Positions 1 to 64,000 of a stretch of DNA of 64,000 bases are shown piece after piece (within the stretch, counting starts at the first letter, position 1; each line of letters starts with the position of its first letter). Origin of the DNA: an uncultured Alphaproteobacteria bacterium (GTDB lineage: Bacteria; Pseudomonadota; Alphaproteobacteria; Rs-D84); NCBI GenBank assembly GCA_905233975.1, contig CAJOGD010000006.1, positions 26,864-90,863 of the forward strand, in the 5' to 3' direction. Below the pieces are notes generated by a model. It ran no database searches. It saw nothing but the letters and a program-made list of their open reading frames with translations, and was not told the origin of the DNA. A program made the translations under genes and the position numbers.

Positions 1-477
1 GCGCACAAACGAAAGCACATGTTCACACTGATATGCCAACGGGTATTCTATGCCGTCCGGCACGACAAGATATGTTATATCGTGGATAAACACGCGGTGG
101 CCACGATCGTCACGATAGGCAATAACGCAAACACTGTTGTCTGAATTGCGTCGGCCGCCCGATGGGTCCCAATAAATTATTGCGCCTGTTATCGGGGTTT
201 CGCCGATTCTGCATCCATGCGGGTCAAAATCATCGTCATAGAATTTGATTCCGCCTGGATCAAGACGGATTTTATCGGGCGCAACGAATTGCAACATCAT
301 TTGCGCCGAAAAATGTCTATCGCCGACAGTTTCCCTTATTTTTTCTATCCTTTCTATTGGAAAAACGGCCGGCCACGCGGAATTTCCGTCCACATCAACG
401 ATCGGTATTTTTAATTCCGAATAGCCCGATAAAAAAGGCGTTGAAAAAACATTTTTTTCGTATACTATGTTTGACAT
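1..477 (-). pseudogene. Phage terminase large subunit, C-terminal nuclease fragment (continues off the window)
   Basis: Translating the minus strand from the ATG at 475-477 gives an open frame to the window edge. It reads like the second half of a phage large terminase: a segment with PFLSGYSELKIPIVD, then HFSAQMMLQFVAP, then IIYWDPSGG, where the Asp is the expected first acidic residue of the RNase H-like nuclease that cuts concatemeric DNA during packaging. The ATPase half is not upstream; it lies at 3794-4387 in the same orientation. The first codons (NIVYEK) align in frame with the last codons of that half (DTIYKT), as if the two pieces overlap slightly. The start codon sits inside the dnaB start region and has no ribosome site, so expression is doubtful. 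It could instead be a separately encoded nuclease subunit. Confidence 0.72.
441..468 (+). promoter_or_regulatory. Predicted dnaB promoter (leaderless type)
   Basis: TTGAAA at 441-446, a 16-nt spacer and TACTAT at 463-468, ending 7 nt before the ATG at 476. No Shine-Dalgarno is present. The same -10 to ATG distance occurs at lpxI, miaA, the VirB11-like gene, the U32 gene and 48290. This promoter lies within terminase-derived sequence. Confidence 0.5.
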
Positions 478-2017
478 GGACTTTACTCCCAAAACTTTAC
501 CAACGAATTTAGAGGCCGAACAGGCCGTATTGGCCGCGGTATTGATGAAAAACCGGGCACTTGAAAAAATTTCTGAATTCTTGCGGCCCGAAGATTTTTC
601 ACACCCCGCGCACCAAGAAATTTATAAACTTGCCCTACGCCAGTTCGCGGCCGGGATTCCGTTTGATATAATCACCGCGAAAACATACCTTGACCAACAG
701 GGAACTTTAGAATCGGTCGGTGGTGTAGAATACCTTAGTCAGTTGGCAAGTGCCGGCGCAACCGTTGTAAATGTTGAACAGTATGGCCGTATCGTACATG
801 AAAACGCCGTTCGACGTGAATTGATTGACTTTGGCCAATCAATTACAGATGCCGCATTTGTTGAAGACCTTGATAATCCGGTGTCCGCACAAATTGAAGC
901 GGCGGAACAAAAACTTTTCAACCTTGCCATGACCGGGGACACAACGCGCGATGTTGTCCCGATTGCGAACGCGTTAAAAGATGCATTGGCCGAGGCAGAG
1001 ATCGCATACAAGGCCGACGGAAAACTTTCCGGGCTTACCACCGGGCTTACCGATTTAGATCGCGCAATAAGTGGCATGCACAAATCTAATTTACTAATTA
1101 TTGCCGGACGCCCGGGTATGGGAAAAACCGCACTTGCCATGAACATCGCGTTCAATGCGGCAAATGCAATTTATTCTGGGCGCGCGAACGAACAGTATAA
1201 GGGTGCCGTTGCATTTTTCAGTTTGGAAATGGGCGCGTCTGAATTGGCCGCACGTGTTTTATCGTCCCAATCCAGAATTTCCGCATCGGCAATGCGCGAA
1301 GGGTCGCTTACCGATGAAGATTTCCTTAAAATGGCCCAGTTTTCCGACGCAATCGGACGAATCCCGTTGTTTATTGATGATACGCCGGGCATGTCTTTGC
1401 CAATGATTCGCACGCGTGTGCGGCGTCTTGCGCGAAAATATAATGGCATCGCGTTAATCGTTATCGACTATTTACAATTGTTGACATCGCCGGGCGGCAA
1501 AAACAAAGATAATCGTGTTCAGGAATTATCCGAAATTACACGCGGCCTTAAAATGATGGCCAAGGAATTCAATGTCCCGGTTATCGCACTATCGCAATTA
1601 TCGCGCAGTGTTGAAAGTCGCGATGACAAGCGTCCACAACTTGCGGATTTACGTGAATCGGGGTCTATTGAACAAGATGCCGACATTGTTATGTTCACTT
1701 ATCGTGAAGAATATTATTTGCAAAATCGCGATCCGTCGCGGCGGCTTTCTAATACCCCGAATGAAAAGTCTGTTGATTCGTGGCAAAATCGTCTTGAAAA
1801 GGCCAAAGGCAAGGCAGACATTATCATCGGCAAGAATCGTCATGGTCGAACAGATACAATTAACGTCGCCTTTTTGGCAGAGTATAGTTTATTCGACAAC
1901 CTTAATGAAATGGCCAACCGCGTTCCAGAATTTGCACCGGACACGCCGGCCCAATCTGAACCCGGGGATATACCAACACCAATTGATATTGATGCAATCC
2001 CAGATGATTTTGAATAA
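476..2017 (+). CDS. dnaB: Replicative DNA helicase DnaB
   Basis: Hexameric 5'-3' replicative helicase. The N-terminal DnaB domain (residues about 10-110, LEAEQAVLAAVLM at the start) binds primase. The RecA-like motor domain (about 180-460) has Walker A GRPGMGKTA near residue 215, Walker B IALIVIDYLQLL, and the C-terminal signature QLADLRESGSIEQDADIV. Length (513 aa) is normal. I start it at 476 rather than the ATG at 467 because the predicted promoter leaves a leaderless ATG there; both are in frame. The sequence looks like a chromosomal alphaproteobacterial DnaB rather than a phage helicase. It heads a plus-strand block with 2112-3119 and 3144-3797 that sits between two pieces of a phage terminase gene, so either the helicase gene has been moved into a prophage or phage DNA has inserted around it. 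Confidence 0.93.
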   Translation: MDFTPKTLPTNLEAEQAVLAAVLMKNRALEKISEFLRPEDFSHPAHQEIYKLALRQFAAGIPFDIITAKTYLDQQGTLESVGGVEYLSQLASAGATVVNVEQYGRIVHENAVRRELIDFGQSITDAAFVEDLDNPVSAQIEAAEQKLFNLAMTGDTTRDVVPIANALKDALAEAEIAYKADGKLSGLTTGLTDLDRAISGMHKSNLLIIAGRPGMGKTALAMNIAFNAANAIYSGRANEQYKGAVAFFSLEMGASELAARVLSSQSRISASAMREGSLTDEDFLKMAQFSDAIGRIPLFIDDTPGMSLPMIRTRVRRLARKYNGIALIVIDYLQLLTSPGGKNKDNRVQELSEITRGLKMMAKEFNVPVIALSQLSRSVESRDDKRPQLADLRESGSIEQDADIVMFTYREEYYLQNRDPSRRLSNTPNEKSVDSWQNRLEKAKGKADIIIGKNRHGRTDTINVAFLAEYSLFDNLNEMANRVPEFAPDTPAQSEPGDIPTPIDIDAIPDDFE

Positions 2018-2111
2018 GTGACCACTAACACTCGCCACTATTCACTTTTTACTTGCTATGGTTTAAAAAATTCCTTATCCTTTTGTCAAGGTTTATACCA
2101 AGGAGTGTCTT

Positions 2112-3119
2112 ATGGCCCTAGAAGAAATTATATTTCCCAATAATATTCGTAATATCAGATTGGCGGCGGGTATGAAAATGACCGAACTTGCGCGACGGTC
2201 TAATTTATCTTTGTCCGCTGTGTCCAAGATAGAAAAAGGTGTCCGGCGCCTTAATCAAAAGCAATTACTTAATATTTGCAAAATCTTGGGCTGTAAATTG
2301 TCCGATATTTTCATCAAGGATACTGACGAGGTTGCATCAAAATGGCAAGATGAAATCACACGCCGTATGAATGATAACGAAGATGGCGGGCTAAAGATTT
2401 TTGGTAGTGGTTTGCGCAAAATACGTCAGCAATCCGGCAAAACCATTGCCCAGGCGGCAAAAGACGCCGGCATGACACTATCGGTGTATCATAAAATAGA
2501 AGTCGGCCAGCGCGAGGTCTATAAAAACGAAATCGAACCATTGGCTCAATCTTTCGCGCATTCTGTGGAAAGTTTGTTCAATAAAATTGCCGAACTTTAC
2601 AAATCTGGCGAACTGACCAAACAAATGAACAAGGTCAAAGAAGGCGTCAAGGCCGTTTTGGTACCGGGTGGAACCGATGATTTGGACGACGTACATGGCC
2701 ATTTGTACAGTGCAAAACTTTATGATAACGCACGCAAAAAATTGGTTCCGGTATTTGGAAAGCCCGAAGGCAAAGCGATTGCTTTTGCGAAATCGGATTC
2801 AAATATGATTGTTGCACCGGCTAATCTCGAAGGCCGTCGTGATGTGTATGCAATCATACCTAACTCTAAACGTTTGGGCGGCTTTATACCCGAAAACTCT
2901 TATGTCTTCGCTGATATCAAGGCGGCGGTGGCCCCCGGGGATTTGGCGGTCTTTATTGATACAGACTTTAATTCCCTTAAATCAGAAGAAGCCGTTGTTG
3001 CAAATATTGCCATTGTGCGTAAAGATGCCAAAGGCAAAATTTATGGTCAAATGGTATCTCCGGACGAAAAGATTTCTGCCCAAACTATGCACAAGGTAAT
3101 AATGTTTATCAACGAATAG
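2112..3119 (+). CDS. Transcriptional regulator with two XRE helix-turn-helix domains
   Basis: 335 aa. Residues about 9-65 form one XRE/Cro-type HTH (IRLAAGMKMTELARRSNLS, then SAVSKIEKG) and about 95-150 a second, more divergent copy (LRKIRQQSGKTIAQAAKDAG, SVYHKIEVG). The C-terminal ~130 residues are beta-rich and include APGDLAVFID, reminiscent of the LexA/S24 fold, but I cannot identify a Ser/Lys dyad, so self-cleavage is not claimed. A strong AAGGAG precedes the ATG. It lies 94 nt after dnaB and 24 nt before the next gene, probably in one transcript. It could be a phage-type repressor or a host regulator. Confidence 0.75.
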   Translation: MALEEIIFPNNIRNIRLAAGMKMTELARRSNLSLSAVSKIEKGVRRLNQKQLLNICKILGCKLSDIFIKDTDEVASKWQDEITRRMNDNEDGGLKIFGSGLRKIRQQSGKTIAQAAKDAGMTLSVYHKIEVGQREVYKNEIEPLAQSFAHSVESLFNKIAELYKSGELTKQMNKVKEGVKAVLVPGGTDDLDDVHGHLYSAKLYDNARKKLVPVFGKPEGKAIAFAKSDSNMIVAPANLEGRRDVYAIIPNSKRLGGFIPENSYVFADIKAAVAPGDLAVFIDTDFNSLKSEEAVVANIAIVRKDAKGKIYGQMVSPDEKISAQTMHKVIMFINE

Positions 3120-3143
3120 ACAACCAAGGAGGGGGCAAACATC

Positions 3144-3797
3144 ATGAAGCCAAAGGCAAGTGTCGTTGCACAAAAACTTTTGAACCTGTACCGCCAGGCG
3201 CACGTTATTGTTGGCGGCTGGTCGGCGGTTAATCGTGTTTTTGTTGATGAAGCCACCGATGATGTTTTGCATGAATTAAAGGATTTGCCGACCGGTAAAA
3301 TGTTGGCCGAACATATTGCCAACCTGCGATCGGGGGCAACACCTATGGATTCTATCGCGCACGAATTATTGCCATATGGGGGGCTTATGGCCGAATCTTT
3401 GGCAACGGCAAGCATTGATGAATCCGAATTACAACAGTTAATTGCCGCCGTCGATGCGTTTAGCCCAGATTCTGATGGATTAAAGAATTTTATGGATACG
3501 GCAATAATAAAAAAATTCGGGGACGATTGGATTACAATGGCGCAAAACGCATTGATGGCAAGCCCCGATGCACTGCGGAAATTTGATGATATTGTTCGTA
3601 TTTCTACGGCATATCGTTTGTGGGATGAAGCAAATGCGATACTGGCCGCCCCGGCCACAGATCGCGTTCGTGCCCATCTACAGGTGGATATGCCGGAATA
3701 CGAAACATACCTGCCGATGTTTGGTGACGAAGGCAAAGAGTTGTTGCATCGTTTGCATGGGTTAACAAGTTCTATGCCATCGCACGATGCGGCTTAG
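3144..3797 (+). CDS. Unknown 217-residue protein downstream of the XRE regulator
   Basis: Not recognised. A predicted all-helical soluble protein without signal peptide or membrane segment; acidic, with many Ala, Asp and Leu. Its ATG follows an AAGGAGGGGG site. The TAG stop at 3795-3797 overlaps the stop of the convergent terminase fragment (3794-3796), so the junction between this block and phage DNA falls exactly at the gene end. Its position after a double-XRE protein suggests a partner or target of that regulator, but this is only inference. Confidence 0.7.
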   Translation: MKPKASVVAQKLLNLYRQAHVIVGGWSAVNRVFVDEATDDVLHELKDLPTGKMLAEHIANLRSGATPMDSIAHELLPYGGLMAESLATASIDESELQQLIAAVDAFSPDSDGLKNFMDTAIIKKFGDDWITMAQNALMASPDALRKFDDIVRISTAYRLWDEANAILAAPATDRVRAHLQVDMPEYETYLPMFGDEGKELLHRLHGLTSSMPSHDAA

Positions 3798-4387
3798 GCC
3801 GTTTTGTATATCGTGTCCAATGTATGCGGGGTACCGATATATATCATCGTGCCGTTTGGTGATAGTATAAAATCAAGTTCCCTTAATCTTTCCCGCAAAA
3901 TTTGCCTCTTCTTGATTGTATTAGATGTGTTTGGCACCTCTACATCATCGCATATTATTAAATCCGCACGCATTCCGGTTATGTTTCCATATATGCCCTG
4001 GCATACAACTGATGGTTCGCGAATCCCAAGTGGTCTATTTATGGTAATTTTGTTTTCCGCCCATTCACGTTTATTCTTTGGAATCATTCCGGCACACCAT
4101 GGATGATTTTCAAGAATATGACGTATATGCATAACCATTCTTGTTGCCAAATGTGTTTCCGCAGATAAAATCAGAATACGCGTTTCTGGGCGCAAAAACA
4201 AAACACATGCGGCAAAAATTCCAACAATCGTTGATTTCCCCGAATGCCGGAACGCCATAAGCAGACCACGATGCGAATCGCCGTTTATTACATCAACAAG
4301 GAAATTCGTCATTTGATAGTGATGCAACGGCGTTTTATACCCCAACACATTGTTCCAAGCCTCTAAAAATTCGTTATACTGATTCAT
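3794..4387 (-). pseudogene. Phage terminase large subunit, N-terminal ATPase fragment
   Basis: 197 aa covering only the packaging ATPase. Walker A is MAFRHSGKST (residues about 44-53), Walker B ADLIICDDVEV (about 141-151), followed by the coupling region ending GTMIYIGTPHTLDTIYKT, after which a stop appears. Full large terminases are about 400-500 aa and continue into a nuclease domain; here that domain lies at 1-477, 3.3 kb away past the dnaB block. Upstream on the same strand come the tail genes, as in T7-like phages. The ATPase half alone could fold but should not package DNA without the nuclease, so the prophage is probably defective unless the two products act together. Confidence 0.8.
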
Positions 4388-4395
4388 TGTATAAA

Positions 4396-4740
4396 TTAAA
4401 TTAATTTATCAAGGTGTTCCAAAATCGATGTCAGCATATTTTTTTTCTTGGTTGTGATACCCGCCAATTTATTTAGGTTCGCACGTTTTTTGTTTTCATA
4501 CGGTGTTTCGGTTTCGTCCTTTATACGCGCCAACACGTTTTTTTCGGTAAGTCCATTATTCGACATACCCGACGCCCCATATTTTGCACGTTGCGCCCCC
4601 AGAACTTTCTTTACAATATTGCGCTTTTCTGCATCATCTGCGGCAATTTCCGCGATGATTTTGTTTTTATTTTTTTCGGCGGTATTTTTATTTTCTTGAT
4701 AGTTTAAAATATCCGTCACATCTGAAAGAATTTGTCCCAT
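4396..4740 (-). CDS. Small phage protein between tail and terminase genes
   Basis: 114 aa starting at an ATG preceded by GGAGTATAAA; a longer reading from 4830 would overlap the tail gene by 76 nt and lacks a ribosome site. Highly charged (Lys, Glu, Asn) and helical, with predicted coiled-coil character. It lies where podoviruses often encode an internal virion or small packaging protein. No family recognised. Confidence 0.6.
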   Translation of the reverse strand: MGQILSDVTDILNYQENKNTAEKNKNKIIAEIAADDAEKRNIVKKVLGAQRAKYGASGMSNNGLTEKNVLARIKDETETPYENKKRANLNKLAGITTKKKNMLTSILEHLDKLI

Positions 4741-4754
4741 TTTATACTCCATTT

Positions 4755-6461
4755 TTAAATTTGATATCTTCCGTATGTCGTCACCGATAAGATTTTCAGT
4801 GGCAAACTGTCTGTTGTTGAAATTGTCCATGGTGCGTCTATTAAATCCGCACTTGTGCCAAGAACATTGACCGACACATCACCGTCAAAGCCATCGGAAT
4901 CATCAGAATAAATATCATTAGGTAAAACCCCGCGTTCGTCATTTATAAATAATGTTTTGGTATTATAAACACGCACAGTTATTTTCGTAATCCTGATGTA
5001 TTTTGCATTATGCCCCGATGTTAAAAGCGGCATTCCCTTTGCTGTTGCGGTATATGCATAATTTGTGGCATCAACAAATTCCGAATCATCGAAATATTCA
5101 AGGAAAAAGTCATCGCCACGTTTAACCACAACAAATGTTTTTCCATCACATACGGCCACAGATTTAAATTCGCCATTTGTGGTATAACGTCCCCACGCTG
5201 ATATTCCTTGGGCCACATCATAGTTCAAAACAGCCATATTTCCCGCAGACATCACAACAAAAAGTTTTTTGGTGTTTTTGTTATATGCGATGTCAATCGG
5301 TTCGGTTATCAGGTGTTTTGATAAATCGCACAAATTATTTGCGTTATAATTTTCGCCCATTTCATCAAGCCCAAGTTGGCGAATATCTGGTCCAACCTTG
5401 GAAACAAATATTGTTTTGCCTTCCATTTGTTGTGGCGGCAAATATTTATCTGCGATACTGCCCATAGAAGTGTGCATTTTTATATCCACAGATTCCGGCG
5501 TTAGTGGCTTATTCGAAACCGCCCATTCGCCTTCGGACGTAAGTATTTGCAAATTGTCACTGCTGACCAATGTGCATACATGCTGTCTGCGATCAGATAA
5601 CAGTGTAAAAAATATCGCCTCGTCATCTAAACCTGTTCCAAGGTTGAAATTTTTATGCTGGCCTACGTGCGACATCCATATTCCGCCCGGCCATGATTTG
5701 GCACCACCAAAGACAAGTCTATCTTGGTGAAATGTTATTGCCGATGGCCAACCACGCCGCGGGCTAAATACGGCCTCTTGCCAATCTGACACCGGATCAT
5801 TCGGCAAAGTATATGCGCCGTTGCATGTGGCGATTACTTCGGTTGGACTTACATATGTATTAACCAACCAACTTTTGCCAATGGCAAATAAATGTCCCCC
5901 AACATTATCCGCGGTCCAAAAATTTTCATTGGTTGTAAAATGGACTTTACCGTCAGAATACGTAATGGTTATTGTTATGCCTTCGGAATCTTCGAATCGC
6001 ATAAACGGTATTTCAACATTATGCGTATCCGATGAAACGGAAAATGCGAAATACCTGATTTTAAACACACCGTTTTCATAATAAAAAATTCTTGGGGCAT
6101 AATCTGGGTGCACAAATATCATCGTTCCGAATCGCTGGGCATACCGAATCTTGGGTATATCTGAACTGGTCCAAGGCGTTAACACATCTTGGACAAAGGT
6201 ACCGTTTGAAAACACCCTGATGCGACCATTCATAATGGCCAATATATATTCTTCGGTTTCTGATACAGAAAAAGCGACCAGTCTTGCATTCGCCAGCAGT
6301 TGCGGCCCATTCTTTAATCCGGCCCTGCGAACAAGTCCGCCACCACTGCACACATCAAAATTTTCCATATATGCAAGTCCATGAATATTTTCATTTTCGA
6401 CAAAATTTATTGAAACTTCACCGTCTGCGAAAGATTTCTGTGTTTTTATAAAATTCACCAT
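4755..6461 (-). CDS. Podovirus tail-tube (tubular protein B / nozzle-like) protein
   Basis: 568 aa, beta-rich. The N-terminus (SFADGEVS, then NFDVCSGGGLVRRAGL) matches the characteristic opening of tail-nozzle proteins of short-tailed phages, in which a GE(L/V)S motif is followed by a conserved GG.xRR(P/A)G turn. A GGGAG ribosome site precedes the ATG. It follows the tail tubular A-like gene by 22 nt. It would form the distal part of the short tail tube through which DNA leaves the capsid. It is shorter than T7 gp12 (about 790 aa) but close to related proteins in small podoviruses. Family assignment rests on motif and position. Confidence 0.7.
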   Translation of the reverse strand: MVNFIKTQKSFADGEVSINFVENENIHGLAYMENFDVCSGGGLVRRAGLKNGPQLLANARLVAFSVSETEEYILAIMNGRIRVFSNGTFVQDVLTPWTSSDIPKIRYAQRFGTMIFVHPDYAPRIFYYENGVFKIRYFAFSVSSDTHNVEIPFMRFEDSEGITITITYSDGKVHFTTNENFWTADNVGGHLFAIGKSWLVNTYVSPTEVIATCNGAYTLPNDPVSDWQEAVFSPRRGWPSAITFHQDRLVFGGAKSWPGGIWMSHVGQHKNFNLGTGLDDEAIFFTLLSDRRQHVCTLVSSDNLQILTSEGEWAVSNKPLTPESVDIKMHTSMGSIADKYLPPQQMEGKTIFVSKVGPDIRQLGLDEMGENYNANNLCDLSKHLITEPIDIAYNKNTKKLFVVMSAGNMAVLNYDVAQGISAWGRYTTNGEFKSVAVCDGKTFVVVKRGDDFFLEYFDDSEFVDATNYAYTATAKGMPLLTSGHNAKYIRITKITVRVYNTKTLFINDERGVLPNDIYSDDSDGFDGDVSVNVLGTSADLIDAPWTISTTDSLPLKILSVTTYGRYQI

Positions 6462-6483
6462 TTTAAAATCTCCCTTGGCTGTG

Positions 6484-7005
6484 TTAGAAACGACTATCTA
6501 TCAATGAAAAATTTTCTATTCCGGTATTCACAGATGTTGTGCTGTCTATGAATTTTGCAGTTTGTAATTCATTTTCATAAAGCGCCACCAGTGTTTTAAA
6601 CACCGTTTGGTCAGAAATAAGTGGCATACAAAATTCCACTGCAAGTTTTGTCGCAACCAGTGACGCAAAATAACTTGGGAATTCATTCGGTATTACGCGA
6701 ACTATTGCGGTTATGGTTAATGTATCCGCACCTGACACAATTTTATTTTCCATCAATCGACCGTTGGTTTTGATAACCCTTAACACATCAGATGGTATTA
6801 CAAAGTCGCCGTTTCCATCGCGTGTCAACGTATATGTGCGACATGCAAAACGCCAAGGATGCATTGCCAACAATGTATCTATTACAAAGTCAACAAACGT
6901 CCGCCCAAGTTTTGCCGCCGCGGTATCATCTGACAATGATTGAATTGGATTTTCACCCAATTTCAACAATGCCATTGAACACAAATCTATTTTCGTTAGC
7001 ATCAT
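6484..7005 (-). CDS. Tail tubular protein A-like (portal-to-tail adaptor)
   Basis: 173 aa. The start (LTKIDLCSMALLKLGENPI, then SLSDDTAAAKLGRTFVDFVIDTLL, then HPWRFACR) is typical of T7 gp11-like gatekeeper proteins, with the ALLKLG..I.SL.D.T.AA pattern and the PW motif. GGGGAAA precedes two adjacent ATGs; the second (7002) is equally possible. It sits between the small capsid-associated gene and the nozzle gene, in T7-like order. Confidence 0.75.
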   Translation of the reverse strand: MMLTKIDLCSMALLKLGENPIQSLSDDTAAAKLGRTFVDFVIDTLLAMHPWRFACRTYTLTRDGNGDFVIPSDVLRVIKTNGRLMENKIVSGADTLTITAIVRVIPNEFPSYFASLVATKLAVEFCMPLISDQTVFKTLVALYENELQTAKFIDSTTSVNTGIENFSLIDSRF

Positions 7006-7075
7006 TTTCCCCTTATTCTAAAAAAATCACAGGGGGCGAAATATCCGCCCCCTTTTTTATAAACAACAAACAATC

Positions 7076-7309
7076 TTAGTCTAATGCACCTGTGGTCACC
7101 ACACCAGCATCACTAACAGCGATTTTCTTTATCGATGTTTTATCCGAAGCATTGATCATGATCATGTCGCCACTGTTCATCAAAGTTGCGACCGAATCAA
7201 AATAACCACTTGCTGTGATTGTCGCCAATGTTGCGCTTTCAACATAGTGCCACAGTGTGAAACCATTTGCGTATGCAATTACCGATAAATTTTTATTTTG
7301 AAAAGCCAT
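7076..7309 (-). CDS. Small phage structural protein, head-associated
   Basis: 77 aa immediately downstream of the capsid gene. Contains ATITASGYFDSVATLMNSGD followed by MIMINASD, a pattern I associate with small decoration or head-fibre base proteins in podovirus clusters. No signal peptide. The role is inferred from position and pattern. Confidence 0.6.
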   Translation of the reverse strand: MAFQNKNLSVIAYANGFTLWHYVESATLATITASGYFDSVATLMNSGDMIMINASDKTSIKKIAVSDAGVVTTGALD

Positions 7310-7332
7310 TGTTTTCCCCTTGATTATTGATG

Positions 7333-8151
7333 TTATTCACCGCACTTAAGACGGACAATTCCCGTACCGTCAATCAAAACTGCGCCCTGGGACATGCTAT
7401 TGCTAATAAAGTGCGCCGCACGTTCACCATGCCACGAAATATCAGTCTTGACTTCCTGACCGCACGCATGACCGATGCTTGATGCATGATAGATAAAGCA
7501 ATCACGATGCGTTGACGAAGATAACGGCAATCCGTTATGCATCAACCACGTAATACCAAGCCATCTTTTAACTTCGCCACCATTGATGAATGGCAAATCA
7601 GACCCAACATATTCCGCAGATGAAAATTCATCGATACCAAGCAATTCATTCCATTGTTTCACACCAACAACGGCAAATCTGCGACCATCGTCGGGCACAT
7701 CGTTTTCATTCAATTGTTCCAATGCACCAAGCACAATGGTCTTGGTCAAACCGGTCGAATAATCACCGGAATTCTGGGTCGTTGCTGTCATGGCCGAAAT
7801 GATCAATTCATCGGTTTTACGACCCAATGCATATGCACCTGCCGCCGCAACAACACGACGTTCATCGATATTGACTTTCAATTCATCCAACGCATCAACC
7901 CAATCACCCGCATAGTAATCTTGCAAATTGCATTCAACGGGTTCATGATTCAGATTCATAACCGGCACGATACCATGACGCGATTTCGTACTGGCGGTAC
8001 CTTTACCAATTTTCTGAAATGTTGTAGATTTCCCAACAACCCCAGATTTACTGCGGATTGTGGAACGCAACTTTGTTCCCATTTGTTGATACGCCAAATG
8101 GACATCAGCTTCGAATTGTTTCACAAATACTTGATCTATGGAAACAGACAT
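7333..8151 (-). CDS. Phage major capsid protein
   Basis: 272 aa. It begins with SIDQVFVKQFEADVHLAYQQ and contains STKSRHGIVPVMN, then DYYAGDWVDALDELK and AAAGAYALGRKTDELII, the pattern of the capsid family of alphaproteobacterial podoviruses (HK97 fold expected). AAAAGGAATAATA provides the ribosome site. The gene is preceded on its strand by two strong hairpins (8286-8314 and 8331-8351), so it is probably transcribed from its own promoter in 8160-8280. High-level expression would suit a capsid protein. Confidence 0.82.
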   Translation of the reverse strand: MSVSIDQVFVKQFEADVHLAYQQMGTKLRSTIRSKSGVVGKSTTFQKIGKGTASTKSRHGIVPVMNLNHEPVECNLQDYYAGDWVDALDELKVNIDERRVVAAAGAYALGRKTDELIISAMTATTQNSGDYSTGLTKTIVLGALEQLNENDVPDDGRRFAVVGVKQWNELLGIDEFSSAEYVGSDLPFINGGEVKRWLGITWLMHNGLPLSSSTHRDCFIYHASSIGHACGQEVKTDISWHGERAAHFISNSMSQGAVLIDGTGIVRLKCGE

Positions 8152-8285
8152 TATTATTCCTTTTGTTAAATGTTATACATGGTAAAAAACTTTACCGAAC
8201 CAAAAATTGTTTTCTGGTTATGCACGAATGCGCCAAAAGAACAAATTAAACGGGTCCAAACTAATGGATTATCCAATCAAAAAAA

Positions 8286-8314
8286 TTCAGTCAGACTGAT
8301 CAAATCTGACTGAA
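8286..8314 (-). terminator. Hairpin terminator between histone-like and capsid genes (distal)
   Basis: A 10-bp perfect stem (TTCAGTCAGA / TCTGACTGAA) with a 9-nt loop. On the minus strand it is followed by a T-rich run, so it should stop minus-strand transcription; the other side is also A/T rich and may work in both directions. Confidence 0.75.
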
Positions 8315-8330
8315 AATTTTTATAAACAAA

Positions 8331-8351
8331 AATGCCCGACATGCGGGCATT
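8331..8351 (-). terminator. Hairpin terminator after the histone-like gene (proximal)
   Basis: Stem AATGCCCG / CGGGCATT around a short loop, followed on the minus strand by TTTTTG. It begins 20 nt after the stop codon of 8371-8667 and pairs with the second hairpin at 8286-8314 as a double terminator. Confidence 0.8.
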
Positions 8352-8370
8352 TTATAAGTTTAGCGAATTT

Positions 8371-8667
8371 TTATTTTTTCTTTGCACATGCTTTTTTTGC
8401 ACATGGTTTTTTCGCAACAACTTTCTTTGCGACCGGTTTCTTTGCCGCAACTTTCTTCACCACTGGCTTTTTTGCCGCAGGTTTTTTTGCAACGACTTTC
8501 TTTGCAACCGGTTTTTTAGCCGCAACTTTTTTTACAACTGGCTTTTTAACGGCCGGTTTCTTTGCAGCAGGTTTTGCCGCAGGTTTCTTTGCCGCCGGCT
8601 TTTTAGCAGCGACCGCTTTTTTTGCAGCAGGTTTTTTTGCCGCAGTTTTCAAGAATGTGAATGCCAT
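8371..8667 (-). CDS. Histone H1-like Lys/Ala/Pro repeat protein in the phage head region
   Basis: 98 aa made almost entirely of AAKKP, VVKKV and AKKPV repeats, ending with two Cys residues (KKPCAKKACAKKK). Such sequences resemble eukaryotic H1 tails and bacterial HctB/AlgP-type proteins, which bind DNA without sequence preference. An AAAGGAG site lies upstream. It stands alone between the scaffold and capsid genes with a double terminator behind it, so it seems to be separately and strongly expressed. It might neutralise packaged DNA, condense host DNA, or be a host-derived passenger. Repeat number probably varies among relatives because the DNA is made of near-identical units. Confidence 0.75.
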   Translation of the reverse strand: MAFTFLKTAAKKPAAKKAVAAKKPAAKKPAAKPAAKKPAVKKPVVKKVAAKKPVAKKVVAKKPAAKKPVVKKVAAKKPVAKKVVAKKPCAKKACAKKK

Positions 8668-8785
8668 TCATCTCTCCTTTCTATTTTTTTGGATAGAACA
8701 AATTTCTTTTGTTCTTAATTGCATTTTATATTAAACAAAAAAATTAGTAAAGAAGAAAAGTAATTTTTTACAAAAAAAAATTACA

Positions 8786-9442
8786 TCATGAATATAATTT
8801 TTTAAAACCGTTTTCAATTTTACGTATATATTCTGCATCGTGATCACGCCAATATTTTGGATCACGCATCATATTACGCAAATCAGAATCAGATAATTTT
8901 TCCGGGGCATTACCATCCGTTTCGACATGCGGTTCCATTGATTGCATCATCTTATAAACGCCTTGGATTCCTTGGGGTGTAGAGCACAATTCGTTAAACG
9001 CATCGGCCGGCAAAAATCTTTCACCAAAAGATTTTATTGCGACAAAAGCATCATGCATTTTTTCTTCGCCACCAAAAAAATTTTGCAATTCTGACATCGC
9101 TTTTGTTTCTTGTTGCATTGAAAAAATTTCTGAAATTATCGGAGATAAAAATTCCTGTGCAATACCATAAATTTTTTCTACCTGGGAATTTGTTAAACCT
9201 ATTTTATGAAATTCTTGACGCACATTTTCATTATCAAACAGTTCACTATGCGGATATTCTTCTGGATTTTCCGGAACACCAATCGCCCGCATAAAGCGGC
9301 TTTTCGTCGCTTCATCAGATTTTTCATCGGGCACAGTTATCATTCCACCAATCTTCTTTTCAAGTTCATTATAAGATTTGATTAACGCATCGCTATTAAG
9401 TGTTCCATCTTCGTTTAAAAATTTTTCTGGTACTTTTTCCAT
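8786..9442 (-). CDS. Phage scaffolding (capsid assembly) protein
   Basis: 218 aa from the ATG at 9442, chosen because AAGGAAAA precedes it; a longer frame to 9499 would run through the holin stop. Acidic and helical, with VPENPEEYP near residue 55 and a charged C-terminus (MRDPKYWRDHDAEYIRKI), the layout of T7-like capsid assembly proteins that line the procapsid and leave during maturation. It precedes the capsid gene in transcription order, with the histone-like gene between. Confidence 0.7.
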   Translation of the reverse strand: MEKVPEKFLNEDGTLNSDALIKSYNELEKKIGGMITVPDEKSDEATKSRFMRAIGVPENPEEYPHSELFDNENVRQEFHKIGLTNSQVEKIYGIAQEFLSPIISEIFSMQQETKAMSELQNFFGGEEKMHDAFVAIKSFGERFLPADAFNELCSTPQGIQGVYKMMQSMEPHVETDGNAPEKLSDSDLRNMMRDPKYWRDHDAEYIRKIENGFKKLYS

Positions 9443-9443
9443 T

Positions 9444-9632
9444 TTATTTTCCTTTTTGTTGATTTGTTTTTTGCAACATATAAATTCCGCCAATAGCAAT
9501 AAATGCCTGAATTGTGGCGAACAAATCCGAATCGCCTACAAGATATGCACATATCGCAGACAATATCCCACACGCGGTCATTATTTGTGTTCGCCGATTC
9601 GCAAAGAATCCACCATGTATGAATTTACTCAT
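9444..9632 (-). CDS. Holin-like small membrane protein
   Basis: 62 aa from the ATG at 9632, preceded by ATATGGGGATAATC. Two hydrophobic segments (about residues 15-30 and 38-52) separated by a short Asp-containing turn, with a charged tail (QKTNQQKGK), as in small phage holins that open the inner membrane for the endolysin. It lies directly between the SleB-like endolysin and the scaffold gene. The sequence family is not identified; the call is from topology and context. Confidence 0.6.
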   Translation of the reverse strand: MSKFIHGGFFANRRTQIMTACGILSAICAYLVGDSDLFATIQAFIAIGGIYMLQKTNQQKGK

Positions 9633-9655
9633 GATTATCCCCATATAAAAAATTA

Positions 9656-10066
9656 TTAGGCATAAAACAAAAGTCCGTCTATGTCACATACGTATCCACG
9701 TGCAACCGCCCACGACGGTAAGATTTCTACACGATGAAACATTGTTGCGTGCCGACACATATCCGGCAAATTACCATGCAACATGGTTTGGGCCACACGC
9801 AAACACATTTGGAAGTCGCATCGTGATGTATCCACAGACAAAAATTCGTGACGTGTTGATTCGGAATTTAACGATTCGAATCGATGTGCATCAGATATAA
9901 CGTGTCTAATATTTTTTATATCGTGTTCGGCGGCGTTAAAAATCATTGACGTTAACGCCTCTACTACGCGCAAAGACTTTGCAAGCGTTTCGGCATATAC
10001 GACACGTGCGACCATATATGCCAATGTCATATTTTCGCTTTGCGCTTCTATCAATTCCAACTGCAT
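9656..10066 (-). CDS. SleB-like cell-wall hydrolase (phage endolysin)
   Basis: 136 aa from the ATG at 10066, preceded by ATATGGGGAAAATC. Resembles the hydrolase_2 / SleB family: VVYAETLAKSLRVVEALTSMIFNAA near the start (the Glu in YAE is the usual catalytic position), a mid Cys segment (CLRVAQTMLHGNLPD), the ATMFHR motif and LPSWAVARGYVCDIDGLLFY at the end, which corresponds to the family's PSWA and G.H.FY motifs. It would cleave peptidoglycan during lysis. Start context is shared with the adjacent holin-like gene. Confidence 0.7.
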   Translation of the reverse strand: MQLELIEAQSENMTLAYMVARVVYAETLAKSLRVVEALTSMIFNAAEHDIKNIRHVISDAHRFESLNSESTRHEFLSVDTSRCDFQMCLRVAQTMLHGNLPDMCRHATMFHRVEILPSWAVARGYVCDIDGLLFYA

Positions 10067-10080
10067 GATTTTCCCCATAT

Positions 10081-10104
10081 AAAAAAAACCACGCGGATGC
10101 GTGG
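10081..10104 (-). terminator. Leader hairpin/attenuator ahead of the endolysin
   Basis: On the minus strand CCACGC-ATCC-GCGTGG is followed by eight T residues and then the endolysin ribosome site. A second smaller hairpin (CATAC/GTATG) lies upstream near 10117-10133. Both fall between the predicted prophage promoter at 10163-10191 and the first lysis gene, so the terminator probably attenuates transcription into the structural genes. Confidence 0.65.
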
Positions 10105-10162
10105 CATAAAAAAATCCATACCCGAAAGTATGAACCTATAATATCTCCTGTTGATGTTCTAT

Positions 10163-10191
10163 AGTGTATCACAAAAGCGGCACAAAGTCAA
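10163..10191 (-). promoter_or_regulatory. Predicted prophage promoter for the lysis/structural operon
   Basis: Minus-strand TTGACT, 17-nt spacer, TACACT: a near-consensus sigma70-type promoter. It is the only strong one seen upstream of the endolysin gene and marks the right end of recognisable phage sequence, 35 nt from the birA stop. Confidence 0.65.
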
Positions 10192-10225
10192 GGGTTTTAT
10201 AAAAATGCGCGGTTTCCATAGGGGT

Positions 10226-10906
10226 TCACATGGTTATTTCATCGCCATGAATTAATAAATATTCTGTTCCGCGTCGAACAACCAACGCACCCGAATCATT
10301 TATTCCTATCAATTCCACCATTTCGCCACGATATTTAACCAGGCCATTTATACCAACCGCAAAAGACATCCACGCATTACGCACCGAATCGAATTCTGCC
10401 CTAATCCATTTGTCTAATTTTTTGGTTAATTGCGAAAAGAAATCCGATATATCCGCATTTGTGTATTTATCAGCCCGCGTTGTTTCATATTCTTGGACGG
10501 TCGGATTTGAATGTATGTTAATTCCGATTCCGATTATAACGAATCGCCCCGCATATTCGATTAAAACGCCCGCAATTTTCTTGCCGGCCACCAGTATATC
10601 GTTCGGCCATTTTATGGAAGATTGCACACCGAAACATTCAAGCGTTTCCGCAATAGCGACCGCCACCGCATACGAAAGTCGTGGATCACGTTCCGGTGAA
10701 TTAAATATAAAACTTGCATACAAATTTCCATGATGCGAAACCCATTTGCGGCGATACCGTCCACGTCCGTCTGATTGCGCAAGGGCCACAATCACACTGT
10801 GGTCGCGCGCCTCACCTTTGGCAATAATATCGTATGCATAATCTTGCGTACTTGATATTTTATCAAAAGAAAAAACTTTATATCCGGCCAAGTTTGAAAA
10901 TCCCAT
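10226..10906 (-). CDS. birA: Biotin--[acetyl-CoA-carboxylase] ligase BirA (no DNA-binding domain)
   Basis: Attaches biotin to the carrier lysine of acetyl-CoA carboxylase through biotinyl-AMP. Seen: substrate-binding loop QSDGRGRYRRKW, KWPNDI, and GIGINI, with a short C-terminal SH3-like domain. It lacks the N-terminal winged helix of E. coli BirA, so it should be purely enzymatic. About 226 aa from the ATG at 10906; an in-frame ATG at 10933 is possible and neither has a clear ribosome site. It overlaps the end of the upstream winged-helix gene, suggesting coupled translation with the two regulators. Confidence 0.88.
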   Translation of the reverse strand: MGFSNLAGYKVFSFDKISSTQDYAYDIIAKGEARDHSVIVALAQSDGRGRYRRKWVSHHGNLYASFIFNSPERDPRLSYAVAVAIAETLECFGVQSSIKWPNDILVAGKKIAGVLIEYAGRFVIIGIGINIHSNPTVQEYETTRADKYTNADISDFFSQLTKKLDKWIRAEFDSVRNAWMSFAVGINGLVKYRGEMVELIGINDSGALVVRRGTEYLLIHGDEITM

Positions 10907-11399
10907 CTGTGTTTTTGATAAAATCGCGTCCATATAATTTGCGCAGCCCGTATATGGCGGTTTCCACACTGTGCGTTGTCGCGTCGGGAGAATACCCCAG
11001 TGCAACCTTTAGATCATTCGCCGACATGCCGCCGCTTTTATAAAGTAATGTAACAATTTGTGTCTGGGCGGGCGACAGCGAAACCGGTTTGTTGAATACA
11101 TCAGATATTATTTTTTCACTATCCATTTCCGAAATTATTATGGACTTTAATGCGGCCACAGGAATTGACGGTTCAACATGCAAATCATCAAAATTCACGT
11201 CACAAAGCAACGAATTTTCGGTCAATGTCGCACCCAGTTCACCCAACACGTGACGCCAAACCATATCCGATGTAAAAATCTTTATACCCGATAACATATC
11301 CCAATGATAATACACAAAAAATCCAGTGTCTATAAAAAATGGACCGATGGCGCCAAGGCGCGCATCGGTTTTTGCCGTCCTTGGGACCGTATTCGCCAT
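10878..11399 (-). CDS. Winged-helix regulator-like protein, coupled to birA
   Basis: 173 aa. The C-terminal ~70 residues (LSPAQTQIVTLLYKSGG, then VETAIYGLRKLYG, then IFKLGRI) resemble the response-regulator-type winged helix (Trans_reg_C), whose recognition helix normally precedes the final beta hairpin. The N-terminal 100 residues have no receiver-domain motif that I can see. The ATG overlaps the TGA of the upstream XRE gene (TGATG), and the 3' end overlaps birA. Probably a one-component or atypical regulator. Confidence 0.6.
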   Translation of the reverse strand: MANTVPRTAKTDARLGAIGPFFIDTGFFVYYHWDMLSGIKIFTSDMVWRHVLGELGATLTENSLLCDVNFDDLHVEPSIPVAALKSIIISEMDSEKIISDVFNKPVSLSPAQTQIVTLLYKSGGMSANDLKVALGYSPDATTHSVETAIYGLRKLYGRDFIKNTDGIFKLGRI

Positions 11400-11647
11400 C
11401 AACCGGCACGTTCGGGTCCGGGATTATCAATAAACTTGGTAAATTCCTGGATTGATGCGCCTGTGGACGACAAAATCTTTGAAATGCTGTTGGTAGATGG
11501 CCAACGTGGCTGGCCTTCCTTGGTCCAACGCTTGCTTTTATTAAACGTGGTGGGGTCCAAACCACTGCACCGGGCAAGGCCCGAACACGACATTCCATGT
11601 TCCATTGCGAATCGCTCTATGGCGCGCCAAACATCATCATGTGTCAT
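11399..11647 (-). CDS. Short XRE-family regulator, lacking the usual S24 domain
   Basis: 82 aa starting at ATG 11645-11647 after AGGGGAAG. The sequence HGMSCSGLARCSGLDPTTFN followed by KSKRW and PRWPSTNSISKIL is the HTH of an alphaproteobacterial family that normally continues into a LexA-like S24 domain (total about 200-230 aa). Here it stops soon after the HTH. Coupling to the next gene by TGATG suggests that the second gene supplies the missing partner domain. The plus-strand sRNA promoter lies divergently upstream. Confidence 0.72.
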   Translation of the reverse strand: MTHDDVWRAIERFAMEHGMSCSGLARCSGLDPTTFNKSKRWTKEGQPRWPSTNSISKILSSTGASIQEFTKFIDNPGPERAG

Positions 11648-11798
11648 TATTTCTTCCCCTTTTCTATTAATTACATTGCGTATTTTATTACAAGCCTTTG
11701 GAACTCTCAACAAGCACGATTTCCTAGGATTTTCGGGGGTTTTACGGATTTTTTGGCACGTGCCAAAATTACCCAAAAAAATATTTTGACAAAAACAC

Positions 11799-11827
11799 TT
11801 GACAAATGATTTTCATTGTATTATATT
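11799..11827 (+). promoter_or_regulatory. Strong promoter of the small RNA
   Basis: TTGACA, 17-nt spacer, TATATT: almost perfect consensus. Nothing coding follows; the transcript would start near 11834. Confidence 0.75.
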
Positions 11828-11833
11828 TCGATT

Positions 11834-12005
11834 CGTCAGAGAGGCAACAATCCCTGACCGAGCATGAAAATGTTCGTGGGGCCCAGAGATTCCAGACTCC
11901 CTCCTACATTCTCTCTCCTCTGGACTCTGGACCCCAGCAAAGTTTAGACCTTTCCTTCCTTTCAAAGTCGCTCGAAGAATACCGCCGGCAACGGCGGTGT
12001 TTCTT
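11834..12005 (+). ncRNA. Structured small RNA with C/U-rich loop, family unknown
   Basis: About 165 nt from a strong promoter to a terminator (ACCGCC/GGCGGT at 11981-11998, then T-rich). No convincing ORF. Foldable elements in order: a hairpin with UCAG/CUGA ends; CGAGCAU-GAAA-AUGUUCG, a perfect 7-bp stem with a GNRA-type loop; a long hairpin joining UGGGG/CCCCA, CCAGAG/CUCUGG and CCAGA/UCUGG with an apical loop containing CUCCCUCC and CUCUCUCC; then a tail with UUUCCUUCCUUU. The CCUCC and UUCC tracts complement Shine-Dalgarno sequences, as in trans-acting sRNAs of Alphaproteobacteria with CUCCUCCC loops. 6S RNA is an alternative, but one continuous rod-like fold is not obvious. The terminator also serves the convergent methyltransferase. 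Confidence 0.65.
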
Positions 12006-12929
12006 TTATTTTTCAAATACGGTGGCGATTTCCCAATGGTCGCTGCCTACGAATTGGTCAAAGGCGGCTGTGGCGGTGATTTTATATCCGGCGGCGGTTA
12101 GTATTTTTGCATCGCGGCGTAATGTTATTGGATTGCAAGAAACATAAATTACCCTGTTCACATTTGATTCGGCGATAAGTTTTGTTTGCGTCAATGCACC
12201 GGCGCGTGGCGGATCCATGATTACAATATCGTATGTATTTAACATTTTCACCGTAAGCGGATTTTTGAACAAATCGCGCTTTATTCCGATGCCGACAATA
12301 TCAAATCCGTCTGCGTTCGTCACAAATGTAAAATTACCAAGGCCACAGAATAAATCCGCCACGCGCGCGTTCGGTTCAATGTGCGACATCACAAATTCGC
12401 GCATTGCCCCCTCACTTTGTGCGGTTGGCTGTAAAAATGCGTTCGGGGGATAATCAACGGTATGCCCCGCAAAACTTATTTTTGGCATGGCGGTTTGCAT
12501 GACGATATTTCCGTTCCACGTCACGCGGATAAAAGGCAACCCGGCGACAGATTCTTTGAATTCGCGGGTAAAATATGGCACATCAGAGTTTATCGCCAAA
12601 TCAATTCCATTATCGCACACCGTCACCAATGCCGAACCGGTTCCCGCCCATGGCAATTTGCCCAGTTTCGGCAAAACCGCATTTATTTCCGGCAATAAAT
12701 TCGGGCAATTTTCAACATGGACTATATTTTTTGTTCCGCGTTCGTAAAAACCAAAATCGCCTCCGGAAAAACAAAAGTCCGCGCGGCGACGCGCACCGGC
12801 CGCGGCCCAAAATGGTTCGTCGGATAAATTCCAACCGTCCAACTTTTTTATTTTTTCCGCACGATAATTCGGCGATGCGAAATCATACTTGCACCCACCA
12901 CAGATTGAAAATAATGGGCATGTTTTCAT
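12006..12929 (-). CDS. TrmA/RlmC/RlmD-family 23S rRNA or tRNA m5U methyltransferase, compact form
   Basis: SAM-dependent uracil-C5 methyltransferase. Seen: N-terminal iron-sulfur Cys (CPLFSICGGC, plus a later Cys in ENCPNL), SAM-binding DLFCGLGNF, the DPPRAGA motif and the catalytic VSCNP. At 307 aa it is much shorter than E. coli RlmD (about 430 aa): the N-terminal TRAM domain is missing and the FeS segment begins at residue 4. Preceded by GGGGCG, 12 nt after the outer-membrane gene upstream. The exact RNA target cannot be read from the sequence. Confidence 0.85.
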   Translation of the reverse strand: MKTCPLFSICGGCKYDFASPNYRAEKIKKLDGWNLSDEPFWAAAGARRRADFCFSGGDFGFYERGTKNIVHVENCPNLLPEINAVLPKLGKLPWAGTGSALVTVCDNGIDLAINSDVPYFTREFKESVAGLPFIRVTWNGNIVMQTAMPKISFAGHTVDYPPNAFLQPTAQSEGAMREFVMSHIEPNARVADLFCGLGNFTFVTNADGFDIVGIGIKRDLFKNPLTVKMLNTYDIVIMDPPRAGALTQTKLIAESNVNRVIYVSCNPITLRRDAKILTAAGYKITATAAFDQFVGSDHWEIATVFEK

Positions 12930-12941
12930 GCTTTCGCCCCA

Positions 12942-13577
12942 TCAGAAATTCACGCGCGCACCAATGCGCAACTGATTCGCATTCGGCGCAAGGTCGGCGA
13001 TGCCTTCGATGCCAGGCTTTAACATATACACATAGCGATAGCCGATATCCAGTGTGAACCGTTCGCCCAATTCGACCCCCAATCCCGCCAAAACCGCGAA
13101 TGATGCAACCGTATCACTTGCAACGTTGATGTTATCGCCACTGACCCACGTTGCACCAACACCCGCACCAATATACGGTATTAACTTCTGCGGATAAAAC
13201 ATGCGATACAGGCCATCGATTCTTGCATCAACAATAGCATTTAAAAACGCAGTATTCGTATTTATCGCAAAATCGTTCCACTTTGCGCGCGCATTGAAAT
13301 AGTCCGCCTCTATCCGAAAGGTATCAAACAAACGAACACCCAACATCACATCAAACCCAGATGTGTTCTGTCCATCGGCGGTCATATCGCCCGCGGTATA
13401 ATTTTGCCACATTGAAAAGTCATACATTCCGCCGGCATAGAAACGATGTTTTGACGCGAACCCATCATGTTTTACGCCGTCTTCATCTGTTGACCACGTT
13501 TTTTGCACCCGATATGTGACGGCCGCATTCGCCATCATTGGTACAAGGCAAAAAAGACAAACAAATAATTTTTTCAT
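12942..13577 (-). CDS. Outer-membrane beta-barrel protein (OmpA/Omp25-like)
   Basis: 211 aa with signal peptide (MKKLFVCLFCLVPMMANA, cleavage after ANA). Alternating hydrophobic strands, GVGATW and GLGVELG motifs, and a terminal Phe (ARVNF) fit an eight-stranded barrel assembled by BAM. Immediately downstream of another barrel gene with the same RVNF end, so the pair is probably an operon and an old duplication. Confidence 0.78.
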   Translation of the reverse strand: MKKLFVCLFCLVPMMANAAVTYRVQKTWSTDEDGVKHDGFASKHRFYAGGMYDFSMWQNYTAGDMTADGQNTSGFDVMLGVRLFDTFRIEADYFNARAKWNDFAINTNTAFLNAIVDARIDGLYRMFYPQKLIPYIGAGVGATWVSGDNINVASDTVASFAVLAGLGVELGERFTLDIGYRYVYMLKPGIEGIADLAPNANQLRIGARVNF

Positions 13578-13590
13578 AAATCCACCCCCA

Positions 13591-14415
13591 TCAGAAATTC
13601 ACACGAAACGTCGCCATTATATTACTAATGCTATCGACCCCGATACGCGTGGTATTCCACCCGAAACCATGTTCGAAAAGCATTTGATATTGATAGTAAA
13701 TATCAAGTCCCAACATATCGGTAAGCATAAAATTCACACCCAATTCCGCACGCGGTATCGCAACACTTAGGCCACTTGCGCCGGCATCACCCGCGAAATC
13801 ATACATACCAATTCCCATACCAAACCCCATAAAGGGAACTATCGTCCGACGATACGTAATATCACCACTTTGCACATAGCGACGCGCCAGGTCAAAATAC
13901 AACATGCCGTTAATCATATTGTAATACGCGTTTTCACCGGGCAGACCGGAAAACCTGAAACTGGAACGCTGGAACTCTATTTCGGTGCGAACATACGAAG
14001 ACATATTCCACCCAAGCCCAACCAACAGATTCCACGAATCTTTGGACGAATATTTTTCATCACCCACGTGCGCCTTGGTCGTGGCAAACCCAAGGTTCAT
14101 ACCGCCCCCCATACGGATATACATCGACGTCGGTATAAACAGACGATAGCCTTCGTCATCATCATACGCCACCGGTTGTTCGTCATAGAAGACTTCGTGT
14201 CCCAATTCGCCGGCGCCAACATTTTCCGCGGTCAGCGGTTGATAGATCAACGCCCCCGTCCTTTGCGCACCCACATGATTGCGCGACCGCGCAGAACTGT
14301 GTCCACTATAGTTCTTTAGCCCGCTGCGAATTTCATCGGTTAAACTTTTGGCCCCCGCGTCCGCACACAGCGCACACACCGCCCCGGCCAACAAAAAACA
14401 AGATATCTTTTTCAT
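13591..14415 (-). CDS. Outer-membrane beta-barrel protein with extended N-terminus
   Basis: 274 aa. Signal peptide (CFLLAGAVCALCADAGA), a ~70-residue polar region rich in Ser, Arg and acidic residues (VAYDDDEG), then a barrel of about 180 residues rich in Gly/aromatic strands (MGGGMNLGFA, FMGFGMGIGMYDF) ending FRVNF. The polar N-terminal part may lie in the periplasm or plug the barrel. Divergent from lpxI with about 90 nt between. Confidence 0.75.
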   Translation of the reverse strand: MKKISCFLLAGAVCALCADAGAKSLTDEIRSGLKNYSGHSSARSRNHVGAQRTGALIYQPLTAENVGAGELGHEVFYDEQPVAYDDDEGYRLFIPTSMYIRMGGGMNLGFATTKAHVGDEKYSSKDSWNLLVGLGWNMSSYVRTEIEFQRSSFRFSGLPGENAYYNMINGMLYFDLARRYVQSGDITYRRTIVPFMGFGMGIGMYDFAGDAGASGLSVAIPRAELGVNFMLTDMLGLDIYYQYQMLFEHGFGWNTTRIGVDSISNIMATFRVNF

Positions 14416-14468
14416 TTGGTAAATCCACCTGATTAATAATCTGTTATTATTGTATCATAAAATCCGAC

Positions 14469-14497
14469 TTGATTCCAGTTCGATTTGCGACTAACAT
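14469..14497 (+). promoter_or_regulatory. Predicted lpxI promoter (leaderless)
   Basis: TTGATT, 17-nt spacer, TAACAT, then 7 nt to the ATG. Confidence 0.6.
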
Positions 14498-14504
14498 TAG
14501 GCAC

Positions 14505-15317
14505 ATGAAGAAAAAGATTGCGATAGTTGCCGGCGCACTAGATTTGCCGATTTTGACACGCGACGCGTTGCGACGTCATGGGTTTGATGTTTTTGTAATC
14601 GGACTTAAAAACTTTTATGACCCGCGATTAAATCCGGACCTTGTTATTCGGATTGGTGGCGCGGGGCGTGCAATATACGCGGCGCGCAGAATGGGCATAA
14701 AACTGGTGACGTTTGTCGGTGCAATTGGGCACCCTAACCTTTCGGACCTGCGGCCGGATTTGTGGACATTTTTCGCACTTTTAAAAATGCTTAAACATCA
14801 ACGGGGGTATGATTCTATGGCGGTTGCATTGAATAAAATTATGACAGATGCCGGGTTTAAAGTGGTCGCGGCCCAAGATTTGGCACCGGAATTAACTTTT
14901 GAAACCGCGGGCGTGCTTACAAAAAAGAAGCCTGCGCGTGGCGACATGGCGAACATTGAACGCGCGATAGAGGTTTCGCACACCATTGGTGCCGCGGACA
15001 TCGGCGCTTCGGTCGTTGTGGATAAACAGGTTATCGCGGTAGAGGCCGCCGAAGGAACGGCAAAAATGCTTGACCGCGTGGTCGAAATGCGCAAAAACCG
15101 CAAGAAATCCGGCGGCGTTTTTGCCAAGATGACCAAACCGGGCCAAGATCTGTGTATTGATATTCCGGCAATCGGGGTGGACACTGTGAATGCGGTCGCG
15201 GACGCGAAACTGCATGGAATTATTGTAAATACCAAAACATGCTTTGTTGTTCACCGCGACGATGTGATAAAGCGTGCAAACGAACGCGGGATTTTCATTA
15301 TGGCTATCGACCAATAA
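14505..15317 (+). CDS. lpxI: UDP-2,3-diacylglucosamine pyrophosphatase LpxI
   Basis: 270 aa, DUF1009 family. Hydrolyses UDP-2,3-diacylglucosamine to lipid X in lipid A synthesis, replacing LpxH in Alphaproteobacteria. Diagnostic segments: start IAIVAGALDLPIL, FVGAIGHPNLSDLRPD, QDLAPELTFETAGVLT, IGASVVVDKQVIAVEAAEGT, GVFAKMTKPGQD and the end GIIVNTKTCFVVHRDDVI. I use ATG 14505 because an upstream in-frame start falls on the promoter. Standing alone on the plus strand, followed by two ACP-like genes. Confidence 0.93.
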   Translation: MKKKIAIVAGALDLPILTRDALRRHGFDVFVIGLKNFYDPRLNPDLVIRIGGAGRAIYAARRMGIKLVTFVGAIGHPNLSDLRPDLWTFFALLKMLKHQRGYDSMAVALNKIMTDAGFKVVAAQDLAPELTFETAGVLTKKKPARGDMANIERAIEVSHTIGAADIGASVVVDKQVIAVEAAEGTAKMLDRVVEMRKNRKKSGGVFAKMTKPGQDLCIDIPAIGVDTVNAVADAKLHGIIVNTKTCFVVHRDDVIKRANERGIFIMAIDQ

Positions 15318-15321
15318 TTTG

Positions 15322-15349
15322 TTGACAATAATTTTATTTGTTATATTAT
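15322..15349 (+). promoter_or_regulatory. Predicted promoter for the ACP-like gene pair
   Basis: TTGACA, 16-nt spacer, TATTAT, about 65 nt before the ATG at 15417. Confidence 0.6.
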
Positions 15350-15416
15350 ACTGTCCAGTATTACAGAAAGCAAACCGGGGTTAACCACAGGGCGAAAAAA
15401 AATAACGGCATAATCG

Positions 15417-16955
15417 ATGAGACGCAGAAAGATTGAAAAATTATTACGCGATATTATATTTCAGCCCAATTTTCGGGATGAAGCGTCTAACGTAAAAATT
15501 GATAACATCATTCCATTATCGCGCCATGTCAAAAATATTATTAAATGCGAAATTCAAAAACGGTTTGATTTTGAGTTAAAGTGCGATGTATCCGATTTAA
15601 CCCTGGACGAACTTTGCGACCAGGTTTATGATTTTGTAAAAAATTCCCATGGAACATTTATCCCAAAAATCATGGCATTTTTTCGCGAACGGTTCGGCAA
15701 AAACACCCTTTTGCCGACCGGGTCCGAAGTGCCCGCCCCCGTTTCCCCAACCAATGGCAGTAATGCCCAAAAGGAAGAGTTACCAAAAGACGATCATCTG
15801 CTGAACAGTCATGAGGTATTCGCCCGCGTTTTATCCGTCCTTAGGCAAATGGTTGGCCGGTACGTTTCTCCAAACGAGGGCATTAATGAGTTACGGGAAG
15901 AGTTCGCCAAGAAAAACAAAACAGATTTTGATGAAACGTTAATACAACTGCTATCAAAAGAATTTGACACAGAATTAGACATAGCAACAAAAATACCGAC
16001 TATGGCAAAACCGGCCGTATATAGTATCGCAAACCAAGTTGTTGCCGCACTGGTCACACATGGCAAAGCCATCGACCCAAAGGTAGAATGTGCCGGCATG
16101 GACAAAAACTGGGTTCCACTTCGAACGGCGATGACATTTAAAACGGCTGCAAACAAATTAAACGAAAAATACGGTATTAAAACATCACAAAGAACCATTT
16201 CGGGGCTTAAATCGTATCGTGCATATGAAGAATACGTTATTAAAAAGGTGATAAGTGCCAAAATTGAAACAATTCTTGGCGGAGATACACTTCACGTCAA
16301 AGAAAATATCCAAAACGTTTTTGGTGTGACGGTTGATTATAACATTTCCGGGGCCAACGTAAAAACACTTTCTGGCATTGTTTATGACCGGGTAATTGTT
16401 TCCCAAGGTTTAAAAGACAAATTACTGGGCGCGCCCGTTCAAAAACCCCGGGCAGAAAAAACAGCCGACATAGAAAAAACGAACTTTAAATCACGCACAG
16501 AAGTTTTTGGGGATATTATAACGACAATCAATTGCGCAGTTTCCCTTGATACAAGTGTTCAAAAATACACTTTGATTTCAGAATTGTTTACCAAGGTGCG
16601 TGGCGACAGCACCAAAACGAAACGACTTGAACGAGCGCTGGCCGATTTTAAAAACAAATACGGTATAAAAATAGATTATAAAACCAATCCGGATTTAAAC
16701 ATTCATTATATTTGTAATGAGGTTCATAGGGTTATGTGCGAACGCGGCAAATCCGAATCAATAAAGGTATCACTTGAAGAAATGGATCCATTGTGGGCGA
16801 TACTTAATCCGGCAATCAGTTTTGAGTATCTGCACAGTGTTTTACAAAATGATTATAATACCTATGCGACCGTATATGAATTATCAAATTGTCGAACATA
16901 TGATGATTATGTAAAATTAATTAACGCAAAAAAGGCACGAAACTATGGTAGATAA
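15417..16955 (+). CDS. Large protein of repeated, degenerate acyl-carrier-protein-like units
   Basis: 512 aa, no signal peptide. It appears to be built of repeated ~80-90 residue helical units: each has an (E)VF/YxxII start, a middle helix, a segment like FG/YGI..DY, and a closing TVxxI..xV helix, which follows the order of ACP helices. Examples are KRFDFELKCDVSDLTLDELC (about 51-70), FGVTVDYNISGANVKTLSGI (about 302-321) and KYGIKIDYKTNPDLNIHYIC (about 420-439). I see no DSL Ser in these units, so they should not carry phosphopantetheine. A Pro/Asn linker lies near 101-120. The end overlaps the next gene, which does keep the DSL motif. No known function; interpretation is inference. Confidence 0.55.
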   Translation: MRRRKIEKLLRDIIFQPNFRDEASNVKIDNIIPLSRHVKNIIKCEIQKRFDFELKCDVSDLTLDELCDQVYDFVKNSHGTFIPKIMAFFRERFGKNTLLPTGSEVPAPVSPTNGSNAQKEELPKDDHLLNSHEVFARVLSVLRQMVGRYVSPNEGINELREEFAKKNKTDFDETLIQLLSKEFDTELDIATKIPTMAKPAVYSIANQVVAALVTHGKAIDPKVECAGMDKNWVPLRTAMTFKTAANKLNEKYGIKTSQRTISGLKSYRAYEEYVIKKVISAKIETILGGDTLHVKENIQNVFGVTVDYNISGANVKTLSGIVYDRVIVSQGLKDKLLGAPVQKPRAEKTADIEKTNFKSRTEVFGDIITTINCAVSLDTSVQKYTLISELFTKVRGDSTKTKRLERALADFKNKYGIKIDYKTNPDLNIHYICNEVHRVMCERGKSESIKVSLEEMDPLWAILNPAISFEYLHSVLQNDYNTYATVYELSNCRTYDDYVKLINAKKARNYGR

Positions 16956-17499
16956 AACAACCTATACATCAAAACAAATATTTTATTCGATACGTCCCAT
17001 GATGGCCGGCCAGCTTGGGATGAATGAATACGATATAAAGTTCAACTCAAATTTGCAGTATGACCTGATCGCCGATTCTTTGGATGTATCGCAAATACTA
17101 AACGACAGTGCAGATAAGTTTGAAGTAGTTATTCCCAACGATATAGATCACCATACGGTTAAAACCGTCTTGGACCTGATCATAACAATAAAAACGGCAC
17201 TGGGGACGACCCGATGGAAAGAGTCCAAGCGGCACAAGTTGATTGTTAACACATTCACAAAACAGCCGAATTTGTTACCAAAAATCATGGGAATGTTTCC
17301 CGATAACATCGACGGATTACATGCAACAATCCGCGAAACGTATGATACATCTGTTGATAAAGACACATTACGCGCAATTATGTCGGGAACCGACGATTCA
17401 ATCAAAACAAAACGCTTACAAGAATTAATACAAAATACATATGAATTGCAACCAAGATACAAGAAGAACGTTTTGCCGCAAAAACATAAAAACCGATAA
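16945..17499 (+). CDS. Acyl-carrier-protein-like protein with DSL motif
   Basis: 184 aa overlapping the preceding gene by 11 nt. Residues about 8-85 look like an ACP: a first helix, then FNSNLQYDLIADSLDVSQIL, where Ser45 in DSL is the position modified by 4'-phosphopantetheine, then FEVVIPNDIDHHTVKTVLDL, equivalent to FG.EIPDED...I.TV.D. Residues 86-184 are helical and may be a second, degenerate unit (TKRLQELIQNTY also resembles TKRLERALADF of the upstream protein). Chemically it could carry an acyl chain; the very basic C-terminus is unusual for ACPs, which are acidic. Confidence 0.6.
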   Translation: MVDKTTYTSKQIFYSIRPMMAGQLGMNEYDIKFNSNLQYDLIADSLDVSQILNDSADKFEVVIPNDIDHHTVKTVLDLIITIKTALGTTRWKESKRHKLIVNTFTKQPNLLPKIMGMFPDNIDGLHATIRETYDTSVDKDTLRAIMSGTDDSIKTKRLQELIQNTYELQPRYKKNVLPQKHKNR

Positions 17500-17515
17500 A
17501 AATATACTTAACAAA

Positions 17516-17541
17516 AACGCCGGAGAAATTCCGGCGTTTTC
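17516..17541. terminator. Bidirectional terminator between ACP-like gene and FKBP gene
   Basis: AACGCCGG / CCGGCGTT stem with GAAA-containing loop and T/A tracts on both sides; serves both convergent genes. Confidence 0.85.
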
Positions 17542-17559
17542 TTACATATTCGTAAAACT

Positions 17560-17898
17560 TTATTTCTTTTGAATATCGACAACCTTGACCTTGAACACAA
17601 CGTCTTTACCGGCAAGGTTCGGAACATATGCTTTCGGGAAAGTGATATTCAAATCACGTTCTTCACCCTTTTTCGCACCAATCAATTGTTCTTCGAAACC
17701 GGGGACAAATTGGCCGCTGCCCAAAACCAATGGATACGAAGACGCGGTCCCACCTTCAAACGCAACGCCGTCCAAATAACCCGCAAAGTCAATTATAACG
17801 GTATCACCATTTTGCGCCGTCACATCACCGGCACCCGCATCACAACCCGCGCACACCAATGCACCGCACAAGCCAAATACACCAAGCATTTTTTTCAT
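17560..17898 (-). CDS. FKBP-type peptidyl-prolyl isomerase, putative lipoprotein
   Basis: 112 aa. Signal sequence ending LVCAGCDAG with a Cys that may be lipidated (the lipobox has Cys at -3, so this is uncertain). The rest is one minimal FKBP domain: GDTVIIDFAGYLDGVAFEGG, SGQFVPGFEEQLIGAKKGEE, and VFKVKVVDI, most like the SlyD/trigger-factor branch. Expected to speed proline isomerisation in the periplasm. Followed by the upstream lipoprotein gene on the same strand. Confidence 0.82.
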   Translation of the reverse strand: MKKMLGVFGLCGALVCAGCDAGAGDVTAQNGDTVIIDFAGYLDGVAFEGGTASSYPLVLGSGQFVPGFEEQLIGAKKGEERDLNITFPKAYVPNLAGKDVVFKVKVVDIQKK

Positions 17899-17936
17899 TT
17901 TTCTTCCTTTTTGTTTTTATGTTTGTTTATTTTTGT

Positions 17937-18485
17937 TTAGTTGTTGTAAACGCATCTGAAACCATATTCGCGCATGGTTGCGCCTTCGGCCTCTACCCTA
18001 TAGTCAAAGAACGGGGTCGGACGCATCGCATCAAACGACGGTTTATCGTAAACCAGGACAATGCTATCGGCGTTACGGCCACAAACACGCTTCATCTCAT
18101 AATCCGCGACGCGGGACAGCACGTGACGAATATCGCCATCAATATCCATGCCATCGGCACTCTGAACCAGGCGCAGACGCATTTCGCGCATATCGGTATT
18201 CCCAAGCAAGATTTGAACGCGAACCATTGCGCCCTTGTATTCTTGCCACCGCGTTTCCATGCGTGAAGTATTCCAACGCTCTTGCATTTCATTCAATTCT
18301 TGTTCCGTTTTCGGACGGTAAGAATCGATTCCGGCGTATTCATTGTCCGCCTGCATAAACGTACTTGTCCGTTCATTGTAAAGCGGTGCGTCTTCGCCAC
18401 CATTCGCAAAATCGCGACGGTTATATTCCGAACACCCCGTCAATCCAAGGCCCAACGCCAAAATAGTAATAAAAAATTTATTCAT
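17937..18485 (-). CDS. Lipoprotein of unknown function
   Basis: 182 aa with a clear lipobox (GLGLTGCSE; Ser at +2 would allow export to the outer membrane). The mature part is charged with Met/Arg/Glu-rich helices (ELNEMQERWNTSRMETRWQEY) and a C-terminal Cys-containing beta region (GFRCVYNN). Preceded by AAGAAAG-type purines. No family recognised. Confidence 0.7.
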   Translation of the reverse strand: MNKFFITILALGLGLTGCSEYNRRDFANGGEDAPLYNERTSTFMQADNEYAGIDSYRPKTEQELNEMQERWNTSRMETRWQEYKGAMVRVQILLGNTDMREMRLRLVQSADGMDIDGDIRHVLSRVADYEMKRVCGRNADSIVLVYDKPSFDAMRPTPFFDYRVEAEGATMREYGFRCVYNN

Positions 18486-18526
18486 TTTCTTTCTCTCTTT
18501 TTTGTGATTCTAACAAATAAACTTTT

Positions 18527-18555
18527 TTGATTCAAGTGGCGATTTATGATAAAAT
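18527..18555 (+). promoter_or_regulatory. Predicted leaderless promoter of VirB11-like gene
   Basis: TTGATT, 17-nt spacer, TAAAAT, then 7 nt to the ATG at 18563. Confidence 0.6.
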
Positions 18556-18562
18556 GAATTTG

Positions 18563-19522
18563 ATGACGAATGTTGTATTAGAATCTTTGTTAAAGCCCAT
18601 ATCGGAATTTTATCGACCGTCTTTTGTCGAAGAAATTGCGATAAACCACGCCGGCGAAGTGTGGATGCGGCTGCATGGTGCGCGCGTGCCATGGGTTGCG
18701 TATGATGCCCCGGTGCTTAGCAAGCAATACCTTATCGACCTGATACACACAATCGCAAATATTTATGAACGGCCGTTTGATCCGATTCATGGCGTTCCCG
18801 TTGTTTACGCGACACTGCCGGGCAATCATCGATTCAGTGCGATTGCGGGCCCAAATGTGCAATATGACGAACGCGACATAACCGGCGGTGTGGCATTAAA
18901 TATCCGCGGTGGCGGCGTGGCGGAGACTTCGTTTGAAAACTATCATTTAAAGCATGGCGAAAAATTGATGAAGGTTAAACCGCGTGAAACGAATCGCCCC
19001 GACGACCCGTACGACCGTTTGATGTCCGCAATAAATGACGGCAGCCCGATTCTGATAAGTGGTGCGACCGCAACCGGAAAGACGACTTTCCTTAATCACA
19101 TGCTGACGTTGATTGACCAAAACAGTCGCGTGATTACCGTCGAAGATGCGCGCGAAGTGCGCGTTCCGCAAAAAAATCGCGTTCACTTTGTCCTTTCGCG
19201 AACCGAACAGACAAACGATTTTAATTATGCGCGATTGCTGGATTTGGTTGTGCGTATGACACCGGACGTTATTATTGGTGGTGAAATATCAACGGATAAT
19301 GCATCGGTGCTGTGGGAAATGTTGGGCACCGGGCACGAACATTTTTATACAACGATTCACGCCGAAAGTGCCGAAGCCGCCTATGCCGCGTTCGCCGACC
19401 GTATTTTGCACACGCAACCCGCGTACAACAGAACCGATTTAATTGCGGAAATGAAACAGAAAATCCGCGTCGTGCAACTGTCACGCGATGGTTCGCTGCG
19501 CGCGGTGACCGAAGTGGTGTAA
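18563..19522 (+). CDS. Lone VirB11/CpaF-family secretion ATPase
   Basis: 319 aa. N-terminal domain with IAINHAGEVWMRL, then the hexameric ATPase: Walker A SGATATGKTT, Asp box VITVEDAREV, Walker B RMTPDVIIGGEIS, and His box HFYTTIHAES. This is the VirB11 branch that powers type IV secretion or related pilus systems at the inner membrane. No other virB, cpa or tad gene lies nearby, and the gene is flanked by a lipoprotein and an ABC-F gene on the other strand. Start chosen at 18563 because of the promoter; ATG 18554 is alternative. Confidence 0.85.
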   Translation: MTNVVLESLLKPISEFYRPSFVEEIAINHAGEVWMRLHGARVPWVAYDAPVLSKQYLIDLIHTIANIYERPFDPIHGVPVVYATLPGNHRFSAIAGPNVQYDERDITGGVALNIRGGGVAETSFENYHLKHGEKLMKVKPRETNRPDDPYDRLMSAINDGSPILISGATATGKTTFLNHMLTLIDQNSRVITVEDAREVRVPQKNRVHFVLSRTEQTNDFNYARLLDLVVRMTPDVIIGGEISTDNASVLWEMLGTGHEHFYTTIHAESAEAAYAAFADRILHTQPAYNRTDLIAEMKQKIRVVQLSRDGSLRAVTEVV

Positions 19523-19545
19523 CAAAAAATACCTTGTGTTAAATT

Positions 19546-21174
19546 TTATGCCTGTCGCGTTTGTTTTTCTTTATCCATGTATCTTTTCACTATTTTTTCG
19601 TCAAAGAATTGCAAACGGCCACTTGGCAACATCAGCATCCTTTCAACGCCAAGGTGTTTCAAGAAATCTAAATCATGGCTGACTATCAATAAAGTTCCGC
19701 CATAATCACGCAAACTTTCTGCCATTGTTTTTTTGGTGGCGATATCCAAATGATTTGTGGGTTCGTCCAGCAATAAAGTGTTAGCTCCGCTTAAACATAA
19801 TTTACAAAGTTCAAGACGGCTGCGTTCGCCCGGGGATAATGTTTGCACCTTTTGTTTTAATTTATCACCGATAAAGTTAAAATGACTTAGCACCGAACGC
19901 AATTTCGCAGTTGGCAAATTCGAAGTATTTGATACGTTATCAAAGACACTAATATCAAAATCTAATGTTTCGTGTTCTTGGGCGTAATAACCCAAATCTG
20001 TTTTTTTACCGATATAAATTTTTCCAGAATCCGGTTTCAAAATACCATTTATCAATTTCAGCAGTGTTGATTTGCCGGCGCCGTTTTCACCAACAACAAT
20101 AAATTTTTCGCCACGATTTAACGAAAAAGACAATCTTTTAATGACGGGCTTTTTAATATCATAAGCAAAGTTCAGATTTTCAACACCGATTGGTATAATA
20201 TCTTCCTGTCTGTTTGGTTTTAAATCTAAATCGATTGTTTTCTTCTCTTGCAAAACAATGACCAAATTTTGTTTCTTTTTTTCCAGTAATTTTTCACGAC
20301 TTTGTGCCTGACGTTTAATTTTGCCAGATTTTCCACGTTGAGCATCGATAAATTTTTGTATTCTGTTTATTTCTTCCATTTGTTTTTGAAATTGACGTTC
20401 TAAACTTGCATTTGTTTCCGCCAAGGTTTTTATAAATTTACTATACCCAAAATTATACAGTGTTCCGGTGTGTGACATTGTATCCAAATACAAAACTTTA
20501 TCTGCAACTTTGGTTAAAAATTCTTCGTCATGCGAAATAAATACCACTGTGGATTGGGTCTTGATTAAATAATTCATCATCCATTCACGACTGGCCGCAT
20601 CTAAATGATTCGTTGGTTCGTCCAAGAATAAGACATCTGGACGTGAATACAGAGTTCTAACAAAAGATATTTTTGATTTCTGACCGCCAGATAATTCGCC
20701 CAATTTTTTATTCAAATTTTCCGGTGGAACCCCCATTTGGACAATCATATTTTCCAATTCTGATTCAGCCGAATAACCGTCCCAACTATCAAATTCATTT
20801 TGATATTGTCCCAACAGATTCAAAGTTTCCGTAGAAGTATCACCGTTTGCTATTTTTTGATATATTTCTGCAATTTTACTTTCTATCTTGGGCAATGGTC
20901 GCCCAGAGCGCAAAAAGTCGTAAACATTCATGTCATTCGGCAAATTCAGTTCATCCACAGTTTGCGGCATCCAACCAATTCGCGGACTTTTTCCCATAAA
21001 GAATTCACCAGAATCATAAGATATTTGGTCAAGCAATATTCTGAATAATGTTGATTTACCCGCACCGTTTAAACCAACAACCGCCACCTTGTCCCCATCT
21101 GCAACAGAAAAACTCAGATTTTTGATAATCTGATTTCCATCAAACGATTTTTCAAGATTTTTTACAATCAACAT
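19546..21174 (-). CDS. ABC-F ribosome-associated ATPase
   Basis: 542 aa with two ABC domains and no membrane segment: Walker A GLNGAGKST and GENGAGKST, signatures LSGGQKSK and LSPGERSR, Walker B VLFLDEPTNHLD and TLLLDEPTNHLD. The linker between domains is Lys/Gln/Glu rich (QREKLLEKKKQN region). ABC-F proteins act at the ribosomal E site in translation rescue or antibiotic protection. Subfamily uncertain: it resembles Uup/YheS or resistance types rather than EttA. It is AT-rich relative to neighbours and sits next to an ADP-ribosyltransferase-like gene, so recent acquisition is possible. Confidence 0.85.
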   Translation of the reverse strand: MLIVKNLEKSFDGNQIIKNLSFSVADGDKVAVVGLNGAGKSTLFRILLDQISYDSGEFFMGKSPRIGWMPQTVDELNLPNDMNVYDFLRSGRPLPKIESKIAEIYQKIANGDTSTETLNLLGQYQNEFDSWDGYSAESELENMIVQMGVPPENLNKKLGELSGGQKSKISFVRTLYSRPDVLFLDEPTNHLDAASREWMMNYLIKTQSTVVFISHDEEFLTKVADKVLYLDTMSHTGTLYNFGYSKFIKTLAETNASLERQFQKQMEEINRIQKFIDAQRGKSGKIKRQAQSREKLLEKKKQNLVIVLQEKKTIDLDLKPNRQEDIIPIGVENLNFAYDIKKPVIKRLSFSLNRGEKFIVVGENGAGKSTLLKLINGILKPDSGKIYIGKKTDLGYYAQEHETLDFDISVFDNVSNTSNLPTAKLRSVLSHFNFIGDKLKQKVQTLSPGERSRLELCKLCLSGANTLLLDEPTNHLDIATKKTMAESLRDYGGTLLIVSHDLDFLKHLGVERMLMLPSGRLQFFDEKIVKRYMDKEKQTRQA

Positions 21175-21184
21175 AGCACTAACG

Positions 21185-21213
21185 ATATTATCAAAGGGGA
21201 ATATGTATGTCAA
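21185..21213 (-). promoter_or_regulatory. Consensus promoter of the ABC-F gene
   Basis: Minus-strand TTGACA, 17-nt spacer, TAATAT, ending 10 nt before the ATG at 21174; mRNA would have at most about 4 nt of leader. Confidence 0.7.
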
Positions 21214-21241
21214 ATAGCGGCATACAAAAGCCCATTAAAGT

Positions 21242-22054
21242 TTATAGAGCGTTTTTACATGCGTTTAATTTCTGCTTTTGCCATGCAATTTCATCAGTTC
21301 TGAAATCATAAAAATCGTGTAATTGCTTTATCCATTTTTCTTTTTCTTGGGCCGTTAAATTACGCGGAGTATAATTTTTTACAAATTCTTGCTCTATATG
21401 TCGCAATTTTTCAATATCTACATGTGTTTTCATGGGCGACAATTTTTTATCTACTCGCACCACACAGTTCTGTCTGAATATAATATACGAATTATCACCG
21501 CCACATTCTGTAAAATTTTTATAACAAAAACCATCTATGCCAACAGATTCGAAAAATCTTATCATTCGTTGTAAAAACAAATTTTCAGCATTTGCCTTAT
21601 CGTGCAAAGATTCATATGATATTTCTTGTTTAATTTTGTCATCGTCAACCGATTGTGAAATAAAATCGTATTGATAGGGTAATTCTTCTAACGCCGCCGC
21701 TTCGCATTTTTTTTGAATATCATCCCATTTATGCAAATTATCTATATCTTCAATAATACTTTTATCTAATAAAAAAGCTAAAATTATTGCCTGCCAATCT
21801 TCTACATAATGATTATTCAAATCAGGTATTTCAAAATAATTCCCCTTTTTAAAATGCACAGGAATTATTTTTGGTTTGTTTATATCTATATTTTTATCGC
21901 GTTTCCATTTGCCTTCTTTCAATACAGTTCGAGCAGAAATTTCTGACCCAAAATGGGTCAACGGAAAAAAATAATCAAAATCATAGTACGTGCCATGAAA
22001 ACAAGTTATGGCATCCCCAGATTCATTACACAGAAGAGTATCGTCATTTACCAT
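21242..22054 (-). CDS. ADP-ribosyltransferase-like protein
   Basis: 270 aa, no signal peptide. The N-terminus has TCFHGTYYDFDYFF and later HFGSEISARTVL, like the H-(G)T and GS/SDxGSxxGxG turns of PARP-type ADP-ribosyltransferases found in phage polyvalent proteins and toxins. Near residue 175-200 GIDGFCYKNFTECGGDNSYI, followed by IFRQNCVVRV, matches the family's 'DG..Y.N...G..SYIVFDP.QI' ending. If the fold is right it would transfer ADP-ribose from NAD+ to a protein or nucleic acid target. Low GC compared with priA next to it. No antitoxin candidate is obvious; the adjacent ABC-F gene is the nearest partner. Confidence 0.5.
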   Translation of the reverse strand: MVNDDTLLCNESGDAITCFHGTYYDFDYFFPLTHFGSEISARTVLKEGKWKRDKNIDINKPKIIPVHFKKGNYFEIPDLNNHYVEDWQAIILAFLLDKSIIEDIDNLHKWDDIQKKCEAAALEELPYQYDFISQSVDDDKIKQEISYESLHDKANAENLFLQRMIRFFESVGIDGFCYKNFTECGGDNSYIIFRQNCVVRVDKKLSPMKTHVDIEKLRHIEQEFVKNYTPRNLTAQEKEKWIKQLHDFYDFRTDEIAWQKQKLNACKNAL

Positions 22055-22095
22055 GATTAGTCATTCTATCATAAAAATGTAATTTTCAACAAAAA

Positions 22096-24288
22096 TCACA
22101 TAAAATTCTGGGGATTGACGTCGATTTTGATTCTGATGTTTGCCGGCACATTTACATTCAGCAACCATTTTTTCACAATCGGTTGCAAATATGCGCGCGC
22201 GTCACCCGCGATTAAAAATCGCATACGGTAAAATCCGCGGACCTGGTACATTTGGGCGACAATCGGGCCCATTATGCGTGCGCCGTTCACATTCGGCTTT
22301 TGCGCTGCAAGCGTTTCGCAAAAACGTTTTAATAACGCTTCATTTTTTGATTCAACAATTATCGCAATCAGTTGCCCGAACGGTGGCATTTTCGCCGCGC
22401 GGCGAACCGCCATATCGCCACGTAAAAATTCATCACGATTACCCGCACAAATCGCGGTCAGAACGGAATTTGTTGGTTGATATGTTTGTAATAAAACGCG
22501 CCCCGGAACTTTGCCACGCCCGGCGCGACCCGCGACTTGGAATAATTGTTGAAAGGTATGTTCCGCCGCGCGAAAATCCGTTCCGAACAGGCCCATATCA
22601 CTATCGACCACGCCGACCAGTGTCAGGTTCGGGAAATGATGTCCCTTGGCCAAGATTTGGGTCCCGATAATGATGTCCAATTCGCCGGATTCCATTTTTT
22701 CAACGAGTCTTTCCAACGCCCCGCGCGACATCATTGTATCACTGGACACCAGGGCGGTTTTTGCACCGGGGAATCGGGTGGCGACCTCCTCTTCTATCTT
22801 TTCAAGTCCGGCGCCGCGCATGGAAACCGCGTCACCGCATTCGGGACATTTATCGGGCAATGTTTTTATTCGTCCGCAAATGTGGCACAGTAATTTTCCC
22901 AACTTTTTATGATATGTCATGCCGACCGAACATTCGGGACACGTCGCAACCCAACCACACTTTTTACACTGTGTAATCGGGGCAAAGCCACGCCGATTTA
23001 TGAACAACATAACCTGCCTGTGATTTGTGATTGTTTCGCGAATCGCATCGCACAGAATCGGCGACAATGCGCCGGCGCGCGTTTCATCGTTTATTTTATA
23101 TTCCGCCGGTCGATGTTCGCGCAAATCGATTGTTTCAATTTTCGGCAATTCCGCACCGCCATAGCGCGATTTCAAAACATGATGACCGTATCGCCCGGCT
23201 TCCACATTATTCATTGTTTCTTCGGACGGGGTCGCACTGGCCAATACAACGGGGATTTTTTCAAGTTTCGCGCGAAGTATCGCCATATCGCGGCCATGAT
23301 AATTTCCCATGTCTTCCTGTTTATACGAAGAATCATGTTCTTCATCAATTATAATCAGGCCTAAATCTTGCCATGGCAGGAACAGTGCGCTGCGCGTGCC
23401 AACAATTATTTTGATTTCGCCGGTCAGAACCCCGCGCCAAATATCACGCCGGCGTGCCGCGGTAAGATTACTGTGCCACACAATTGGTGGCGCACCAAAG
23501 CGCGATTCGAACCTTTTTATAAATTGCGTGGTAAGCGCGATTTCCGGCATCATCAATAATACCGACCGCCCCGCACTATACGCGCGCCATACGGAATCAA
23601 AATATACCTGGGTTTTACCACTGCCCGTAATACCGTCAATCAGGTTCACCGAAAATCCACCATGCGTAATATCGCGACCAATGCTGTCGGCGGCGGCACG
23701 CTGTTCCGCGTTTAGTTCTATGTTGCCTTTATCGGCATATTCATAATTAAAACTTTCAGTGCGGCGGCGCGTTGATACCGGCAACAACATTTCACGCGTA
23801 ATCATAGTCTTGACCACCGATGGCCCAACGCGCGCGATATTTTGAATATCAGTTGCCGACATCGGTTCGTTATTGTTTATCTGAAACGCGTCCAAAACCA
23901 TTTGGCGATTTTCGGTCATCTTGGCGTTCTTAGAATCAAAATTATATGCGTAAAGTTGTTCGGTTTTGGGCTCATTAAATGCGTCCGGCACATTTAGAAT
24001 CAACCGCAACACCGCGCCCGGCGCCATCAGTGTCCATTCCGACATTCTTTGAATCCACTGTAATGTCGCAACCGGCAATTTATATGGCAAAACCGCACTA
24101 ACATTCTTTATTTTTTCGGGTGGCAAATCACTATCGCCGACGCCAAACACAACACCGATATAGGGGCGGTTCATAACACTGCATCGAACAAAAGTGCCAA
24201 GTTCCGCGTCATCGCCAAGGCGGTAATCATAACCGTAATTTACGACATTCGGGACAAGAACCTTTACAATAGTGCCTTTTTTAAACAT
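22096..24288 (-). CDS. priA: Primosomal replication restart helicase PriA
   Basis: 730 aa. N-terminal 3'-OH-binding domain, then SF2 helicase: Walker A DGITGSGKTQVYF, DEEHDSSYKQED (DEAH-type box), zinc clusters CKKCGWVATCPECS and CHICGRI...CPECGD, and motif VI QVAGRAGRG. Restarts collapsed replication forks by loading DnaB. Full length for the family. Transcribed divergently from the pseudokinase gene. Confidence 0.96.
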   Translation of the reverse strand: MFKKGTIVKVLVPNVVNYGYDYRLGDDAELGTFVRCSVMNRPYIGVVFGVGDSDLPPEKIKNVSAVLPYKLPVATLQWIQRMSEWTLMAPGAVLRLILNVPDAFNEPKTEQLYAYNFDSKNAKMTENRQMVLDAFQINNNEPMSATDIQNIARVGPSVVKTMITREMLLPVSTRRRTESFNYEYADKGNIELNAEQRAAADSIGRDITHGGFSVNLIDGITGSGKTQVYFDSVWRAYSAGRSVLLMMPEIALTTQFIKRFESRFGAPPIVWHSNLTAARRRDIWRGVLTGEIKIIVGTRSALFLPWQDLGLIIIDEEHDSSYKQEDMGNYHGRDMAILRAKLEKIPVVLASATPSEETMNNVEAGRYGHHVLKSRYGGAELPKIETIDLREHRPAEYKINDETRAGALSPILCDAIRETITNHRQVMLFINRRGFAPITQCKKCGWVATCPECSVGMTYHKKLGKLLCHICGRIKTLPDKCPECGDAVSMRGAGLEKIEEEVATRFPGAKTALVSSDTMMSRGALERLVEKMESGELDIIIGTQILAKGHHFPNLTLVGVVDSDMGLFGTDFRAAEHTFQQLFQVAGRAGRGKVPGRVLLQTYQPTNSVLTAICAGNRDEFLRGDMAVRRAAKMPPFGQLIAIIVESKNEALLKRFCETLAAQKPNVNGARIMGPIVAQMYQVRGFYRMRFLIAGDARAYLQPIVKKWLLNVNVPANIRIKIDVNPQNFM

Positions 24289-24294
24289 GATGAC

Positions 24295-24323
24295 AAAATA
24301 CTTGTTTTTTTTATCATTTTCAA
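24295..24323 (-). promoter_or_regulatory. Predicted priA promoter (leaderless)
   Basis: Minus-strand TTGAAA, 17-nt spacer, TATTTT, then 6 nt to the ATG. Confidence 0.55.
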
Positions 24324-24358
24324 TATTATTTAGTGGTAATTTAACAAGCGAGGAAATT

Positions 24359-25249
24359 ATGTTGATGTATGTTTTTGCGGTCTGTGACTTTCTGTGTCGT
24401 TTTATTCCTGTGCGTCGTTGGCGCCTTTATATGCGGCGTGTAAAGTTGTTCGATTGGTATCGTAAATATAACGCGTTAAAACGGTCTTTCCCAAACCTTG
24501 ACTTTTATGACGTCAAAATGATAAAGGAAGAATGGAGTATTGGTTTCATTGTCGAAGGCAAATTCGTATTCAAAGTTGGCAAAACATTGGATACCAAGGT
24601 TCCAACAAATGAACTTATTCGTGAAAAGCGTATAACCGACGCACTGGGGTCGGTCACGCCGGTCCGCATATCTTGCATTCGCGTTATCCAGGCGGGCGAA
24701 TATTTATTCTATCGGTATCCTTTTATTCCGGGGAAAAATTTGAACGCTTTTCCCATTGATAAAATAACCGAAAATCGCGAAAAGTTGGCTCAGCAAATTG
24801 CAAAGTTTATCTATAAAACACATAATGCAAAGCCAATCGAAATAAATGATCTAAAGGCGGGCGACGGCGATGGTTGGAATCATAACGCGCTGTGCAACGG
24901 TGTGATTATCGACCCGGAAACAATGGAAATTTCCGGAATCGTTGGTTGGGAACACGCCGGTTGGGGCACATTGGAAACGGAATTTACAAACGCGGTTGCC
25001 CTGTCCGATATACTGCGTGAATCCGGACTTGGTGCGGCGATTCGTGATGAATATGCACACATACTTGAACGGGTTGCGGCAAAACAGCAAAAACAAGAAG
25101 AAAGAATGAAAGCGCGCGCGGCTGCTGCGGCCGCCGCCGCAGAAGCAGAGGCACAACAGGCCCAAGCAGAAGCGCAAGAAACATCAGAAGAAGCCCCGCA
25201 AGAGGTCCAACAGGAGGTTCAAGAAGTCCCCGAAGACCAACAGGCCTAG
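24359..25249 (+). CDS. APH/choline-kinase-fold protein, probably a pseudokinase
   Basis: 296 aa from the ATG at 24359 with AGCGAGGAAATT upstream. Residues about 40-225 follow an aminoglycoside-phosphotransferase fold: FVFKVGKT (Lys of the nucleotide pocket), LFYRYPFIPGKNL hinge, then GWNHNALCNGVIIDPETMEI where HGDxxxxN would be expected, and GIVGWEHAGWGTLETEF where the metal-binding Asp of I(D)WE is Gly. Missing catalytic and metal residues argue for a non-catalytic role. The C-terminal ~55 residues are a low-complexity Ala/Glu/Gln tail. Overlaps miaA tail to tail by 4 nt. Confidence 0.6.
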   Translation: MLMYVFAVCDFLCRFIPVRRWRLYMRRVKLFDWYRKYNALKRSFPNLDFYDVKMIKEEWSIGFIVEGKFVFKVGKTLDTKVPTNELIREKRITDALGSVTPVRISCIRVIQAGEYLFYRYPFIPGKNLNAFPIDKITENREKLAQQIAKFIYKTHNAKPIEINDLKAGDGDGWNHNALCNGVIIDPETMEISGIVGWEHAGWGTLETEFTNAVALSDILRESGLGAAIRDEYAHILERVAAKQQKQEERMKARAAAAAAAAEAEAQQAQAEAQETSEEAPQEVQQEVQEVPEDQQA

Positions 25250-26127
25250 CAACGATTTAAATCGTCATCATTTGGAATATTATTAATTGTAATATCGGCA
25301 TTGAACTGTGTTTTAAACCATGTTCTTTGCCGTTTTGCATATTGGTTTGTTTTTGTTATCCATTCATTAATCGCCATATCGCGCGTTATCTTTCCGGTTA
25401 TATAATCACACAACTGTGCCGCACCAATGGCGCGATTCGGATTCAGGTTATTGTCAACTATATATTGCGCCTCCGCCATGGCGCCCCCAGACAGCATCAT
25501 TGGAATTCGCGCGGCGATACGTTCATGCAATATGTCCAGTGGCGGATTTATTAAAATCCGTCGTGGCGTTGGTAAAATTGCGCCAACACGTGGTTCATTC
25601 CACCATTCGGTTATATGGCGGCCGGTTTGCAAAAAAACCTCTAGTGCGCGGGCCACGCGTTGCGAATCCGTTGCGCCGGTATTCGCAACCATCGCACGTG
25701 CCGCATCCAAATTTTTTGATACAATTTCACGTGCGCGCGCACGAATTTCCGGCGATATTTCGGGAATTTCCGCAATTCCGTTCACAATTCCATTTATGTA
25801 ATATCCCGTTCCGCCGACAAAAATCGGCACCAGGCCACTTGCGCACGCCGCATCATATTCGCGCCGGGCAAGTTTGATATAGTCGGCCACACTGATTTGT
25901 TCGGCAAGCGTCAAAATAGAAAACAACCGATACGGCACGCCGTCTATTTCGTCCGCGAGGGTGCGACCGGCAAATGGACTTGCCGATATATTTTCAATAC
26001 CGCGATAAATTTGCACACTGTCGCAATTTATGATTGCGCCACGAACGGCACGTGCCAATTTATGTGCAAAATCAGACTTACCCGAAGCGGTTGGACCGGC
26101 GATAATATATGCGCTTGCTGTATTCAT
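25246..26127 (-). CDS. miaA: tRNA dimethylallyltransferase MiaA
   Basis: 293 aa. Adds the dimethylallyl group to N6 of A37 in tRNAs reading UNN codons. P-loop AGPTASGKSDFA, CDSVQIYRGI, GVPYRLFSIL, and VGGTGYYINGIVNGI are all diagnostic; the end KRQRTWFKTQFNADI matches the family's RYAKRQ.TWF motif. Start is the ATG at 26127, 7 nt after a TATAAT; an upstream in-frame start lies in the promoter. Confidence 0.95.
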   Translation of the reverse strand: MNTASAYIIAGPTASGKSDFAHKLARAVRGAIINCDSVQIYRGIENISASPFAGRTLADEIDGVPYRLFSILTLAEQISVADYIKLARREYDAACASGLVPIFVGGTGYYINGIVNGIAEIPEISPEIRARAREIVSKNLDAARAMVANTGATDSQRVARALEVFLQTGRHITEWWNEPRVGAILPTPRRILINPPLDILHERIAARIPMMLSGGAMAEAQYIVDNNLNPNRAIGAAQLCDYITGKITRDMAINEWITKTNQYAKRQRTWFKTQFNADITINNIPNDDDLNRC

Positions 26128-26134
26128 GTATTGG

Positions 26135-26162
26135 ATTATACCGCACAATCCGACAAATTCAA
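26135..26162 (-). promoter_or_regulatory. Predicted miaA promoter (leaderless)
   Basis: Minus-strand TTGAAT, 16-nt spacer, TATAAT, then 7 nt to the ATG. Confidence 0.65.
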
Positions 26163-26180
26163 GCCCACCCAAAAATCAGA

Positions 26181-26209
26181 TTGGATTTTTCGTTAAATGG
26201 TGCTATGAT
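26181..26209 (+). promoter_or_regulatory. Predicted gap promoter
   Basis: TTGGAT, 17-nt spacer, TATGAT, with a 28-nt leader carrying AGGAAGG before the ATG; in contrast to the leaderless neighbours. Confidence 0.65.
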
Positions 26210-26243
26210 ACCTTGGCATAAACAAAACAAAGGAAGGTATATT

Positions 26244-27242
26244 ATGTCAAAAGTAAAAGTTGCAATTAATGGATTTGGCCGTATTGGGCGTTTGGTTCTG
26301 CGCGCGGCATTGGAATCTGGACGTGATGATATTGAATTTGTCGCGGTAAATGATTTGGCGCCGGCGGAACAAAATGCATATTTGTTGCAGTATGATTCTG
26401 TGCATGGCAAATTGCCGATGGACGTGAAATTGGAAGGCGACACAATCATTGTCGGCAAACATCACATTAAATGTATCGCTGAAAAGGACCCAACAAAGTT
26501 GCCCTGGGCCGAATTGGGCGTTGATATTGTTATGGAATGTACGGGATTATTCACAGCGGCGGACAAGGCGCACGTGCATATCGATTGTGGTGCCCGGCGC
26601 GTTTTGGTTTCGGCACCGTCTGCGGGCGCGGATAAAACGATTGTCTTTGGCGTGAATCAAGATACATTGACCAAAGATGACATCATCGTTTCAAATGCGT
26701 CCTGTACAACAAACTGTCTTGCCCCGGTGGCACAGGTTTTGGACGAACAGTTTGGAATCGTATCGGGCTGGATGACGACGGTTCATGCATACACCGGCGA
26801 CCAACAATTGTTGGATAAAAATCACAAAGATTTCCGTCGGGCGCGTGCGGCGGCGCTTTCCATGATTCCGACCAGCACCGGTGCCGCCAAGGCGATTGGA
26901 TTGGTGCTGCCGAATTTGGCCGGCAAATTAGATGGTATCGCAATTCGTGTTCCAACACCGGATGTGTCGGTTGTGGAATTGGTTGTGAATTTGAACAAAG
27001 ATGTCACCGCGGAACAAGTGAACGACGCAATGCACGCGGCGGAATCCAAGACATTTGGTTATAACGAATTGCCATTGGTATCGATTGACTTTACGCACGA
27101 CGCGCACAGTTCAATCTTTGATTCAACGCAAACACGTGTGTTGGGCGACCGGTTGGTTCATGTGACCGCATGGTATGACAACGAATGGGGCTTTTCAAAC
27201 CGCATGAGTGATACCGCCGTCGCGATGGGCAAATTGTTATAA
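26244..27242 (+). CDS. gap: Glyceraldehyde-3-phosphate dehydrogenase, type I
   Basis: 332 aa. NAD-binding start VKVAINGFGRIGRLVLRA, catalytic SNASCTTNCLAP, and C-terminal WYDNEWGFSNR are all intact. Oxidises glyceraldehyde-3-phosphate in glycolysis. The start is set by AGGAAGG at 26231-26237. Single gene unit with its own promoter and terminator, as expected for a highly expressed enzyme. Confidence 0.97.
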   Translation: MSKVKVAINGFGRIGRLVLRAALESGRDDIEFVAVNDLAPAEQNAYLLQYDSVHGKLPMDVKLEGDTIIVGKHHIKCIAEKDPTKLPWAELGVDIVMECTGLFTAADKAHVHIDCGARRVLVSAPSAGADKTIVFGVNQDTLTKDDIIVSNASCTTNCLAPVAQVLDEQFGIVSGWMTTVHAYTGDQQLLDKNHKDFRRARAAALSMIPTSTGAAKAIGLVLPNLAGKLDGIAIRVPTPDVSVVELVVNLNKDVTAEQVNDAMHAAESKTFGYNELPLVSIDFTHDAHSSIFDSTQTRVLGDRLVHVTAWYDNEWGFSNRMSDTAVAMGKLL

Positions 27243-27257
27243 AACATCAAGAACTTT

Positions 27258-27288
27258 GAAACCGCCGCAACCTGTGGCGGTTTTTTTG
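27258..27288 (+). terminator. gap terminator
   Basis: ACCGCC/GGCGGT stem (27261-27281) followed by seven T residues. Confidence 0.85.
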
Positions 27289-27356
27289 GTTCTCTGAAAA
27301 ACATTGAAATAACGCGTAATTGTGTTAACATCTTCGTCACAAAAGGATCATGATTT

Positions 27357-27866
27357 ATGAATAATAAAAAAGCAAAAAAATTATTGCGCAGTGGTTCGAT
27401 ATATAACGATATAGATTTTTCATCGTGTCCAAAAGGAGAAATCAAACCTGCGGTTCAGGCGGCGTACAAAAAGCGGTTGATGGATTATATAAAGTGTTCT
27501 TCTCTTAATTATACGCGGAATTCTGTGTATGATAATGCAACCCAATGCGGTCTTGTTGCAAAGTTGAATGCGGAACAAAAAGCGTTATTGAAGAAAATAT
27601 CACGCAATACCGAAATACAACGCATTTGCTTTGTGACAAACAGATGTTTGGGACTCATGATGGCGACATTGGCCATCGGCACTATGGCGTGCCAGTTCCT
27701 GGCCCCCGACAACCTGTATAAAACAATTCAAATACCAGAAATACAAATATTTATTGCGGTTGCATTATCTGTTATACCCGGCATATTGATTGATGAATTT
27801 GAATCAGAAAAAACACAAAAATGTGTCAACAGAATCGCCGAAATCGGATTTGGAAAGCGCAAATAA
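27357..27866 (+). CDS. Unknown membrane protein with two transmembrane segments
   Basis: 169 aa. A basic 90-residue cytosolic part (KKAKKLLRSGS at the start), then two hydrophobic stretches, about residues 97-114 (LGLMMATLAIGTMACQFL) and 128-143 (IFIAVALSVIPGIL), and a charged tail. AAAGGA precedes the ATG; own terminator follows. No family recognised. Confidence 0.65.
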   Translation: MNNKKAKKLLRSGSIYNDIDFSSCPKGEIKPAVQAAYKKRLMDYIKCSSLNYTRNSVYDNATQCGLVAKLNAEQKALLKKISRNTEIQRICFVTNRCLGLMMATLAIGTMACQFLAPDNLYKTIQIPEIQIFIAVALSVIPGILIDEFESEKTQKCVNRIAEIGFGKRK

Positions 27867-27875
27867 AGGTGAATT

Positions 27876-27905
27876 AAACTGCCGCAAATCGCGGCGGTTT
27901 TTGTT
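27876..27905 (+). terminator. Terminator after 27357-27866
   Basis: Stem AACTGCCGC / GCGGCGGTT with a short loop and T run; near the murA stop and may serve both strands. Confidence 0.8.
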
Positions 27906-27920
27906 AAGAATTTTTTGAAA

Positions 27921-29195
27921 TTATTTTTCTTTTACCCTGGATATTTTCGCATCAACGTTTGATAATTTACCGACCAAATCCACATATCCACGCTCTAAAT
28001 GGTATAGATGCCTAACAAAAGTGTCGCCTTGGGCCGCCAGCCCCATCAGGACCAATGCGAAACCAGCCCGCAAATCACTGGCCGTCACTATGCAACCGTC
28101 CAATTTTTCCACACCCTGAACGACGGCAGAGTTTGGTGTATTTTTGTCTATGTGTGCGCCCATACGCATCAGTTCTGGGGCATGCATCAAACGATTTTCA
28201 AAAATATTTTCTGTAATCGTTGAATCGCCTTTGGCGGTGGTCATCAATGCCATAAACTGGGCCTGTAAATCCGTCGGAAAGCCCGGATAGCCCGCCGTAA
28301 TAATATCTTGGCCTTTCAGTTCCCGCCCACGCGCATCAACGACAATGGTATTTTGTGTGCTTTGAATATCAACACCACTTTTGTGCAAAATATCTAATGG
28401 CAGCCCCAATGTCCCTGCATCCGCATTTTTCAATTCCAATTTGCCACGTGTAATCGCCGCCGCAACCGCATAAGACCCTGCCTCTATCCTGTCCGCGATA
28501 ATTTTGTGGGTTGTGCCGGTTAACTTTTTTACACCCTCTATTTGGACCACAGATTCCCCGGCCCCGGATACTTTTGCGCCCATAGAATTTAACATGTTTG
28601 CCAAATCGACTATTTCGGGTTCACGCGCCGCATTATTGATGATTGTTTGGCCGTTCGCCAATGTTGCCGCCATCAAGACATTGCATGTGGCACCCACAGA
28701 CGGCGTCTTGAAATTTAATTCCGCCCCATGTAATCCATGTTCCGCATTTGCAACAATATATCCGTTTTGAATATTTATATCGGCACCCATCTGTTTCAGT
28801 GAATCCACGTGCATATCAACCGGGCGCGCCCCAATGACGCACCCGCCCGGCATAGAAACCGTTGCGGCCCCATTCCTTGCCAACAATGGCCCCAACACAT
28901 AGTAAGAGGCCCGCATTTGGCGAACCAAATCATACGGTGCGACACTGTTTGTGATTACCTGTGTGTGGTATGTATATTTATCGGCATTTTCCATGTCTTT
29001 TGCGCAATTTGTCCCAAGATTCGCCAAAATCTTGCCCATAAACTGTGTATCCGACAACCAGGGTACATTTTCCAATGTGACCGGTTCGTTGGTCAAAAGG
29101 GTCGCGCACATTGCCGGCAAAGTCGCATTTTTCGAACCACTAATTGGGACAATTCCATAAAGTGGGGTGCCACCGGTAATTTTTAACATATCCAT
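27921..29195 (-). CDS. murA: UDP-N-acetylglucosamine 1-carboxyvinyltransferase MurA
   Basis: 424 aa. First committed step of peptidoglycan synthesis. Seen: start ITGGTPLYGIVPISGSKNATLPA, catalytic-loop GGCVIGARPVD with the fosfomycin-target Cys, SVGATCNVLMAA, and TDLQAQFMAL. The Cys (not Asp) suggests fosfomycin sensitivity at the enzyme level. AGAGGAT precedes the ATG. Confidence 0.97.
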   Translation of the reverse strand: MDMLKITGGTPLYGIVPISGSKNATLPAMCATLLTNEPVTLENVPWLSDTQFMGKILANLGTNCAKDMENADKYTYHTQVITNSVAPYDLVRQMRASYYVLGPLLARNGAATVSMPGGCVIGARPVDMHVDSLKQMGADINIQNGYIVANAEHGLHGAELNFKTPSVGATCNVLMAATLANGQTIINNAAREPEIVDLANMLNSMGAKVSGAGESVVQIEGVKKLTGTTHKIIADRIEAGSYAVAAAITRGKLELKNADAGTLGLPLDILHKSGVDIQSTQNTIVVDARGRELKGQDIITAGYPGFPTDLQAQFMALMTTAKGDSTITENIFENRLMHAPELMRMGAHIDKNTPNSAVVQGVEKLDGCIVTASDLRAGFALVLMGLAAQGDTFVRHLYHLERGYVDLVGKLSNVDAKISRVKEK

Positions 29196-29305
29196 TTAAA
29201 ATCCTCTTTGAATGGCAGACTACCATAAAAAATCCGAAGTTCAAAGGTTATTTGTCGTGCCCATAATTGTTGAAAATCATTGACACGACACGTGGATTTT
29301 TTCGG

Positions 29306-30304
29306 TTATTTCAACCCCAGCGCAAGTTTGGCGCGGTTCAATGTTTCCGACGCCACGACACGTGCCTTGGTCGCACCATCGTCCAAAATAGCGTTCAGCA
29401 CGTCGGTCTGTTTAAATCGCGCATAATTCGCCTGAATCTTGGCCAACAATTCGCAAACCGCATCGGCCACCGCACGTTTGAAATCGCCATACCCGACACC
29501 CGCAAAGCGTTTTTCGATTGAATCGATACTTTCGCCGGTTGTGGCGGCAAGAATGCTTATCAAATTCGAAATTCCGGGTTTTGCTTCCTCGTCAAAGCGG
29601 ACAACTGATTCGCTATCTGTGACGGCGGACATGATCTTTTTACGGGCCAGTTTCAAATCGTCCCGCAAAAATATCGTTCCCATATTACGTTCATCATCTG
29701 ATTTATTCATCTTTTCCGATAAATTTTGCAGATTTAAAATTTTGTTCCCAACCGGCGCGATATAAACATCGGGATCATCGAAAGTCTTGCCGTATCGTTT
29801 GTTAAAACGCTGAGACAAATCACGCGTAAGTTCTACGTGCTGTTGCTGGTCCAACCCAACGGGGACAATAGCGGTATTATACAATAGAATATCAGCGGCC
29901 ATTAGTGGCGGATACACGAACAATCCGGTTTCAATTCCATGTTTCCCCATGGATTGCGATTTCAATTTGAACTGTGTCATGCGCGACAATTCGCCCATGT
30001 GGGTTTGAAAGGTCATAATAAAACCCAAAACCCCATGTTCCATAACGTCGCTTTGCCGGAATATTATCGTTTGTTCCGGGTCAACGCCGCATGCAAGATA
30101 CATCGCCATACAATCATCGATTGCCGCACGCAAATCTGCCGGATCACGTGGCGACGTTATGGCATGCAAATCGGCCACAAAAATATAACTTTTGTATTGT
30201 TTTTGACGCGTCACAAAATTCTTGATAGCGCCCAAATAATTGCCCAGTGTAAGATTTCCACTTGGTCGCACACCGGTTAACATAACCTTTTCTTTGTTAT
30301 TCAT
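29306..30304 (-). CDS. trpS: Tryptophanyl-tRNA synthetase
   Basis: 332 aa class I synthetase. HIGH-equivalent RPSGNLTLGNYLGAI; MAADILLYNTAIVPVGLDQ for tryptophan binding; the KMSKS loop reads EKMNKSDDE, with Asn for the first Ser, a tolerated variant. AAAGGA upstream. Confidence 0.95.
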   Translation of the reverse strand: MNNKEKVMLTGVRPSGNLTLGNYLGAIKNFVTRQKQYKSYIFVADLHAITSPRDPADLRAAIDDCMAMYLACGVDPEQTIIFRQSDVMEHGVLGFIMTFQTHMGELSRMTQFKLKSQSMGKHGIETGLFVYPPLMAADILLYNTAIVPVGLDQQQHVELTRDLSQRFNKRYGKTFDDPDVYIAPVGNKILNLQNLSEKMNKSDDERNMGTIFLRDDLKLARKKIMSAVTDSESVVRFDEEAKPGISNLISILAATTGESIDSIEKRFAGVGYGDFKRAVADAVCELLAKIQANYARFKQTDVLNAILDDGATKARVVASETLNRAKLALGLK

Positions 30305-30469
30305 AAAAAATCCTTTGTTTAATGATTAAACTTAACGGGTTAGAAAAATATTAAAAGTATAGAAAGTACAGGCTGTGATTACAGCCACCAAGTGAACGAA
30401 CAAAATGAAATTTGCGTTTTCATGCCAATAATTGTATTGCAAATTTTTCCAAAAGTCAAGATATGTGGA

Positions 30470-30796
30470 TTAAACGCGCACTATGCCGCCGTTCGTCAGA
30501 TGGAATATTCCATGCAACACATTGGTTTTGTCGCAACACCATTTTTGCCACGCTTTGTTACGATCCGGCGAAGTGGCATAACGACCATCTTCCAACATAT
30601 AATATAAATTTTCACCACTGTTGGTTCCACCCATGGACACACCCCTAAATACGTCCGCCTTTTTACGGCCATCTTTTGCAAATTCGCCACCAAGGTAATA
30701 CAGTATTACTAAAAAACCACGTCGTTTAATTAAATAAAATTCACCTACGTGGAAACGATCCCCAGGACGACGTTTTTGTTGAACCCATTGTGCCAT
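30470..30796 (-). CDS. Unknown 108-residue basic protein
   Basis: Start at the ATG at 30796 after a GGAG site; a longer frame to 30856 has none. Basic and aromatic, with PGDRFHVGEFYLIKRRGFLV and a Cys pair (KWCCDK). No signal peptide or family recognised. About 165 nt between it and trpS hold only a small GGCTG/CAGCC hairpin (about 30371-30388). Confidence 0.55.
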   Translation of the reverse strand: MAQWVQQKRRPGDRFHVGEFYLIKRRGFLVILYYLGGEFAKDGRKKADVFRGVSMGGTNSGENLYYMLEDGRYATSPDRNKAWQKWCCDKTNVLHGIFHLTNGGIVRV

Positions 30797-30864
30797 ATCA
30801 ATACTCCGTATTATATCTCTTTGGAAAAGACTAACACAAGAAAACCACTTTGTCAAATTTTCGA

Positions 30865-31563
30865 TTACTTAAACACCACCGAAATCATTTTCTCTAGCGT
30901 TTTGCCGTTGGATTTGCCGTCGTATGCGATTTTGCCGTCTTGCAAAATATACGCATAATCGGTCAGCGGCAACAGTGTTTTCAAATTATGTTCAACAATT
31001 ACAAACGCGGTGCCGGTGCGTTCTTGCAAATCTTTGATTTTGTGAAACACATCGTTTATAAGTTTCGGCGACAAACCAATCGACGGTTCGTCCATTAAAA
31101 TCATCTTTGGTTTGCCAACCAGTCCGCGCGCCAACGCGACCATTTGCTGTTGCCCGCCCGAGAGTTCGCCCGCCGGGCCCGACAACTTGGCCCGCAAATC
31201 CGGAAAATATTTCAAAACATCGTCCAGATATTTCGGGAACAGCGACCGATCCACCCAAGAATGTGTCGCCAATTCCAAATTTTCCATAACGGACATTTCT
31301 GGGAACACACGATTTTTTTGCGGAATAAAACAAATGCCATTTTTAACAAGGCTTTGTGGCGTCGGGCGCATTTTCTTGCCGTCCAAATAAATTTCACCGC
31401 CCATTGGTTTAATCACACCAAACGCGGTCTTTAACAGCGTGGATTTTCCCGCGCCGTTCGCACCCATGATAACCGTTATGCAATTATCACGAAAGACAAC
31501 CGATATGTCATTCAATATCGCCTTTTTACCATACCCCGCCTTGATATTTTTTAGTTCTAGCAT
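30865..31563 (-). CDS. livF: Branched-chain amino-acid-type ABC transporter ATPase LivF
   Basis: 232 aa. Walker A IMGANGAGKSTLL, signature ELSGGQQQMVALARGL, Walker B MILMDEPSIGLSP, H-loop IVEHN. The GLSP after the Walker B is typical of LivF. Last gene of a 12-gene operon, 2 nt after the binding-protein gene upstream. Energises import together with LivG. Confidence 0.95.
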   Translation of the reverse strand: MLELKNIKAGYGKKAILNDISVVFRDNCITVIMGANGAGKSTLLKTAFGVIKPMGGEIYLDGKKMRPTPQSLVKNGICFIPQKNRVFPEMSVMENLELATHSWVDRSLFPKYLDDVLKYFPDLRAKLSGPAGELSGGQQQMVALARGLVGKPKMILMDEPSIGLSPKLINDVFHKIKDLQERTGTAFVIVEHNLKTLLPLTDYAYILQDGKIAYDGKSNGKTLEKMISVVFK

Positions 31564-31565
31564 TT

Positions 31566-32648
31566 TTATTCCTTTATCGCCACAGGTCTACCATTTTCCA
31601 TTTTTTTGATTGTTGTTTCAGAATAAATCAATCCGTCTGCATCTATTTGCATTTTGCCACGTGGGCTGATGTATTCTGTTGAAATTTGTTTTATATTTTT
31701 TGCCATATCGTCATCATTTTGATTCATTGGCAAACCATATTTTTCAATAAAGTTCGCAATCAACATAACACTGTCATATGTATTGATACTAGCGGCCTGG
31801 GGTGCTGATTTGAACCGTTTCGAATATGTTGTGTTAAATTCATCATCGGCATTTTTCAAATCAACAAAAGGCTGGTTATTGAATAATTCTGGATTTTCTG
31901 TGAATGCGAAAATCAAGAAAGAACTTAATTCGCTACTATATTCGTCACGCAACATTTGTTTGGCAAATAATGACAAAGCAGGTTCCACAAGGTGCACAAA
32001 AACCATATCAGGTTTATTCTTGACAATTTTCGCGGCATCTGATGCAAAATCGCGCTGTTCCATATTTACGCGTACCACAGACAACACTTTGATATTATTC
32101 GCCTTTAATACGGGCTGTAATGTTTGCAGTATAAATTCACTGGAAACATGATTAAAAGTCACTAAAGATATTGTTTTCATATTTTTAAATTTCATGTAAT
32201 CAACCAATTTTTGCGATGCATCGCGCACAGAATAACTGTTTACATAATTGAATTTATTATCACCGATGGAGCTGTCCGCCGCAGATGAAATATGCAAAAC
32301 TCTATCTTTATCTGCCAATGGTTTAATAATCTTGCCTGTGGCAGTATTAAAAGATACAATACCGGCAACATTATCTATCTTTACCAATTTTGTATATATT
32401 GAAACGGTCTTGGCGGGCGCCAGTCCCATATCTTCAGCAATAAATTCATATTTATATTTGTTTTGTGTATTTTTATTTAATTGTTCAACCGCCATAATTG
32501 CACCGTTCTGGGCCGCCGTTCCCATTTGTGCTGCCCCACCTGTCAAAGGCAAAACTCCACCAATCTTTACCACCGGCTTATCGGATTTTTCACGGTCACA
32601 ACCCGCGATTGCCAACACCGCACCCAAAACACACAAAAGTTTTTTCAT
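31566..32648 (-). CDS. Periplasmic-binding lipoprotein, Liv paralogue 1
   Basis: 360 aa, Peripla_BP_6 (LivJ/LivK) fold. Lipobox LAIAGCD, then VVKIGGVLPLTGGAAQMGTA, the opening strand and ligand loop. Asp at +2 suggests retention in the inner membrane. Closest in the array to the copy at 39666-40736: both end GLIYSETTIKKMENGRP-like. Mid region AADSSIGDNKFNYVNSYSVRD carries the divergent ligand-side residues. Confidence 0.9.
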   Translation of the reverse strand: MKKLLCVLGAVLAIAGCDREKSDKPVVKIGGVLPLTGGAAQMGTAAQNGAIMAVEQLNKNTQNKYKYEFIAEDMGLAPAKTVSIYTKLVKIDNVAGIVSFNTATGKIIKPLADKDRVLHISSAADSSIGDNKFNYVNSYSVRDASQKLVDYMKFKNMKTISLVTFNHVSSEFILQTLQPVLKANNIKVLSVVRVNMEQRDFASDAAKIVKNKPDMVFVHLVEPALSLFAKQMLRDEYSSELSSFLIFAFTENPELFNNQPFVDLKNADDEFNTTYSKRFKSAPQAASINTYDSVMLIANFIEKYGLPMNQNDDDMAKNIKQISTEYISPRGKMQIDADGLIYSETTIKKMENGRPVAIKE

Positions 32649-32651
32649 TTC

Positions 32652-33749
32652 CTACTCCTTTATTATAACCTGTTCGCCGTTTTTGATTTGTTTCATTACC
32701 CCGGGCAAGGCAATACCACCATCGGCATCTATCGTCAATGTGCCGAGTGGCGTTTTTAGTCCATTTGTATGTTCCATAATAGATTTTACCACATTTTCGG
32801 GGGCGGGTTTTTGGCCGGGTTCGGCCGCCGCATTTTCCCACGCATTGGTTAAGACATGCAACATGGTATAGGCAAATTCCCCATAGTTCAGATTTTTATC
32901 GCCAATAACCCGTTCAAACTGTTCCACAAATTCCGGTGTGGCCGCCGCATCGTCAACATACCACATGCCTTCGGCCAAGGATTTGTCTTTTAGTGTTGCG
33001 ATCGTCCATATCCCCGTAACCGGAATATTTAACTTTGCCCGTTTCATGGCACGCAGGAACAAATCGTTTTCCGGTGGAATGGCTTCAAAGATTAAAATGT
33101 CCGGGGATTCCTTTCTGATTTTTTCAATCATGACATCAAAATTTTTGTCGCCGGGGTTGATAGAATACGCGGATTTCATTTTCACATCTTTGTTTGCGGG
33201 CGCCATGCTTTTAAAAGCGTCCACGATGGCAACACTGGCCGCGTCACTGGTTAAAACAACCGTACTAAATGTTTTCAGGTTGTTTTTCCGCATATAGTCA
33301 AAAGTTTTCTCTATCACATTGTTGACGTCCGTAGCAATACGAAAGTTAAAATCGCCAATCGCGACCTTTGGATCGGCGGCAAAACTCATCTGAATAACTT
33401 TCTTTTGTTCGGCAATTGGATTCATTACCATTCCCTGCGACGATGTAAGCGACAACATGGCGTCGGCCTTGTCCATACTTGTGACCTTTTGTGCCGCCAT
33501 CGCCGTTTTAGACGTGGAAAATTGCGCGTCTTCCAATATGGCCCTATATTTATATTTTGCGTTCGGATTATTTTTTTCAAATTCCGACAAATACCAATCC
33601 GAAACTTTTTGGGCCGTATCACCAAACATCGCGCCGTCGCCACTCATTGGGTACAAAAAGGCGATTTTTACCACCGGTTTATCAGATTGTTCGCGGTCAC
33701 AACCCGCGATTGCCAATACTGCACACAAAATCAGAAAGATTCTTTTCAT
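32652..33749 (-). CDS. Periplasmic-binding lipoprotein, Liv paralogue 2
   Basis: 365 aa. Lipobox LAIAGCD; opening VVKIAFLYPMSGDGAMFGDT is unlike the usual G.xxPLSG, so the ligand may differ. AADPKVAIGDFNFRIATDVN in the hinge region. Ends MKQIKNGEQVIIKE, like paralogues 1 and 6. Intergenic distance to its neighbours is 3-9 nt. Confidence 0.9.
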   Translation of the reverse strand: MKRIFLILCAVLAIAGCDREQSDKPVVKIAFLYPMSGDGAMFGDTAQKVSDWYLSEFEKNNPNAKYKYRAILEDAQFSTSKTAMAAQKVTSMDKADAMLSLTSSQGMVMNPIAEQKKVIQMSFAADPKVAIGDFNFRIATDVNNVIEKTFDYMRKNNLKTFSTVVLTSDAASVAIVDAFKSMAPANKDVKMKSAYSINPGDKNFDVMIEKIRKESPDILIFEAIPPENDLFLRAMKRAKLNIPVTGIWTIATLKDKSLAEGMWYVDDAAATPEFVEQFERVIGDKNLNYGEFAYTMLHVLTNAWENAAAEPGQKPAPENVVKSIMEHTNGLKTPLGTLTIDADGGIALPGVMKQIKNGEQVIIKE

Positions 33750-33758
33750 TTTTACCCC

Positions 33759-34820
33759 CTATTTTTCCATAATTTCTTTCTTGCCGCCCGCGACGTGTTG
33801 ATAGATATGATTATGTATAACCAAATCTTTGTTCGCACTGACTTCCAACTTGCCAATTGGTGATGCGGTTTGGGCGGCGGCGGCAATAAATTCATCCATA
33901 TTATCGGGGCTTGCATTTTCAAACCCGTTGATTAACGCCATCAACATAGTATAAACATAATCGGCATAATATATGTTATCGGTGCCACCCATTTGTTTAT
34001 ACCGTTCAACAAAATTCGCATCAGATTGCGCAGTATCAACATCCCATGCGCCCTCTAACAATTCAAGATTTGTTGTCATACCCAGCAATTGAAATCCCGC
34101 GATTGGAATATTCGCATTATTTTCGTGTAATTGTTTGATGAAAATATCCGTTGCGGGCGGTGTGGCCTCAAACACTATATAGTCCGGTTTTGCGCGTTTG
34201 ATTTTTTGTATCAATGCAAAGAAATTTTTTTCATCCGGAACGAAACTTTCATTTAAAACTATTTTCAATTCTTTTTTAAAGACCGGCACCAGGTCCGCGA
34301 CCATATAATTCATTGCTGGGGTATTTTGATAAATAATCGCGATATTCTTTTTCTTTTCTGACTTTATCTTTTTCGCAATCATTTCAGCCGCGGTTGCAAT
34401 ATCTGGCAGCAATCGGAAATTATAGTCGCCTTGGCTTGCCTCTGGCGCACTAACAAAGAATATCGACGGGATTTTATTTTCTTGGGCTATTGGTGCGACA
34501 ACCATTGCGGTTGACGAAATATACCCCATAACCGCATTTATTTTATCGGTAAATATCAATTTGCGGATAATGGTCGATGCCTTGGCGGTGTCCATGCCCG
34601 AATCTTCCAATATAAATTTATAATAATTTTTTGTGTCCGCGGTGTCCGCCTTTACCATTTCTATCGCGCGTTTTGTGGCGGCACCGTATTCGGCCATATC
34701 GCCCGACAGTGGCAACATCATGCCGATTTTAATTACGGGTTTATTTTGCGGATTTTCGTTTTGTTTATCACATGCACAGAGTGATAAAGCCATACACAAG
34801 ATTAGAAAGATTTTCTTCAT
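33759..34820 (-). CDS. Periplasmic-binding lipoprotein, Liv paralogue 3
   Basis: 353 aa from the ATG at 34820; the longer frame to 34856 overlaps paralogue 4 and lacks support. Lipobox LSLCACD; opening VIKIGMMLPLSGDMAEYGAA. Shares NENP.NKPV after the Cys with paralogue 4, so these two probably duplicated recently. SAPEASQGDYNFRLLPDIAT in the hinge region. Its C-terminal region (VIHNHIYQHVAGGKKEI) differs from the others. Confidence 0.88.
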   Translation of the reverse strand: MKKIFLILCMALSLCACDKQNENPQNKPVIKIGMMLPLSGDMAEYGAATKRAIEMVKADTADTKNYYKFILEDSGMDTAKASTIIRKLIFTDKINAVMGYISSTAMVVAPIAQENKIPSIFFVSAPEASQGDYNFRLLPDIATAAEMIAKKIKSEKKKNIAIIYQNTPAMNYMVADLVPVFKKELKIVLNESFVPDEKNFFALIQKIKRAKPDYIVFEATPPATDIFIKQLHENNANIPIAGFQLLGMTTNLELLEGAWDVDTAQSDANFVERYKQMGGTDNIYYADYVYTMLMALINGFENASPDNMDEFIAAAAQTASPIGKLEVSANKDLVIHNHIYQHVAGGKKEIMEK

Positions 34821-34833
34821 TTTTTTACTCCTT

Positions 34834-35913
34834 TTATTTAATTGCCTGTAATGCACCGTCTTTTACAATGCCGGTCACTACGTTCGAATGAAATTGACCA
34901 CGCGAATCAAGCGTATATTTCCCAACAACGCCACTATAATCCGTCTTGGATAACAACTGCGCAGAAACCTCGTCCGCCGTTGGGATATTATTTTCTGTCT
35001 CTGTATTCTCGTACGCTTCAACAATCAGGCTTCCGATATCATACAGATATGCACTGCTGGACGCGCCCTGCCCGGCCAATCCCCATTGTGTCTTTAACTC
35101 TTCGGGGGTTATGAATGCGCCGATGTTATAAAACCCTTCGTAAAGAGCGAAATCTTTCGCCATCGGCAATGCGTCACTATACGCAATTATTTTATTAACA
35201 TTTTGATTACGGATTTCACGTGTCAATATATCCAATTCCGGTTCATAAGAATAAATAAACACCGCGCCAGATTCCGAATTTTTTAGTTTTGATACCAACA
35301 CCCTGAAATCTACTTCGCCTTTATTAAACCGGTGAACCGTATATTTTATTTTTGCCGCATCCAAATTTGCCAACAGTGGTGTCAATAACTGATCCGCGGC
35401 GCCGATATTTTCATAGACCAAATCAACATTTTTAACAGAACGCGATTTCAAAAACTCAATCGTTGCGGCATTTTCGTCCGGACCCGTTATAAAGTTCTGA
35501 AAATTATATTTGCTTTGTAAAACAACATCATCAAAAGAAAAATTAAAATTGATTGTTTGATTTTTCGCCGCCATTGGTGCGACTATGCGCCCCGCCCCAG
35601 AAAAGAACGATATTATTACATTGACTTTGTCCGTATAAATGAATTTATTTGCAATATTATTTATGGTCTTGGAATCCATTTGGTCATTTTCGACCATCAA
35701 ATCATAATAATATTTGTTATCCTGGTTTTTATTTGCGTCATTAATCGCGGCCCGCAAAGCCTTGTGTCCCGCATTACCAACCGCCGCCATATTCCCGGTC
35801 AGTGGAAAAGACGCCCCGATTTTTACCACCGGTTTATTTGTCGGATTTTCGTTTTGTTTATCACACGCACACAGAGCCAGAATCGCACATAAAACGCACA
35901 ACAGCTTCTTCAT
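34834..35913 (-). CDS. Periplasmic-binding lipoprotein, Liv paralogue 4
   Basis: 359 aa. Lipobox LALCACD; opening VVKIGASFPLTGNMAAVGNA. The hinge segment (FSFDDVVLQSKYNFQNFITG) is the most divergent in the array, and the C-terminus ends in a short LQAIK without the usual basic-acid tail. Likely the most different ligand preference. Confidence 0.88.
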   Translation of the reverse strand: MKKLLCVLCAILALCACDKQNENPTNKPVVKIGASFPLTGNMAAVGNAGHKALRAAINDANKNQDNKYYYDLMVENDQMDSKTINNIANKFIYTDKVNVIISFFSGAGRIVAPMAAKNQTINFNFSFDDVVLQSKYNFQNFITGPDENAATIEFLKSRSVKNVDLVYENIGAADQLLTPLLANLDAAKIKYTVHRFNKGEVDFRVLVSKLKNSESGAVFIYSYEPELDILTREIRNQNVNKIIAYSDALPMAKDFALYEGFYNIGAFITPEELKTQWGLAGQGASSSAYLYDIGSLIVEAYENTETENNIPTADEVSAQLLSKTDYSGVVGKYTLDSRGQFHSNVVTGIVKDGALQAIK

Positions 35914-35916
35914 TTC

Positions 35917-36984
35917 CTACTCCTTTACAACAACGGGTTTGCCATTGACGACTTTTTTCAAAACCGCATTTGAATTGAAAATTCCGTTTTCGTCCTGAAT
36001 GATTTTTCCAACCACGCCGTCGTATTCTTTAAGTTTCAACAATTCGTCAATCGCGGTTTCTTTGGTTTCCGCCCGTTCAAACGCCGCGACCACCAACATC
36101 GCCGCATCATACGCATTACCAACACTGAATATATTTTCAGATTTGTTATGCGTTGTGAATTTTTCGATATATTCTGGTTGTAATTCTGCGGCATCTGTGT
36201 ACCAAAAACCTTCTATCACGCTTTTGTCGTCCAAGAAACTGAACGCCTCTACCGATGTGACCGGGGCCGTATTTTTGGATTCTTGCAATCGTTTCAATAT
36301 AATGTCCAAAGCCGGCGAATATTCAAACAACACATAAAGTCCTGGCTTTGTCATCGCCGCCTTTTTCAGCAACAAATTAAAATCCCGTTCTTGGTTATTT
36401 GTGCGGAATTCAGTGAACTTGATTTTGTGTTTATTCAACAAGTTTTGTAAAGTTTCCGACATTTCTATCCATGCGGGATCAACACCAGTAAAAATTACTA
36501 TGTTATTAATTTTATCTTTGACGATTTTTTCCACCAATTTATCTACTTCGTATCTTGGCTGGGTCCAATGGATAAAGTTGTATTTACCGTCGGCAACCTT
36601 GGCATCAGACGCATTCGCAGAAATATGTATTATTTTATTTTTCTCTGCCAATGGCGTTGTGGTCAGCCCGATTACAGAACCAAAATCTATTATCGCATCA
36701 ACTTTATCGACATTGAAAAATTTTTGATTCACCAATGCGGCGCGTTTAATTTCAAGCGCATTATCTTCGATAATAAATTTGTAATTGTATTTTAAATCAT
36801 CGGCCTTGGCATGCAGATCTTGTTCGGCAACCTCTATCGCACCCTTCATAATGGCGCCAATATTGCCCATATCGCCGGACAGCGTCAAAGACACGCCGAT
36901 TTTTATCTCTGGTTTATTCGATTCCTGTTTATCGCACGCACACAGTGATAAAGCCATACATAAAACACTTATCAGTTTCCTCAT
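35917..36984 (-). CDS. Periplasmic-binding lipoprotein, Liv paralogue 5
   Basis: 355 aa. Lipobox LSLCACD; opening EIKIGVSLTLSGDMGNIGAI. Contains KYNFIHWTQPRYEVDKLVEK, a segment nearly shared with paralogue 8 (KYNFIHWTQSEVLADKMVD) and, more loosely, paralogue 6, defining a subgroup. Confidence 0.9.
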   Translation of the reverse strand: MRKLISVLCMALSLCACDKQESNKPEIKIGVSLTLSGDMGNIGAIMKGAIEVAEQDLHAKADDLKYNYKFIIEDNALEIKRAALVNQKFFNVDKVDAIIDFGSVIGLTTTPLAEKNKIIHISANASDAKVADGKYNFIHWTQPRYEVDKLVEKIVKDKINNIVIFTGVDPAWIEMSETLQNLLNKHKIKFTEFRTNNQERDFNLLLKKAAMTKPGLYVLFEYSPALDIILKRLQESKNTAPVTSVEAFSFLDDKSVIEGFWYTDAAELQPEYIEKFTTHNKSENIFSVGNAYDAAMLVVAAFERAETKETAIDELLKLKEYDGVVGKIIQDENGIFNSNAVLKKVVNGKPVVVKE

Positions 36985-36987
36985 TTT

Positions 36988-38061
36988 TTACTCCTTTATT
37001 ATAATTTGTTCACCGTTCACAAACTTTCTGACCACAGATGGCGATTTTATGACGCCATTATCTTGGACCTCTAATCTTCCAACTATGCCATCATAGAATT
37101 TCGTTTTCTTTAGTGTTTCGGCCACCTCATAGTCATTTGGTATTCGGCCGTTTTTGGCATAGAAATCTTCATTTGCGGTCATAATAAGGTTGACTATGTC
37201 ATAGGCGTATGCCGGAATATTCAAGACCTTGGACGATGTCTTTTGTGCCATGCGCGCAATGAATTTTTCATCGCCATCTGGGGCAAAAACAAACACCTGG
37301 TTTTCAAATAATTCTGGATTTTTTGTCAGACCCATATTTTGAATATTAATTACCGGAATATTAACATCATCGGCCAACATTTCTTTGCGTATAATTTCCA
37401 ACGCCGGCGAAAAAGTGTTCAAAATCCAATAATCCGCCCCGAAAGCCTTGGCCTTTTGTATCATCAACGCAAAATTACGATTATCCGGACCAAATGAAAA
37501 TTCTTGGTATTTAATATTGTTTTTATCCAAGAATTCATTTGTCTTTACACGAAACTCCTCGTTACCAACCGTTTGCATATTAAAGGCAACAACTTTTTTG
37601 CATTTTTGCGACACCAAATAATCGACCATTTTCTTGGCCGCAATATCAACTAATTGCCAATCGGTAAAGTTTAAATCACCTTCGGCAATATTGGACGCAT
37701 TGGAAAGACTGATATGTAAAACTTTTGCTTTGTCCGCAATCGGTGATACAACCGAACCAACTGGCGAAAAAGAACTAACCACCGCATCAACTTTATCAAC
37801 ACTTATGAATTTGTTAGCAATTATCGCGGCCTTGGACGGGGTGAACATGTCGTCTTCAAAAATGATTTTAAATTTTATCGGCGAATCTTTATGATCTTCG
37901 GCCGCCAGTTCAACCGCATAGCGACTGTTTTCGCCAAATTCAGCGAGTTCACCAGACATTGGCAACATCACGCCAATCTTTACCACCGGTTTATCGGATT
38001 TTTCTTCACTGCACGCGACCAAAGTGATTGCTGCCAATATAGATATCAAAAGTTTCTTCAT
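36988..38061 (-). CDS. Periplasmic-binding lipoprotein, Liv paralogue 6
   Basis: 357 aa. Lipobox ITLVACSE: Ser at +2, whereas seven of the eight paralogues have Asp, so this one may leave the inner membrane. Opening VVKIGVMLPMSGELAEFGEN; LSNASNIAEGDLNFTDWQLVD in the hinge region. First of the six consecutive binding proteins after livG. Confidence 0.9.
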   Translation of the reverse strand: MKKLLISILAAITLVACSEEKSDKPVVKIGVMLPMSGELAEFGENSRYAVELAAEDHKDSPIKFKIIFEDDMFTPSKAAIIANKFISVDKVDAVVSSFSPVGSVVSPIADKAKVLHISLSNASNIAEGDLNFTDWQLVDIAAKKMVDYLVSQKCKKVVAFNMQTVGNEEFRVKTNEFLDKNNIKYQEFSFGPDNRNFALMIQKAKAFGADYWILNTFSPALEIIRKEMLADDVNIPVINIQNMGLTKNPELFENQVFVFAPDGDEKFIARMAQKTSSKVLNIPAYAYDIVNLIMTANEDFYAKNGRIPNDYEVAETLKKTKFYDGIVGRLEVQDNGVIKSPSVVRKFVNGEQIIIKE

Positions 38062-38063
38062 TT

Positions 38064-38795
38064 TTACACTCCCAGGTATGCCTGTTGAACGGATTTATTG
38101 CGCAAAACGGTGTCCGGCGCGCCGGACGCCAACAACGCCCCATGGTCCAGGACGATAATATGGTCGGACAGTTGTTTTATCAGCCCCATATTGTGTTCGA
38201 TAATCACGACGGTTTTATTTTGCGCCTTTAATTCACTAATCAGGCCCAGCACGTGTTCCACGCGTTTTGCAAACAGCCCTGAAAACGGTTCGTCCAGTAA
38301 ATAAATATCTGCGTCTTGAATCAATGCACGCCCCAGTTCCAGCAATTTCCGTTGGCCATACGATAATTCTTCGGCCAATTTATGACGATGCGATGAAAGG
38401 CCGATTTTTTCCAACGTTGCATTGACACGTGCCATCATTTCCGGCGTTTTAAATTGGCGCAGTGATTTAGTAAATTTTGTTTCCGCAATTGCCAACAATA
38501 AATTATCATCGACCGATAGCTGATTTATCAAACGCCCGTCTTGGAAAGTGCGCGCGATGCGCAGTTCGCGCAACCTGATTGGTTCAATAAAATCAAATGT
38601 TTCGTCGTCAATCGTGATTGTGCCGCAATCGGGCCTGTATAATCCAGATATCAGGTTCATTAGTGTGGTTTTCCCCGAACCGTTTGGCCCAATCAGTCCG
38701 GTTGTTTTGCCGGCGGCAATCGATATAGACAAATCATCGACGGCGTGCAGACCGCCAAAGTTTTTTGTTAAATGTGTGACGATTATGCTTTTCAC
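38064..38795 (-). CDS. livG: Branched-chain amino-acid-type ABC transporter ATPase LivG
   Basis: 243 aa. Walker A LIGPNGSGKTTLM, signature ELSYGQRKLLELGRAL (SYGQ is the LivG form), Walker B YLLDEPFSGL, IEHNMGL. A short LivG-type ARTFQDGRL segment follows the Q-loop. 2 nt after livM. Confidence 0.95.
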   Translation of the reverse strand: MKSIIVTHLTKNFGGLHAVDDLSISIAAGKTTGLIGPNGSGKTTLMNLISGLYRPDCGTITIDDETFDFIEPIRLRELRIARTFQDGRLINQLSVDDNLLLAIAETKFTKSLRQFKTPEMMARVNATLEKIGLSSHRHKLAEELSYGQRKLLELGRALIQDADIYLLDEPFSGLFAKRVEHVLGLISELKAQNKTVVIIEHNMGLIKQLSDHIIVLDHGALLASGAPDTVLRNKSVQQAYLGV

Positions 38796-38797
38796 TT

Positions 38798-39664
38798 TTA
38801 CATCCTGTATTTTCCAAAAAGTCCGCGCGGGCGATAAACCATTATCAAAATCAACGCCAACCCGTAAATAATCTGTTGCAACTGGGCCGCCGTTTCATAA
38901 GGCAGGCCGACAAAGCGCAAAATTTCCGGCAAACTTAACAATATCAGCGCGCCGGCAATACTGCCCAGACTTGACGCCAAACCGCCGATAATGATGATTG
39001 TGAACAGGAATATACTTTCGTGAATTTGAAACGTACTGGGGTCAATAAACGCGATATACGACGCAAACAATCCGCCCGCAATTCCCGCAACGACCGCAGA
39101 CAGCAAAAATATCACATTTTTAAACCTTTCGACCGGGTATCCCATAACAGTTGCCAATTCTTCATCTTCACGAATTGCCTTTAATCCGCGGCCATACGAC
39201 GACCGATCAATCCACCGATAAAGCGCGAAAATAATTGCCAATATCACGAACGCCAATCCCAGAAACGCGGCATTAGAATCAATCGCAAATCCAAACAATG
39301 ACGGCTTTGGAATACCGAATATCCCCAGTGGCCCATTCGTTAAATCTTTCCAGTTCAAAAACAAAGAATACACGATAATCCCAAGTCCCGCGGACACAAT
39401 CGCGTAATACCCGCCGTTAAATCGCGACAAAATGCGCCCGACGACATACGCAACCGCGATATTTATCACCGCGCCAATCAGCAACGACACAAAGAAATTT
39501 ATACCAAACCCGGTCATAACAATTGCGGTGGCATACGCACCAATTCCATAAAACGCCGCCGGTGCCAAAGACAGCAGGCCCGTCAATCCCACCACCATGT
39601 TAAGCGATAACGCCAACACGCCATAAATACAAAACAAAATGCCAAGATTGATTAGATATTCCAT
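38798..39664 (-). CDS. livM: Branched-chain amino-acid-type ABC transporter permease LivM
   Basis: 288 aa, about eight to ten membrane segments. LSLNMVVGLTGLLSLAPAAFYGIGAY near the start, and the coupling motif YGRGLKAIREDEELATVMG, which docks on the ATPases. Shorter than E. coli LivM, which has an N-terminal extension. One nucleotide separates it from paralogue 7. Confidence 0.94.
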   Translation of the reverse strand: MEYLINLGILFCIYGVLALSLNMVVGLTGLLSLAPAAFYGIGAYATAIVMTGFGINFFVSLLIGAVINIAVAYVVGRILSRFNGGYYAIVSAGLGIIVYSLFLNWKDLTNGPLGIFGIPKPSLFGFAIDSNAAFLGLAFVILAIIFALYRWIDRSSYGRGLKAIREDEELATVMGYPVERFKNVIFLLSAVVAGIAGGLFASYIAFIDPSTFQIHESIFLFTIIIIGGLASSLGSIAGALILLSLPEILRFVGLPYETAAQLQQIIYGLALILIMVYRPRGLFGKYRM

Positions 39665-39665
39665 G

Positions 39666-40736
39666 TTATTGTGCCACCTGTATTGGTTTGCCGTTTTCCA
39701 TTTTTTCTATGATTCCGTCGGAATAAATTATTCCATTCTGATTCATGTGCAGTTTTCCATTCGCGCCATTATAATCAGATATAACATCGTGCAGTTTTTG
39801 CCCGTAATCGACATTTTCTTTGCCGTATTTTTCGAACACATCATGAATTATTTTCACCGCATCATAATGCGCCGGCACAGAAATATCAGACATTTTGCCC
39901 GAAAATTCATTTGCATATCTTTGTTTGAAATCCGATGTCCCCGACGGCGCGTTTATAAAATAGTTTCCATCAAACAAACCCGGTTCATTACTAAACGCGA
40001 ACAAATAATATGTGGTAAGTTTCCCGGCATACCCCGCAATTTTAAGTTCCCGCGCAAAAATGCTCATCAACGGTTCGTACGCATACAGCAAAACGACATC
40101 GGGCTTTTTGTTTTTTACGCGCAACGCTTCGGACTTTACATTTTTTGCGTCGGGCAGTATTTTTTCGGTCGCCACAATTTTTATATTATTCTTTTTCAGT
40201 TCCGGTTCGGTTGCCGCCAAAACTGCCTCGCCCGCCATGTGATTCATTGTGACGATGGCGATTGCTTTAACCTTTTGCGATTTCAGATATTCGGACAATT
40301 GCGCCGCCAACGCGTTCAAGTCGGACGAATTATTAAAAGTATATTCATTGTCGGCAACACTGCCGTCGGCGGAAAAAGATATATGTAAAATTTTATCGTT
40401 TTTTACCCTTTCTTTGACCGCGTGGCCCATGGCGGCGTTTTCAGAAATCAAAACATCGATTTTATCATAGTTTTTTAATTTATCGTATAAGCTGACGGTT
40501 TTTTTCGGGTCGAATCCGTCCTCCATGACAATTTCGTATTTGAATTTGTTGTTTGGGTCGGCGTTGATTTCGGCCAAAGCCATCATCATACCATTCTTGG
40601 CGGATTCGCCAAAGTTGGAATTATCGCCGGACAGTGGCAACACCGCACCGATTTTTACGACCGGCCGACCGGACTCTTCGCGGTCGCATGCACAGAGTGA
40701 CACCGCCATACATAAAACACACAATAATTTTTTCAT
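39666..40736 (-). CDS. Periplasmic-binding lipoprotein, Liv paralogue 7
   Basis: 356 aa from the ATG at 40736 (longer start at 40757 lacks support). Lipobox VSLCACD; opening VVKIGAVLPLSGDNSNFGES. Similar to paralogue 1 in hinge (SFSADGSVADNEYTFNNSSD) and in the IIYSDGIIEKMENGKPI end. Lies between the two permease genes. Confidence 0.9.
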   Translation of the reverse strand: MKKLLCVLCMAVSLCACDREESGRPVVKIGAVLPLSGDNSNFGESAKNGMMMALAEINADPNNKFKYEIVMEDGFDPKKTVSLYDKLKNYDKIDVLISENAAMGHAVKERVKNDKILHISFSADGSVADNEYTFNNSSDLNALAAQLSEYLKSQKVKAIAIVTMNHMAGEAVLAATEPELKKNNIKIVATEKILPDAKNVKSEALRVKNKKPDVVLLYAYEPLMSIFARELKIAGYAGKLTTYYLFAFSNEPGLFDGNYFINAPSGTSDFKQRYANEFSGKMSDISVPAHYDAVKIIHDVFEKYGKENVDYGQKLHDVISDYNGANGKLHMNQNGIIYSDGIIEKMENGKPIQVAQ

Positions 40737-40746
40737 TTTTATACCC

Positions 40747-41820
40747 CTATTTTTCAACCATTACCGGTTTGCCGTCTTTGATTTCCATTACGATTGCGCC
40801 GGATTGAAATACGCCGTCGGCGTCAACCCAAATATCGCCAACCGAGCCATGAAAATTCTTGGTTTCCATTATTTTATTGGCAACCTCTTCGGATGTTGGT
40901 TTGCGCCCCAATTTATCGTATAATTCCGAATATGTTTTCCCAAGTATATATCCCGCATCATACGCATACCCCAGCGAGAAATAATTTGTAGAGCCCGTTT
41001 TTTCCGTTACACGATTCAACAAGTCCTGTTCGCCTTCGGGCGTGATGATATATTGCGCGCCGTTCAATTTATCTTGGATATTTGAAAAAAGGAACGAGTC
41101 AATCGCAACAAGTGGTTTGTTAACCTGTTTTTCAATTATTGTTTTCAGCAAAATATCAAGGCTTGGCGGCAACGCGGTTGTGTACCAAACATCGAAATTC
41201 TTTTTCTTCATTTTATCCACAATGACATTAAAGTCCTTGTCATCTATGCCAAAATTTACGCGTTCTGTTTTAATGCCCGCCGCCTTTAACTTTAATTCAA
41301 CCAAATCTGTTGTCTGTTGCAGTCCCGGTTGATATACCGCAAACAGAACAGCACTTTTTGCGCCTTTGCTCTTAATCAAATCAACCATTTTATCTGCCAA
41401 AACTTCGGATTGCGTCCAATGAATAAAGTTATATTTTCCAACCGCGATGTTTTTATCATTGCTGATTCCAAAATGGAAAACGCCCGCGTTATCCGCGATT
41501 GGCGAAATAACATTTCCCGCCACCGCAGACCATGAAATAATCGCATCAACCTTGTCCGCATTTATCAACTTGTTTGCCGCGGTCGCCGCACGTGGTGCAT
41601 CATATCCAAAATCTTCATAAACATATTTTATCTGAACATTCTTCGGTGCCACATCTTGCAAAGCCAATTCCAATGTTGCCCTTACATTTTCACCGTTTTC
41701 CGCAAACTTTCCCGAAAAAGATGAAACAACACCGATCTTTACTGTGGTCTTACCGGAATCACCACCATCGCACGCAACCAACGATAACGCCGCACACAAA
41801 GCACAAAACAGTTTCCTCAT
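40747..41820 (-). CDS. Periplasmic-binding lipoprotein, Liv paralogue 8
   Basis: 357 aa. Lipobox LSLVACD; opening TVKIGVVSSFSGKFAENGEN lacks the PL(S/T)G proline. First binding protein in the operon; its ATG overlaps the livH stop (ATGA), so it should be translated stoichiometrically with the permease. Groups with paralogue 5 by the NFIHWTQ segment. Confidence 0.9.
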   Translation of the reverse strand: MRKLFCALCAALSLVACDGGDSGKTTVKIGVVSSFSGKFAENGENVRATLELALQDVAPKNVQIKYVYEDFGYDAPRAATAANKLINADKVDAIISWSAVAGNVISPIADNAGVFHFGISNDKNIAVGKYNFIHWTQSEVLADKMVDLIKSKGAKSAVLFAVYQPGLQQTTDLVELKLKAAGIKTERVNFGIDDKDFNVIVDKMKKKNFDVWYTTALPPSLDILLKTIIEKQVNKPLVAIDSFLFSNIQDKLNGAQYIITPEGEQDLLNRVTEKTGSTNYFSLGYAYDAGYILGKTYSELYDKLGRKPTSEEVANKIMETKNFHGSVGDIWVDADGVFQSGAIVMEIKDGKPVMVEK

Positions 41821-42728
41821 TTTTTACTTCCTTTTGGTTTCGTTAATTTACAAGATACTTTTTTGGGTGCGCGCACAAATATCCCATTTGGACGCAACCA
41901 TAACAGCAAGATGAATATCACGAATGCGATTAAATCGCGCCACTGGCTTGCAAAGAACCAAACGCCGATATTTTCCGCCAATGCCAACACCATAGACCCC
42001 AGGTATGCCGCCAAAACCGTCGGTCCGCCGATAATTGCACCAATCATACCTTTGAACAAAACGTTGAATCCCATTGTCGGTTCCATACCCGTATCATATC
42101 CAACACAGACGCCATAAAGTCCCAATATCGCCCCCACTACAATGGACACAATTATAATGACGCGATTTATATTTATCCCCGTTGTGTATGCAAGTTCGGG
42201 GCACTGTGCAATCGCGCGGATTTCCTTGCCCAGGAAAGTTTTTTGCAACAAAACATATATTCCAATCAACGACAGCGCGCCCAATATAATTATTATCAAC
42301 TGAACCAACGGGACATGCGCGAACCCAAGGTTTACCTGGGATAAATCCGCAACCGTTCCCAATGTTTGATACTGGGGGCCGAATATCAAATGAATCACCG
42401 ATTCAAAGATTGTATAAACGCCCAACGACACAACCAGCAAGACCATCGGACTTGCGCCCGCGGTGCGCATGGGGCGATATATAAATGCCTCTTGCGCCCA
42501 GGTGAATACGATTACGCCAAGTAAAATCAGCGGATACGCATAAATACCAAACATCGGTAATAATGAATAACCCAAATATGCGCCCAACGCCACCGACGCG
42601 CCCAACGCCATATTAAAAAACGGCGACACAGAAAACATTAAACGGAAAGCCATCGCAACAATCGCATACCCCGAACCAATGATAAGGGTATTCAACAAAA
42701 CAGACGATAATACGCCAATATCAGACAC
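41817..42728 (-). CDS. livH: Branched-chain amino-acid-type ABC transporter permease LivH
   Basis: 303 aa starting at GTG 42726-42728, with AAAAGGAAAA just upstream. The frame stays open further upstream, but that part is not LivH-like. LIIGSGYAIVAMAFRLMFSV, FNMALGASVALGAY, and coupling loop FLGKEIRAIAQCPELAYTTG are LivH features. First gene of the 12-gene operon; the promoter should lie in 42740-42810, but I cannot pick one with confidence. Confidence 0.93.
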   Translation of the reverse strand: MSDIGVLSSVLLNTLIIGSGYAIVAMAFRLMFSVSPFFNMALGASVALGAYLGYSLLPMFGIYAYPLILLGVIVFTWAQEAFIYRPMRTAGASPMVLLVVSLGVYTIFESVIHLIFGPQYQTLGTVADLSQVNLGFAHVPLVQLIIIILGALSLIGIYVLLQKTFLGKEIRAIAQCPELAYTTGININRVIIIVSIVVGAILGLYGVCVGYDTGMEPTMGFNVLFKGMIGAIIGGPTVLAAYLGSMVLALAENIGVWFFASQWRDLIAFVIFILLLWLRPNGIFVRAPKKVSCKLTKPKGSKK

Positions 42729-42813
42729 TGTATTTTTTCCTTTTCGGCCATATCTTAGTACAATATTGTTTGATTTGTAAATAAAAATAATCGGGGCAAA
42801 AAACACGTTTTTT

Positions 42814-42963
42814 GTGCGTTGGGGCGGAATTATTGCACTGTTGTATGTTGGGGTGTTTGGCGGATACGAAATATTGCCGTATTTACTAATTCTGTTGGCA
42901 ATCGCACGCATAGCGGCGGCGTTTATATATGCCCAAATTGGAAAATGCACAGACGATGAATAA
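42814..42963 (+). CDS. Possible small membrane protein, divergent from livH
   Basis: 49 codons from GTG (a non-AUG start further up is possible) with hydrophobic composition: WGGIIALLYVGVFGG then YLLILLAIARIAAAFIYAQI and a charged CTDDE end. The pattern suggests two membrane helices. No ribosome site is visible, so it may be a remnant. Confidence 0.35.
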   Translation: MRWGGIIALLYVGVFGGYEILPYLLILLAIARIAAAFIYAQIGKCTDDE

Positions 42964-43208
42964 GGGTTGAAAAATTGTCCGCCTTCGCCGATAAATAATA
43001 TTAAAACCCGCACTGTGATTACGAACAGCGCTACGGCGCGGCACTCAATTTTCAATCCTCGCTACGCTTCGGTGAAAATTGGTGAGGGATTTGTTCGCAT
43101 TTGCTCACCACTCGTAAGGTTCAAACTGCGTGCTTTGCACTTGTTCTCACCAACTAACGCGCGTACCCGGCAACCTATGGTTGCAGTGTCCAACCCGATG
43201 CCATACGG
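42964..43208. other. Non-coding region between the liv promoter side and tRNA-Ser
   Basis: No convincing gene. It contains CTCGCTACGCTTCGG-type sequence that recurs near 57210, hairpin-rich stretches (for example around CGGCAACCTATGGTTGCAG), and a 13-bp copy of the tRNA-Ser 3' region (GGTGAGGGATTTG at 43081-43093 and 43256-43268). Confidence 0.5.
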
Positions 43209-43245
43209 CACGAATAAAAAATGCCCCGTTGGGACATTTTTTATT
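43209..43245 (-). terminator. Terminator of tRNA-Ser
   Basis: On the minus strand AATGTCCC-AAC-GGGGCATT followed by TTTTTATT, just past the CCA end. Confidence 0.8.
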
Positions 43246-43247
43246 CG

Positions 43248-43341
43248 TGGCGGATGGTGAGGGATTTGAACCCCCGAAGGTCTTATTTCATACCTTGTCC
43301 GATTTCAAGTCGGATGCATTCAACCGCTCTGCCAACCATCC
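43248..43341 (-). tRNA. tRNA-Ser (UGA)
   Basis: Acceptor GGATGGT / ACCATCC with encoded CCA, D-arm GCAGAGCGGTTGAATGC, anticodon stem-loop TCCGA-CTTGAAA-TCGGA (anticodon TGA), long class II variable arm and T-arm GGGGGTTCAAATCCCTC. Reads UCA and related Ser codons. Confidence 0.95.
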
Positions 43342-43439
43342 GGGAACGCGATTTTGCAAACGTATGTTATAGTATTTTTTTCAAAAACGCAAATAAAATA
43401 ATCGGACAGGCGTCTAGGCATTGGCCCCGAAAAAAACGC

Positions 43440-43576
43440 CGTCATACCGCGCTATCGGGCCCCACAAAAAACGTGCAACGTTTTTTGTGGGTGATTTCAC
43501 GCGGTATCTCGTCAGTGTTGCAGAGCGTAAACTCCCCTTCGCCCGGGGAGATTCCGCGTCAAGCGCGGAATGACGG
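43440..43576. repeat. Dispersed palindromic repeat R1 with nested element
   Basis: Begins CGTCATACCGCG and ends CGCGGAATGACGG, with CGCGGTATCTC, TTGCAGAG and GATTCCGCG inside. Same layout as 48351-48443 and, more loosely, 60901-61032. The first arm is interrupted at 43454-43495 by a smaller palindrome (ATCGGG...GTGGGTGAT). Confidence 0.7.
43454..43495. repeat. Mini palindrome nested in R1
   Basis: ATCGGGCCCCACAAAAAACG pairs with the mirror CGTTTTTTGTGGGTGAT. Related copies at 45160-45197 and 60982-61017 have the ends ATCACCCA and GGGACCCGAT in the opposite orientation. Confidence 0.6.
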
Positions 43577-43590
43577 GCCGCTAATTACCG

Positions 43591-45096
43591 TTATTGATTC
43601 TGGGGGATATAGATTATATTGTTAATATCCGGCCCGGCGGTAAGAGCCGATTCTGATAAAAATGTATTATTAACCGAGTCATATAGACCAATAGAATTAT
43701 CAGAATTCTTCCTTGCCGGTATATAATTTCGAACTAACACATCGTTATCATATACTTTCATCTCATAGAAATTACCGCTAAACCTAGGGGTACCTGTTGA
43801 GCCGTTGCTATTACCGATCGTCAACGTCCTTGAACAAGTGAATGTTCCCACATTTGTGTATGGTACCAAATTTCCATTAAAGTTAAATCCATGTTTATCC
43901 TGTACCAATTCGTTGATCACATTGGGAACTATCCCTGTTCCAGTCACTGTAACATTACCAAATCGTTCGTTCCCTGTTGCTATAAGATAGCAAGTTATTC
44001 GTGGATTTGAAGTGCCGGTTCCATAAACCCAAGAGCCGTTCGTCGTTCCCATAAATTTTGAAACAATTTTTGTGTCCTGATTTGGGGTAAAACCTGTATC
44101 TAATTCTTGGGCCCCATTAAAAGTTATATACTCCACCGGTGTGTAGTCAGATGGGACAAGGGTGGTGTATGGGGCTTCCTGATATGCCGTTGCGGTCGAA
44201 CCTTTTTCTATTTGAATTGTGTTTAAGGTACTGTTAAATATTGCACTATTGGTTTGAACAACGATCCATTTTGCTGTCGCCGGTGTTGTAAATGTATATG
44301 TGCCGGGATTCGTTGTTTCACGATGTATAAAGCTGTATGGTATGTTGGTTTGGTCGGTGGTGGTTGGTAATGTGGGGGTATCTATTGTTGCAAACCTGTA
44401 TATGCTGCCACCATCGGTAAAACCGGAAACGGTGTATGTCGTGTTCGGCTCGCATGGGCACGCCAAAGATTTTGAGCCATTTGCATAATACCAATATCCG
44501 TCCATAGTTGCGGCAAGGCTTCTGTTTCTAAATATCCAAGAATTATTTGTTTTATCGAATAAATTGCGACTTTCACCATTATTATGTATTGAGTAGACCC
44601 AGCAAAGATCTGTGCCGGGTTTGTATTCTGAACAAAGGAATTCGCTATCAAGTCCTTTCTTTAATGCGGCGTTGAATGTTTTTGCGTCGATAAGGTTGTT
44701 GCTTTGTTCAATGTACGTGCCGGTGTCTTGGTAAATACCCTTGGCGCCGATTTTCCCGGTCGTGCCAGTGTAGGTGACGGCGGTATGGTCGTTGATTGGG
44801 GCGATGTCATCCTGTTTTGTGGCAAGTTTAGTATTCACACCACCAACCATGGGAAGTGACGTGTCGGACGTGCTGGACCCCAGGTTCGATGTGACGGCAC
44901 GTTTTTGCACCGTTCCGGCCGAATCGGTATATTCCATGGCTTTGTTTTGTTCCGCTGTAAATTTATCCTGACGCGTGTCAAGTTCGTGCGTCACGTATTT
45001 CAATGATGTCGCGGTTTTCCGGTCCGCGGCTTCCTCCGCCACCGCCGGCAGCACCGCCGCCATCAACCCGAACAACAAAAACTTTTTCAACTGCAT
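43591..45096 (-). CDS. Modular secreted protein A: constant N-terminal half, lectin-like C-terminal module
   Basis: 501 aa, preceded by AAAGGAGAG. Signal peptide FLLFGLMAAVLPAVA, then a family-specific constant region of about 150 residues: ADRKTATSLKYVTHELDTRQ, KAMEYTDSAGTVQKRAV, SDTSLPMVGGVNTKL, DHTAVTYTG, SNNLIDAKTFNAALKKGLD, and PGTDLCWVYSIHN. Then a CBM-like beta region (SLACPCEPNTTYTVSGFTDG) and a LamG/concanavalin-like module (YITFNGAQELDTGFTPNQDT, YEMKVYDNDVLVRNYIPAR). Ends YIPQNQ like its two relatives. Probably a surface or periplasmic glycan-binding protein; there is no visible membrane anchor or barrel. Transcribed with the leader RNA at 45221-45436. Confidence 0.75.
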   Translation of the reverse strand: MQLKKFLLFGLMAAVLPAVAEEAADRKTATSLKYVTHELDTRQDKFTAEQNKAMEYTDSAGTVQKRAVTSNLGSSTSDTSLPMVGGVNTKLATKQDDIAPINDHTAVTYTGTTGKIGAKGIYQDTGTYIEQSNNLIDAKTFNAALKKGLDSEFLCSEYKPGTDLCWVYSIHNNGESRNLFDKTNNSWIFRNRSLAATMDGYWYYANGSKSLACPCEPNTTYTVSGFTDGGSIYRFATIDTPTLPTTTDQTNIPYSFIHRETTNPGTYTFTTPATAKWIVVQTNSAIFNSTLNTIQIEKGSTATAYQEAPYTTLVPSDYTPVEYITFNGAQELDTGFTPNQDTKIVSKFMGTTNGSWVYGTGTSNPRITCYLIATGNERFGNVTVTGTGIVPNVINELVQDKHGFNFNGNLVPYTNVGTFTCSRTLTIGNSNGSTGTPRFSGNFYEMKVYDNDVLVRNYIPARKNSDNSIGLYDSVNNTFLSESALTAGPDINNIIYIPQNQ

Positions 45097-45159
45097 GTTA
45101 TACTCTCCTTTCGCTTTTTACCACTACCCCGCCACTCCTCGTGGTCCTCCCCTTCGGTT

Positions 45160-45197
45160 ATCACCCACAAAATTTTTCAAATTTTGCGGGACCCGAT
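45160..45197. repeat. Mini palindrome in the 5' UTR of secreted protein A
   Basis: ATCACCCACAAAAT...ATTTTGCGGGACCCGAT, same ends as 60982-61017; sits between the leader RNA and the gene. Confidence 0.6.
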
Positions 45198-45220
45198 TGT
45201 GCGAAGGGGAATAAAAACTA

Positions 45221-45436
45221 CCGCGGTGAAAACCAAGCGGCCGGGGTGTTAGCAAATCATAACAGCGTTGATCCCAATGGCTTTCGGCGAACCTATTGTA
45301 TTACCATCGGCACCCCGAACCATATCGTTCGGGGGGATTTAACGATGCAAAAGCAAGGAAATCACAATGGATAACGATGCTATGCACCGGCTGTTATGGG
45401 CCTGCTAGAGCCCCGAACCAAGTTCCCACTTAGTTC
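45221..45436 (-). ncRNA. Structured leader RNA, copy L1 (upstream of 43591-45096)
   Basis: 216 nt in transcript sense, beginning GAACTAAGTGGGAACTTGG and ending CCGCTTGGTTTTCACCGCGG. Predicted helices: P1 GGTTCGGGG/CCCCGGCC, P2 TAGCA/TGCTA, P3 CATAACAGC/GCTGTTATG, an internal hairpin CGGTGCA/TGCATCG, hairpin P4 CCCCGAAC/GTTCGGGG, and P5 GATGG/CCATT. P3 has a different but fully complementary sequence in copies L2 and L3. No ORF of note inside. A promoter lies directly upstream. Confidence 0.75.
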
Positions 45437-45443
45437 AATGAAA

Positions 45444-45473
45444 ATCATAACACAATTTATTAAAACACGTCAA
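45444..45473 (-). promoter_or_regulatory. Promoter of leader RNA L1
   Basis: Minus-strand TTGACG, 18-nt spacer, TATGAT; start expected just before the conserved GAACTAAGTGGG. Confidence 0.65.
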
Positions 45474-45523
45474 GCAATAAATGTCTTTACACCGCGCGAA
45501 TAAATTTTTATAATCCGATTGCT

Positions 45524-47320
45524 ATGAAAAAAATTATTAATTCTATTAAAAAATTTATTAACGGCGATCCCAAAAATGGACGCATTAAATGGTCACTCTA
45601 TGTTCGCATTTGGCGCGAAATCGGCGTTCCGCAATTAAAGTGGATTATCGCCGGTGTTATCGCAACGATTGGCGCCGCCGCGGCCGAAGGTTATACGATT
45701 ACGCTTGTTCAACGCGTTGTCGATCAGGCCTTTATTGAAAAAAATATGGATTCAACATATATTGTCGGGTTGCTTATTATCGCCGCCTTTGGTGCCAAGG
45801 GCGCGTTTCGTTATGCGCAAACTTTGTTGATGTCCAAGGCGGGCTTGAATGCCAGTGCGATGTTGCAAAAGCGTATTTACAATCACATGGTGCGCATGGA
45901 CATTTCCGGATTCTTTGGCGAAGGAATCGGGAAACACCTTAACTATTTCTGGGTCCAGGCGGGCGCGGTTTTGAATTTGGTAACCGGGACGGTGGTCAAG
46001 ATTGTTCAAGAAATCGCGACACTTGCCATTACACTTGGGCTTATGGTTTATTATGCACCACAAATGTGCGCGGTGCTGCTGTTCTTGGTGCCGGCGATTA
46101 TGTTGCCGATGGTGGCGATTATGCGGCGGCGGCGTAAGTTGTCGCGGCAATCTTTTGGCATCGCGAATGATGTGTCGCAACATTTGAATCAAACTTTGCG
46201 CGGGATTAAAACTATTCAATCCTTTGCCACCGAAGAGTCTGAGGCAAAACGTTTCGCAAATGTTCTGAATAATTCGATGATAAATTCGTATAAAAGCGCC
46301 CAGGCGAACGGTTTGCAATCGCCATTGTTAGAGGTTATGATTTCGATTGGCCTTTGTTTGGCGATGATTCTGGGCGGGCATTTTATCGTTAGTGGCGCGA
46401 TTACGACCGGTGATTTTACGGCGTTCCTGTTGGCACTGACCGCCGCGTACAAGCCGGCGAAGTCAATCACAAACACCGGCGATACGGTGCAACATGGATT
46501 GCTGGCCGCGGAAATTTTGTTCGATTTCTTGGATACCAAACCGACAATTCGCGACACGAAAAATGCAACCGTATTGCGTGCGGTGCGTCCGTCGATTGAA
46601 TTCAAGAACGTAAAATTTTCATATGTCCCAGAAGAGCCTGTGTTGCGTAATATCAACCTGCGCGTGCCGGCGGGCAAGGTTTGCGCCCTGGTCGGGCCAA
46701 GTGGCGGCGGCAAGACAACAATGTTTAATTTGATTGAACGATTCTATGATCCGAACGATGGTATCATCGCGATAAATGGAACGGACATTAAAAAGTACAC
46801 TCTGAATTCGTTGCGCAAAAATATTTCAGAGGTTTCACAAGACGTGTTCTTGTTCAATGATACTATCGAAGCAAACATTAAATACGGCGCGCCAAACGCA
46901 TCGCACGAAGCGGTTGTCGCGGCGGCGCGGGCGGCGAATGCGCACGATTTTATTACGGCGTTTCCACATGGGTATGAAACAAGCGTGGGCGAAGGTGGCG
47001 CGTTGCTGTCGGGCGGACAAAAGCAACGCATCGCGATTGCGCGTGCGATACTAAAAGATGCGCCGATACTGCTGCTGGACGAGGCGACATCCGCCCTGGA
47101 TACCAAGAGTGAGAAACTGATACAAGAAGCTTTGCGTGACCTGATGCGCGGGCGGACGACGTTTGTTATTGCGCACCGGCTTTCGACGATTTTTGATGCC
47201 GATATGATTTGCGTTATCAAGGACGGCGAAATTATCGAACAGGGAACCGACGAAGAATTGGTCAAACTTGGCGGCGAATATAAAAAACTGCGCGACATTC
47301 AGGTGAAGAGTAAGAAATAA
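45524..47320 (+). CDS. ABC exporter, MsbA/lipid-flippase-like
   Basis: 598 aa with fused membrane and nucleotide-binding domains. Six membrane segments in residues about 40-320; Walker A VGPSGGGKTTMF, signature LLSGGQKQRIAIARAIL, Walker B ILLLDEATSALD, H-loop IAHRLSTI. Closest in pattern to MsbA-type lipid A or multidrug exporters; substrate cannot be fixed. Start at the ATG 45524; no strong ribosome site. Confidence 0.88.
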   Translation: MKKIINSIKKFINGDPKNGRIKWSLYVRIWREIGVPQLKWIIAGVIATIGAAAAEGYTITLVQRVVDQAFIEKNMDSTYIVGLLIIAAFGAKGAFRYAQTLLMSKAGLNASAMLQKRIYNHMVRMDISGFFGEGIGKHLNYFWVQAGAVLNLVTGTVVKIVQEIATLAITLGLMVYYAPQMCAVLLFLVPAIMLPMVAIMRRRRKLSRQSFGIANDVSQHLNQTLRGIKTIQSFATEESEAKRFANVLNNSMINSYKSAQANGLQSPLLEVMISIGLCLAMILGGHFIVSGAITTGDFTAFLLALTAAYKPAKSITNTGDTVQHGLLAAEILFDFLDTKPTIRDTKNATVLRAVRPSIEFKNVKFSYVPEEPVLRNINLRVPAGKVCALVGPSGGGKTTMFNLIERFYDPNDGIIAINGTDIKKYTLNSLRKNISEVSQDVFLFNDTIEANIKYGAPNASHEAVVAAARAANAHDFITAFPHGYETSVGEGGALLSGGQKQRIAIARAILKDAPILLLDEATSALDTKSEKLIQEALRDLMRGRTTFVIAHRLSTIFDADMICVIKDGEIIEQGTDEELVKLGGEYKKLRDIQVKSKK

Positions 47321-47403
47321 TGGGAAGTTCCGACTTCGCCAAGGCTACGTTGGACATGGGTTAGTGAAAAGCCAGTTCGTCTTGTTTTCCCAGACCAAAA
47401 AAT

Positions 47404-47425
47404 AAAAACCGCAAATGCGGTTTTG
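47404..47425 (-). terminator. Terminator of tRNA-Lys
   Basis: AAAACCGC-ATTT-GCGGTTTT just past the CCA end on the minus strand; also faces the exporter gene. Confidence 0.8.
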
Positions 47426-47431
47426 ATTTTT

Positions 47432-47507
47432 TGGTGGGGCCACAGGGACTCGAACCCTGGACCCAATGATTAAAAGTCATTTGCTCTACCAACTGAGCTA
47501 TAGCCCC
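47432..47507 (-). tRNA. tRNA-Lys (UUU)
   Basis: Acceptor GGGGCTA / TGGCCCC with encoded CCA, D-arm GCTCAGTTGGTAGAGC, anticodon arm AATGA-CTTTTAA-TCATT, T-arm CAGGGTTCGAGTCCCTG. 76 nt. Confidence 0.96.
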
Positions 47508-47591
47508 AGAACTTTCTTTTCCAGCAGTTCGGCGGAGATTATGACACATTTTTTACAAAAAGCAAGAAAATTATGGTGCACGCCAAAAAAA

Positions 47592-48290
47592 TTATTCCGC
47601 CGGCGCGTCTTTTGGCGCCGCGCCCGCGGGTCCGGCAAGTTCCGCCTCGGCCAGTAATTGTTCGAACTTCATCGCGATTGCCGCCCCGGAATCCAGCCAA
47701 TCCACGACTTTTTCGATAGTGTTTTTGACGTGCCGCGCGATAATCCGCCGATTCCCGCGCAGGTGATGTTCATTTACCACGTGCGATATGTGCCGCCCCA
47801 GTTCCGTCAGCAACCGCAAATCGTCGGTCGAAAGCACGTTTTCGCGCCCGTATCGATAGATAATATTTTCCAATTCGCCGTAATACCCATGCAGCAACCC
47901 CATGCACTTGCCGTCCATGCGCAATTTTTTGATTATGTACGCCTCGCTTAAACTCTGCATCTTGTTTATGCCCATCAGTGTCGTGCGGCCGCGCAGCCCC
48001 AGCATTTTGCGCAACACCAAAACCACGTGCAGCACCAGTGTGTTTATTTTCTCGTCAACATTGACCGTCATGGTTTCTTGCAGCCGCCGCGATACGCGCG
48101 AATTCGTATAGTCGTAAAGCAAAAACACCAACGGTATCGCAAGCAAAGACGCCGATATATTCGTAATTAAATCTGCGACATTTGGGTCACTGACGTTGTC
48201 GAGTGATATAGTGAACAACAGAACGCCGCCCAAAATGGACGCGACATAAGGCAACGCACGCAACACAAAATCCCGGACTTTTTCCCACAT
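47592..48290 (-). CDS. Unknown inner-membrane protein with helical cytosolic domain
   Basis: 232 aa from ATG 48290, placed 7 nt after a TATAAT box. Two hydrophobic segments (about residues 10-27, LRALPYVASILGGVLLFT, and 42-60, ISASLLAIPLVFLLYD), then a ~150-residue helical region with many Arg/Leu and an Ala/Pro tail (GPAGAAPKDAPAE). Not recognised. Confidence 0.68.
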   Translation of the reverse strand: MWEKVRDFVLRALPYVASILGGVLLFTISLDNVSDPNVADLITNISASLLAIPLVFLLYDYTNSRVSRRLQETMTVNVDEKINTLVLHVVLVLRKMLGLRGRTTLMGINKMQSLSEAYIIKKLRMDGKCMGLLHGYYGELENIIYRYGRENVLSTDDLRLLTELGRHISHVVNEHHLRGNRRIIARHVKNTIEKVVDWLDSGAAIAMKFEQLLAEAELAGPAGAAPKDAPAE

Positions 48291-48297
48291 GCGACAT

Positions 48298-48326
48298 ATT
48301 ATACCGCCCCGCCCCACCGTTGTCAT
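48298..48326 (-). promoter_or_regulatory. Predicted leaderless promoter for 47592-48290
   Basis: Minus-strand ATGACA, 17-nt spacer, TATAAT, then 7 nt to the ATG. Confidence 0.6.
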
Positions 48327-48350
48327 TGTGAATGGATTCCGCAAAACCGC

Positions 48351-48443
48351 CGTCATACCGCGGAAACGCGGTATCTCCCCGGCGTTGCAGAGAATTAGAC
48401 CGCGACAAGCCCGACAAGATTCCGCCTTTCGGCGGAATGACGG
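48351..48443. repeat. Dispersed palindromic repeat R2
   Basis: CGTCATACCGCG-GAAA-CGCGGTATCTC, GTTGCAGAG, then GATTCCGCC-TTTC-GGCGGAATGACGG: the uninterrupted form of the R1 layout. Confidence 0.75.
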
Positions 48444-48533
48444 GACTCTGTTTTCCCTTTCCCACTTGAAAATTCGTCAAATTTGCACTATAATAATATA
48501 GTCTGGGGCGAGGTAGAACCAAAGGAGTCGGCA

Positions 48534-50864
48534 ATGGCGAGCATAGATGGTTTTTTAACAACTTATTTTAAACAGTTGCACTTTAATTCGATGTCGCCAG
48601 AGGTGCGCGCGCGTTGGGAAGAGTATATGAAACTTCCCGATTTAAACTGGTCTATGAAGGACTGGCGGCGCGAACTTATGCACGAAACCGCGCCAGACAG
48701 CGGCGAATACGTCAATTTTGATTTACCTAGTATCAAAGAAGGCGAAAATACGGCGCGTGTTGATGCAGGCCTTAAAGACCCCGGTTTAACGGACGATCAG
48801 ATTAAAGATTTATACAAATATATGAATGCGGCCGTCAGTGGAATGGCGGAAGATAAAAAAATCAATAATGCTGAATTCAAGACTGCGAAAGACTTTGTTA
48901 ATGACTTTTACGGTACTTTTGAAGTTGGCGAACCACCTGTTTCACATACGAATATATTCAATATTATTAAAGTTTCTTCGCCAACAAAAACTACATTGGA
49001 AGATATTATCAGACTGCCAAATGGCGCGTTGCACATTTTGAAAGCCCCTGTTGAAAGGGCGCTTGAACAAATATCTGGCGAAAAAAAATTAACTTTTGAT
49101 AAACTTATCGAAAAAATACAAAAAGGCGATTATGATAAAGACAGCGCGTTCAGAGAACAATTAATCAAATTGTTTGAAAACATAGAGAATTTCGCGCCAT
49201 ACAGCTGGTTAGATTATACGCCCGATGGTGGTGCGACCTATCCAAACAAGACAAATTTATATCAGTTTACAGGAACTTTACGCGACAGCCTGGTTGAAGG
49301 ATTGAAACCCGAACCGTCTGATGACGTAATAGAACGTTTTAAACGCGGTTATGGTAATGTTTTTGAACGTATCTATAAAAAACCAAAGGTCAAAGCACTT
49401 TTTGCAGAACATGACGACAATGGTATTATTGCCGCGTTAGATGCTGCGCGCAATGCTGTTAATTATGACGTTCCGGATCAACCGAATTATCTTTATCCCA
49501 AAACAGAAAAACATCTAAATGCCCCCCAACGTATAAAAAAGGCAATAGACGATTTTTATGAAAATAATCTTGAAAAATATTTTAACAATCTTGGAGGCGA
49601 CAGATTATTTAAGTCCAAACCTGCACGCGATATTGTAAAAGGAATCAACAAAGCAAAAATTAAACGTACTGGTGGTTTAGATGAAATATTAACCAATTCT
49701 GACAAAATTAAAAAGGAAATAGAACACGAATCCACAAGTACCGGGTCACATTTTGAATGGTTCCTTAAAGAAATGAAAGTTATCAAGGATGCCGATGACA
49801 AGGCTTTTGAGGCTTGTTTGCGTAATGGTGTATCTTTGCGTGGTGTTGTGCAAAGAGTGATTATGGACGCAGTTAGTGCCGGAAAAGTCGCAGAAGCAAA
49901 AACCGCGCTTGAAATTTTATCTGTTATGAAATATGAAAACACCACAAGTAAAACATTGGACGCAATAAAAGAAGATAAGGATTTATTCAAATATTTCTCT
50001 AATCTAGAGCTTGCAAAGAAGAACGAGGGCACCAAGTTTGTTGCAGAAGCCATGGATAAAACCATGCGCATTGGCGGTATCGCCATCGCAACAATGGCCA
50101 CTGTTGCCGTCAATACCGTTCGCAAATTGGGCAGCAAGATTCGCAAAGAAAACAAAGACCTCAACGCAGCACATAATGCCAAGAAAGCAGAAAACGAACG
50201 AGATAAAACAGAATTGCAAAATAAAATCGAGGATAACAGAAGAAACGAAGCTCAAAAACAACGAGAAAAAGAAGCTGTAATATCAAGGTACGGCGACGAG
50301 GATACAATTAACAATAAATTAAATGAAAAAAAGACTTATAAAGACCGTTTGACGTCTTATCTTAAAACAGAACTTGACAATATGGAAGCTTTTAAAAACA
50401 GGACTGGCGCCACAGATGATGAAGTCAATGCATATGACACATTTGTACAATGGTACGAGAAATACATGAATGATGGCACCGCTATACCAGATGCTGTTTA
50501 TGATGCTATGCCGGATACAATGAAAGTATATACAGATAAAATCAAAAGACTTTTACGCGCATATCCCGCTGTTAATGATCACTTGACCCAAGCCCAAGAA
50601 ACAAAGAAAATTTTTGATGAGGCTTCAAATGCATTGACTGTTGCCAGTGACGAATTAGCTGCAAATCAAAAAAAACTGGATAGTTGGGATACAGATCACA
50701 AAGATAAGTATGATGAACTTATTAAATATTGGAATGAGTTGGAATTTGGACGCGATATGCACCTTGGACGTGTCTTTGGCGGTATGTATAGCAGATTTGG
50801 CAACAAGAAAACCCAACAAGAAAAGTATTTCGCAAAGTTTAACAATGGAATACCGTCCAGATAA
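48534..50864 (+). CDS. Large unknown protein, 776 residues
   Basis: Starts at ATG 48534 with AAGGAG; preceding in-frame codons lack one. The N-terminal 500 residues are polar and mixed helix/loop without repeats I can recognise. Around residues 505-525 a hydrophobic segment (IGGIAIATMATVAVNTV) could be a membrane helix, followed by a strongly charged coiled coil (NAKKAENERDKTELQNKIED and onward) and another Lys/Glu-rich helix pair near the end (GMYSRFGNKKTQQEK). No signal peptide. AT-rich compared with ackA next to it. Followed by its own terminator. Function unknown. Confidence 0.72.
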   Translation: MASIDGFLTTYFKQLHFNSMSPEVRARWEEYMKLPDLNWSMKDWRRELMHETAPDSGEYVNFDLPSIKEGENTARVDAGLKDPGLTDDQIKDLYKYMNAAVSGMAEDKKINNAEFKTAKDFVNDFYGTFEVGEPPVSHTNIFNIIKVSSPTKTTLEDIIRLPNGALHILKAPVERALEQISGEKKLTFDKLIEKIQKGDYDKDSAFREQLIKLFENIENFAPYSWLDYTPDGGATYPNKTNLYQFTGTLRDSLVEGLKPEPSDDVIERFKRGYGNVFERIYKKPKVKALFAEHDDNGIIAALDAARNAVNYDVPDQPNYLYPKTEKHLNAPQRIKKAIDDFYENNLEKYFNNLGGDRLFKSKPARDIVKGINKAKIKRTGGLDEILTNSDKIKKEIEHESTSTGSHFEWFLKEMKVIKDADDKAFEACLRNGVSLRGVVQRVIMDAVSAGKVAEAKTALEILSVMKYENTTSKTLDAIKEDKDLFKYFSNLELAKKNEGTKFVAEAMDKTMRIGGIAIATMATVAVNTVRKLGSKIRKENKDLNAAHNAKKAENERDKTELQNKIEDNRRNEAQKQREKEAVISRYGDEDTINNKLNEKKTYKDRLTSYLKTELDNMEAFKNRTGATDDEVNAYDTFVQWYEKYMNDGTAIPDAVYDAMPDTMKVYTDKIKRLLRAYPAVNDHLTQAQETKKIFDEASNALTVASDELAANQKKLDSWDTDHKDKYDELIKYWNELEFGRDMHLGRVFGGMYSRFGNKKTQQEKYFAKFNNGIPSR

Positions 50865-50870
50865 TCCCCC

Positions 50871-50893
50871 TGCCCCCGGCGGGGGCATTTTTT
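50871..50893 (+). terminator. Terminator after the 776-residue protein
   Basis: TGCCCCC-GGC-GGGGGCA followed by six T residues. Confidence 0.9.
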
Positions 50894-50964
50894 GTTGAAA
50901 TATAAAACACCTGGTGCTACACTTTCGCGCGTAATGCAATAAACATGAACCAAAAGGAACGAAT

Positions 50965-52206
50965 ATGTATATTATGGCGCTGAACTGTGGATCGTCCAGT
51001 TTGAAATATCAAATCTTTGACGCCGACACGAAAAAGCAAATTGTTGGTGGAAATGTTGAAAAAATCGGTTTGCCGGATTCTTTCATCACGCAAAAATATC
51101 CTGATGGAACCAAAGAACGCAAAGAAACCCCGATGCAAAATCATAACGATGCGCTGAATGTCGTTATGGGCATGCTGCGCGCGGCCTCGGTCGATATGAA
51201 TGAAATTCGCGGGATTGGGCATCGCGTTGTTATGGGCGGTTCGAAATTTGCCGCGTCCGTTGAAATTACCGACGATGTTATGCGCGAAATTCAGAACTGG
51301 CGCGATTTGATGCCGTTGCATATTCCGGCGTCACTGATGGGAATCGAAAGCGCGCGCCAAATGTTGCCGAACGCGACCCAGGTTGCCGTCTTTGACACCG
51401 CGTTCTTGCAAACCATGCCGGAATACGCGTATCGCTATGCGGTGCCGGACGCGTGGTATCGCGAACTGGGCGTGCGGCGCTATGGATTCCATGGGACCAG
51501 TCACCTGTACGTGTCAAAGCGCGCGGCGGTTATGCTGGGCAAACCTGCGGCGGATTGCAATTTGATTACCATGCACATCGGTTCGGGCGCGTCGGGCGTT
51601 GCGATTAAGGCTGGGCGCGCGGTTGATACGACATTGGGCATGACGCCGACGGCGGGCCTGATGATGGGAACGCGGCCGGGCGATGTTGATGCGGGCGCGT
51701 TGCTCTATGTCATGGAGAAATTGAAACTGTCGCCGGAACAGATGACAAAGCACATGAACAAAGATTCCGGGCATGTCGGTATTACAAAATGCTTTTCTGA
51801 TCGGCGCGAATTGGAACAGAACCGCGAAACAAATGCCGATTGCGAATTGTCGCTGAAGATGGAAGTGCACAGTGTAAAGAAATATATCGGCGCGTTTATG
51901 GCGGAACTGGGGCATGTTGATGCGTTGGTATTTACCGCGGGCGTTGGCGAAAACGATGATTACCTGCGCGGGAAATTCTGTGAGGGATTGGAAGAATTGG
52001 GAATCAAAATTGACGCGGATAAAAACGCAAAAGCGTTGGGACGCCTGGACGCCGGTGAATCCGTAATCAGCGCGGACGACAGCAAGGTCAAAGTTTTCAT
52101 GATTCCGACAAACGAAGAAATCGTTATCGTCGAAGATACACTTGGCATTATGAACGGCACGTATAATCCGGATCATCTAAAGATGGATTATTCCTTTGCG
52201 AAATAG
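50965..52206 (+). CDS. ackA: Acetate kinase
   Basis: 413 aa. Makes ATP from acetyl phosphate. Seen: ALNCGSSSLKYQIFD, GHRVVMGGS, YGFHGTSHLYV, MHIGSGASGVAIKAG, TPTAGLMMGTRPGDVD, FTAGVGEND. AAAAGGAAC upstream. No phosphotransacetylase gene beside it, which is unusual; pta must lie elsewhere. Confidence 0.97.
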   Translation: MYIMALNCGSSSLKYQIFDADTKKQIVGGNVEKIGLPDSFITQKYPDGTKERKETPMQNHNDALNVVMGMLRAASVDMNEIRGIGHRVVMGGSKFAASVEITDDVMREIQNWRDLMPLHIPASLMGIESARQMLPNATQVAVFDTAFLQTMPEYAYRYAVPDAWYRELGVRRYGFHGTSHLYVSKRAAVMLGKPAADCNLITMHIGSGASGVAIKAGRAVDTTLGMTPTAGLMMGTRPGDVDAGALLYVMEKLKLSPEQMTKHMNKDSGHVGITKCFSDRRELEQNRETNADCELSLKMEVHSVKKYIGAFMAELGHVDALVFTAGVGENDDYLRGKFCEGLEELGIKIDADKNAKALGRLDAGESVISADDSKVKVFMIPTNEEIVIVEDTLGIMNGTYNPDHLKMDYSFAK

Positions 52207-52245
52207 TAAATAGTGTAAGTGATTAGTGTTAGTGATTAGTGTTAG

Positions 52246-52356
52246 TGCGCGGGGCTTTTGTCCCGCGTTTTTCATTTTTCAAAAAAATGTTCTTGATTAA
52301 ATTCAATCAAATTTGTTAAAATAAAAACTGAACTGAGTGGGAACTTGGTTCGGGGT
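52246..52356 (+). repeat. Promoter-block inverted repeat, left copy
   Basis: About 110 bp comprising the hairpin GCGCGGGGCTTTTGTCCCGC, the TTGATT/TAAAAT promoter and the first bases of the leader RNA. By eye it differs at only about two or three positions from the reverse complement of 61264-61374. The hairpin with its T run also ends ackA transcription. Confidence 0.8.
52293..52322 (+). promoter_or_regulatory. Promoter of leader RNA L2
   Basis: TTGATT, 18-nt spacer, TAAAAT; the same promoter occurs inverted at 61298-61327. Confidence 0.7.
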
Positions 52357-52548
52357 CGTCGTAGGCCCACAGTAAAGGCGACAAAACTGTCGTATCCGCA
52401 CAGTGTGTGGCGCCTTGGGCGTCTTTTATTGTGCATACCCCGACTTTGGTCGGGGTGCTGTTGGATATAAAACAGGTTTACCGAAGTCCTGCAGGATCAT
52501 GCTTTACTGTGATTTACGAACACCCCGACCGCTTGGTTTCCACCGCGG
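52330..52548 (+). ncRNA. Structured leader RNA, copy L2 (upstream of 52604-53572)
   Basis: 219 nt. P1 GGTTCGGGG/CCCCGACC; P2 TCGTA/TACGA, a compensated change from TAGCA/TGCTA in L1 and L3; P3 CACAGTAAAG/CTTTACTGTG; P4 CCCCGAC/GTCGGGG. The internal 5' hairpin and P5 are weak in this copy. It ends 55 nt before the ATG, the closest of the three, with no repeat inserted between. Confidence 0.78.
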
Positions 52549-52603
52549 CATTTATTTTAGTGTAAGTGTTAGTGCAAGTGGTTAGTGAAAAAAGGGGAGG
52601 AAA

Positions 52604-53572
52604 ATGTTTTTGAAAAAGTTTTTATTGTTCGGGTTGATTGCGGCAGTGTTGCCGGCGTTCGCCGAAGAAGTGGCGGACCGGAAAACGGCAACGTCGCTTA
52701 AATACGTCACACACGAATTGGATACGCGTCAGAATAAATTCGGCGCGGACACTAACAAAGCCATGGAATATACAAATTCGGCCGGAACGGTGCAAAAACG
52801 TGCGGTCACATCGGAACTGGGGTCCAGCACGTCCGACACATCACTGCCCATGGTTGGAGGTGTGAACACGAAACTTGATTTGAAACAGGACGATATTGAC
52901 CCCGTAAACGACCACACCGCCGTCACATATACTGGAACGGCCGGCGGTATCGGGCGGAAAGGAATTTATCAAACAACCGGCACATACACCGATCAAAGCG
53001 ACAACCTTATCGACGCAAAAACATTTAATGCCGCATTAAAGAAAGGACTTGATATTGAATTCAAGTGCAAGGAAACCAAACCCGGCACAGACCTTTGTTG
53101 GGTTTATTCGATACATAATGAAACCGAAGAAAAAACAAAAAATTTATTAAACCCATCATTTATGGACAATTCAACATATGAAACGGTGACGGTAAACGGC
53201 GTAACGATTGATCGTGCAAAAATATTGCCAACGGAAAACGGGAAAACATATACATTATCCGCAACATTGATTGCCAATGATGGGGGGACATATTTTTACT
53301 ATCTGGCTGAGATTTTCCCAGATGGCACCTATAGCAGTCAATCCCAGCTTCCTTGCCACTACATGTGGACTAATTACACCAGCGCAAACACTAACACAAC
53401 CGTTGAAAAAACATGCACATTTACCACACACGATAATGCGACATATTTGGTGAATTTTGCTAATTCATCGTCTGTAGATTATCTAACATTAACAAATTAT
53501 CAAATGGAAGAAGGTGCGACCGCAACGCCATACGTTCCGTACGGCAACGTTTATATCCCGCAAAATCAATGA
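52604..53572 (+). CDS. Modular secreted protein B: constant N-terminal half, CBM-like C-terminal module
   Basis: 322 aa after GGGGAGGAAA. Signal peptide FLLFGLIAAVLPAFA, then the family constant region (ADRKTATSLKYVTHELDTRQ, SDTSLPMVGGVNTKL, DNLIDAKTFNAALKKGLD, PGTDLCWVYSIHN). The variable part (about 185-310) is a jelly-roll-like beta segment: NPSFMDNSTYETVTVNGVTI, LPTENGKTYTLSATL, YQMEEGATATPYVPYG, typical of carbohydrate-binding modules in phage tail and gut surface proteins. Ends YIPQNQ. Shorter than A and C because the LamG-like module is absent. Confidence 0.75.
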   Translation: MFLKKFLLFGLIAAVLPAFAEEVADRKTATSLKYVTHELDTRQNKFGADTNKAMEYTNSAGTVQKRAVTSELGSSTSDTSLPMVGGVNTKLDLKQDDIDPVNDHTAVTYTGTAGGIGRKGIYQTTGTYTDQSDNLIDAKTFNAALKKGLDIEFKCKETKPGTDLCWVYSIHNETEEKTKNLLNPSFMDNSTYETVTVNGVTIDRAKILPTENGKTYTLSATLIANDGGTYFYYLAEIFPDGTYSSQSQLPCHYMWTNYTSANTNTTVEKTCTFTTHDNATYLVNFANSSSVDYLTLTNYQMEEGATATPYVPYGNVYIPQNQ

Positions 53573-53809
53573 TGACGTTTTTATTGTGCGCATGGGTGCG
53601 CCGGACAGTGTCTTAGTAGCTTCGCAGTTGACTATATTTGGAGAAGCGCACTGTTTGGACTTAAGTATGAAGAGTATGACGATTAAAAAATAATTTTCTT
53701 GCTCTCTGCAAGCCTAAGGAGATACCGCCCTTCGCCGGTATAACATTTATATTTAACCACTTACACCGGCCACCAAAATATGTTATAATTGTCCAAAAGG
53801 AGTAGAGAG
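53573..53809. other. Non-coding region between secreted protein B and ldh
   Basis: No gene seen. A partial repeat arm (CTCTGCAAGCCTAAGGAGATACCGCC, ending CGGTATAAC, about 53702-53746) relates to R1/R2. A promoter for ldh probably lies in 53760-53800 (TATAAT at 53784-53789). Confidence 0.45.
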
Positions 53810-54742
53810 ATGAAAGTGGCGATTATTGGTATCGGGACCGTTGGTTCGGCCGTTGCGACGGCGGTAAAGAATACGGGACTTGTGCATGAAATTGTTTTGT
53901 TTGACCGCGATGCGGTGCGCGCACGCGCCGCCGCCGAAGATTTGGGTCATGCGGCAAGTTTTGGTTTTGATGTGAACATTTCCCCAGCAAATAACTATCG
54001 CGCCATTCGTGGTTCGGACATTGTTATTATCGCCGCCGGCGCAAATCAGAAACCGGGTGAAACGCGCACCGATTTATTACAACACAATGCCGATGTTATT
54101 CGCGACATTGTGCCGCGGGTCATGGCGAACGTTGACCCAAAGCGTGTGGTTTTAATCCTGGTGACGAACCCGTTGGACGTCATGGTTATGTTGGCGCAGA
54201 AACTTTCGGGATTGCCGCCGGCGCGCGTGATTGGAACCGGAACCATGTTGGATACGGCGCGGCTGCGCACGATACTTGCGCGGGGGTTGTCCGTATCACC
54301 GCAATCGATTCATTCCTATGTCCTGGGTGAACATGGCGACAGCAGTGTTGTTGATTGGTCGTCGATTACCGTCGGCGGATTGACAATCGACGATTTTTGC
54401 CGCCAGTTAAAAATTCCACTGACCGCCGCAATCCGCAACAGTATCGAAGAACACGTTCGCAACGCGGCGTATGAAATTATTCGCGGGCGCGGTGCAACGT
54501 GGGACGGAATCGGCGCCGCGGTCGCAGACCTGTTGAAATGCATAATAAATGACGAACATCGGATTTTAACTGTATCGATTGCCGCGGGAACGGGCGCGCA
54601 TGTGTTGGCCATGTCTTTGCCACGCATCGTTGGCGCGAACGGCGTGATTGCGACATTGAATCCGAAAATGTCGGCGGCGGAATCCGCGGCATTGAAAAAA
54701 AGCGGGAAAATCATTCAGAAAAATTTTTCACACCTTGGGTAA
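53810..54742 (+). CDS. ldh: L-lactate dehydrogenase (LDH/MDH superfamily)
   Basis: 310 aa. NAD-binding VAIIGIGTVGSAVA, the substrate loop AAGANQKPGETRTDLL, in which Gln marks lactate rather than malate dehydrogenases (Arg there in MDH), and active-site VLGEHGDSSVVDWSS. Reduces pyruvate to L-lactate, regenerating NAD+. AAAAGGAG at the start. Substrate assignment rests mainly on that Gln. Confidence 0.88.
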   Translation: MKVAIIGIGTVGSAVATAVKNTGLVHEIVLFDRDAVRARAAAEDLGHAASFGFDVNISPANNYRAIRGSDIVIIAAGANQKPGETRTDLLQHNADVIRDIVPRVMANVDPKRVVLILVTNPLDVMVMLAQKLSGLPPARVIGTGTMLDTARLRTILARGLSVSPQSIHSYVLGEHGDSSVVDWSSITVGGLTIDDFCRQLKIPLTAAIRNSIEEHVRNAAYEIIRGRGATWDGIGAAVADLLKCIINDEHRILTVSIAAGTGAHVLAMSLPRIVGANGVIATLNPKMSAAESAALKKSGKIIQKNFSHLG

Positions 54743-54834
54743 CAAAACGCGGAAAACATACCCGACTTTTGGCAAACATTCATATTTATACTGCGTGACC
54801 CATGTGCTAAATTTTTTGGCACAGGGGGGACGCG

Positions 54835-55137
54835 ATGTCATTAGAAATCGAATATCAAAAATTGCCGAATGGTGATGGATTTTGTGCAAAATATAACGGC
54901 AACAAAATCGGCGAAATAGACATTGTCTATGTTGGTGCAAATCGTTTAATCATTGAATCTACGCACATCGACAGCGCGTTTGAAAACACCGAAGTATGTC
55001 GGAACCTGGTGCGGTGTGTTGCGAATTTCGCGCGACACGAACACAGGAAAATTTTATCACTGTGTCCGCGTGCGCAATCTATATTCAACCGGTATGCGGA
55101 ATTTGACGATGTCAGACTTATGAAATTCGCCGCATGA
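54835..55137 (+). CDS. Small GNAT-fold acetyltransferase-like protein (YidJ/COG2388 type)
   Basis: 100 aa. Matches the short GNAT family in pattern: a first beta hairpin (YNGNKIGEIDIVYV), IIESTHIDSAFENTEVCRNL where an acetyl-CoA loop is expected, and ARHEHRKILSLCPRAQSIFN followed by RYAEFDDV at the end. The usual G.GxA acetyl-CoA motif is not preserved (NTEVCRNLV), so activity is uncertain. Own start after GGGGG. Confidence 0.68.
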   Translation: MSLEIEYQKLPNGDGFCAKYNGNKIGEIDIVYVGANRLIIESTHIDSAFENTEVCRNLVRCVANFARHEHRKILSLCPRAQSIFNRYAEFDDVRLMKFAA

Positions 55138-55140
55138 AGG

Positions 55141-55731
55141 TTATTCCACATTCAAATTATCGACGACGAATTTCCAATCGATTAAATATTCAAGGAAATT
55201 TTCAACAAATTCTGCGCGCCGATTTTGATAGTCCAAATAATACGCGTGTTCCCACAAATCCAAAACCAGCACAGGTTTCAATCCATGTGCAATCGGTGTG
55301 TCCGCATTTTTCGTCGCGATAATTTCGAATTTATTATCGGGCCGCGCAACAATCCAAACCCAACCAGAACCAAAGACATCGTTCGCAACCGATTTAAATT
55401 GTTCTTTGAATTCGGCCACGCCGCCAAACGCGTCCGATATTAAATCAGGAATAAAATTATTGCCGCGCCCAAGGCAATTGAAAAAGAATTCATGATTAAA
55501 AATTTGCGCCGCGTTGTTGAAAATTTTTGTCGCCGATGAATCTTTGGCGGATTCCAAAATAATTTCGCGCAAATCCATATCGGCATACTTTGTCCCGGCG
55601 ATGAGTTTATTCAGGTTCGCGATATACGCGCCCATGTGTTTGTCGTGATGCGTGCGCACCGTTTCAACGGACATGTATGGCACAAGGTCTGTTTCGCGAA
55701 ATGGTAATGGATATTCGTTAAGGTTGAACAT
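55141..55731 (-). CDS. sodB: Superoxide dismutase, Fe/Mn type
   Basis: 196 aa from ATG 55731 with AAAGGAG. Metal ligands in THHDKHMGAY, IFNHEFFFNCL and LDLWEHAYYLDY. Converts superoxide to H2O2 and O2 in the cytosol. FNHEFFFN with Asn/Phe pattern resembles the Fe type. Convergent with the GNAT gene, 3 nt apart. Confidence 0.95.
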   Translation of the reverse strand: MFNLNEYPLPFRETDLVPYMSVETVRTHHDKHMGAYIANLNKLIAGTKYADMDLREIILESAKDSSATKIFNNAAQIFNHEFFFNCLGRGNNFIPDLISDAFGGVAEFKEQFKSVANDVFGSGWVWIVARPDNKFEIIATKNADTPIAHGLKPVLVLDLWEHAYYLDYQNRRAEFVENFLEYLIDWKFVVDNLNVE

Positions 55732-55815
55732 TTTTATCTCCTTTTTTTTCTTATTCTGACAAAAATGTGCGAAGGCGGCCACAGGAAAAATAGTTTATTT
55801 TTAATCAAAAATGAC

Positions 55816-55845
55816 TTGCACTGGGCGCATGGATATTTCTATAAT
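55816..55845 (+). promoter_or_regulatory. Promoter of the thioredoxin-fold gene
   Basis: TTGCAC, 18-nt spacer, TATAAT; followed by AAAGGAG before the ATG at 55873. Confidence 0.6.
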
Positions 55846-55872
55846 CATCATACAAAGTAAAAAGGAGAAAAG

Positions 55873-56349
55873 ATGAAAAAGTCAATTTTGTTTGGTGCGG
55901 TTTTGGGTGCGATGTTTATTGGTAATGCGATGGCCGCGGATATAACAATTTACTATTCGCCGACGTGTCCACATTGTCATCATGCGCGCGAATTTATTTC
56001 ACAAAATCTTGTTTACGAATATCCGAACCTGAACGTGACGACGGTCAATGTAATGGAATCGGCGAATCGTGATGAATTTATAGCGACACTTAAAAAGTGC
56101 GAATATAAATCGGGTGGCGTGCCGGTTATGGTTGTTGGCGAAAAATGTTTCCAGGGCTATGGCGCATCCATGGGCGACGATATTCGCGCGGCCATAGAGG
56201 TTGACATGAACGCCGACGCCAAGGCGGTTGCCGCCGAAAATAAAAAGGCGATGGAATCAGATGCCGATGCTTTCCGCAATGCGAACGCGGGCCGCGCATC
56301 CGCAATCGTTGAACGCGTTGTTGAAAAATCAGACGTAAAAAAAAACTAA
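55873..56349 (+). CDS. Periplasmic thioredoxin/glutaredoxin-fold protein, CPHC active site
   Basis: 158 aa. Signal peptide (FGAVLGAMFIGNAMA), then ITIYYSPTCPHCHHAREFIS with a CPHC redox motif and GGVPVMVVGEKCFQGYGA (the cis-Pro loop). A Lys/Ala/Glu-rich C-terminal helix follows. The stop comes right after a run of nine A residues (56337-56345). A -1 shift there would continue for 30 more codons to 56438, adding ENWFYYGILAILVVGLVAVL and a final RKKK: a membrane anchor. It may oxidise or reduce envelope proteins. Confidence 0.78.
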   Translation: MKKSILFGAVLGAMFIGNAMAADITIYYSPTCPHCHHAREFISQNLVYEYPNLNVTTVNVMESANRDEFIATLKKCEYKSGGVPVMVVGEKCFQGYGASMGDDIRAAIEVDMNADAKAVAAENKKAMESDADAFRNANAGRASAIVERVVEKSDVKKN

Positions 56350-56438
56350 CAACGGTAAATGAAAACTGGTTCTATTACGGAATTTTGGCGATTTTAGTGG
56401 TGGGATTGGTTGCCGTTTTATTGCGCAAGAAAAAATAA
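56346..56438 (+). other. Out-of-frame membrane-anchor extension of the thioredoxin-fold gene
   Basis: In the -1 frame relative to the stop at 56347-56349, codons read LTTVNENWFYYGILAILVVG and onward to LLRKKK, then TAA. Not an independent gene: no start. The poly-A tract at 56337-56345 is the natural place for slippage, an indel or a sequencing error. Confidence 0.55.
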
Positions 56439-56453
56439 AAAGCGAGATGACAC

Positions 56454-57191
56454 ATGTTTAATTTGACCGGACTTGATTACGCATACATTGGAATACTGCT
56501 TGCCTCTACGGTGTGGGCGACGATACGCGGCGGCATTTATGAAACCATCGCAACGTTGTCTTGGGTTGTGGCGGCGATAACCGCGCGGTTCGTGTCACCG
56601 ATGTTGGACAAATTACTCCAAGGCTGGTTTGGCCTGCCCGAATCAACCGTCGGAACGTTGGTCGCATCGTATTTCATTGTGTTCTTTGTCATACTGTTAA
56701 TTGTCGGGTTCTTTAACCAAAAACTGCGCGACCGCATTCAGGCAAGCATAATGAGTGTGACGGATCATACACTGGGCGTGATATTCGGAATCGTTCGCGG
56801 TATTGTCGTTATGGGCGTTTTCTATTGGGTTGCGCTGTGGTATTTTTCTGATGCACCGCGTGTGCCGGCATGGATGGTTGATTCGCGGACGCGTCCGTTA
56901 ATGCAGATGACGGCATTAAAGTTGGACGAATGGTTTATCCCCGGTCAGACAAGCAAACTGTTACTGCGTGATATCGAAGGTTCGCGTGAGGCGCAAAAGA
57001 TATATGAAAACCTGATTAATCCGCGCGTGGTTGATGATTCAACCAAGGGTGCGTCCAATGAATCCGCCGCCCCGGAAGAAACAGGCTATAAAAATTCTGA
57101 ACGTGGCGCGTTGGAAAATCAACTGTTGCAAATTGAAAATGTGGCAAACGCGGTTGAAAAACGCGAACGCGAAAATCAAGATAACAAGTAA
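56454..57191 (+). CDS. cvpA: CvpA family inner-membrane protein
   Basis: 245 aa. Four membrane helices in the first 150 residues (GLDYAYIGILLASTVWATIR, VASYFIVFFVILLIVGFF, VRGIVVMGVFYWVALWYF) with RGGIYETIATLSWV, the family signature. The C-terminal 90 residues are polar and helical, longer than E. coli CvpA. Linked in E. coli to colicin V export and envelope stress tolerance. Confidence 0.85.
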   Translation: MFNLTGLDYAYIGILLASTVWATIRGGIYETIATLSWVVAAITARFVSPMLDKLLQGWFGLPESTVGTLVASYFIVFFVILLIVGFFNQKLRDRIQASIMSVTDHTLGVIFGIVRGIVVMGVFYWVALWYFSDAPRVPAWMVDSRTRPLMQMTALKLDEWFIPGQTSKLLLRDIEGSREAQKIYENLINPRVVDDSTKGASNESAAPEETGYKNSERGALENQLLQIENVANAVEKRERENQDNK

Positions 57192-57319
57192 GACTCTGCA
57201 TATTTGTCCGCCTACGCTTTGCTACGGCGAGCCCCTGCCCTTAAAATGATAATTATTTTACCAGCGTGATTTGTCTATGATTTTATACAGCGCGCCGCAA
57301 AAAATAAAGCAAAAAAATA

Positions 57320-57347
57320 TTGACATTTGTATTTTTTGTATTATAAT
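57320..57347 (+). promoter_or_regulatory. Promoter of 57375-58133
   Basis: TTGACA, 16-nt spacer, TATAAT; AAAGGAG follows ahead of the ATG. Confidence 0.7.
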
Positions 57348-57374
57348 GAAAATATTATTCAAAGGAGTTCATAT

Positions 57375-58133
57375 ATGATAAAAGGGGGCCAACCTTTTAC
57401 AGAGAAACAACTTTTCCAATCCGTTGATGAATTGGCGTCGGTTGACATTAGCCCATATATATCAAATCCATTGATGCGCAGTATTGACAGAGGAAAAAAT
57501 TCTTTTGATTTACGTAAAATATCCCCGACACAATATTGTGAACGTATTCAAAAGGAACACGATGCTATCCCGTCAAGCGCACGCGAACTGGACAGACAAC
57601 TGGCCGCCAAGGGTTTCGACACACCCTATAAATTTTCATATGACTATAACATGTCCCAACAAATGCGTGACCGAATTGTCAAAGATGGATGGATCCTAAC
57701 ATATTTCCAAGACGTATTTAATCATCCAGATTTGCCAAGAAATGAAGTGGTACATAATAAACAATTTGAACAAAACATATTAAATGCATTGCGTGTCACA
57801 TATATGTATGCAGCATGTATTTTGCAATATAACCCTGGCATTTATGATTTCACAAATCTTCTTGAGAACCCCTTCAAAGGGTGGTACCATGTTCTGAATT
57901 TTGTAATTGGTGCCGGATACGGATTTCATCCTTTGGATATAAAATTTCATGAAAAAGTTTTTATCAATAATTACTACTGTGATCAAAAAGAATGCGAAAA
58001 CCAACGCACATTTAAAAATCGGTGTAAAGAACAGTATGATATTGACGCAGGTTGTCTGATTTTATCACCTGAAAATATGGAAAAACTAAGAAACATATTA
58101 ACCCGTCAAAACACACCAAAAATTGAAAGATAA
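57375..58133 (+). CDS. Unknown 252-residue protein
   Basis: Start from ATG 57375 with AAAGGAGTTC. Low-GC, Tyr/Asn/Phe-rich, no signal peptide. Three Cys late in the protein (YYCDQKECENQRTFKNRCKE) might bind a metal. No family recognised. Flanked by a strong promoter and a terminator, so it is a single-gene unit; base composition unlike cvpA suggests acquisition. Confidence 0.65.
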   Translation: MIKGGQPFTEKQLFQSVDELASVDISPYISNPLMRSIDRGKNSFDLRKISPTQYCERIQKEHDAIPSSARELDRQLAAKGFDTPYKFSYDYNMSQQMRDRIVKDGWILTYFQDVFNHPDLPRNEVVHNKQFEQNILNALRVTYMYAACILQYNPGIYDFTNLLENPFKGWYHVLNFVIGAGYGFHPLDIKFHEKVFINNYYCDQKECENQRTFKNRCKEQYDIDAGCLILSPENMEKLRNILTRQNTPKIER

Positions 58134-58151
58134 TATAAAATATTAACATTT

Positions 58152-58172
58152 TGCCCTTCGGGGCATTTCTTT
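58152..58172 (+). terminator. Terminator after 57375-58133
   Basis: TGCCC-TTCG-GGGCA followed by TTTCTTT. Confidence 0.75.
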
Positions 58173-58231
58173 ATCATTATCATATTTTTACGATTTTTTA
58201 CAATTTTACGAATTTTAATTCATAACAAAAG

Positions 58232-58255
58232 AAAAACCGCACAAGTGCGGTTTTT
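58232..58255 (-). terminator. Terminator of tRNA-Thr
   Basis: AAAAACCGCAC-AA-GTGCGGTTTTT, 15 nt past the CCA end. Confidence 0.85.
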
Positions 58256-58269
58256 GCTAACAAAATTTG

Positions 58270-58345
58270 TGGTGCCGGTTATCGGACTTGAACCAATGAC
58301 CTACTGATTACAAATCAGCCGCTCTACCAACTGAGCTAAACCGGC
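58270..58345 (-). tRNA. tRNA-Thr (UGU)
   Basis: Acceptor GCCGGTT / AACCGGC with encoded CCA, D-arm GCTCAGTTGGTAGAGC, anticodon arm CTGAT-TTGTAA-TCAG (anticodon TGT), T-arm TTGGTTCAAGTCCGA. Confidence 0.96.
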
Positions 58346-58405
58346 AATGCCCCATAATTATACATATTGCGGGACATAAAGCAAGAAAAAATTTCAAAAT
58401 AAATC

Positions 58406-58433
58406 TTGCAAATGGCGGGCGGCGGGCTAGTAT
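58406..58433 (+). promoter_or_regulatory. Predicted leaderless promoter for the U32 gene
   Basis: TTGCAA, 16-nt spacer, TAGTAT, then 7 nt to the ATG at 58441. Confidence 0.5.
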
Positions 58434-58440
58434 TATACTC

Positions 58441-59685
58441 ATGATAAAACTACCTGAACTTTTGGCGCCGGCGGGGACGCTGGACGCATTTAAAACCGCG
58501 ATTTTATACGGTGCTGACGCGATTTATGCCGGGCTGCCGGGGTTTTCGATGCGCGCGCGTGCCAAGATTACAACGGACGAGGTTAAAACCGGTATCGAAC
58601 TTGCGCACGCCGCCGGGAAAAGGGTTTATTTGGCGTTCAACCTGTTTGCGCATGATAATGAGTATGCAAATATGCCGCGCGTTTCCGAAATCATTCGGTA
58701 TCTGGCGCCGGACGCGCTTATTGTATCCGACCCCGGGGTTTTGATGTGGGTGCGCGAACACCACCCGGACATTCCGATTCACATTTCGACCCAAACGAAC
58801 ATTTGTTCCGCCGCGTCGGTAAAGTTTTGGCAGGCCGCAGGCGCATCGCTTTGCGTCCTTGCGCGTGAGGTTTCACATCGGGAATTTATTTCCATTCGGC
58901 GCGCATGCCCCGATATAAAACTTGAAATTTTTGTGCATGGTGCGATGTGCATGTCGTATTCGGGACGGTGCTTGCTGTCGAACTTTATTACGGGCCGGCC
59001 GGCGAATCGCGGTGCGTGCGCGCAACTGTGCCGGTGGAAATACGATGTGATTTTGCGCGAATGCGAAACCGGTATTGAAATGCCGATTACCGAAGACGAA
59101 CGTGGCGCGTATATTATGAATTCCAAAGATTTGTGTTTGATGCCGCGCCTGCGCGAAGTGATTGAATCCGCGCCGGATTCGTTAAAAATCGAAGGCCGCA
59201 ACCGCAGTGAATATTACGTGGGCAGTGTTGTTCACGCGTATCGTGCGGCGTTGGACGACTATGCGCGCGATCCGGAAAATTTTGATTCGGCAAAATATAT
59301 GGAAATGCTAAACGTATTGGAATCGCGCGGATATACGACGGCGTTCTTTGATGGGCCGGTGCCACCGGACGCGCATAATTATGATTCCGCGCGGTCGGCG
59401 TCCGAATATCATGCGGCGGGCGTAGTTGTGGCGCATGGCGATTCGGAAATCACACTGGAACTGCGCAATGAAATTAGGGCCGGCGATGAAATAACCTTTG
59501 TTATTCCGCACGAAACGCGCGGTGTGCGGGTGCAGATAAAACAAATCATAAACGCGGCAAATAATTCCATTTTACCGAAACTGTCGGCGGGTCAAAATAA
59601 TGCGATAAAGATTCCGCGCGAATGGATCGGCGCCGGCGATTTTGATAAATTGGCGCCATTTGTCTTGGCGTATAAACACAAATAA
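58441..59685 (+). CDS. Peptidase U32 family protein, TrhP-like tRNA hydroxylation factor
   Basis: 414 aa. PELLAPAGTLDAFKTAILYG at the start, then VHGAMCMSYSGRCLLSNFIT and RGACAQLCRWKYDV, the iron-sulfur Cys cluster of the TrhP (YegQ) group, which helps hydroxylate U34 of tRNA; it is not a true protease. LKIEGRNRSEYYVG and VLESRGYTTAFF are further family markers. The C-terminal domain is intact. No partner U32 gene nearby. Confidence 0.88.
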   Translation: MIKLPELLAPAGTLDAFKTAILYGADAIYAGLPGFSMRARAKITTDEVKTGIELAHAAGKRVYLAFNLFAHDNEYANMPRVSEIIRYLAPDALIVSDPGVLMWVREHHPDIPIHISTQTNICSAASVKFWQAAGASLCVLAREVSHREFISIRRACPDIKLEIFVHGAMCMSYSGRCLLSNFITGRPANRGACAQLCRWKYDVILRECETGIEMPITEDERGAYIMNSKDLCLMPRLREVIESAPDSLKIEGRNRSEYYVGSVVHAYRAALDDYARDPENFDSAKYMEMLNVLESRGYTTAFFDGPVPPDAHNYDSARSASEYHAAGVVVAHGDSEITLELRNEIRAGDEITFVIPHETRGVRVQIKQIINAANNSILPKLSAGQNNAIKIPREWIGAGDFDKLAPFVLAYKHK

Positions 59686-59710
59686 TTCGTTTTTTTACCG
59701 CAGTATGGCG

Positions 59711-60877
59711 TTATTGATTCTGGGGAATATAGAGATTGTTATTGGTTGCCTCTGGGCCGGCGGCAAAGTTTGTGTTGGCCGGAACACTGGGGAAGAATCG
59801 GCCGGATACCGTATCATACATGCCGACTTTGTTATCGCTGTCTTGACGCGCGGGGATAAAGTTTTGAATCAAATCGCCGTTGGCGTCCCAAACCCTATAT
59901 GAATAATATTTTGATTTTGCATTACTGGTCGGAGTTGTGCCAGCCGGATTGGCGGTTCCCAAAAACAGGTTATAATTAAACACGAATGATGAGTCATGTC
60001 CCTCTGAACGGCCTTTATCAACACCGTCAAAATATACTTCCCCATCAACTATGCGTAATATATGACGATTGGCATCTACTCGTGCCAAGGTCAAAAAACG
60101 ATTGCCATTTGCAGGGGCTTCCCAGCGGATGCCCCACTTTGTGGAGTCTATCCATGTAAAGCTCATATTTTGCCCTTGCCAATCGGACTGATTAAATACA
60201 CCCCAATTTCGGTAATAGCTAGCATCGGATTGTTGGAAATCTAGTTCATATGTATAGTTCATATGGCCCTTGATGCCCGTATCAATCCATTGATGTCCGT
60301 CGGATTCAATGTATTCCAACGGCGTATATCCCGGGGGCAAAAGTGTGTTATCCGTCGTTGGATTATGTATCGAATAAACCCAGCAAAGGTCTGTGTCGGG
60401 TTTAAATTCCTTACATTTAAATTCGTTATCAAGGCCGTTCTTTAACGCCGCGTTAAATGTTTTTGCATCGATAAGGTTGTCGCTTTGGTCGGTGTATGTG
60501 CCGGTTGTTTGATAAATTCCTTTCCGCCCTATTCCACCCGGTTGACCTGTATATGTGACGGCGGTGTGGTCGTTGATTGCGGCGATGTCATCCTGTTTCA
60601 TGTTCAGTTTCACATTCACACCACCAACCATTGGTAATGATGTGTCGGACGTATCGCTACCCAAATCAGATTTGACCGCGCGTTTTTGAACATCGCCGGC
60701 CGAATCGGTATATTCCATGGCTTTGTTTTGTTCCGCGGTAAATTTATCCTGACGCGTATCCAATTCATGTTCGACGTATTTCAACGACGTTGCCGTCTTG
60801 CGGTCCGCGGCCTCTTCCGCCACCGCCGGCAACACCGCCGCAATCAACCCGAACAATAAAAACTTTTTCAAATACAT
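59711..60877 (-). CDS. Modular secreted protein C: constant N-terminal half, LamG-like C-terminal module
   Basis: 388 aa. Signal peptide FLLFGLIAAVLPAVA and the constant region (ADRKTATSLKYVEHELDTRQ, SDTSLPMVGGVNVKL, DNLIDAKTFNAALKNGLD). The variable part is a LamG/concanavalin-like domain (YIESDGHQWIDTGIKG, YNLFLGTANPAGTTPTSNAK, YYSYRVWDANGDLIQNFIPA, VGMYDTVSGRFFPSV), ending YIPQNQ. DNA of the first ~150 codons closely resembles that of 52604-53572 in inverted orientation, whereas the C-terminal module is more like protein A. Mixed ancestry of the two halves implies domain exchange. Confidence 0.75.
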   Translation of the reverse strand: MYLKKFLLFGLIAAVLPAVAEEAADRKTATSLKYVEHELDTRQDKFTAEQNKAMEYTDSAGDVQKRAVKSDLGSDTSDTSLPMVGGVNVKLNMKQDDIAAINDHTAVTYTGQPGGIGRKGIYQTTGTYTDQSDNLIDAKTFNAALKNGLDNEFKCKEFKPDTDLCWVYSIHNPTTDNTLLPPGYTPLEYIESDGHQWIDTGIKGHMNYTYELDFQQSDASYYRNWGVFNQSDWQGQNMSFTWIDSTKWGIRWEAPANGNRFLTLARVDANRHILRIVDGEVYFDGVDKGRSEGHDSSFVFNYNLFLGTANPAGTTPTSNAKSKYYSYRVWDANGDLIQNFIPARQDSDNKVGMYDTVSGRFFPSVPANTNFAAGPEATNNNLYIPQNQ

Positions 60878-60900
60878 TTTCCTCCCCTTTTCCTTTTTCT

Positions 60901-61032
60901 CGTCATCCCGGCGAAAGCCGGGACCTCCTCAGGCTTTCCGCGGATTTGGTCCGCGATGGTTCCGACGGGATTCCGCTTGGAATCACCCAACGCTGCGCGT
61001 TTTTCGCGGGACCCGATACCGCGGAATGACGG
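60901..61032. repeat. Composite palindromic repeat R3 in the 5' UTR of secreted protein C
   Basis: CGTCATCCCGGCGAAAGCCG at one end and GCGGAATGACGG at the other, with GATTCCGCTTGGAATC inside. The mini palindrome ATCACCCA...GGGACCCGAT occupies 60982-61017. It lies between the leader RNA and the ATG. Confidence 0.7.
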
Positions 61033-61052
61033 CACTTACACTAAAACAAACA

Positions 61053-61290
61053 CCGCGGTGGAAACCAAGCGGTCGGGGTGTTAGCAAATCAGTGTTCTAT
61101 TGATCCCATTGGGCTTTGGTTTGATCCTGTTGTATATCCCAACGGCACCCCGACCATACGTCAGGGATTGTCATTTTTATGACGGTGCGAAACATGGAAA
61201 CCATCGTGAATGAAACACGTCCGGATTACGATGCAACGCACCGAGAACACTGGGCCTGCTAGAGCCCCGAACCAAGTTCCCACTTAGTTC
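61053..61290 (-). ncRNA. Structured leader RNA, copy L3 (upstream of 59711-60877)
   Basis: 238 nt in transcript sense. P1 GGTTCGGGG/CCCCGACC, P2 TAGCA/TGCTA, P3 CAGTGTTCT/AGAACACTG, internal hairpin CGGTGCG/CGCACCG, P4 CCCTGAC/GTCGGGG, P5 TTGGG/CCCAA. The whole 5' block from promoter to GGTTCGGGG is almost identical to L2, while the inner part is unlike L2 and nearer to L1. Confidence 0.77.
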
Positions 61291-61374
61291 AGTTTCTATT
61301 TTAACAAATTTGATTGAATTTAATCAAGAACATTTTTTTGAAAAATGAAAAACGCGGGACAAAAGCCCCGCGCA
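61264..61374 (-). repeat. Promoter-block inverted repeat, right copy
   Basis: Reverse complement of 52246-52356 with only about two or three differences by eye. Includes the hairpin GCGCGGGGCTTTTGTCCCGC, which also faces the rpmG stop. Confidence 0.8.
61298..61327 (-). promoter_or_regulatory. Promoter of leader RNA L3
   Basis: Minus-strand TTGATT, 18-nt spacer, TAAAAT. Confidence 0.7.
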
Positions 61375-61427
61375 TTAAAACTAAATCCTGTCCCACGAAG
61401 CCTTGGCGAAGTGGGAACACCAACACT

Positions 61428-61601
61428 TTAGTGCGGCATTTTAGCCTCGGTCATTTCGACATGCTTACGCAATTTTGGGTCATACTTACGACGTTTCACC
61501 TTGCCGGTGGCGGTCTTGGTATTTTTCACAACCGTATAGAAATAACCGGTTTCTTTGTTTTCAAGTTTGATAACTTCTTTGCTGCCTTTTTTAGATGCCA
61601 T
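61428..61601 (-). CDS. rpmG: Large-subunit ribosomal protein L33
   Basis: 57 aa, read from the minus strand: ASKKGSKEVIKLENKETGYF, then TVVKNTKTATGKVKRRKYDP and LRKHVEMTEAKM. Matches the Cys-free bacterial L33. AAGG 8 nt before the ATG. Single gene between tRNA-Leu and leader L3. Confidence 0.95.
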   Translation of the reverse strand: MASKKGSKEVIKLENKETGYFYTVVKNTKTATGKVKRRKYDPKLRKHVEMTEAKMPH

Positions 61602-61691
61602 TTTATTTGCCTTTTTATTTACGTTGTGCCAAATGATAGGTTATTTTTTACTGGAAATCAAGTATTTTTTATCATAACATATTTTGCATGT

Positions 61692-61776
<85 letters not shown>

Positions 61777-61884
61777 AATTTTCTTTGCAAACGTTGAAAA
61801 TTTGAGTGCCACGCCGCAGCATTGTTCACAATTACAAAGTAAATTTCAGACTTATCGGCGAAGGCGGGCAAAATTCCAGACACC

Positions 61885-61995
61885 TTAATACACCGGATAA
61901 TCGCGCAGTGGCCCGTTTGGCCGCGACAGGTCGGATTTAACCCCGCACGCACAAAGCGTGAATGCACACAGCAAAATCAAAACTAATTTTTTCAT
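61885..61995 (-). CDS. Small lipoprotein, LptM (YifL)-like
   Basis: 36 aa: MKKLVLILLCAFTLCACGVK followed by SDLSRPNGPLRDYPVY. Lipobox TLCACG gives a mature peptide of about 19 residues starting CGVKSDL, with a Pro-Gly-rich end. This is the layout of LptM, which helps the LptDE lipopolysaccharide translocon mature. 20 nt after the murE stop on the same strand. Confidence 0.65.
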   Translation of the reverse strand: MKKLVLILLCAFTLCACGVKSDLSRPNGPLRDYPVY

Positions 61996-62015
61996 ATTTT
62001 CACCATTTAATCGCA

Positions 62016-63485
62016 TCAGCGAATTCCAAAAACTTTCTCGACTTCTTCCCTATCATCAAAATGGATTTTATTGTCACCAATTATTTGATAGTTTTCATGA
62101 CCCTTGCCGGCGACAAGGACGACATCATCTTCATTGGCGATGCCTTTCAAAAGTTCAATCGCCCGGTGCCGATCCGGTTCAATAATGACCCTTTTATCGT
62201 TGTTTGGCGAAAGTCCGGCAACAATATCATCGATAATTTTTTGTGGATTTTCATTACGCGGATTGTCACTTGTTATAACTATTACATCGGCAAGTCTTTC
62301 CGCAATCGCACCCATCTTGGGCCGCTTTGTTGTATCACGATTTCCGCCGCAACCGAAAACACAAACAAGTTTGCCATTCGCCGGCACGATTTCCTTTGCC
62401 GTTTTTAATACGTTTTCAAGTCCATCTGGGGTATGTGCATAGTCGATAATAACAAGCGGTTTTTTATTCACGACCTGGAACCGGCCGGGAACGCCGCCAA
62501 TGTTTTCCAATGTTTTTATTGCGTCCTGTATATTTATTCCCATGGCCAACGATGCCCCCAATGCCGCCAAGACATTATAGACATTGAATAATCCGTTCAT
62601 ATGCAACCGCACCGATTGTTTTACGTTTTTGGTTATCAGTGTGAATCTTATTCCGTCATTGGTAAAAACAATATCCGTCGCCATTAAATCCGCGTGATTT
62701 TTTATACCATAGGTTAGCGTTCGTACATCAGACGGAATTATTGACAACAGTCGTTGTCCATATTCATCATCAACATTTATTACGGCAAATCCGCCCTGTT
62801 CAATTTGCCTAAACAATTTTGCCTTGGCATTAAAATAATTTTCCATCGTGATATGATAATCAAGATGATCCTGGGTCAAATTTGTAAATATCGCACCATT
62901 GAAAGCGCATTTGCCCGTTCTGTTTTGATCCAAGGCGTGCGAACTTACCTCCATAACAACATTGTCGATGTGTTCGTTATCTTTTACCATTTTGAACACA
63001 GATTGCAATTGCGGCGCCAATGGCGTGGTGTTTCCGGTATCGTTATATGCGCCGTCGGACGACAGTTTGTATCCCATTGTCCCAATTAGTGCGCACTTTT
63101 GCCCGCCGTCTTCCAATATTTTTTGCACCAGGTGCGTAATAGTGGTTTTCCCGTTTGTTCCCGTAACGCCAATCAGGTTAATGTTTTTTGACGGGCCACC
63201 ATAAAACCTGTCCGCAATATCGGCAAGATTATGCCGGCTAGAATCAACCAAGACCTGGGGGATACCCGGAATATCCAATTGCCTTTCAACCACCAACGCA
63301 ACGGCACCCCTATCAATGGCCGCAGATGCGAAATCATGTCCATCGGTGTGTTCGCCGTTTAGGCACACAAAAATATCACCAGTTTCCGTTGTTCGCGAAT
63401 TAAAGGAAATTCCCGTTACATCAACATCTTTGAAATTTATCAAAGTTTTGTCTTTAAGACAACCGACAAGTTCACTAAGTTTCAT
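62016..63485 (-). CDS. murE: UDP-MurNAc-L-Ala-D-Glu:meso-DAP ligase MurE
   Basis: 489 aa from ATG 63485 (GGTGGG upstream). VTGTNGKTTITHL is the ATP-binding loop; ITSDNPRNENP is the DNPR motif that selects meso-diaminopimelate over lysine; HTPDGLENVL and GKGHENYQ are family markers. Adds the third residue of the peptidoglycan stem peptide. It stands without the usual mur/fts cluster on this side; no murF or mraY follows, only the LptM-like gene. Confidence 0.96.
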   Translation of the reverse strand: MKLSELVGCLKDKTLINFKDVDVTGISFNSRTTETGDIFVCLNGEHTDGHDFASAAIDRGAVALVVERQLDIPGIPQVLVDSSRHNLADIADRFYGGPSKNINLIGVTGTNGKTTITHLVQKILEDGGQKCALIGTMGYKLSSDGAYNDTGNTTPLAPQLQSVFKMVKDNEHIDNVVMEVSSHALDQNRTGKCAFNGAIFTNLTQDHLDYHITMENYFNAKAKLFRQIEQGGFAVINVDDEYGQRLLSIIPSDVRTLTYGIKNHADLMATDIVFTNDGIRFTLITKNVKQSVRLHMNGLFNVYNVLAALGASLAMGINIQDAIKTLENIGGVPGRFQVVNKKPLVIIDYAHTPDGLENVLKTAKEIVPANGKLVCVFGCGGNRDTTKRPKMGAIAERLADVIVITSDNPRNENPQKIIDDIVAGLSPNNDKRVIIEPDRHRAIELLKGIANEDDVVLVAGKGHENYQIIGDNKIHFDDREEVEKVFGIR

Positions 63486-63601
63486 GCCCACCACCATATT
63501 GTTTGAAAATTCCCTGTGAATGATAATTTAAAATTAGACAATAAGCAATAGAATTTAAAGGGTTCGGTTTTGGCATACCGGGCGATTCATTATTTGAAAT
63601 A

Positions 63602-63630
63602 TTGTTAATTGCGCATTTATATGTTAAAAT
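63602..63630 (+). promoter_or_regulatory. Promoter of the truncated exonuclease
   Basis: TTGTTA, 17-nt spacer, TAAAAT; then AGGAAAG and the ATG at 63653. Confidence 0.5.
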
Positions 63631-63652
63631 TAAACGTCAGCACAGGAAAGAA

Positions 63653-63709
63653 ATGTCTTTTATTATTTTTGATACAGAATATACATCGTGGGCCGCCAAG
63701 AGAAATTAA
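63653..63709 (+). pseudogene. 5' remnant of a DEDD-type 3'-5' exonuclease
   Basis: Well-placed promoter and ribosome site, then MSFIIFDTEYTSWAAKRN and a stop. FDTEYTSW is the Exo I motif (DxE) opening of a DnaQ-like exonuclease family of about 180-200 aa. The rest is missing; directly after the stop comes a hairpin (ATACCGCC/GGTGGTAT, 63712-63730) and T run that would end transcription. It could alternatively be a leader peptide with an attenuator for 63916 onward. Confidence 0.45.
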
Positions 63710-63711
63710 AA

Positions 63712-63735
63712 ATACCGCCGTTGGTGGTATTTTTG
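63712..63735 (+). terminator. Hairpin terminator after the exonuclease remnant
   Basis: ATACCGCC-GTT-GGTGGTAT followed by TTTTGATTT. Confidence 0.65.
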
Positions 63736-63866
63736 ATTTCTGGCAGGGCCAAATTGACAACATTCGAACCGAAATATCACTGTATGAGGCAGAAATCATG
63801 GAAACTTTGGAGTTGTTAGAAGAGTTTTTGAATGATTTGAAACACTAAACCGACAGAATTATTTAC

Positions 63867-63895
63867 TTGTGAAAAATTGTTGTAATTGCTATTAT
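63867..63895 (+). promoter_or_regulatory. Predicted promoter for the last gene
   Basis: TTGTGA, 17-nt spacer, TATTAT, before AAAGGAG. Confidence 0.5.
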
Positions 63896-63915
63896 CCGAT
63901 CGAAAGGAGTCAAAA

Positions 63916-64000
63916 ATGAAAACAACCATCATAATCGCAATCGTAGCAATTTTAGGAATACTCGGATATTTTCTTATACCATGCAACAAATGGGATAATG
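63916..64000 (+). CDS. Start of a secreted or membrane protein (cut by window end)
   Basis: AAAGGAG then ATG and KTTIIIAIVAILGILGYFLI followed by PCNKWDN. A single hydrophobic N-terminal segment, either a membrane anchor or an uncleaved signal; the rest lies outside the window, so no function is assigned. Confidence 0.6.
   Translation, partial: MKTTIIIAIVAILGILGYFLIPCNKWDN

What the first reader, a model, noticed from the sequence alone, without database searches (positions are those of the whole stretch)
45221..61290. A three-copy structured leader RNA with complementary sequence changes
The three secreted-protein genes are each preceded by a ~216-238 nt element (45221-45436 minus, 52330-52548 plus, 61053-61290 minus) with the same 5' end (GTGGGAACTTGGTTCGGGG) and 3' end (CCGCTTGGTT.TCACCGCGG). 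Helix P3 is CATAACAGC/GCTGTTATG in L1, CACAGTAAAG/CTTTACTGTG in L2 and CAGTGTTCT/AGAACACTG in L3: different sequences, all fully complementary. P2 changes from TAGCA/TGCTA to TCGTA/TACGA in L2. P4 and an internal hairpin also keep pairing while changing. Such covariation is strong evidence for a conserved RNA fold, and I know no family with this pattern. Size and complexity suit a regulatory leader or a stand-alone RNA rather than a simple attenuator.
Basis: partly seen in the sequence, partly recalled or inferred. Interest (0 to 1): 0.93.

Follow-up and report, generated by a model that had tools for sequence, protein, structure and literature searches.

The report
Self-silencing barcoded leader RNAs
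In a small-genome relative of gut Alphaproteobacteria about 36 copies of a folded leader RNA, each with a nearly unique pairing 'barcode', sit almost always ahead of variable secreted-protein genes; its second half is predicted to fold like a known small RNA (sRNA-Xcc1) often found ahead of phage control genes, and likely lets each copy switch off only its own gene.

Summary
The three elements belong to a ~220-nt leader RNA with 38 copies in this 1.04-Mb genome (36 strong), found in 84 of 96 genus, 125 of 142 order and 41 of 385 class genomes searched. Copies have a promoter-like sequence and a terminator-like 3' hairpin; here 32 of 33 testable copies precede one paralogous secreted-protein family. 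Intermediates link the families. In sRNA-Xcc1 loci elsewhere the missing 5' half is present too, and the hairpin segment also matches the start region of the downstream gene, often a phage antirepressor-type gene (9 of 20); on two Ti plasmids it is traM. I conclude: a C4-like self-antisense leader, likely of phage origin, expanded here into a barcoded surface-gene regulon. Structure and homology are firm; release of the 3' RNA and action in trans are inferred.

The parts
45444..45473 (-). sigma70-like promoter of copy L1 (TTGACG, 18 nt, TATGAT)
   Evidence: sequence; promoter-like in 35 of 36 genome copies
45206..45438 (-). leader RNA copy L1 (model match incl. terminator T-run)
   Evidence: R1 202.1 bits, R2 178.9 bits
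45415..45436 (-). L1 5' hairpin H1
45390..45398 (-). L1 P3 barcode, 5' strand
45258..45266 (-). L1 P3' strand = loop of alternative hairpin P8
45243..45320 (-). L1 3' domain with sRNA-Xcc1-like fold (c ... P6 ... P8 ... d)
   Evidence: folds alone as c-d stem + P6 + P8
45210..45240 (-). L1 terminator-like hairpin and T-run
43591..45096 (-). secreted paralog gene downstream of L1 (501 aa)
52293..52322 (+). promoter of copy L2 (TTGATT, 18 nt, TAAAAT)
   Evidence: sequence
52328..52563 (+). leader RNA copy L2
   Evidence: R1 174, R2 147.5 bits
52330..52351 (+). L2 5' hairpin H1
52368..52377 (+). L2 P3 barcode, 5' strand
52502..52511 (+). L2 P3' strand
52448..52526 (+). L2 3' domain with sRNA-Xcc1-like closing stem c-d
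52529..52560 (+). L2 terminator-like hairpin and T-run
52604..53572 (+). secreted paralog gene downstream of L2 (322 aa)
61298..61327 (-). promoter of copy L3 (TTGATT, 18 nt, TAAAAT)
   Evidence: sequence
61038..61292 (-). leader RNA copy L3
   Evidence: R1 211.8, R2 188.1 bits
61269..61290 (-). L3 5' hairpin H1
61244..61252 (-). L3 P3 barcode, 5' strand
61090..61098 (-). L3 P3' strand
61075..61155 (-). L3 3' domain with sRNA-Xcc1-like fold
61041..61072 (-). L3 terminator-like hairpin and T-run
59711..60877 (-). secreted paralog gene downstream of L3 (388 aa)

Best explanation
The three elements are copies of a ~220-nt leader RNA whose 3' half is predicted to fold like the known small RNA sRNA-Xcc1 and is complementary, copy by copy, to its own 5' half; it is predicted to be released as a small antisense RNA that likely makes new transcripts of the same gene end at the predicted terminator. 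Shown here: promoter-like and terminator-like signals, the leader position, two mutually exclusive covarying folds, locus-specific complementarity, homology to sRNA-Xcc1 through intermediates. Inferred: in fold I the 5' half pairs with its own 3' half (P1, P2, P3); P1 brings hairpin H1 beside the terminator hairpin T, and H1 is complementary to T, so P1 would extend into an anti-terminator and allow read-through. In fold II the 3' half is closed by the c-d stem and shows the barcode strand (P3') in the loop of hairpin P8. A fold-II RNA left from an earlier round would pair with the P2-P3 segment of a new transcript, keep it out of fold I, let T form and stop transcription before the secreted-protein gene. 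Because P3 is nearly unique to each copy, this silencing would act on the own locus only.
For: Fold I: 95.5% of cells paired on 83 rows, covariation 0.675 vs 0.187 in shuffles and at most 0.081 when slid. Fold II (a-e, c-d, P8), not in the model used for the alignment: 95.7% paired, covariation 0.342 vs 0.167 shuffled, 0 of 500 shuffles, 0.026-0.109 when slid. The window copies' 3' halves fold alone with the c-d stem, in L1 and L3 with P6 and P8 as in sRNA-Xcc1. H1-T complementarity is locus-specific: -15.57 vs -12.66 kcal/mol (sd 0.23, best of 5000 permutations -13.45; 114 H1/T pairs of relatives). Barcodes: 35 of 36 distinct as aligned, cognate -10.3 vs non-cognate -1.6 kcal/mol, 26 of 1260 cross pairs within 2 kcal/mol of cognate; P3 identity 0.41 vs 0.61-0.74 for H1, P2, P4, P6. 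sRNA-Xcc1 loci elsewhere: the P8 segment pairs with its own upstream DNA at -29.3 vs -21.0 for swapped loci (permutation minimum -24.07; 29 loci) and matches its own downstream 80 nt (6.59 vs 5.02, sd 0.19, maximum of 5000 = 5.86); a mostly Alphaproteobacterial set does so with the P2'-d strand (5.76 vs 5.01, maximum 5.62; 34 of 41 loci). sRNA-Xcc1 was found as an 88-nt RNA with mapped ends (PMC2996969, passages). Promoter-like in 35 of 36, T-run in 35 of 36 genome copies.
Against: No transcript data for this clade. Full-length RNAs prefer fold I over fold II by 9.6-17.5 kcal/mol in a nested model, so fold II needs a separated 3' RNA or a blocked 5' half. The fold-II pairs were picked by mutual information on the same alignment on which they were then counted; the Rfam structure is the independent support. 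The window clade has no barcode copy at its start regions (own 5.45 vs 5.41; relatives 4.93 vs 4.83), so the part of the mechanism best supported elsewhere is missing here. Barcodes are not all unique: L115 and L146 are identical and L137 and L149 share ten bases. Extreme P3 divergence can also be drift under a pairing constraint. Permutation tests treat related loci as independent. My energy test of the anti-terminator state was inconclusive.
Confidence: 0.5

Rival explanations
1. A purely cis-acting attenuator or riboswitch: a metabolite, ion, protein or temperature shifts the same molecule between fold I (read-through) and fold II (termination); the barcode is just a freely drifting stem.
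For: Leader position, terminator-like hairpin, two exclusive folds; conserved unpaired stretches, e.g. UCGUAAUCC in P4; in the window clade no barcode at the start region.
Against: c-di-GMP is unlikely as signal: GGDEF in 0 of 39 genus genomes, control rings in 8 of 14. The downstream genes of relatives share no evident pathway. Locus-specific matches to the downstream region in sRNA-Xcc1 loci and a free 88-nt RNA in Xanthomonas (PMC2996969) point to antisense action. Fold I is far more stable than II in cis.
Confidence: 0.3
2. A stand-alone trans-acting sRNA family: the terminated ~220-nt RNA acts on other mRNAs and the downstream genes are read only by leakage.
For: Own promoter-like and terminator-like signals; sRNA-Xcc1 is called a trans-acting sRNA in the title of Chen 2011, seen only as a reference.
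Against: A same-strand gene follows within 260 nt in 136 of 154 copies; in relatives the start codon lies a median 16 nt after the model end (90 copies; 75 within 30 nt). Complementarity is to the own locus.
Confidence: 0.12
3. A mobile or DNA-level element (recombination site, inverted repeats) that travels with gene cassettes.
For: Multi-copy; similar DNA on plasmids (366 records) and in 4 phage records over the 3' half; in Xanthomonas integron cassettes (PMC12444791, passages); strong inverted repeats.
Against: Near-constant position between promoter and start codon, compensatory changes in nested helices, T-runs; copies differ rather than being recent identical transposons.
Confidence: 0.05

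Closest known systems
Rfam RF02221 sRNA-Xcc1 (Xanthomonas campestris, 88 nt)
   Same: Same 3'-half fold: c-d closing stem, P6, P8 hairpin; L325 and L312 score above the gathering threshold over this half; also upstream of the gene (symE in Xanthomonas, PMC12444791, passages).
   Different: Window copies do not match RF02221. The 5' half (H1, a, P2, P3, P4, b) is not in the Rfam model; here the 3' end is a terminator-like hairpin with H1-complementary sequence; ~36 strong copies in one genome on secreted-protein genes.
C4 antisense RNA of phages P1/P7 (RF01695; c4-2 RF02944)
   Same: Works-like: antisense RNA encoded in the operon of the gene it silences, pairing through loops (PMC8198154 and PMC12197685, passages); relatives of our RNA lie ahead of antirepressor genes in phages Aaphi23 and Rac-SA53.
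   Different: No match to C4 models at our elements (c4-2 matches a separate site in L325); larger RNA, different fold; the window clade shows termination signals rather than a start-region target.
Phage P4 CI RNA with seqA/seqB/seqC (recalled, no call)
   Same: One loop complementary to an upstream and a downstream site of the same transcript, as in the sRNA-Xcc1 loci.
   Different: Recalled resemblance only; no sequence or fold comparison made.
Riboswitch / attenuator leaders such as GEMM (recalled)
   Same: Many copies upstream of surface genes, terminator-like 3' end.
   Different: No Rfam match; no ligand known; GGDEF absent in the 39 genus genomes searched.

Membership tests
RF02221 sRNA-Xcc1 | Score at or above the gathering threshold (53 bits) | tested here: not met
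   Window copies: no match; G000 0 matches. Met by relatives L325 and L312.
RF02221 sRNA-Xcc1 | Closing stem + P6 + second hairpin fold | tested here: met
   Covaries on A8; window 3' halves L1 and L3 fold so alone, L2 with the closing stem and a different inner pairing.
RF02221 sRNA-Xcc1 | Separate ~88-nt transcript | not testable with these tools
   Known for Xanthomonas campestris (PMC2996969, passages); no RNA data for this clade.
C4 antisense RNA | Match to RF01695 / RF02944 | tested here: not met
C4 antisense RNA | Loop complementary to the own leader | tested here: met
   P3/P3'; sRNA-Xcc1 loci.
C4 antisense RNA | Loop complementary to the start region of the regulated gene | tested here: not met
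   Not met in the window clade (33 own and 120 relative copies); met on average in sRNA-Xcc1 loci of other genomes (same call, 29 loci).
Riboswitch | Ligand binding by the leader | not testable with these tools
   No ligand assay; c-di-GMP made unlikely.
Intrinsic-terminator attenuator | GC hairpin plus T-run and a competing pairing of it | tested here: met
   T-run in 35 of 36 own and 125 of 133 relative copies; H1-T complementarity. Termination itself untested.

The most novel reading that the evidence does not exclude
A phage-type self-antisense leader was domesticated in gut Alphaproteobacteria and multiplied into a genome-wide set of some 36 mutually orthogonal, barcode-addressed RNA switches, each silencing only its own member of a variable surface-protein repertoire: an RNA counterpart of phase-variable contingency genes. 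The same RNA class controls phage antirepressors and the Ti-plasmid quorum-sensing antiactivator traM.
Probability: 0.35. Interest if true: 0.95.

Novelty: new variant of a known kind. Interest (0 to 1): 0.85.

Why it matters
It shows that an orphan small RNA (sRNA-Xcc1) is, in most loci tested here, the 3' half of a larger leader RNA class, gives it a testable target (its own leader and start region), and ties together phage antirepressors, Ti-plasmid traM, integron symE cassettes and a large surface-protein regulon. If the barcodes work as proposed, a 1-Mb genome holds dozens of independent, addressable RNA switches, which would be new for bacterial gene control.

Tried and rejected
c-di-GMP (GEMM-like) control: made unlikely, GGDEF in 0 of 39 genus genomes. 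Rfam families for the window copies: none at gathering threshold; for copy L2 with permissive settings only SgrS at 8.7 bits, chance. T-box (a CCGCGG resemblance at the 3' end, recalled): dropped, the relatives' terminator hairpins read differently. Short uORF in the leader: dropped on reading. Start-region barcode copy in the window clade: tested, absent. Energy comparison of anti-terminator against H1+T states: inconclusive, because the constraint only removed H1.

Rows dropped or kept. Antisense matches of the models (L091, L116; L098, L096, L201, L109, L221) look like palindromic echoes. The two, five weak matches and the two weak own copies (L117, L142) were dropped before (second part); some searches were made before that exclusion. 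The five echoes were dropped but remain in the tool counts. Three weak rows dropped remain. In one search, 30 of 178 copies could not be parsed and were left out, 4 more, and some of its 10 non-pairing cases are parser errors. In one search one of 30 loci (L363) was skipped for lack of upstream DNA. In one search, 7 of 41 loci were left out (3 no d motif found, 4 no gene found). One search shows 24 of the 32 loci L296-L327. In one search, 5 of 29 loci gave no gene; 20 of the 24 found were scanned with Pfam. In the sRNA-Xcc1 loci a simple promoter pattern was found in only 12 of 29.

Literature: in the listings of searches and in the passages opened I saw no description of a 5' half of sRNA-Xcc1, of its antirepressor or traM context, or of this RNA in gut Alphaproteobacteria. 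Of the 18 papers that hold the name (15 listed) I opened passages of five. Most subscription papers are not held; Chen 2011 was not held and not read.
Full report
WHAT IS THERE. The three elements lie at 45221-45436 (-), 52330-52548 (+) and 61053-61290 (-) with the stated ends, helices and changes and fold better than all 200 shuffles each (z -4.66, -6.59, -5.46). Rfam finds only tRNAs in the window at gathering thresholds.

HOW MANY. A covariance model (R1) from 25 copies finds 38 copies in the window's genome G000 (1,038,472 bases), 36 of them at 150 bits or more, the others at 91.2 and 42.5. With R1: 84 of 96 genomes of the genus, 125 of 142 of the order, 12 of 190 of the class, three of these being G000 and its genus. 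With R2, built from 40 diverse copies: 41 of 385 of the class, four of them G000 and its genus, and 14 of 299 of the phylum, four of them outside the class, two of those weak. Per-genome counts in these wide searches are lower bounds, since only the best candidates were scored. R1 matches 106 of the 110 (some cut by an end) and 2 of 5 viral-contig hits.

WHERE. Genes were called by a crude longest-ORF script. Of 154 copies with more than 400 nt downstream, 136 have a same-strand gene within 260 nt, 10 an opposite gene, 8 neither. In relatives the start codon follows the model end by a median of 16 nt (90 copies). A TTGACA/TATAAT-like promoter ends just before the RNA in 35 of 36 own copies (24% of shuffles) and 116 of 126 relatives (33%); a T-run follows the last hairpin in 35 of 36 and 125 of 133. 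In G000, 31 copies by script plus L124, which the script mis-picked, lead one paralogous secreted family; one of the 33 copies with enough downstream sequence does not (L132), and three copies at contig ends could not be tested. The three window proteins have no Pfam family above its curated cut-off, share their N-terminus and end in YIPQNQ, with differing middles. In relatives 67 of 91 first genes look exported by a crude test, against 25 of 86 upstream ORFs. Pfam hits among 87 scanned, each family in one or two members only, include DNA methyltransferases, glycosyltransferases, outer-membrane barrels and PMP repeats.

FOLD I. On 106 rows (A6): 97.1% of 5182 cells paired, against 76.0% in shuffles and 34.6-55.3% when slid; covariation 0.584 vs 0.191. 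On 83 rows reaching further from the genus (A8, five of them antisense echoes): 95.5%, covariation 0.675 vs 0.187. R-scape was not available, the alignments were fitted to this structure, and shuffles do not remove relatedness.

FOLD II. The best covarying pairs outside the model are between the P5 3' strand (c) and the strand after P2 (d), within a local hairpin P8 whose loop is the P3' strand, and between a and e. Counted as a named structure: 95.7% paired, covariation 0.342 vs 0.167, 0 of 500 shuffles, 0.026-0.109 when slid. The pairs were chosen on the same alignment, so this count alone is not independent; the published Rfam structure shows the same c-d stem and second hairpin. One c-d pair alone is standard in 134 of 144 parsed copies. 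Distant copies change c and d together (read: L310, L313, L323, L325). P1, P2, P3, P5 and c-d, P8, a-e exclude each other.

LINK TO A KNOWN RNA. Among 20 loci scanned with permissive settings, RF02221 sRNA-Xcc1 matches L325 (69.9 bits) and L312 (56.2) above the gathering score of 53 and ten further loci below it, three of them at E below 0.01; in the alignments shown the match runs from c to d, the consensus closing stem is c-d and its second hairpin is P8. The window copies' 3' halves, folded alone, close with c-d; L1 and L3 also form P6 and P8, L2 pairs differently inside. Conversely RF02221 is found in 57 of 398 phylum genomes, 39 over the cut-off, none in G000. In 29 such loci (28 outside the class; one, L347, is the locus of L325) the P8 segment pairs with its own upstream DNA (-29.3 vs -21.0 kcal/mol for swapped loci, -20.5 for the downstream region; own is the best partner in 13 and within the best three in 22 of 29; one clear exception, L346, -13.9), and its complement recurs in the 80 nt downstream (mean longest match 6.59 vs 5.02, maximum of 5000 permutations 5.86; 7 or more in 15 of 29, against 8% of swapped pairs). 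Of 20 of these genes scanned, 9 match Bro-N, KilA-N, P22_AR_N or Rha (one Bro-N is below its curated cut-off). Named records: upstream of ant in phages Aaphi23 and Rac-SA53, of a KilA-N gene in Acinetobacter phage 4316, of traM on two Ti plasmids, of a helix-turn-helix gene on R. etli p42d; 366 plasmid records match a rhizobial copy. In Xanthomonas sRNA-Xcc1 is 88 nt with mapped ends (PMC2996969, passages) and sits upstream of symE in integron cassettes (PMC12444791, passages); one Xylella genome has seven homologues, five clustered (PMC12189769, passages).

MECHANISM. H1 is complementary to the terminator hairpin in a locus-specific way (114 relative pairs: -15.57 vs -12.66, sd 0.23, best permutation -13.45), so an extended P1 would oppose the terminator. 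The lowest-energy fold of L2 does this, that of L3 does but not with the longer 3' end, that of L1 does not. I therefore propose: fold I gives read-through; a separated fold-II 3' RNA captures the P2-P3 segment of a new transcript, blocks fold I and leaves T free. The free 88-nt RNA of Xanthomonas, the conservation of fold II although fold I is 9.6-17.5 kcal/mol better in cis, and the downstream matches elsewhere favour an antisense mechanism over a simple cis switch. Against it: no RNA data for this clade, no start-region barcode in the window clade.

BARCODES. Among the 36 strong copies P3 is the most divergent of the helices compared (identity 0.41; H1 0.73, P2 0.61, P4 0.74, P6 0.68); 35 of 36 5' strands differ as aligned, though L137 and L149 share ten bases; cognate pairing -10.3 vs -1.6 kcal/mol, and 26 of 1260 cross pairs come within 2 kcal/mol of cognate. 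This is what copy-specific silencing needs, but drift under a pairing constraint would look similar.

VERDICT. A real, widespread leader RNA class; window copies are a terminator-type, multi-copy branch of a superfamily of which Rfam holds one half. Not a member of RF02221 by its threshold, nor of C4; it is proposed to work like C4.

Noticed in passing
52246-52334 and 61286-61374: The ~89 nt upstream of copies L2 and L3 (a GC-rich hairpin plus the promoter) are identical but for one base, so the cassette seems to have been copied with its promoter.
   Followed up: no
43594-45096, 52604-53569, 59714-60877: Secreted paralogs with a shared N-terminus, a variable middle and a common end (YIPQNQ): a mosaic repertoire of 30-odd genes; at two of the genome's copies (C4:213159, C7:88937) the gene downstream looks split.
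   Followed up: partly
60890-61029, 52564-52588 and downstream of other copies: A short palindromic repeat (GTCATTCCGGCGAAAGCCGGAATCC type, or relatives of it) and runs of GTGTAAGTGTTAGTG lie between the terminator-like hairpin and the gene in several copies.
   Followed up: no
G000 C1:79710-79935 (L117): A weak, diverged copy (42.5 bits) lies 16 nt before a gene starting MKKIDLVYMWVDGND (looks like a Stealth-type sugar-phosphate transferase, recalled).
   Followed up: no
L331, L332 (Ti plasmids): The leader lies 26 nt before traM by the matched stretch; its P2'-d strand is complementary to the traM start region (7 and 8 bases), which suggests RNA control of the quorum-sensing antiactivator.
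   Followed up: partly
L312:1192-1402 (-) and L325:2909-2977 (-): L312 carries a second, oppositely oriented copy (31.9 bits); L325 has a c4-2 RNA match (34.8 bits, below its threshold) about 1.2 kb away, so both RNA types may occur in one phage-like region.
   Followed up: no
A6 columns 54 and 449: An isolated covarying pair (UA 60, CG 25, UG 12; 4 non-pairs) between the stretch after strand a and the base after P6: a possible tertiary contact.
   Followed up: no
L260, L264: Two viral contigs carry the RNA (R1 143.9 and 84.7 bits) ahead of secreted-protein-like genes.
   Followed up: no
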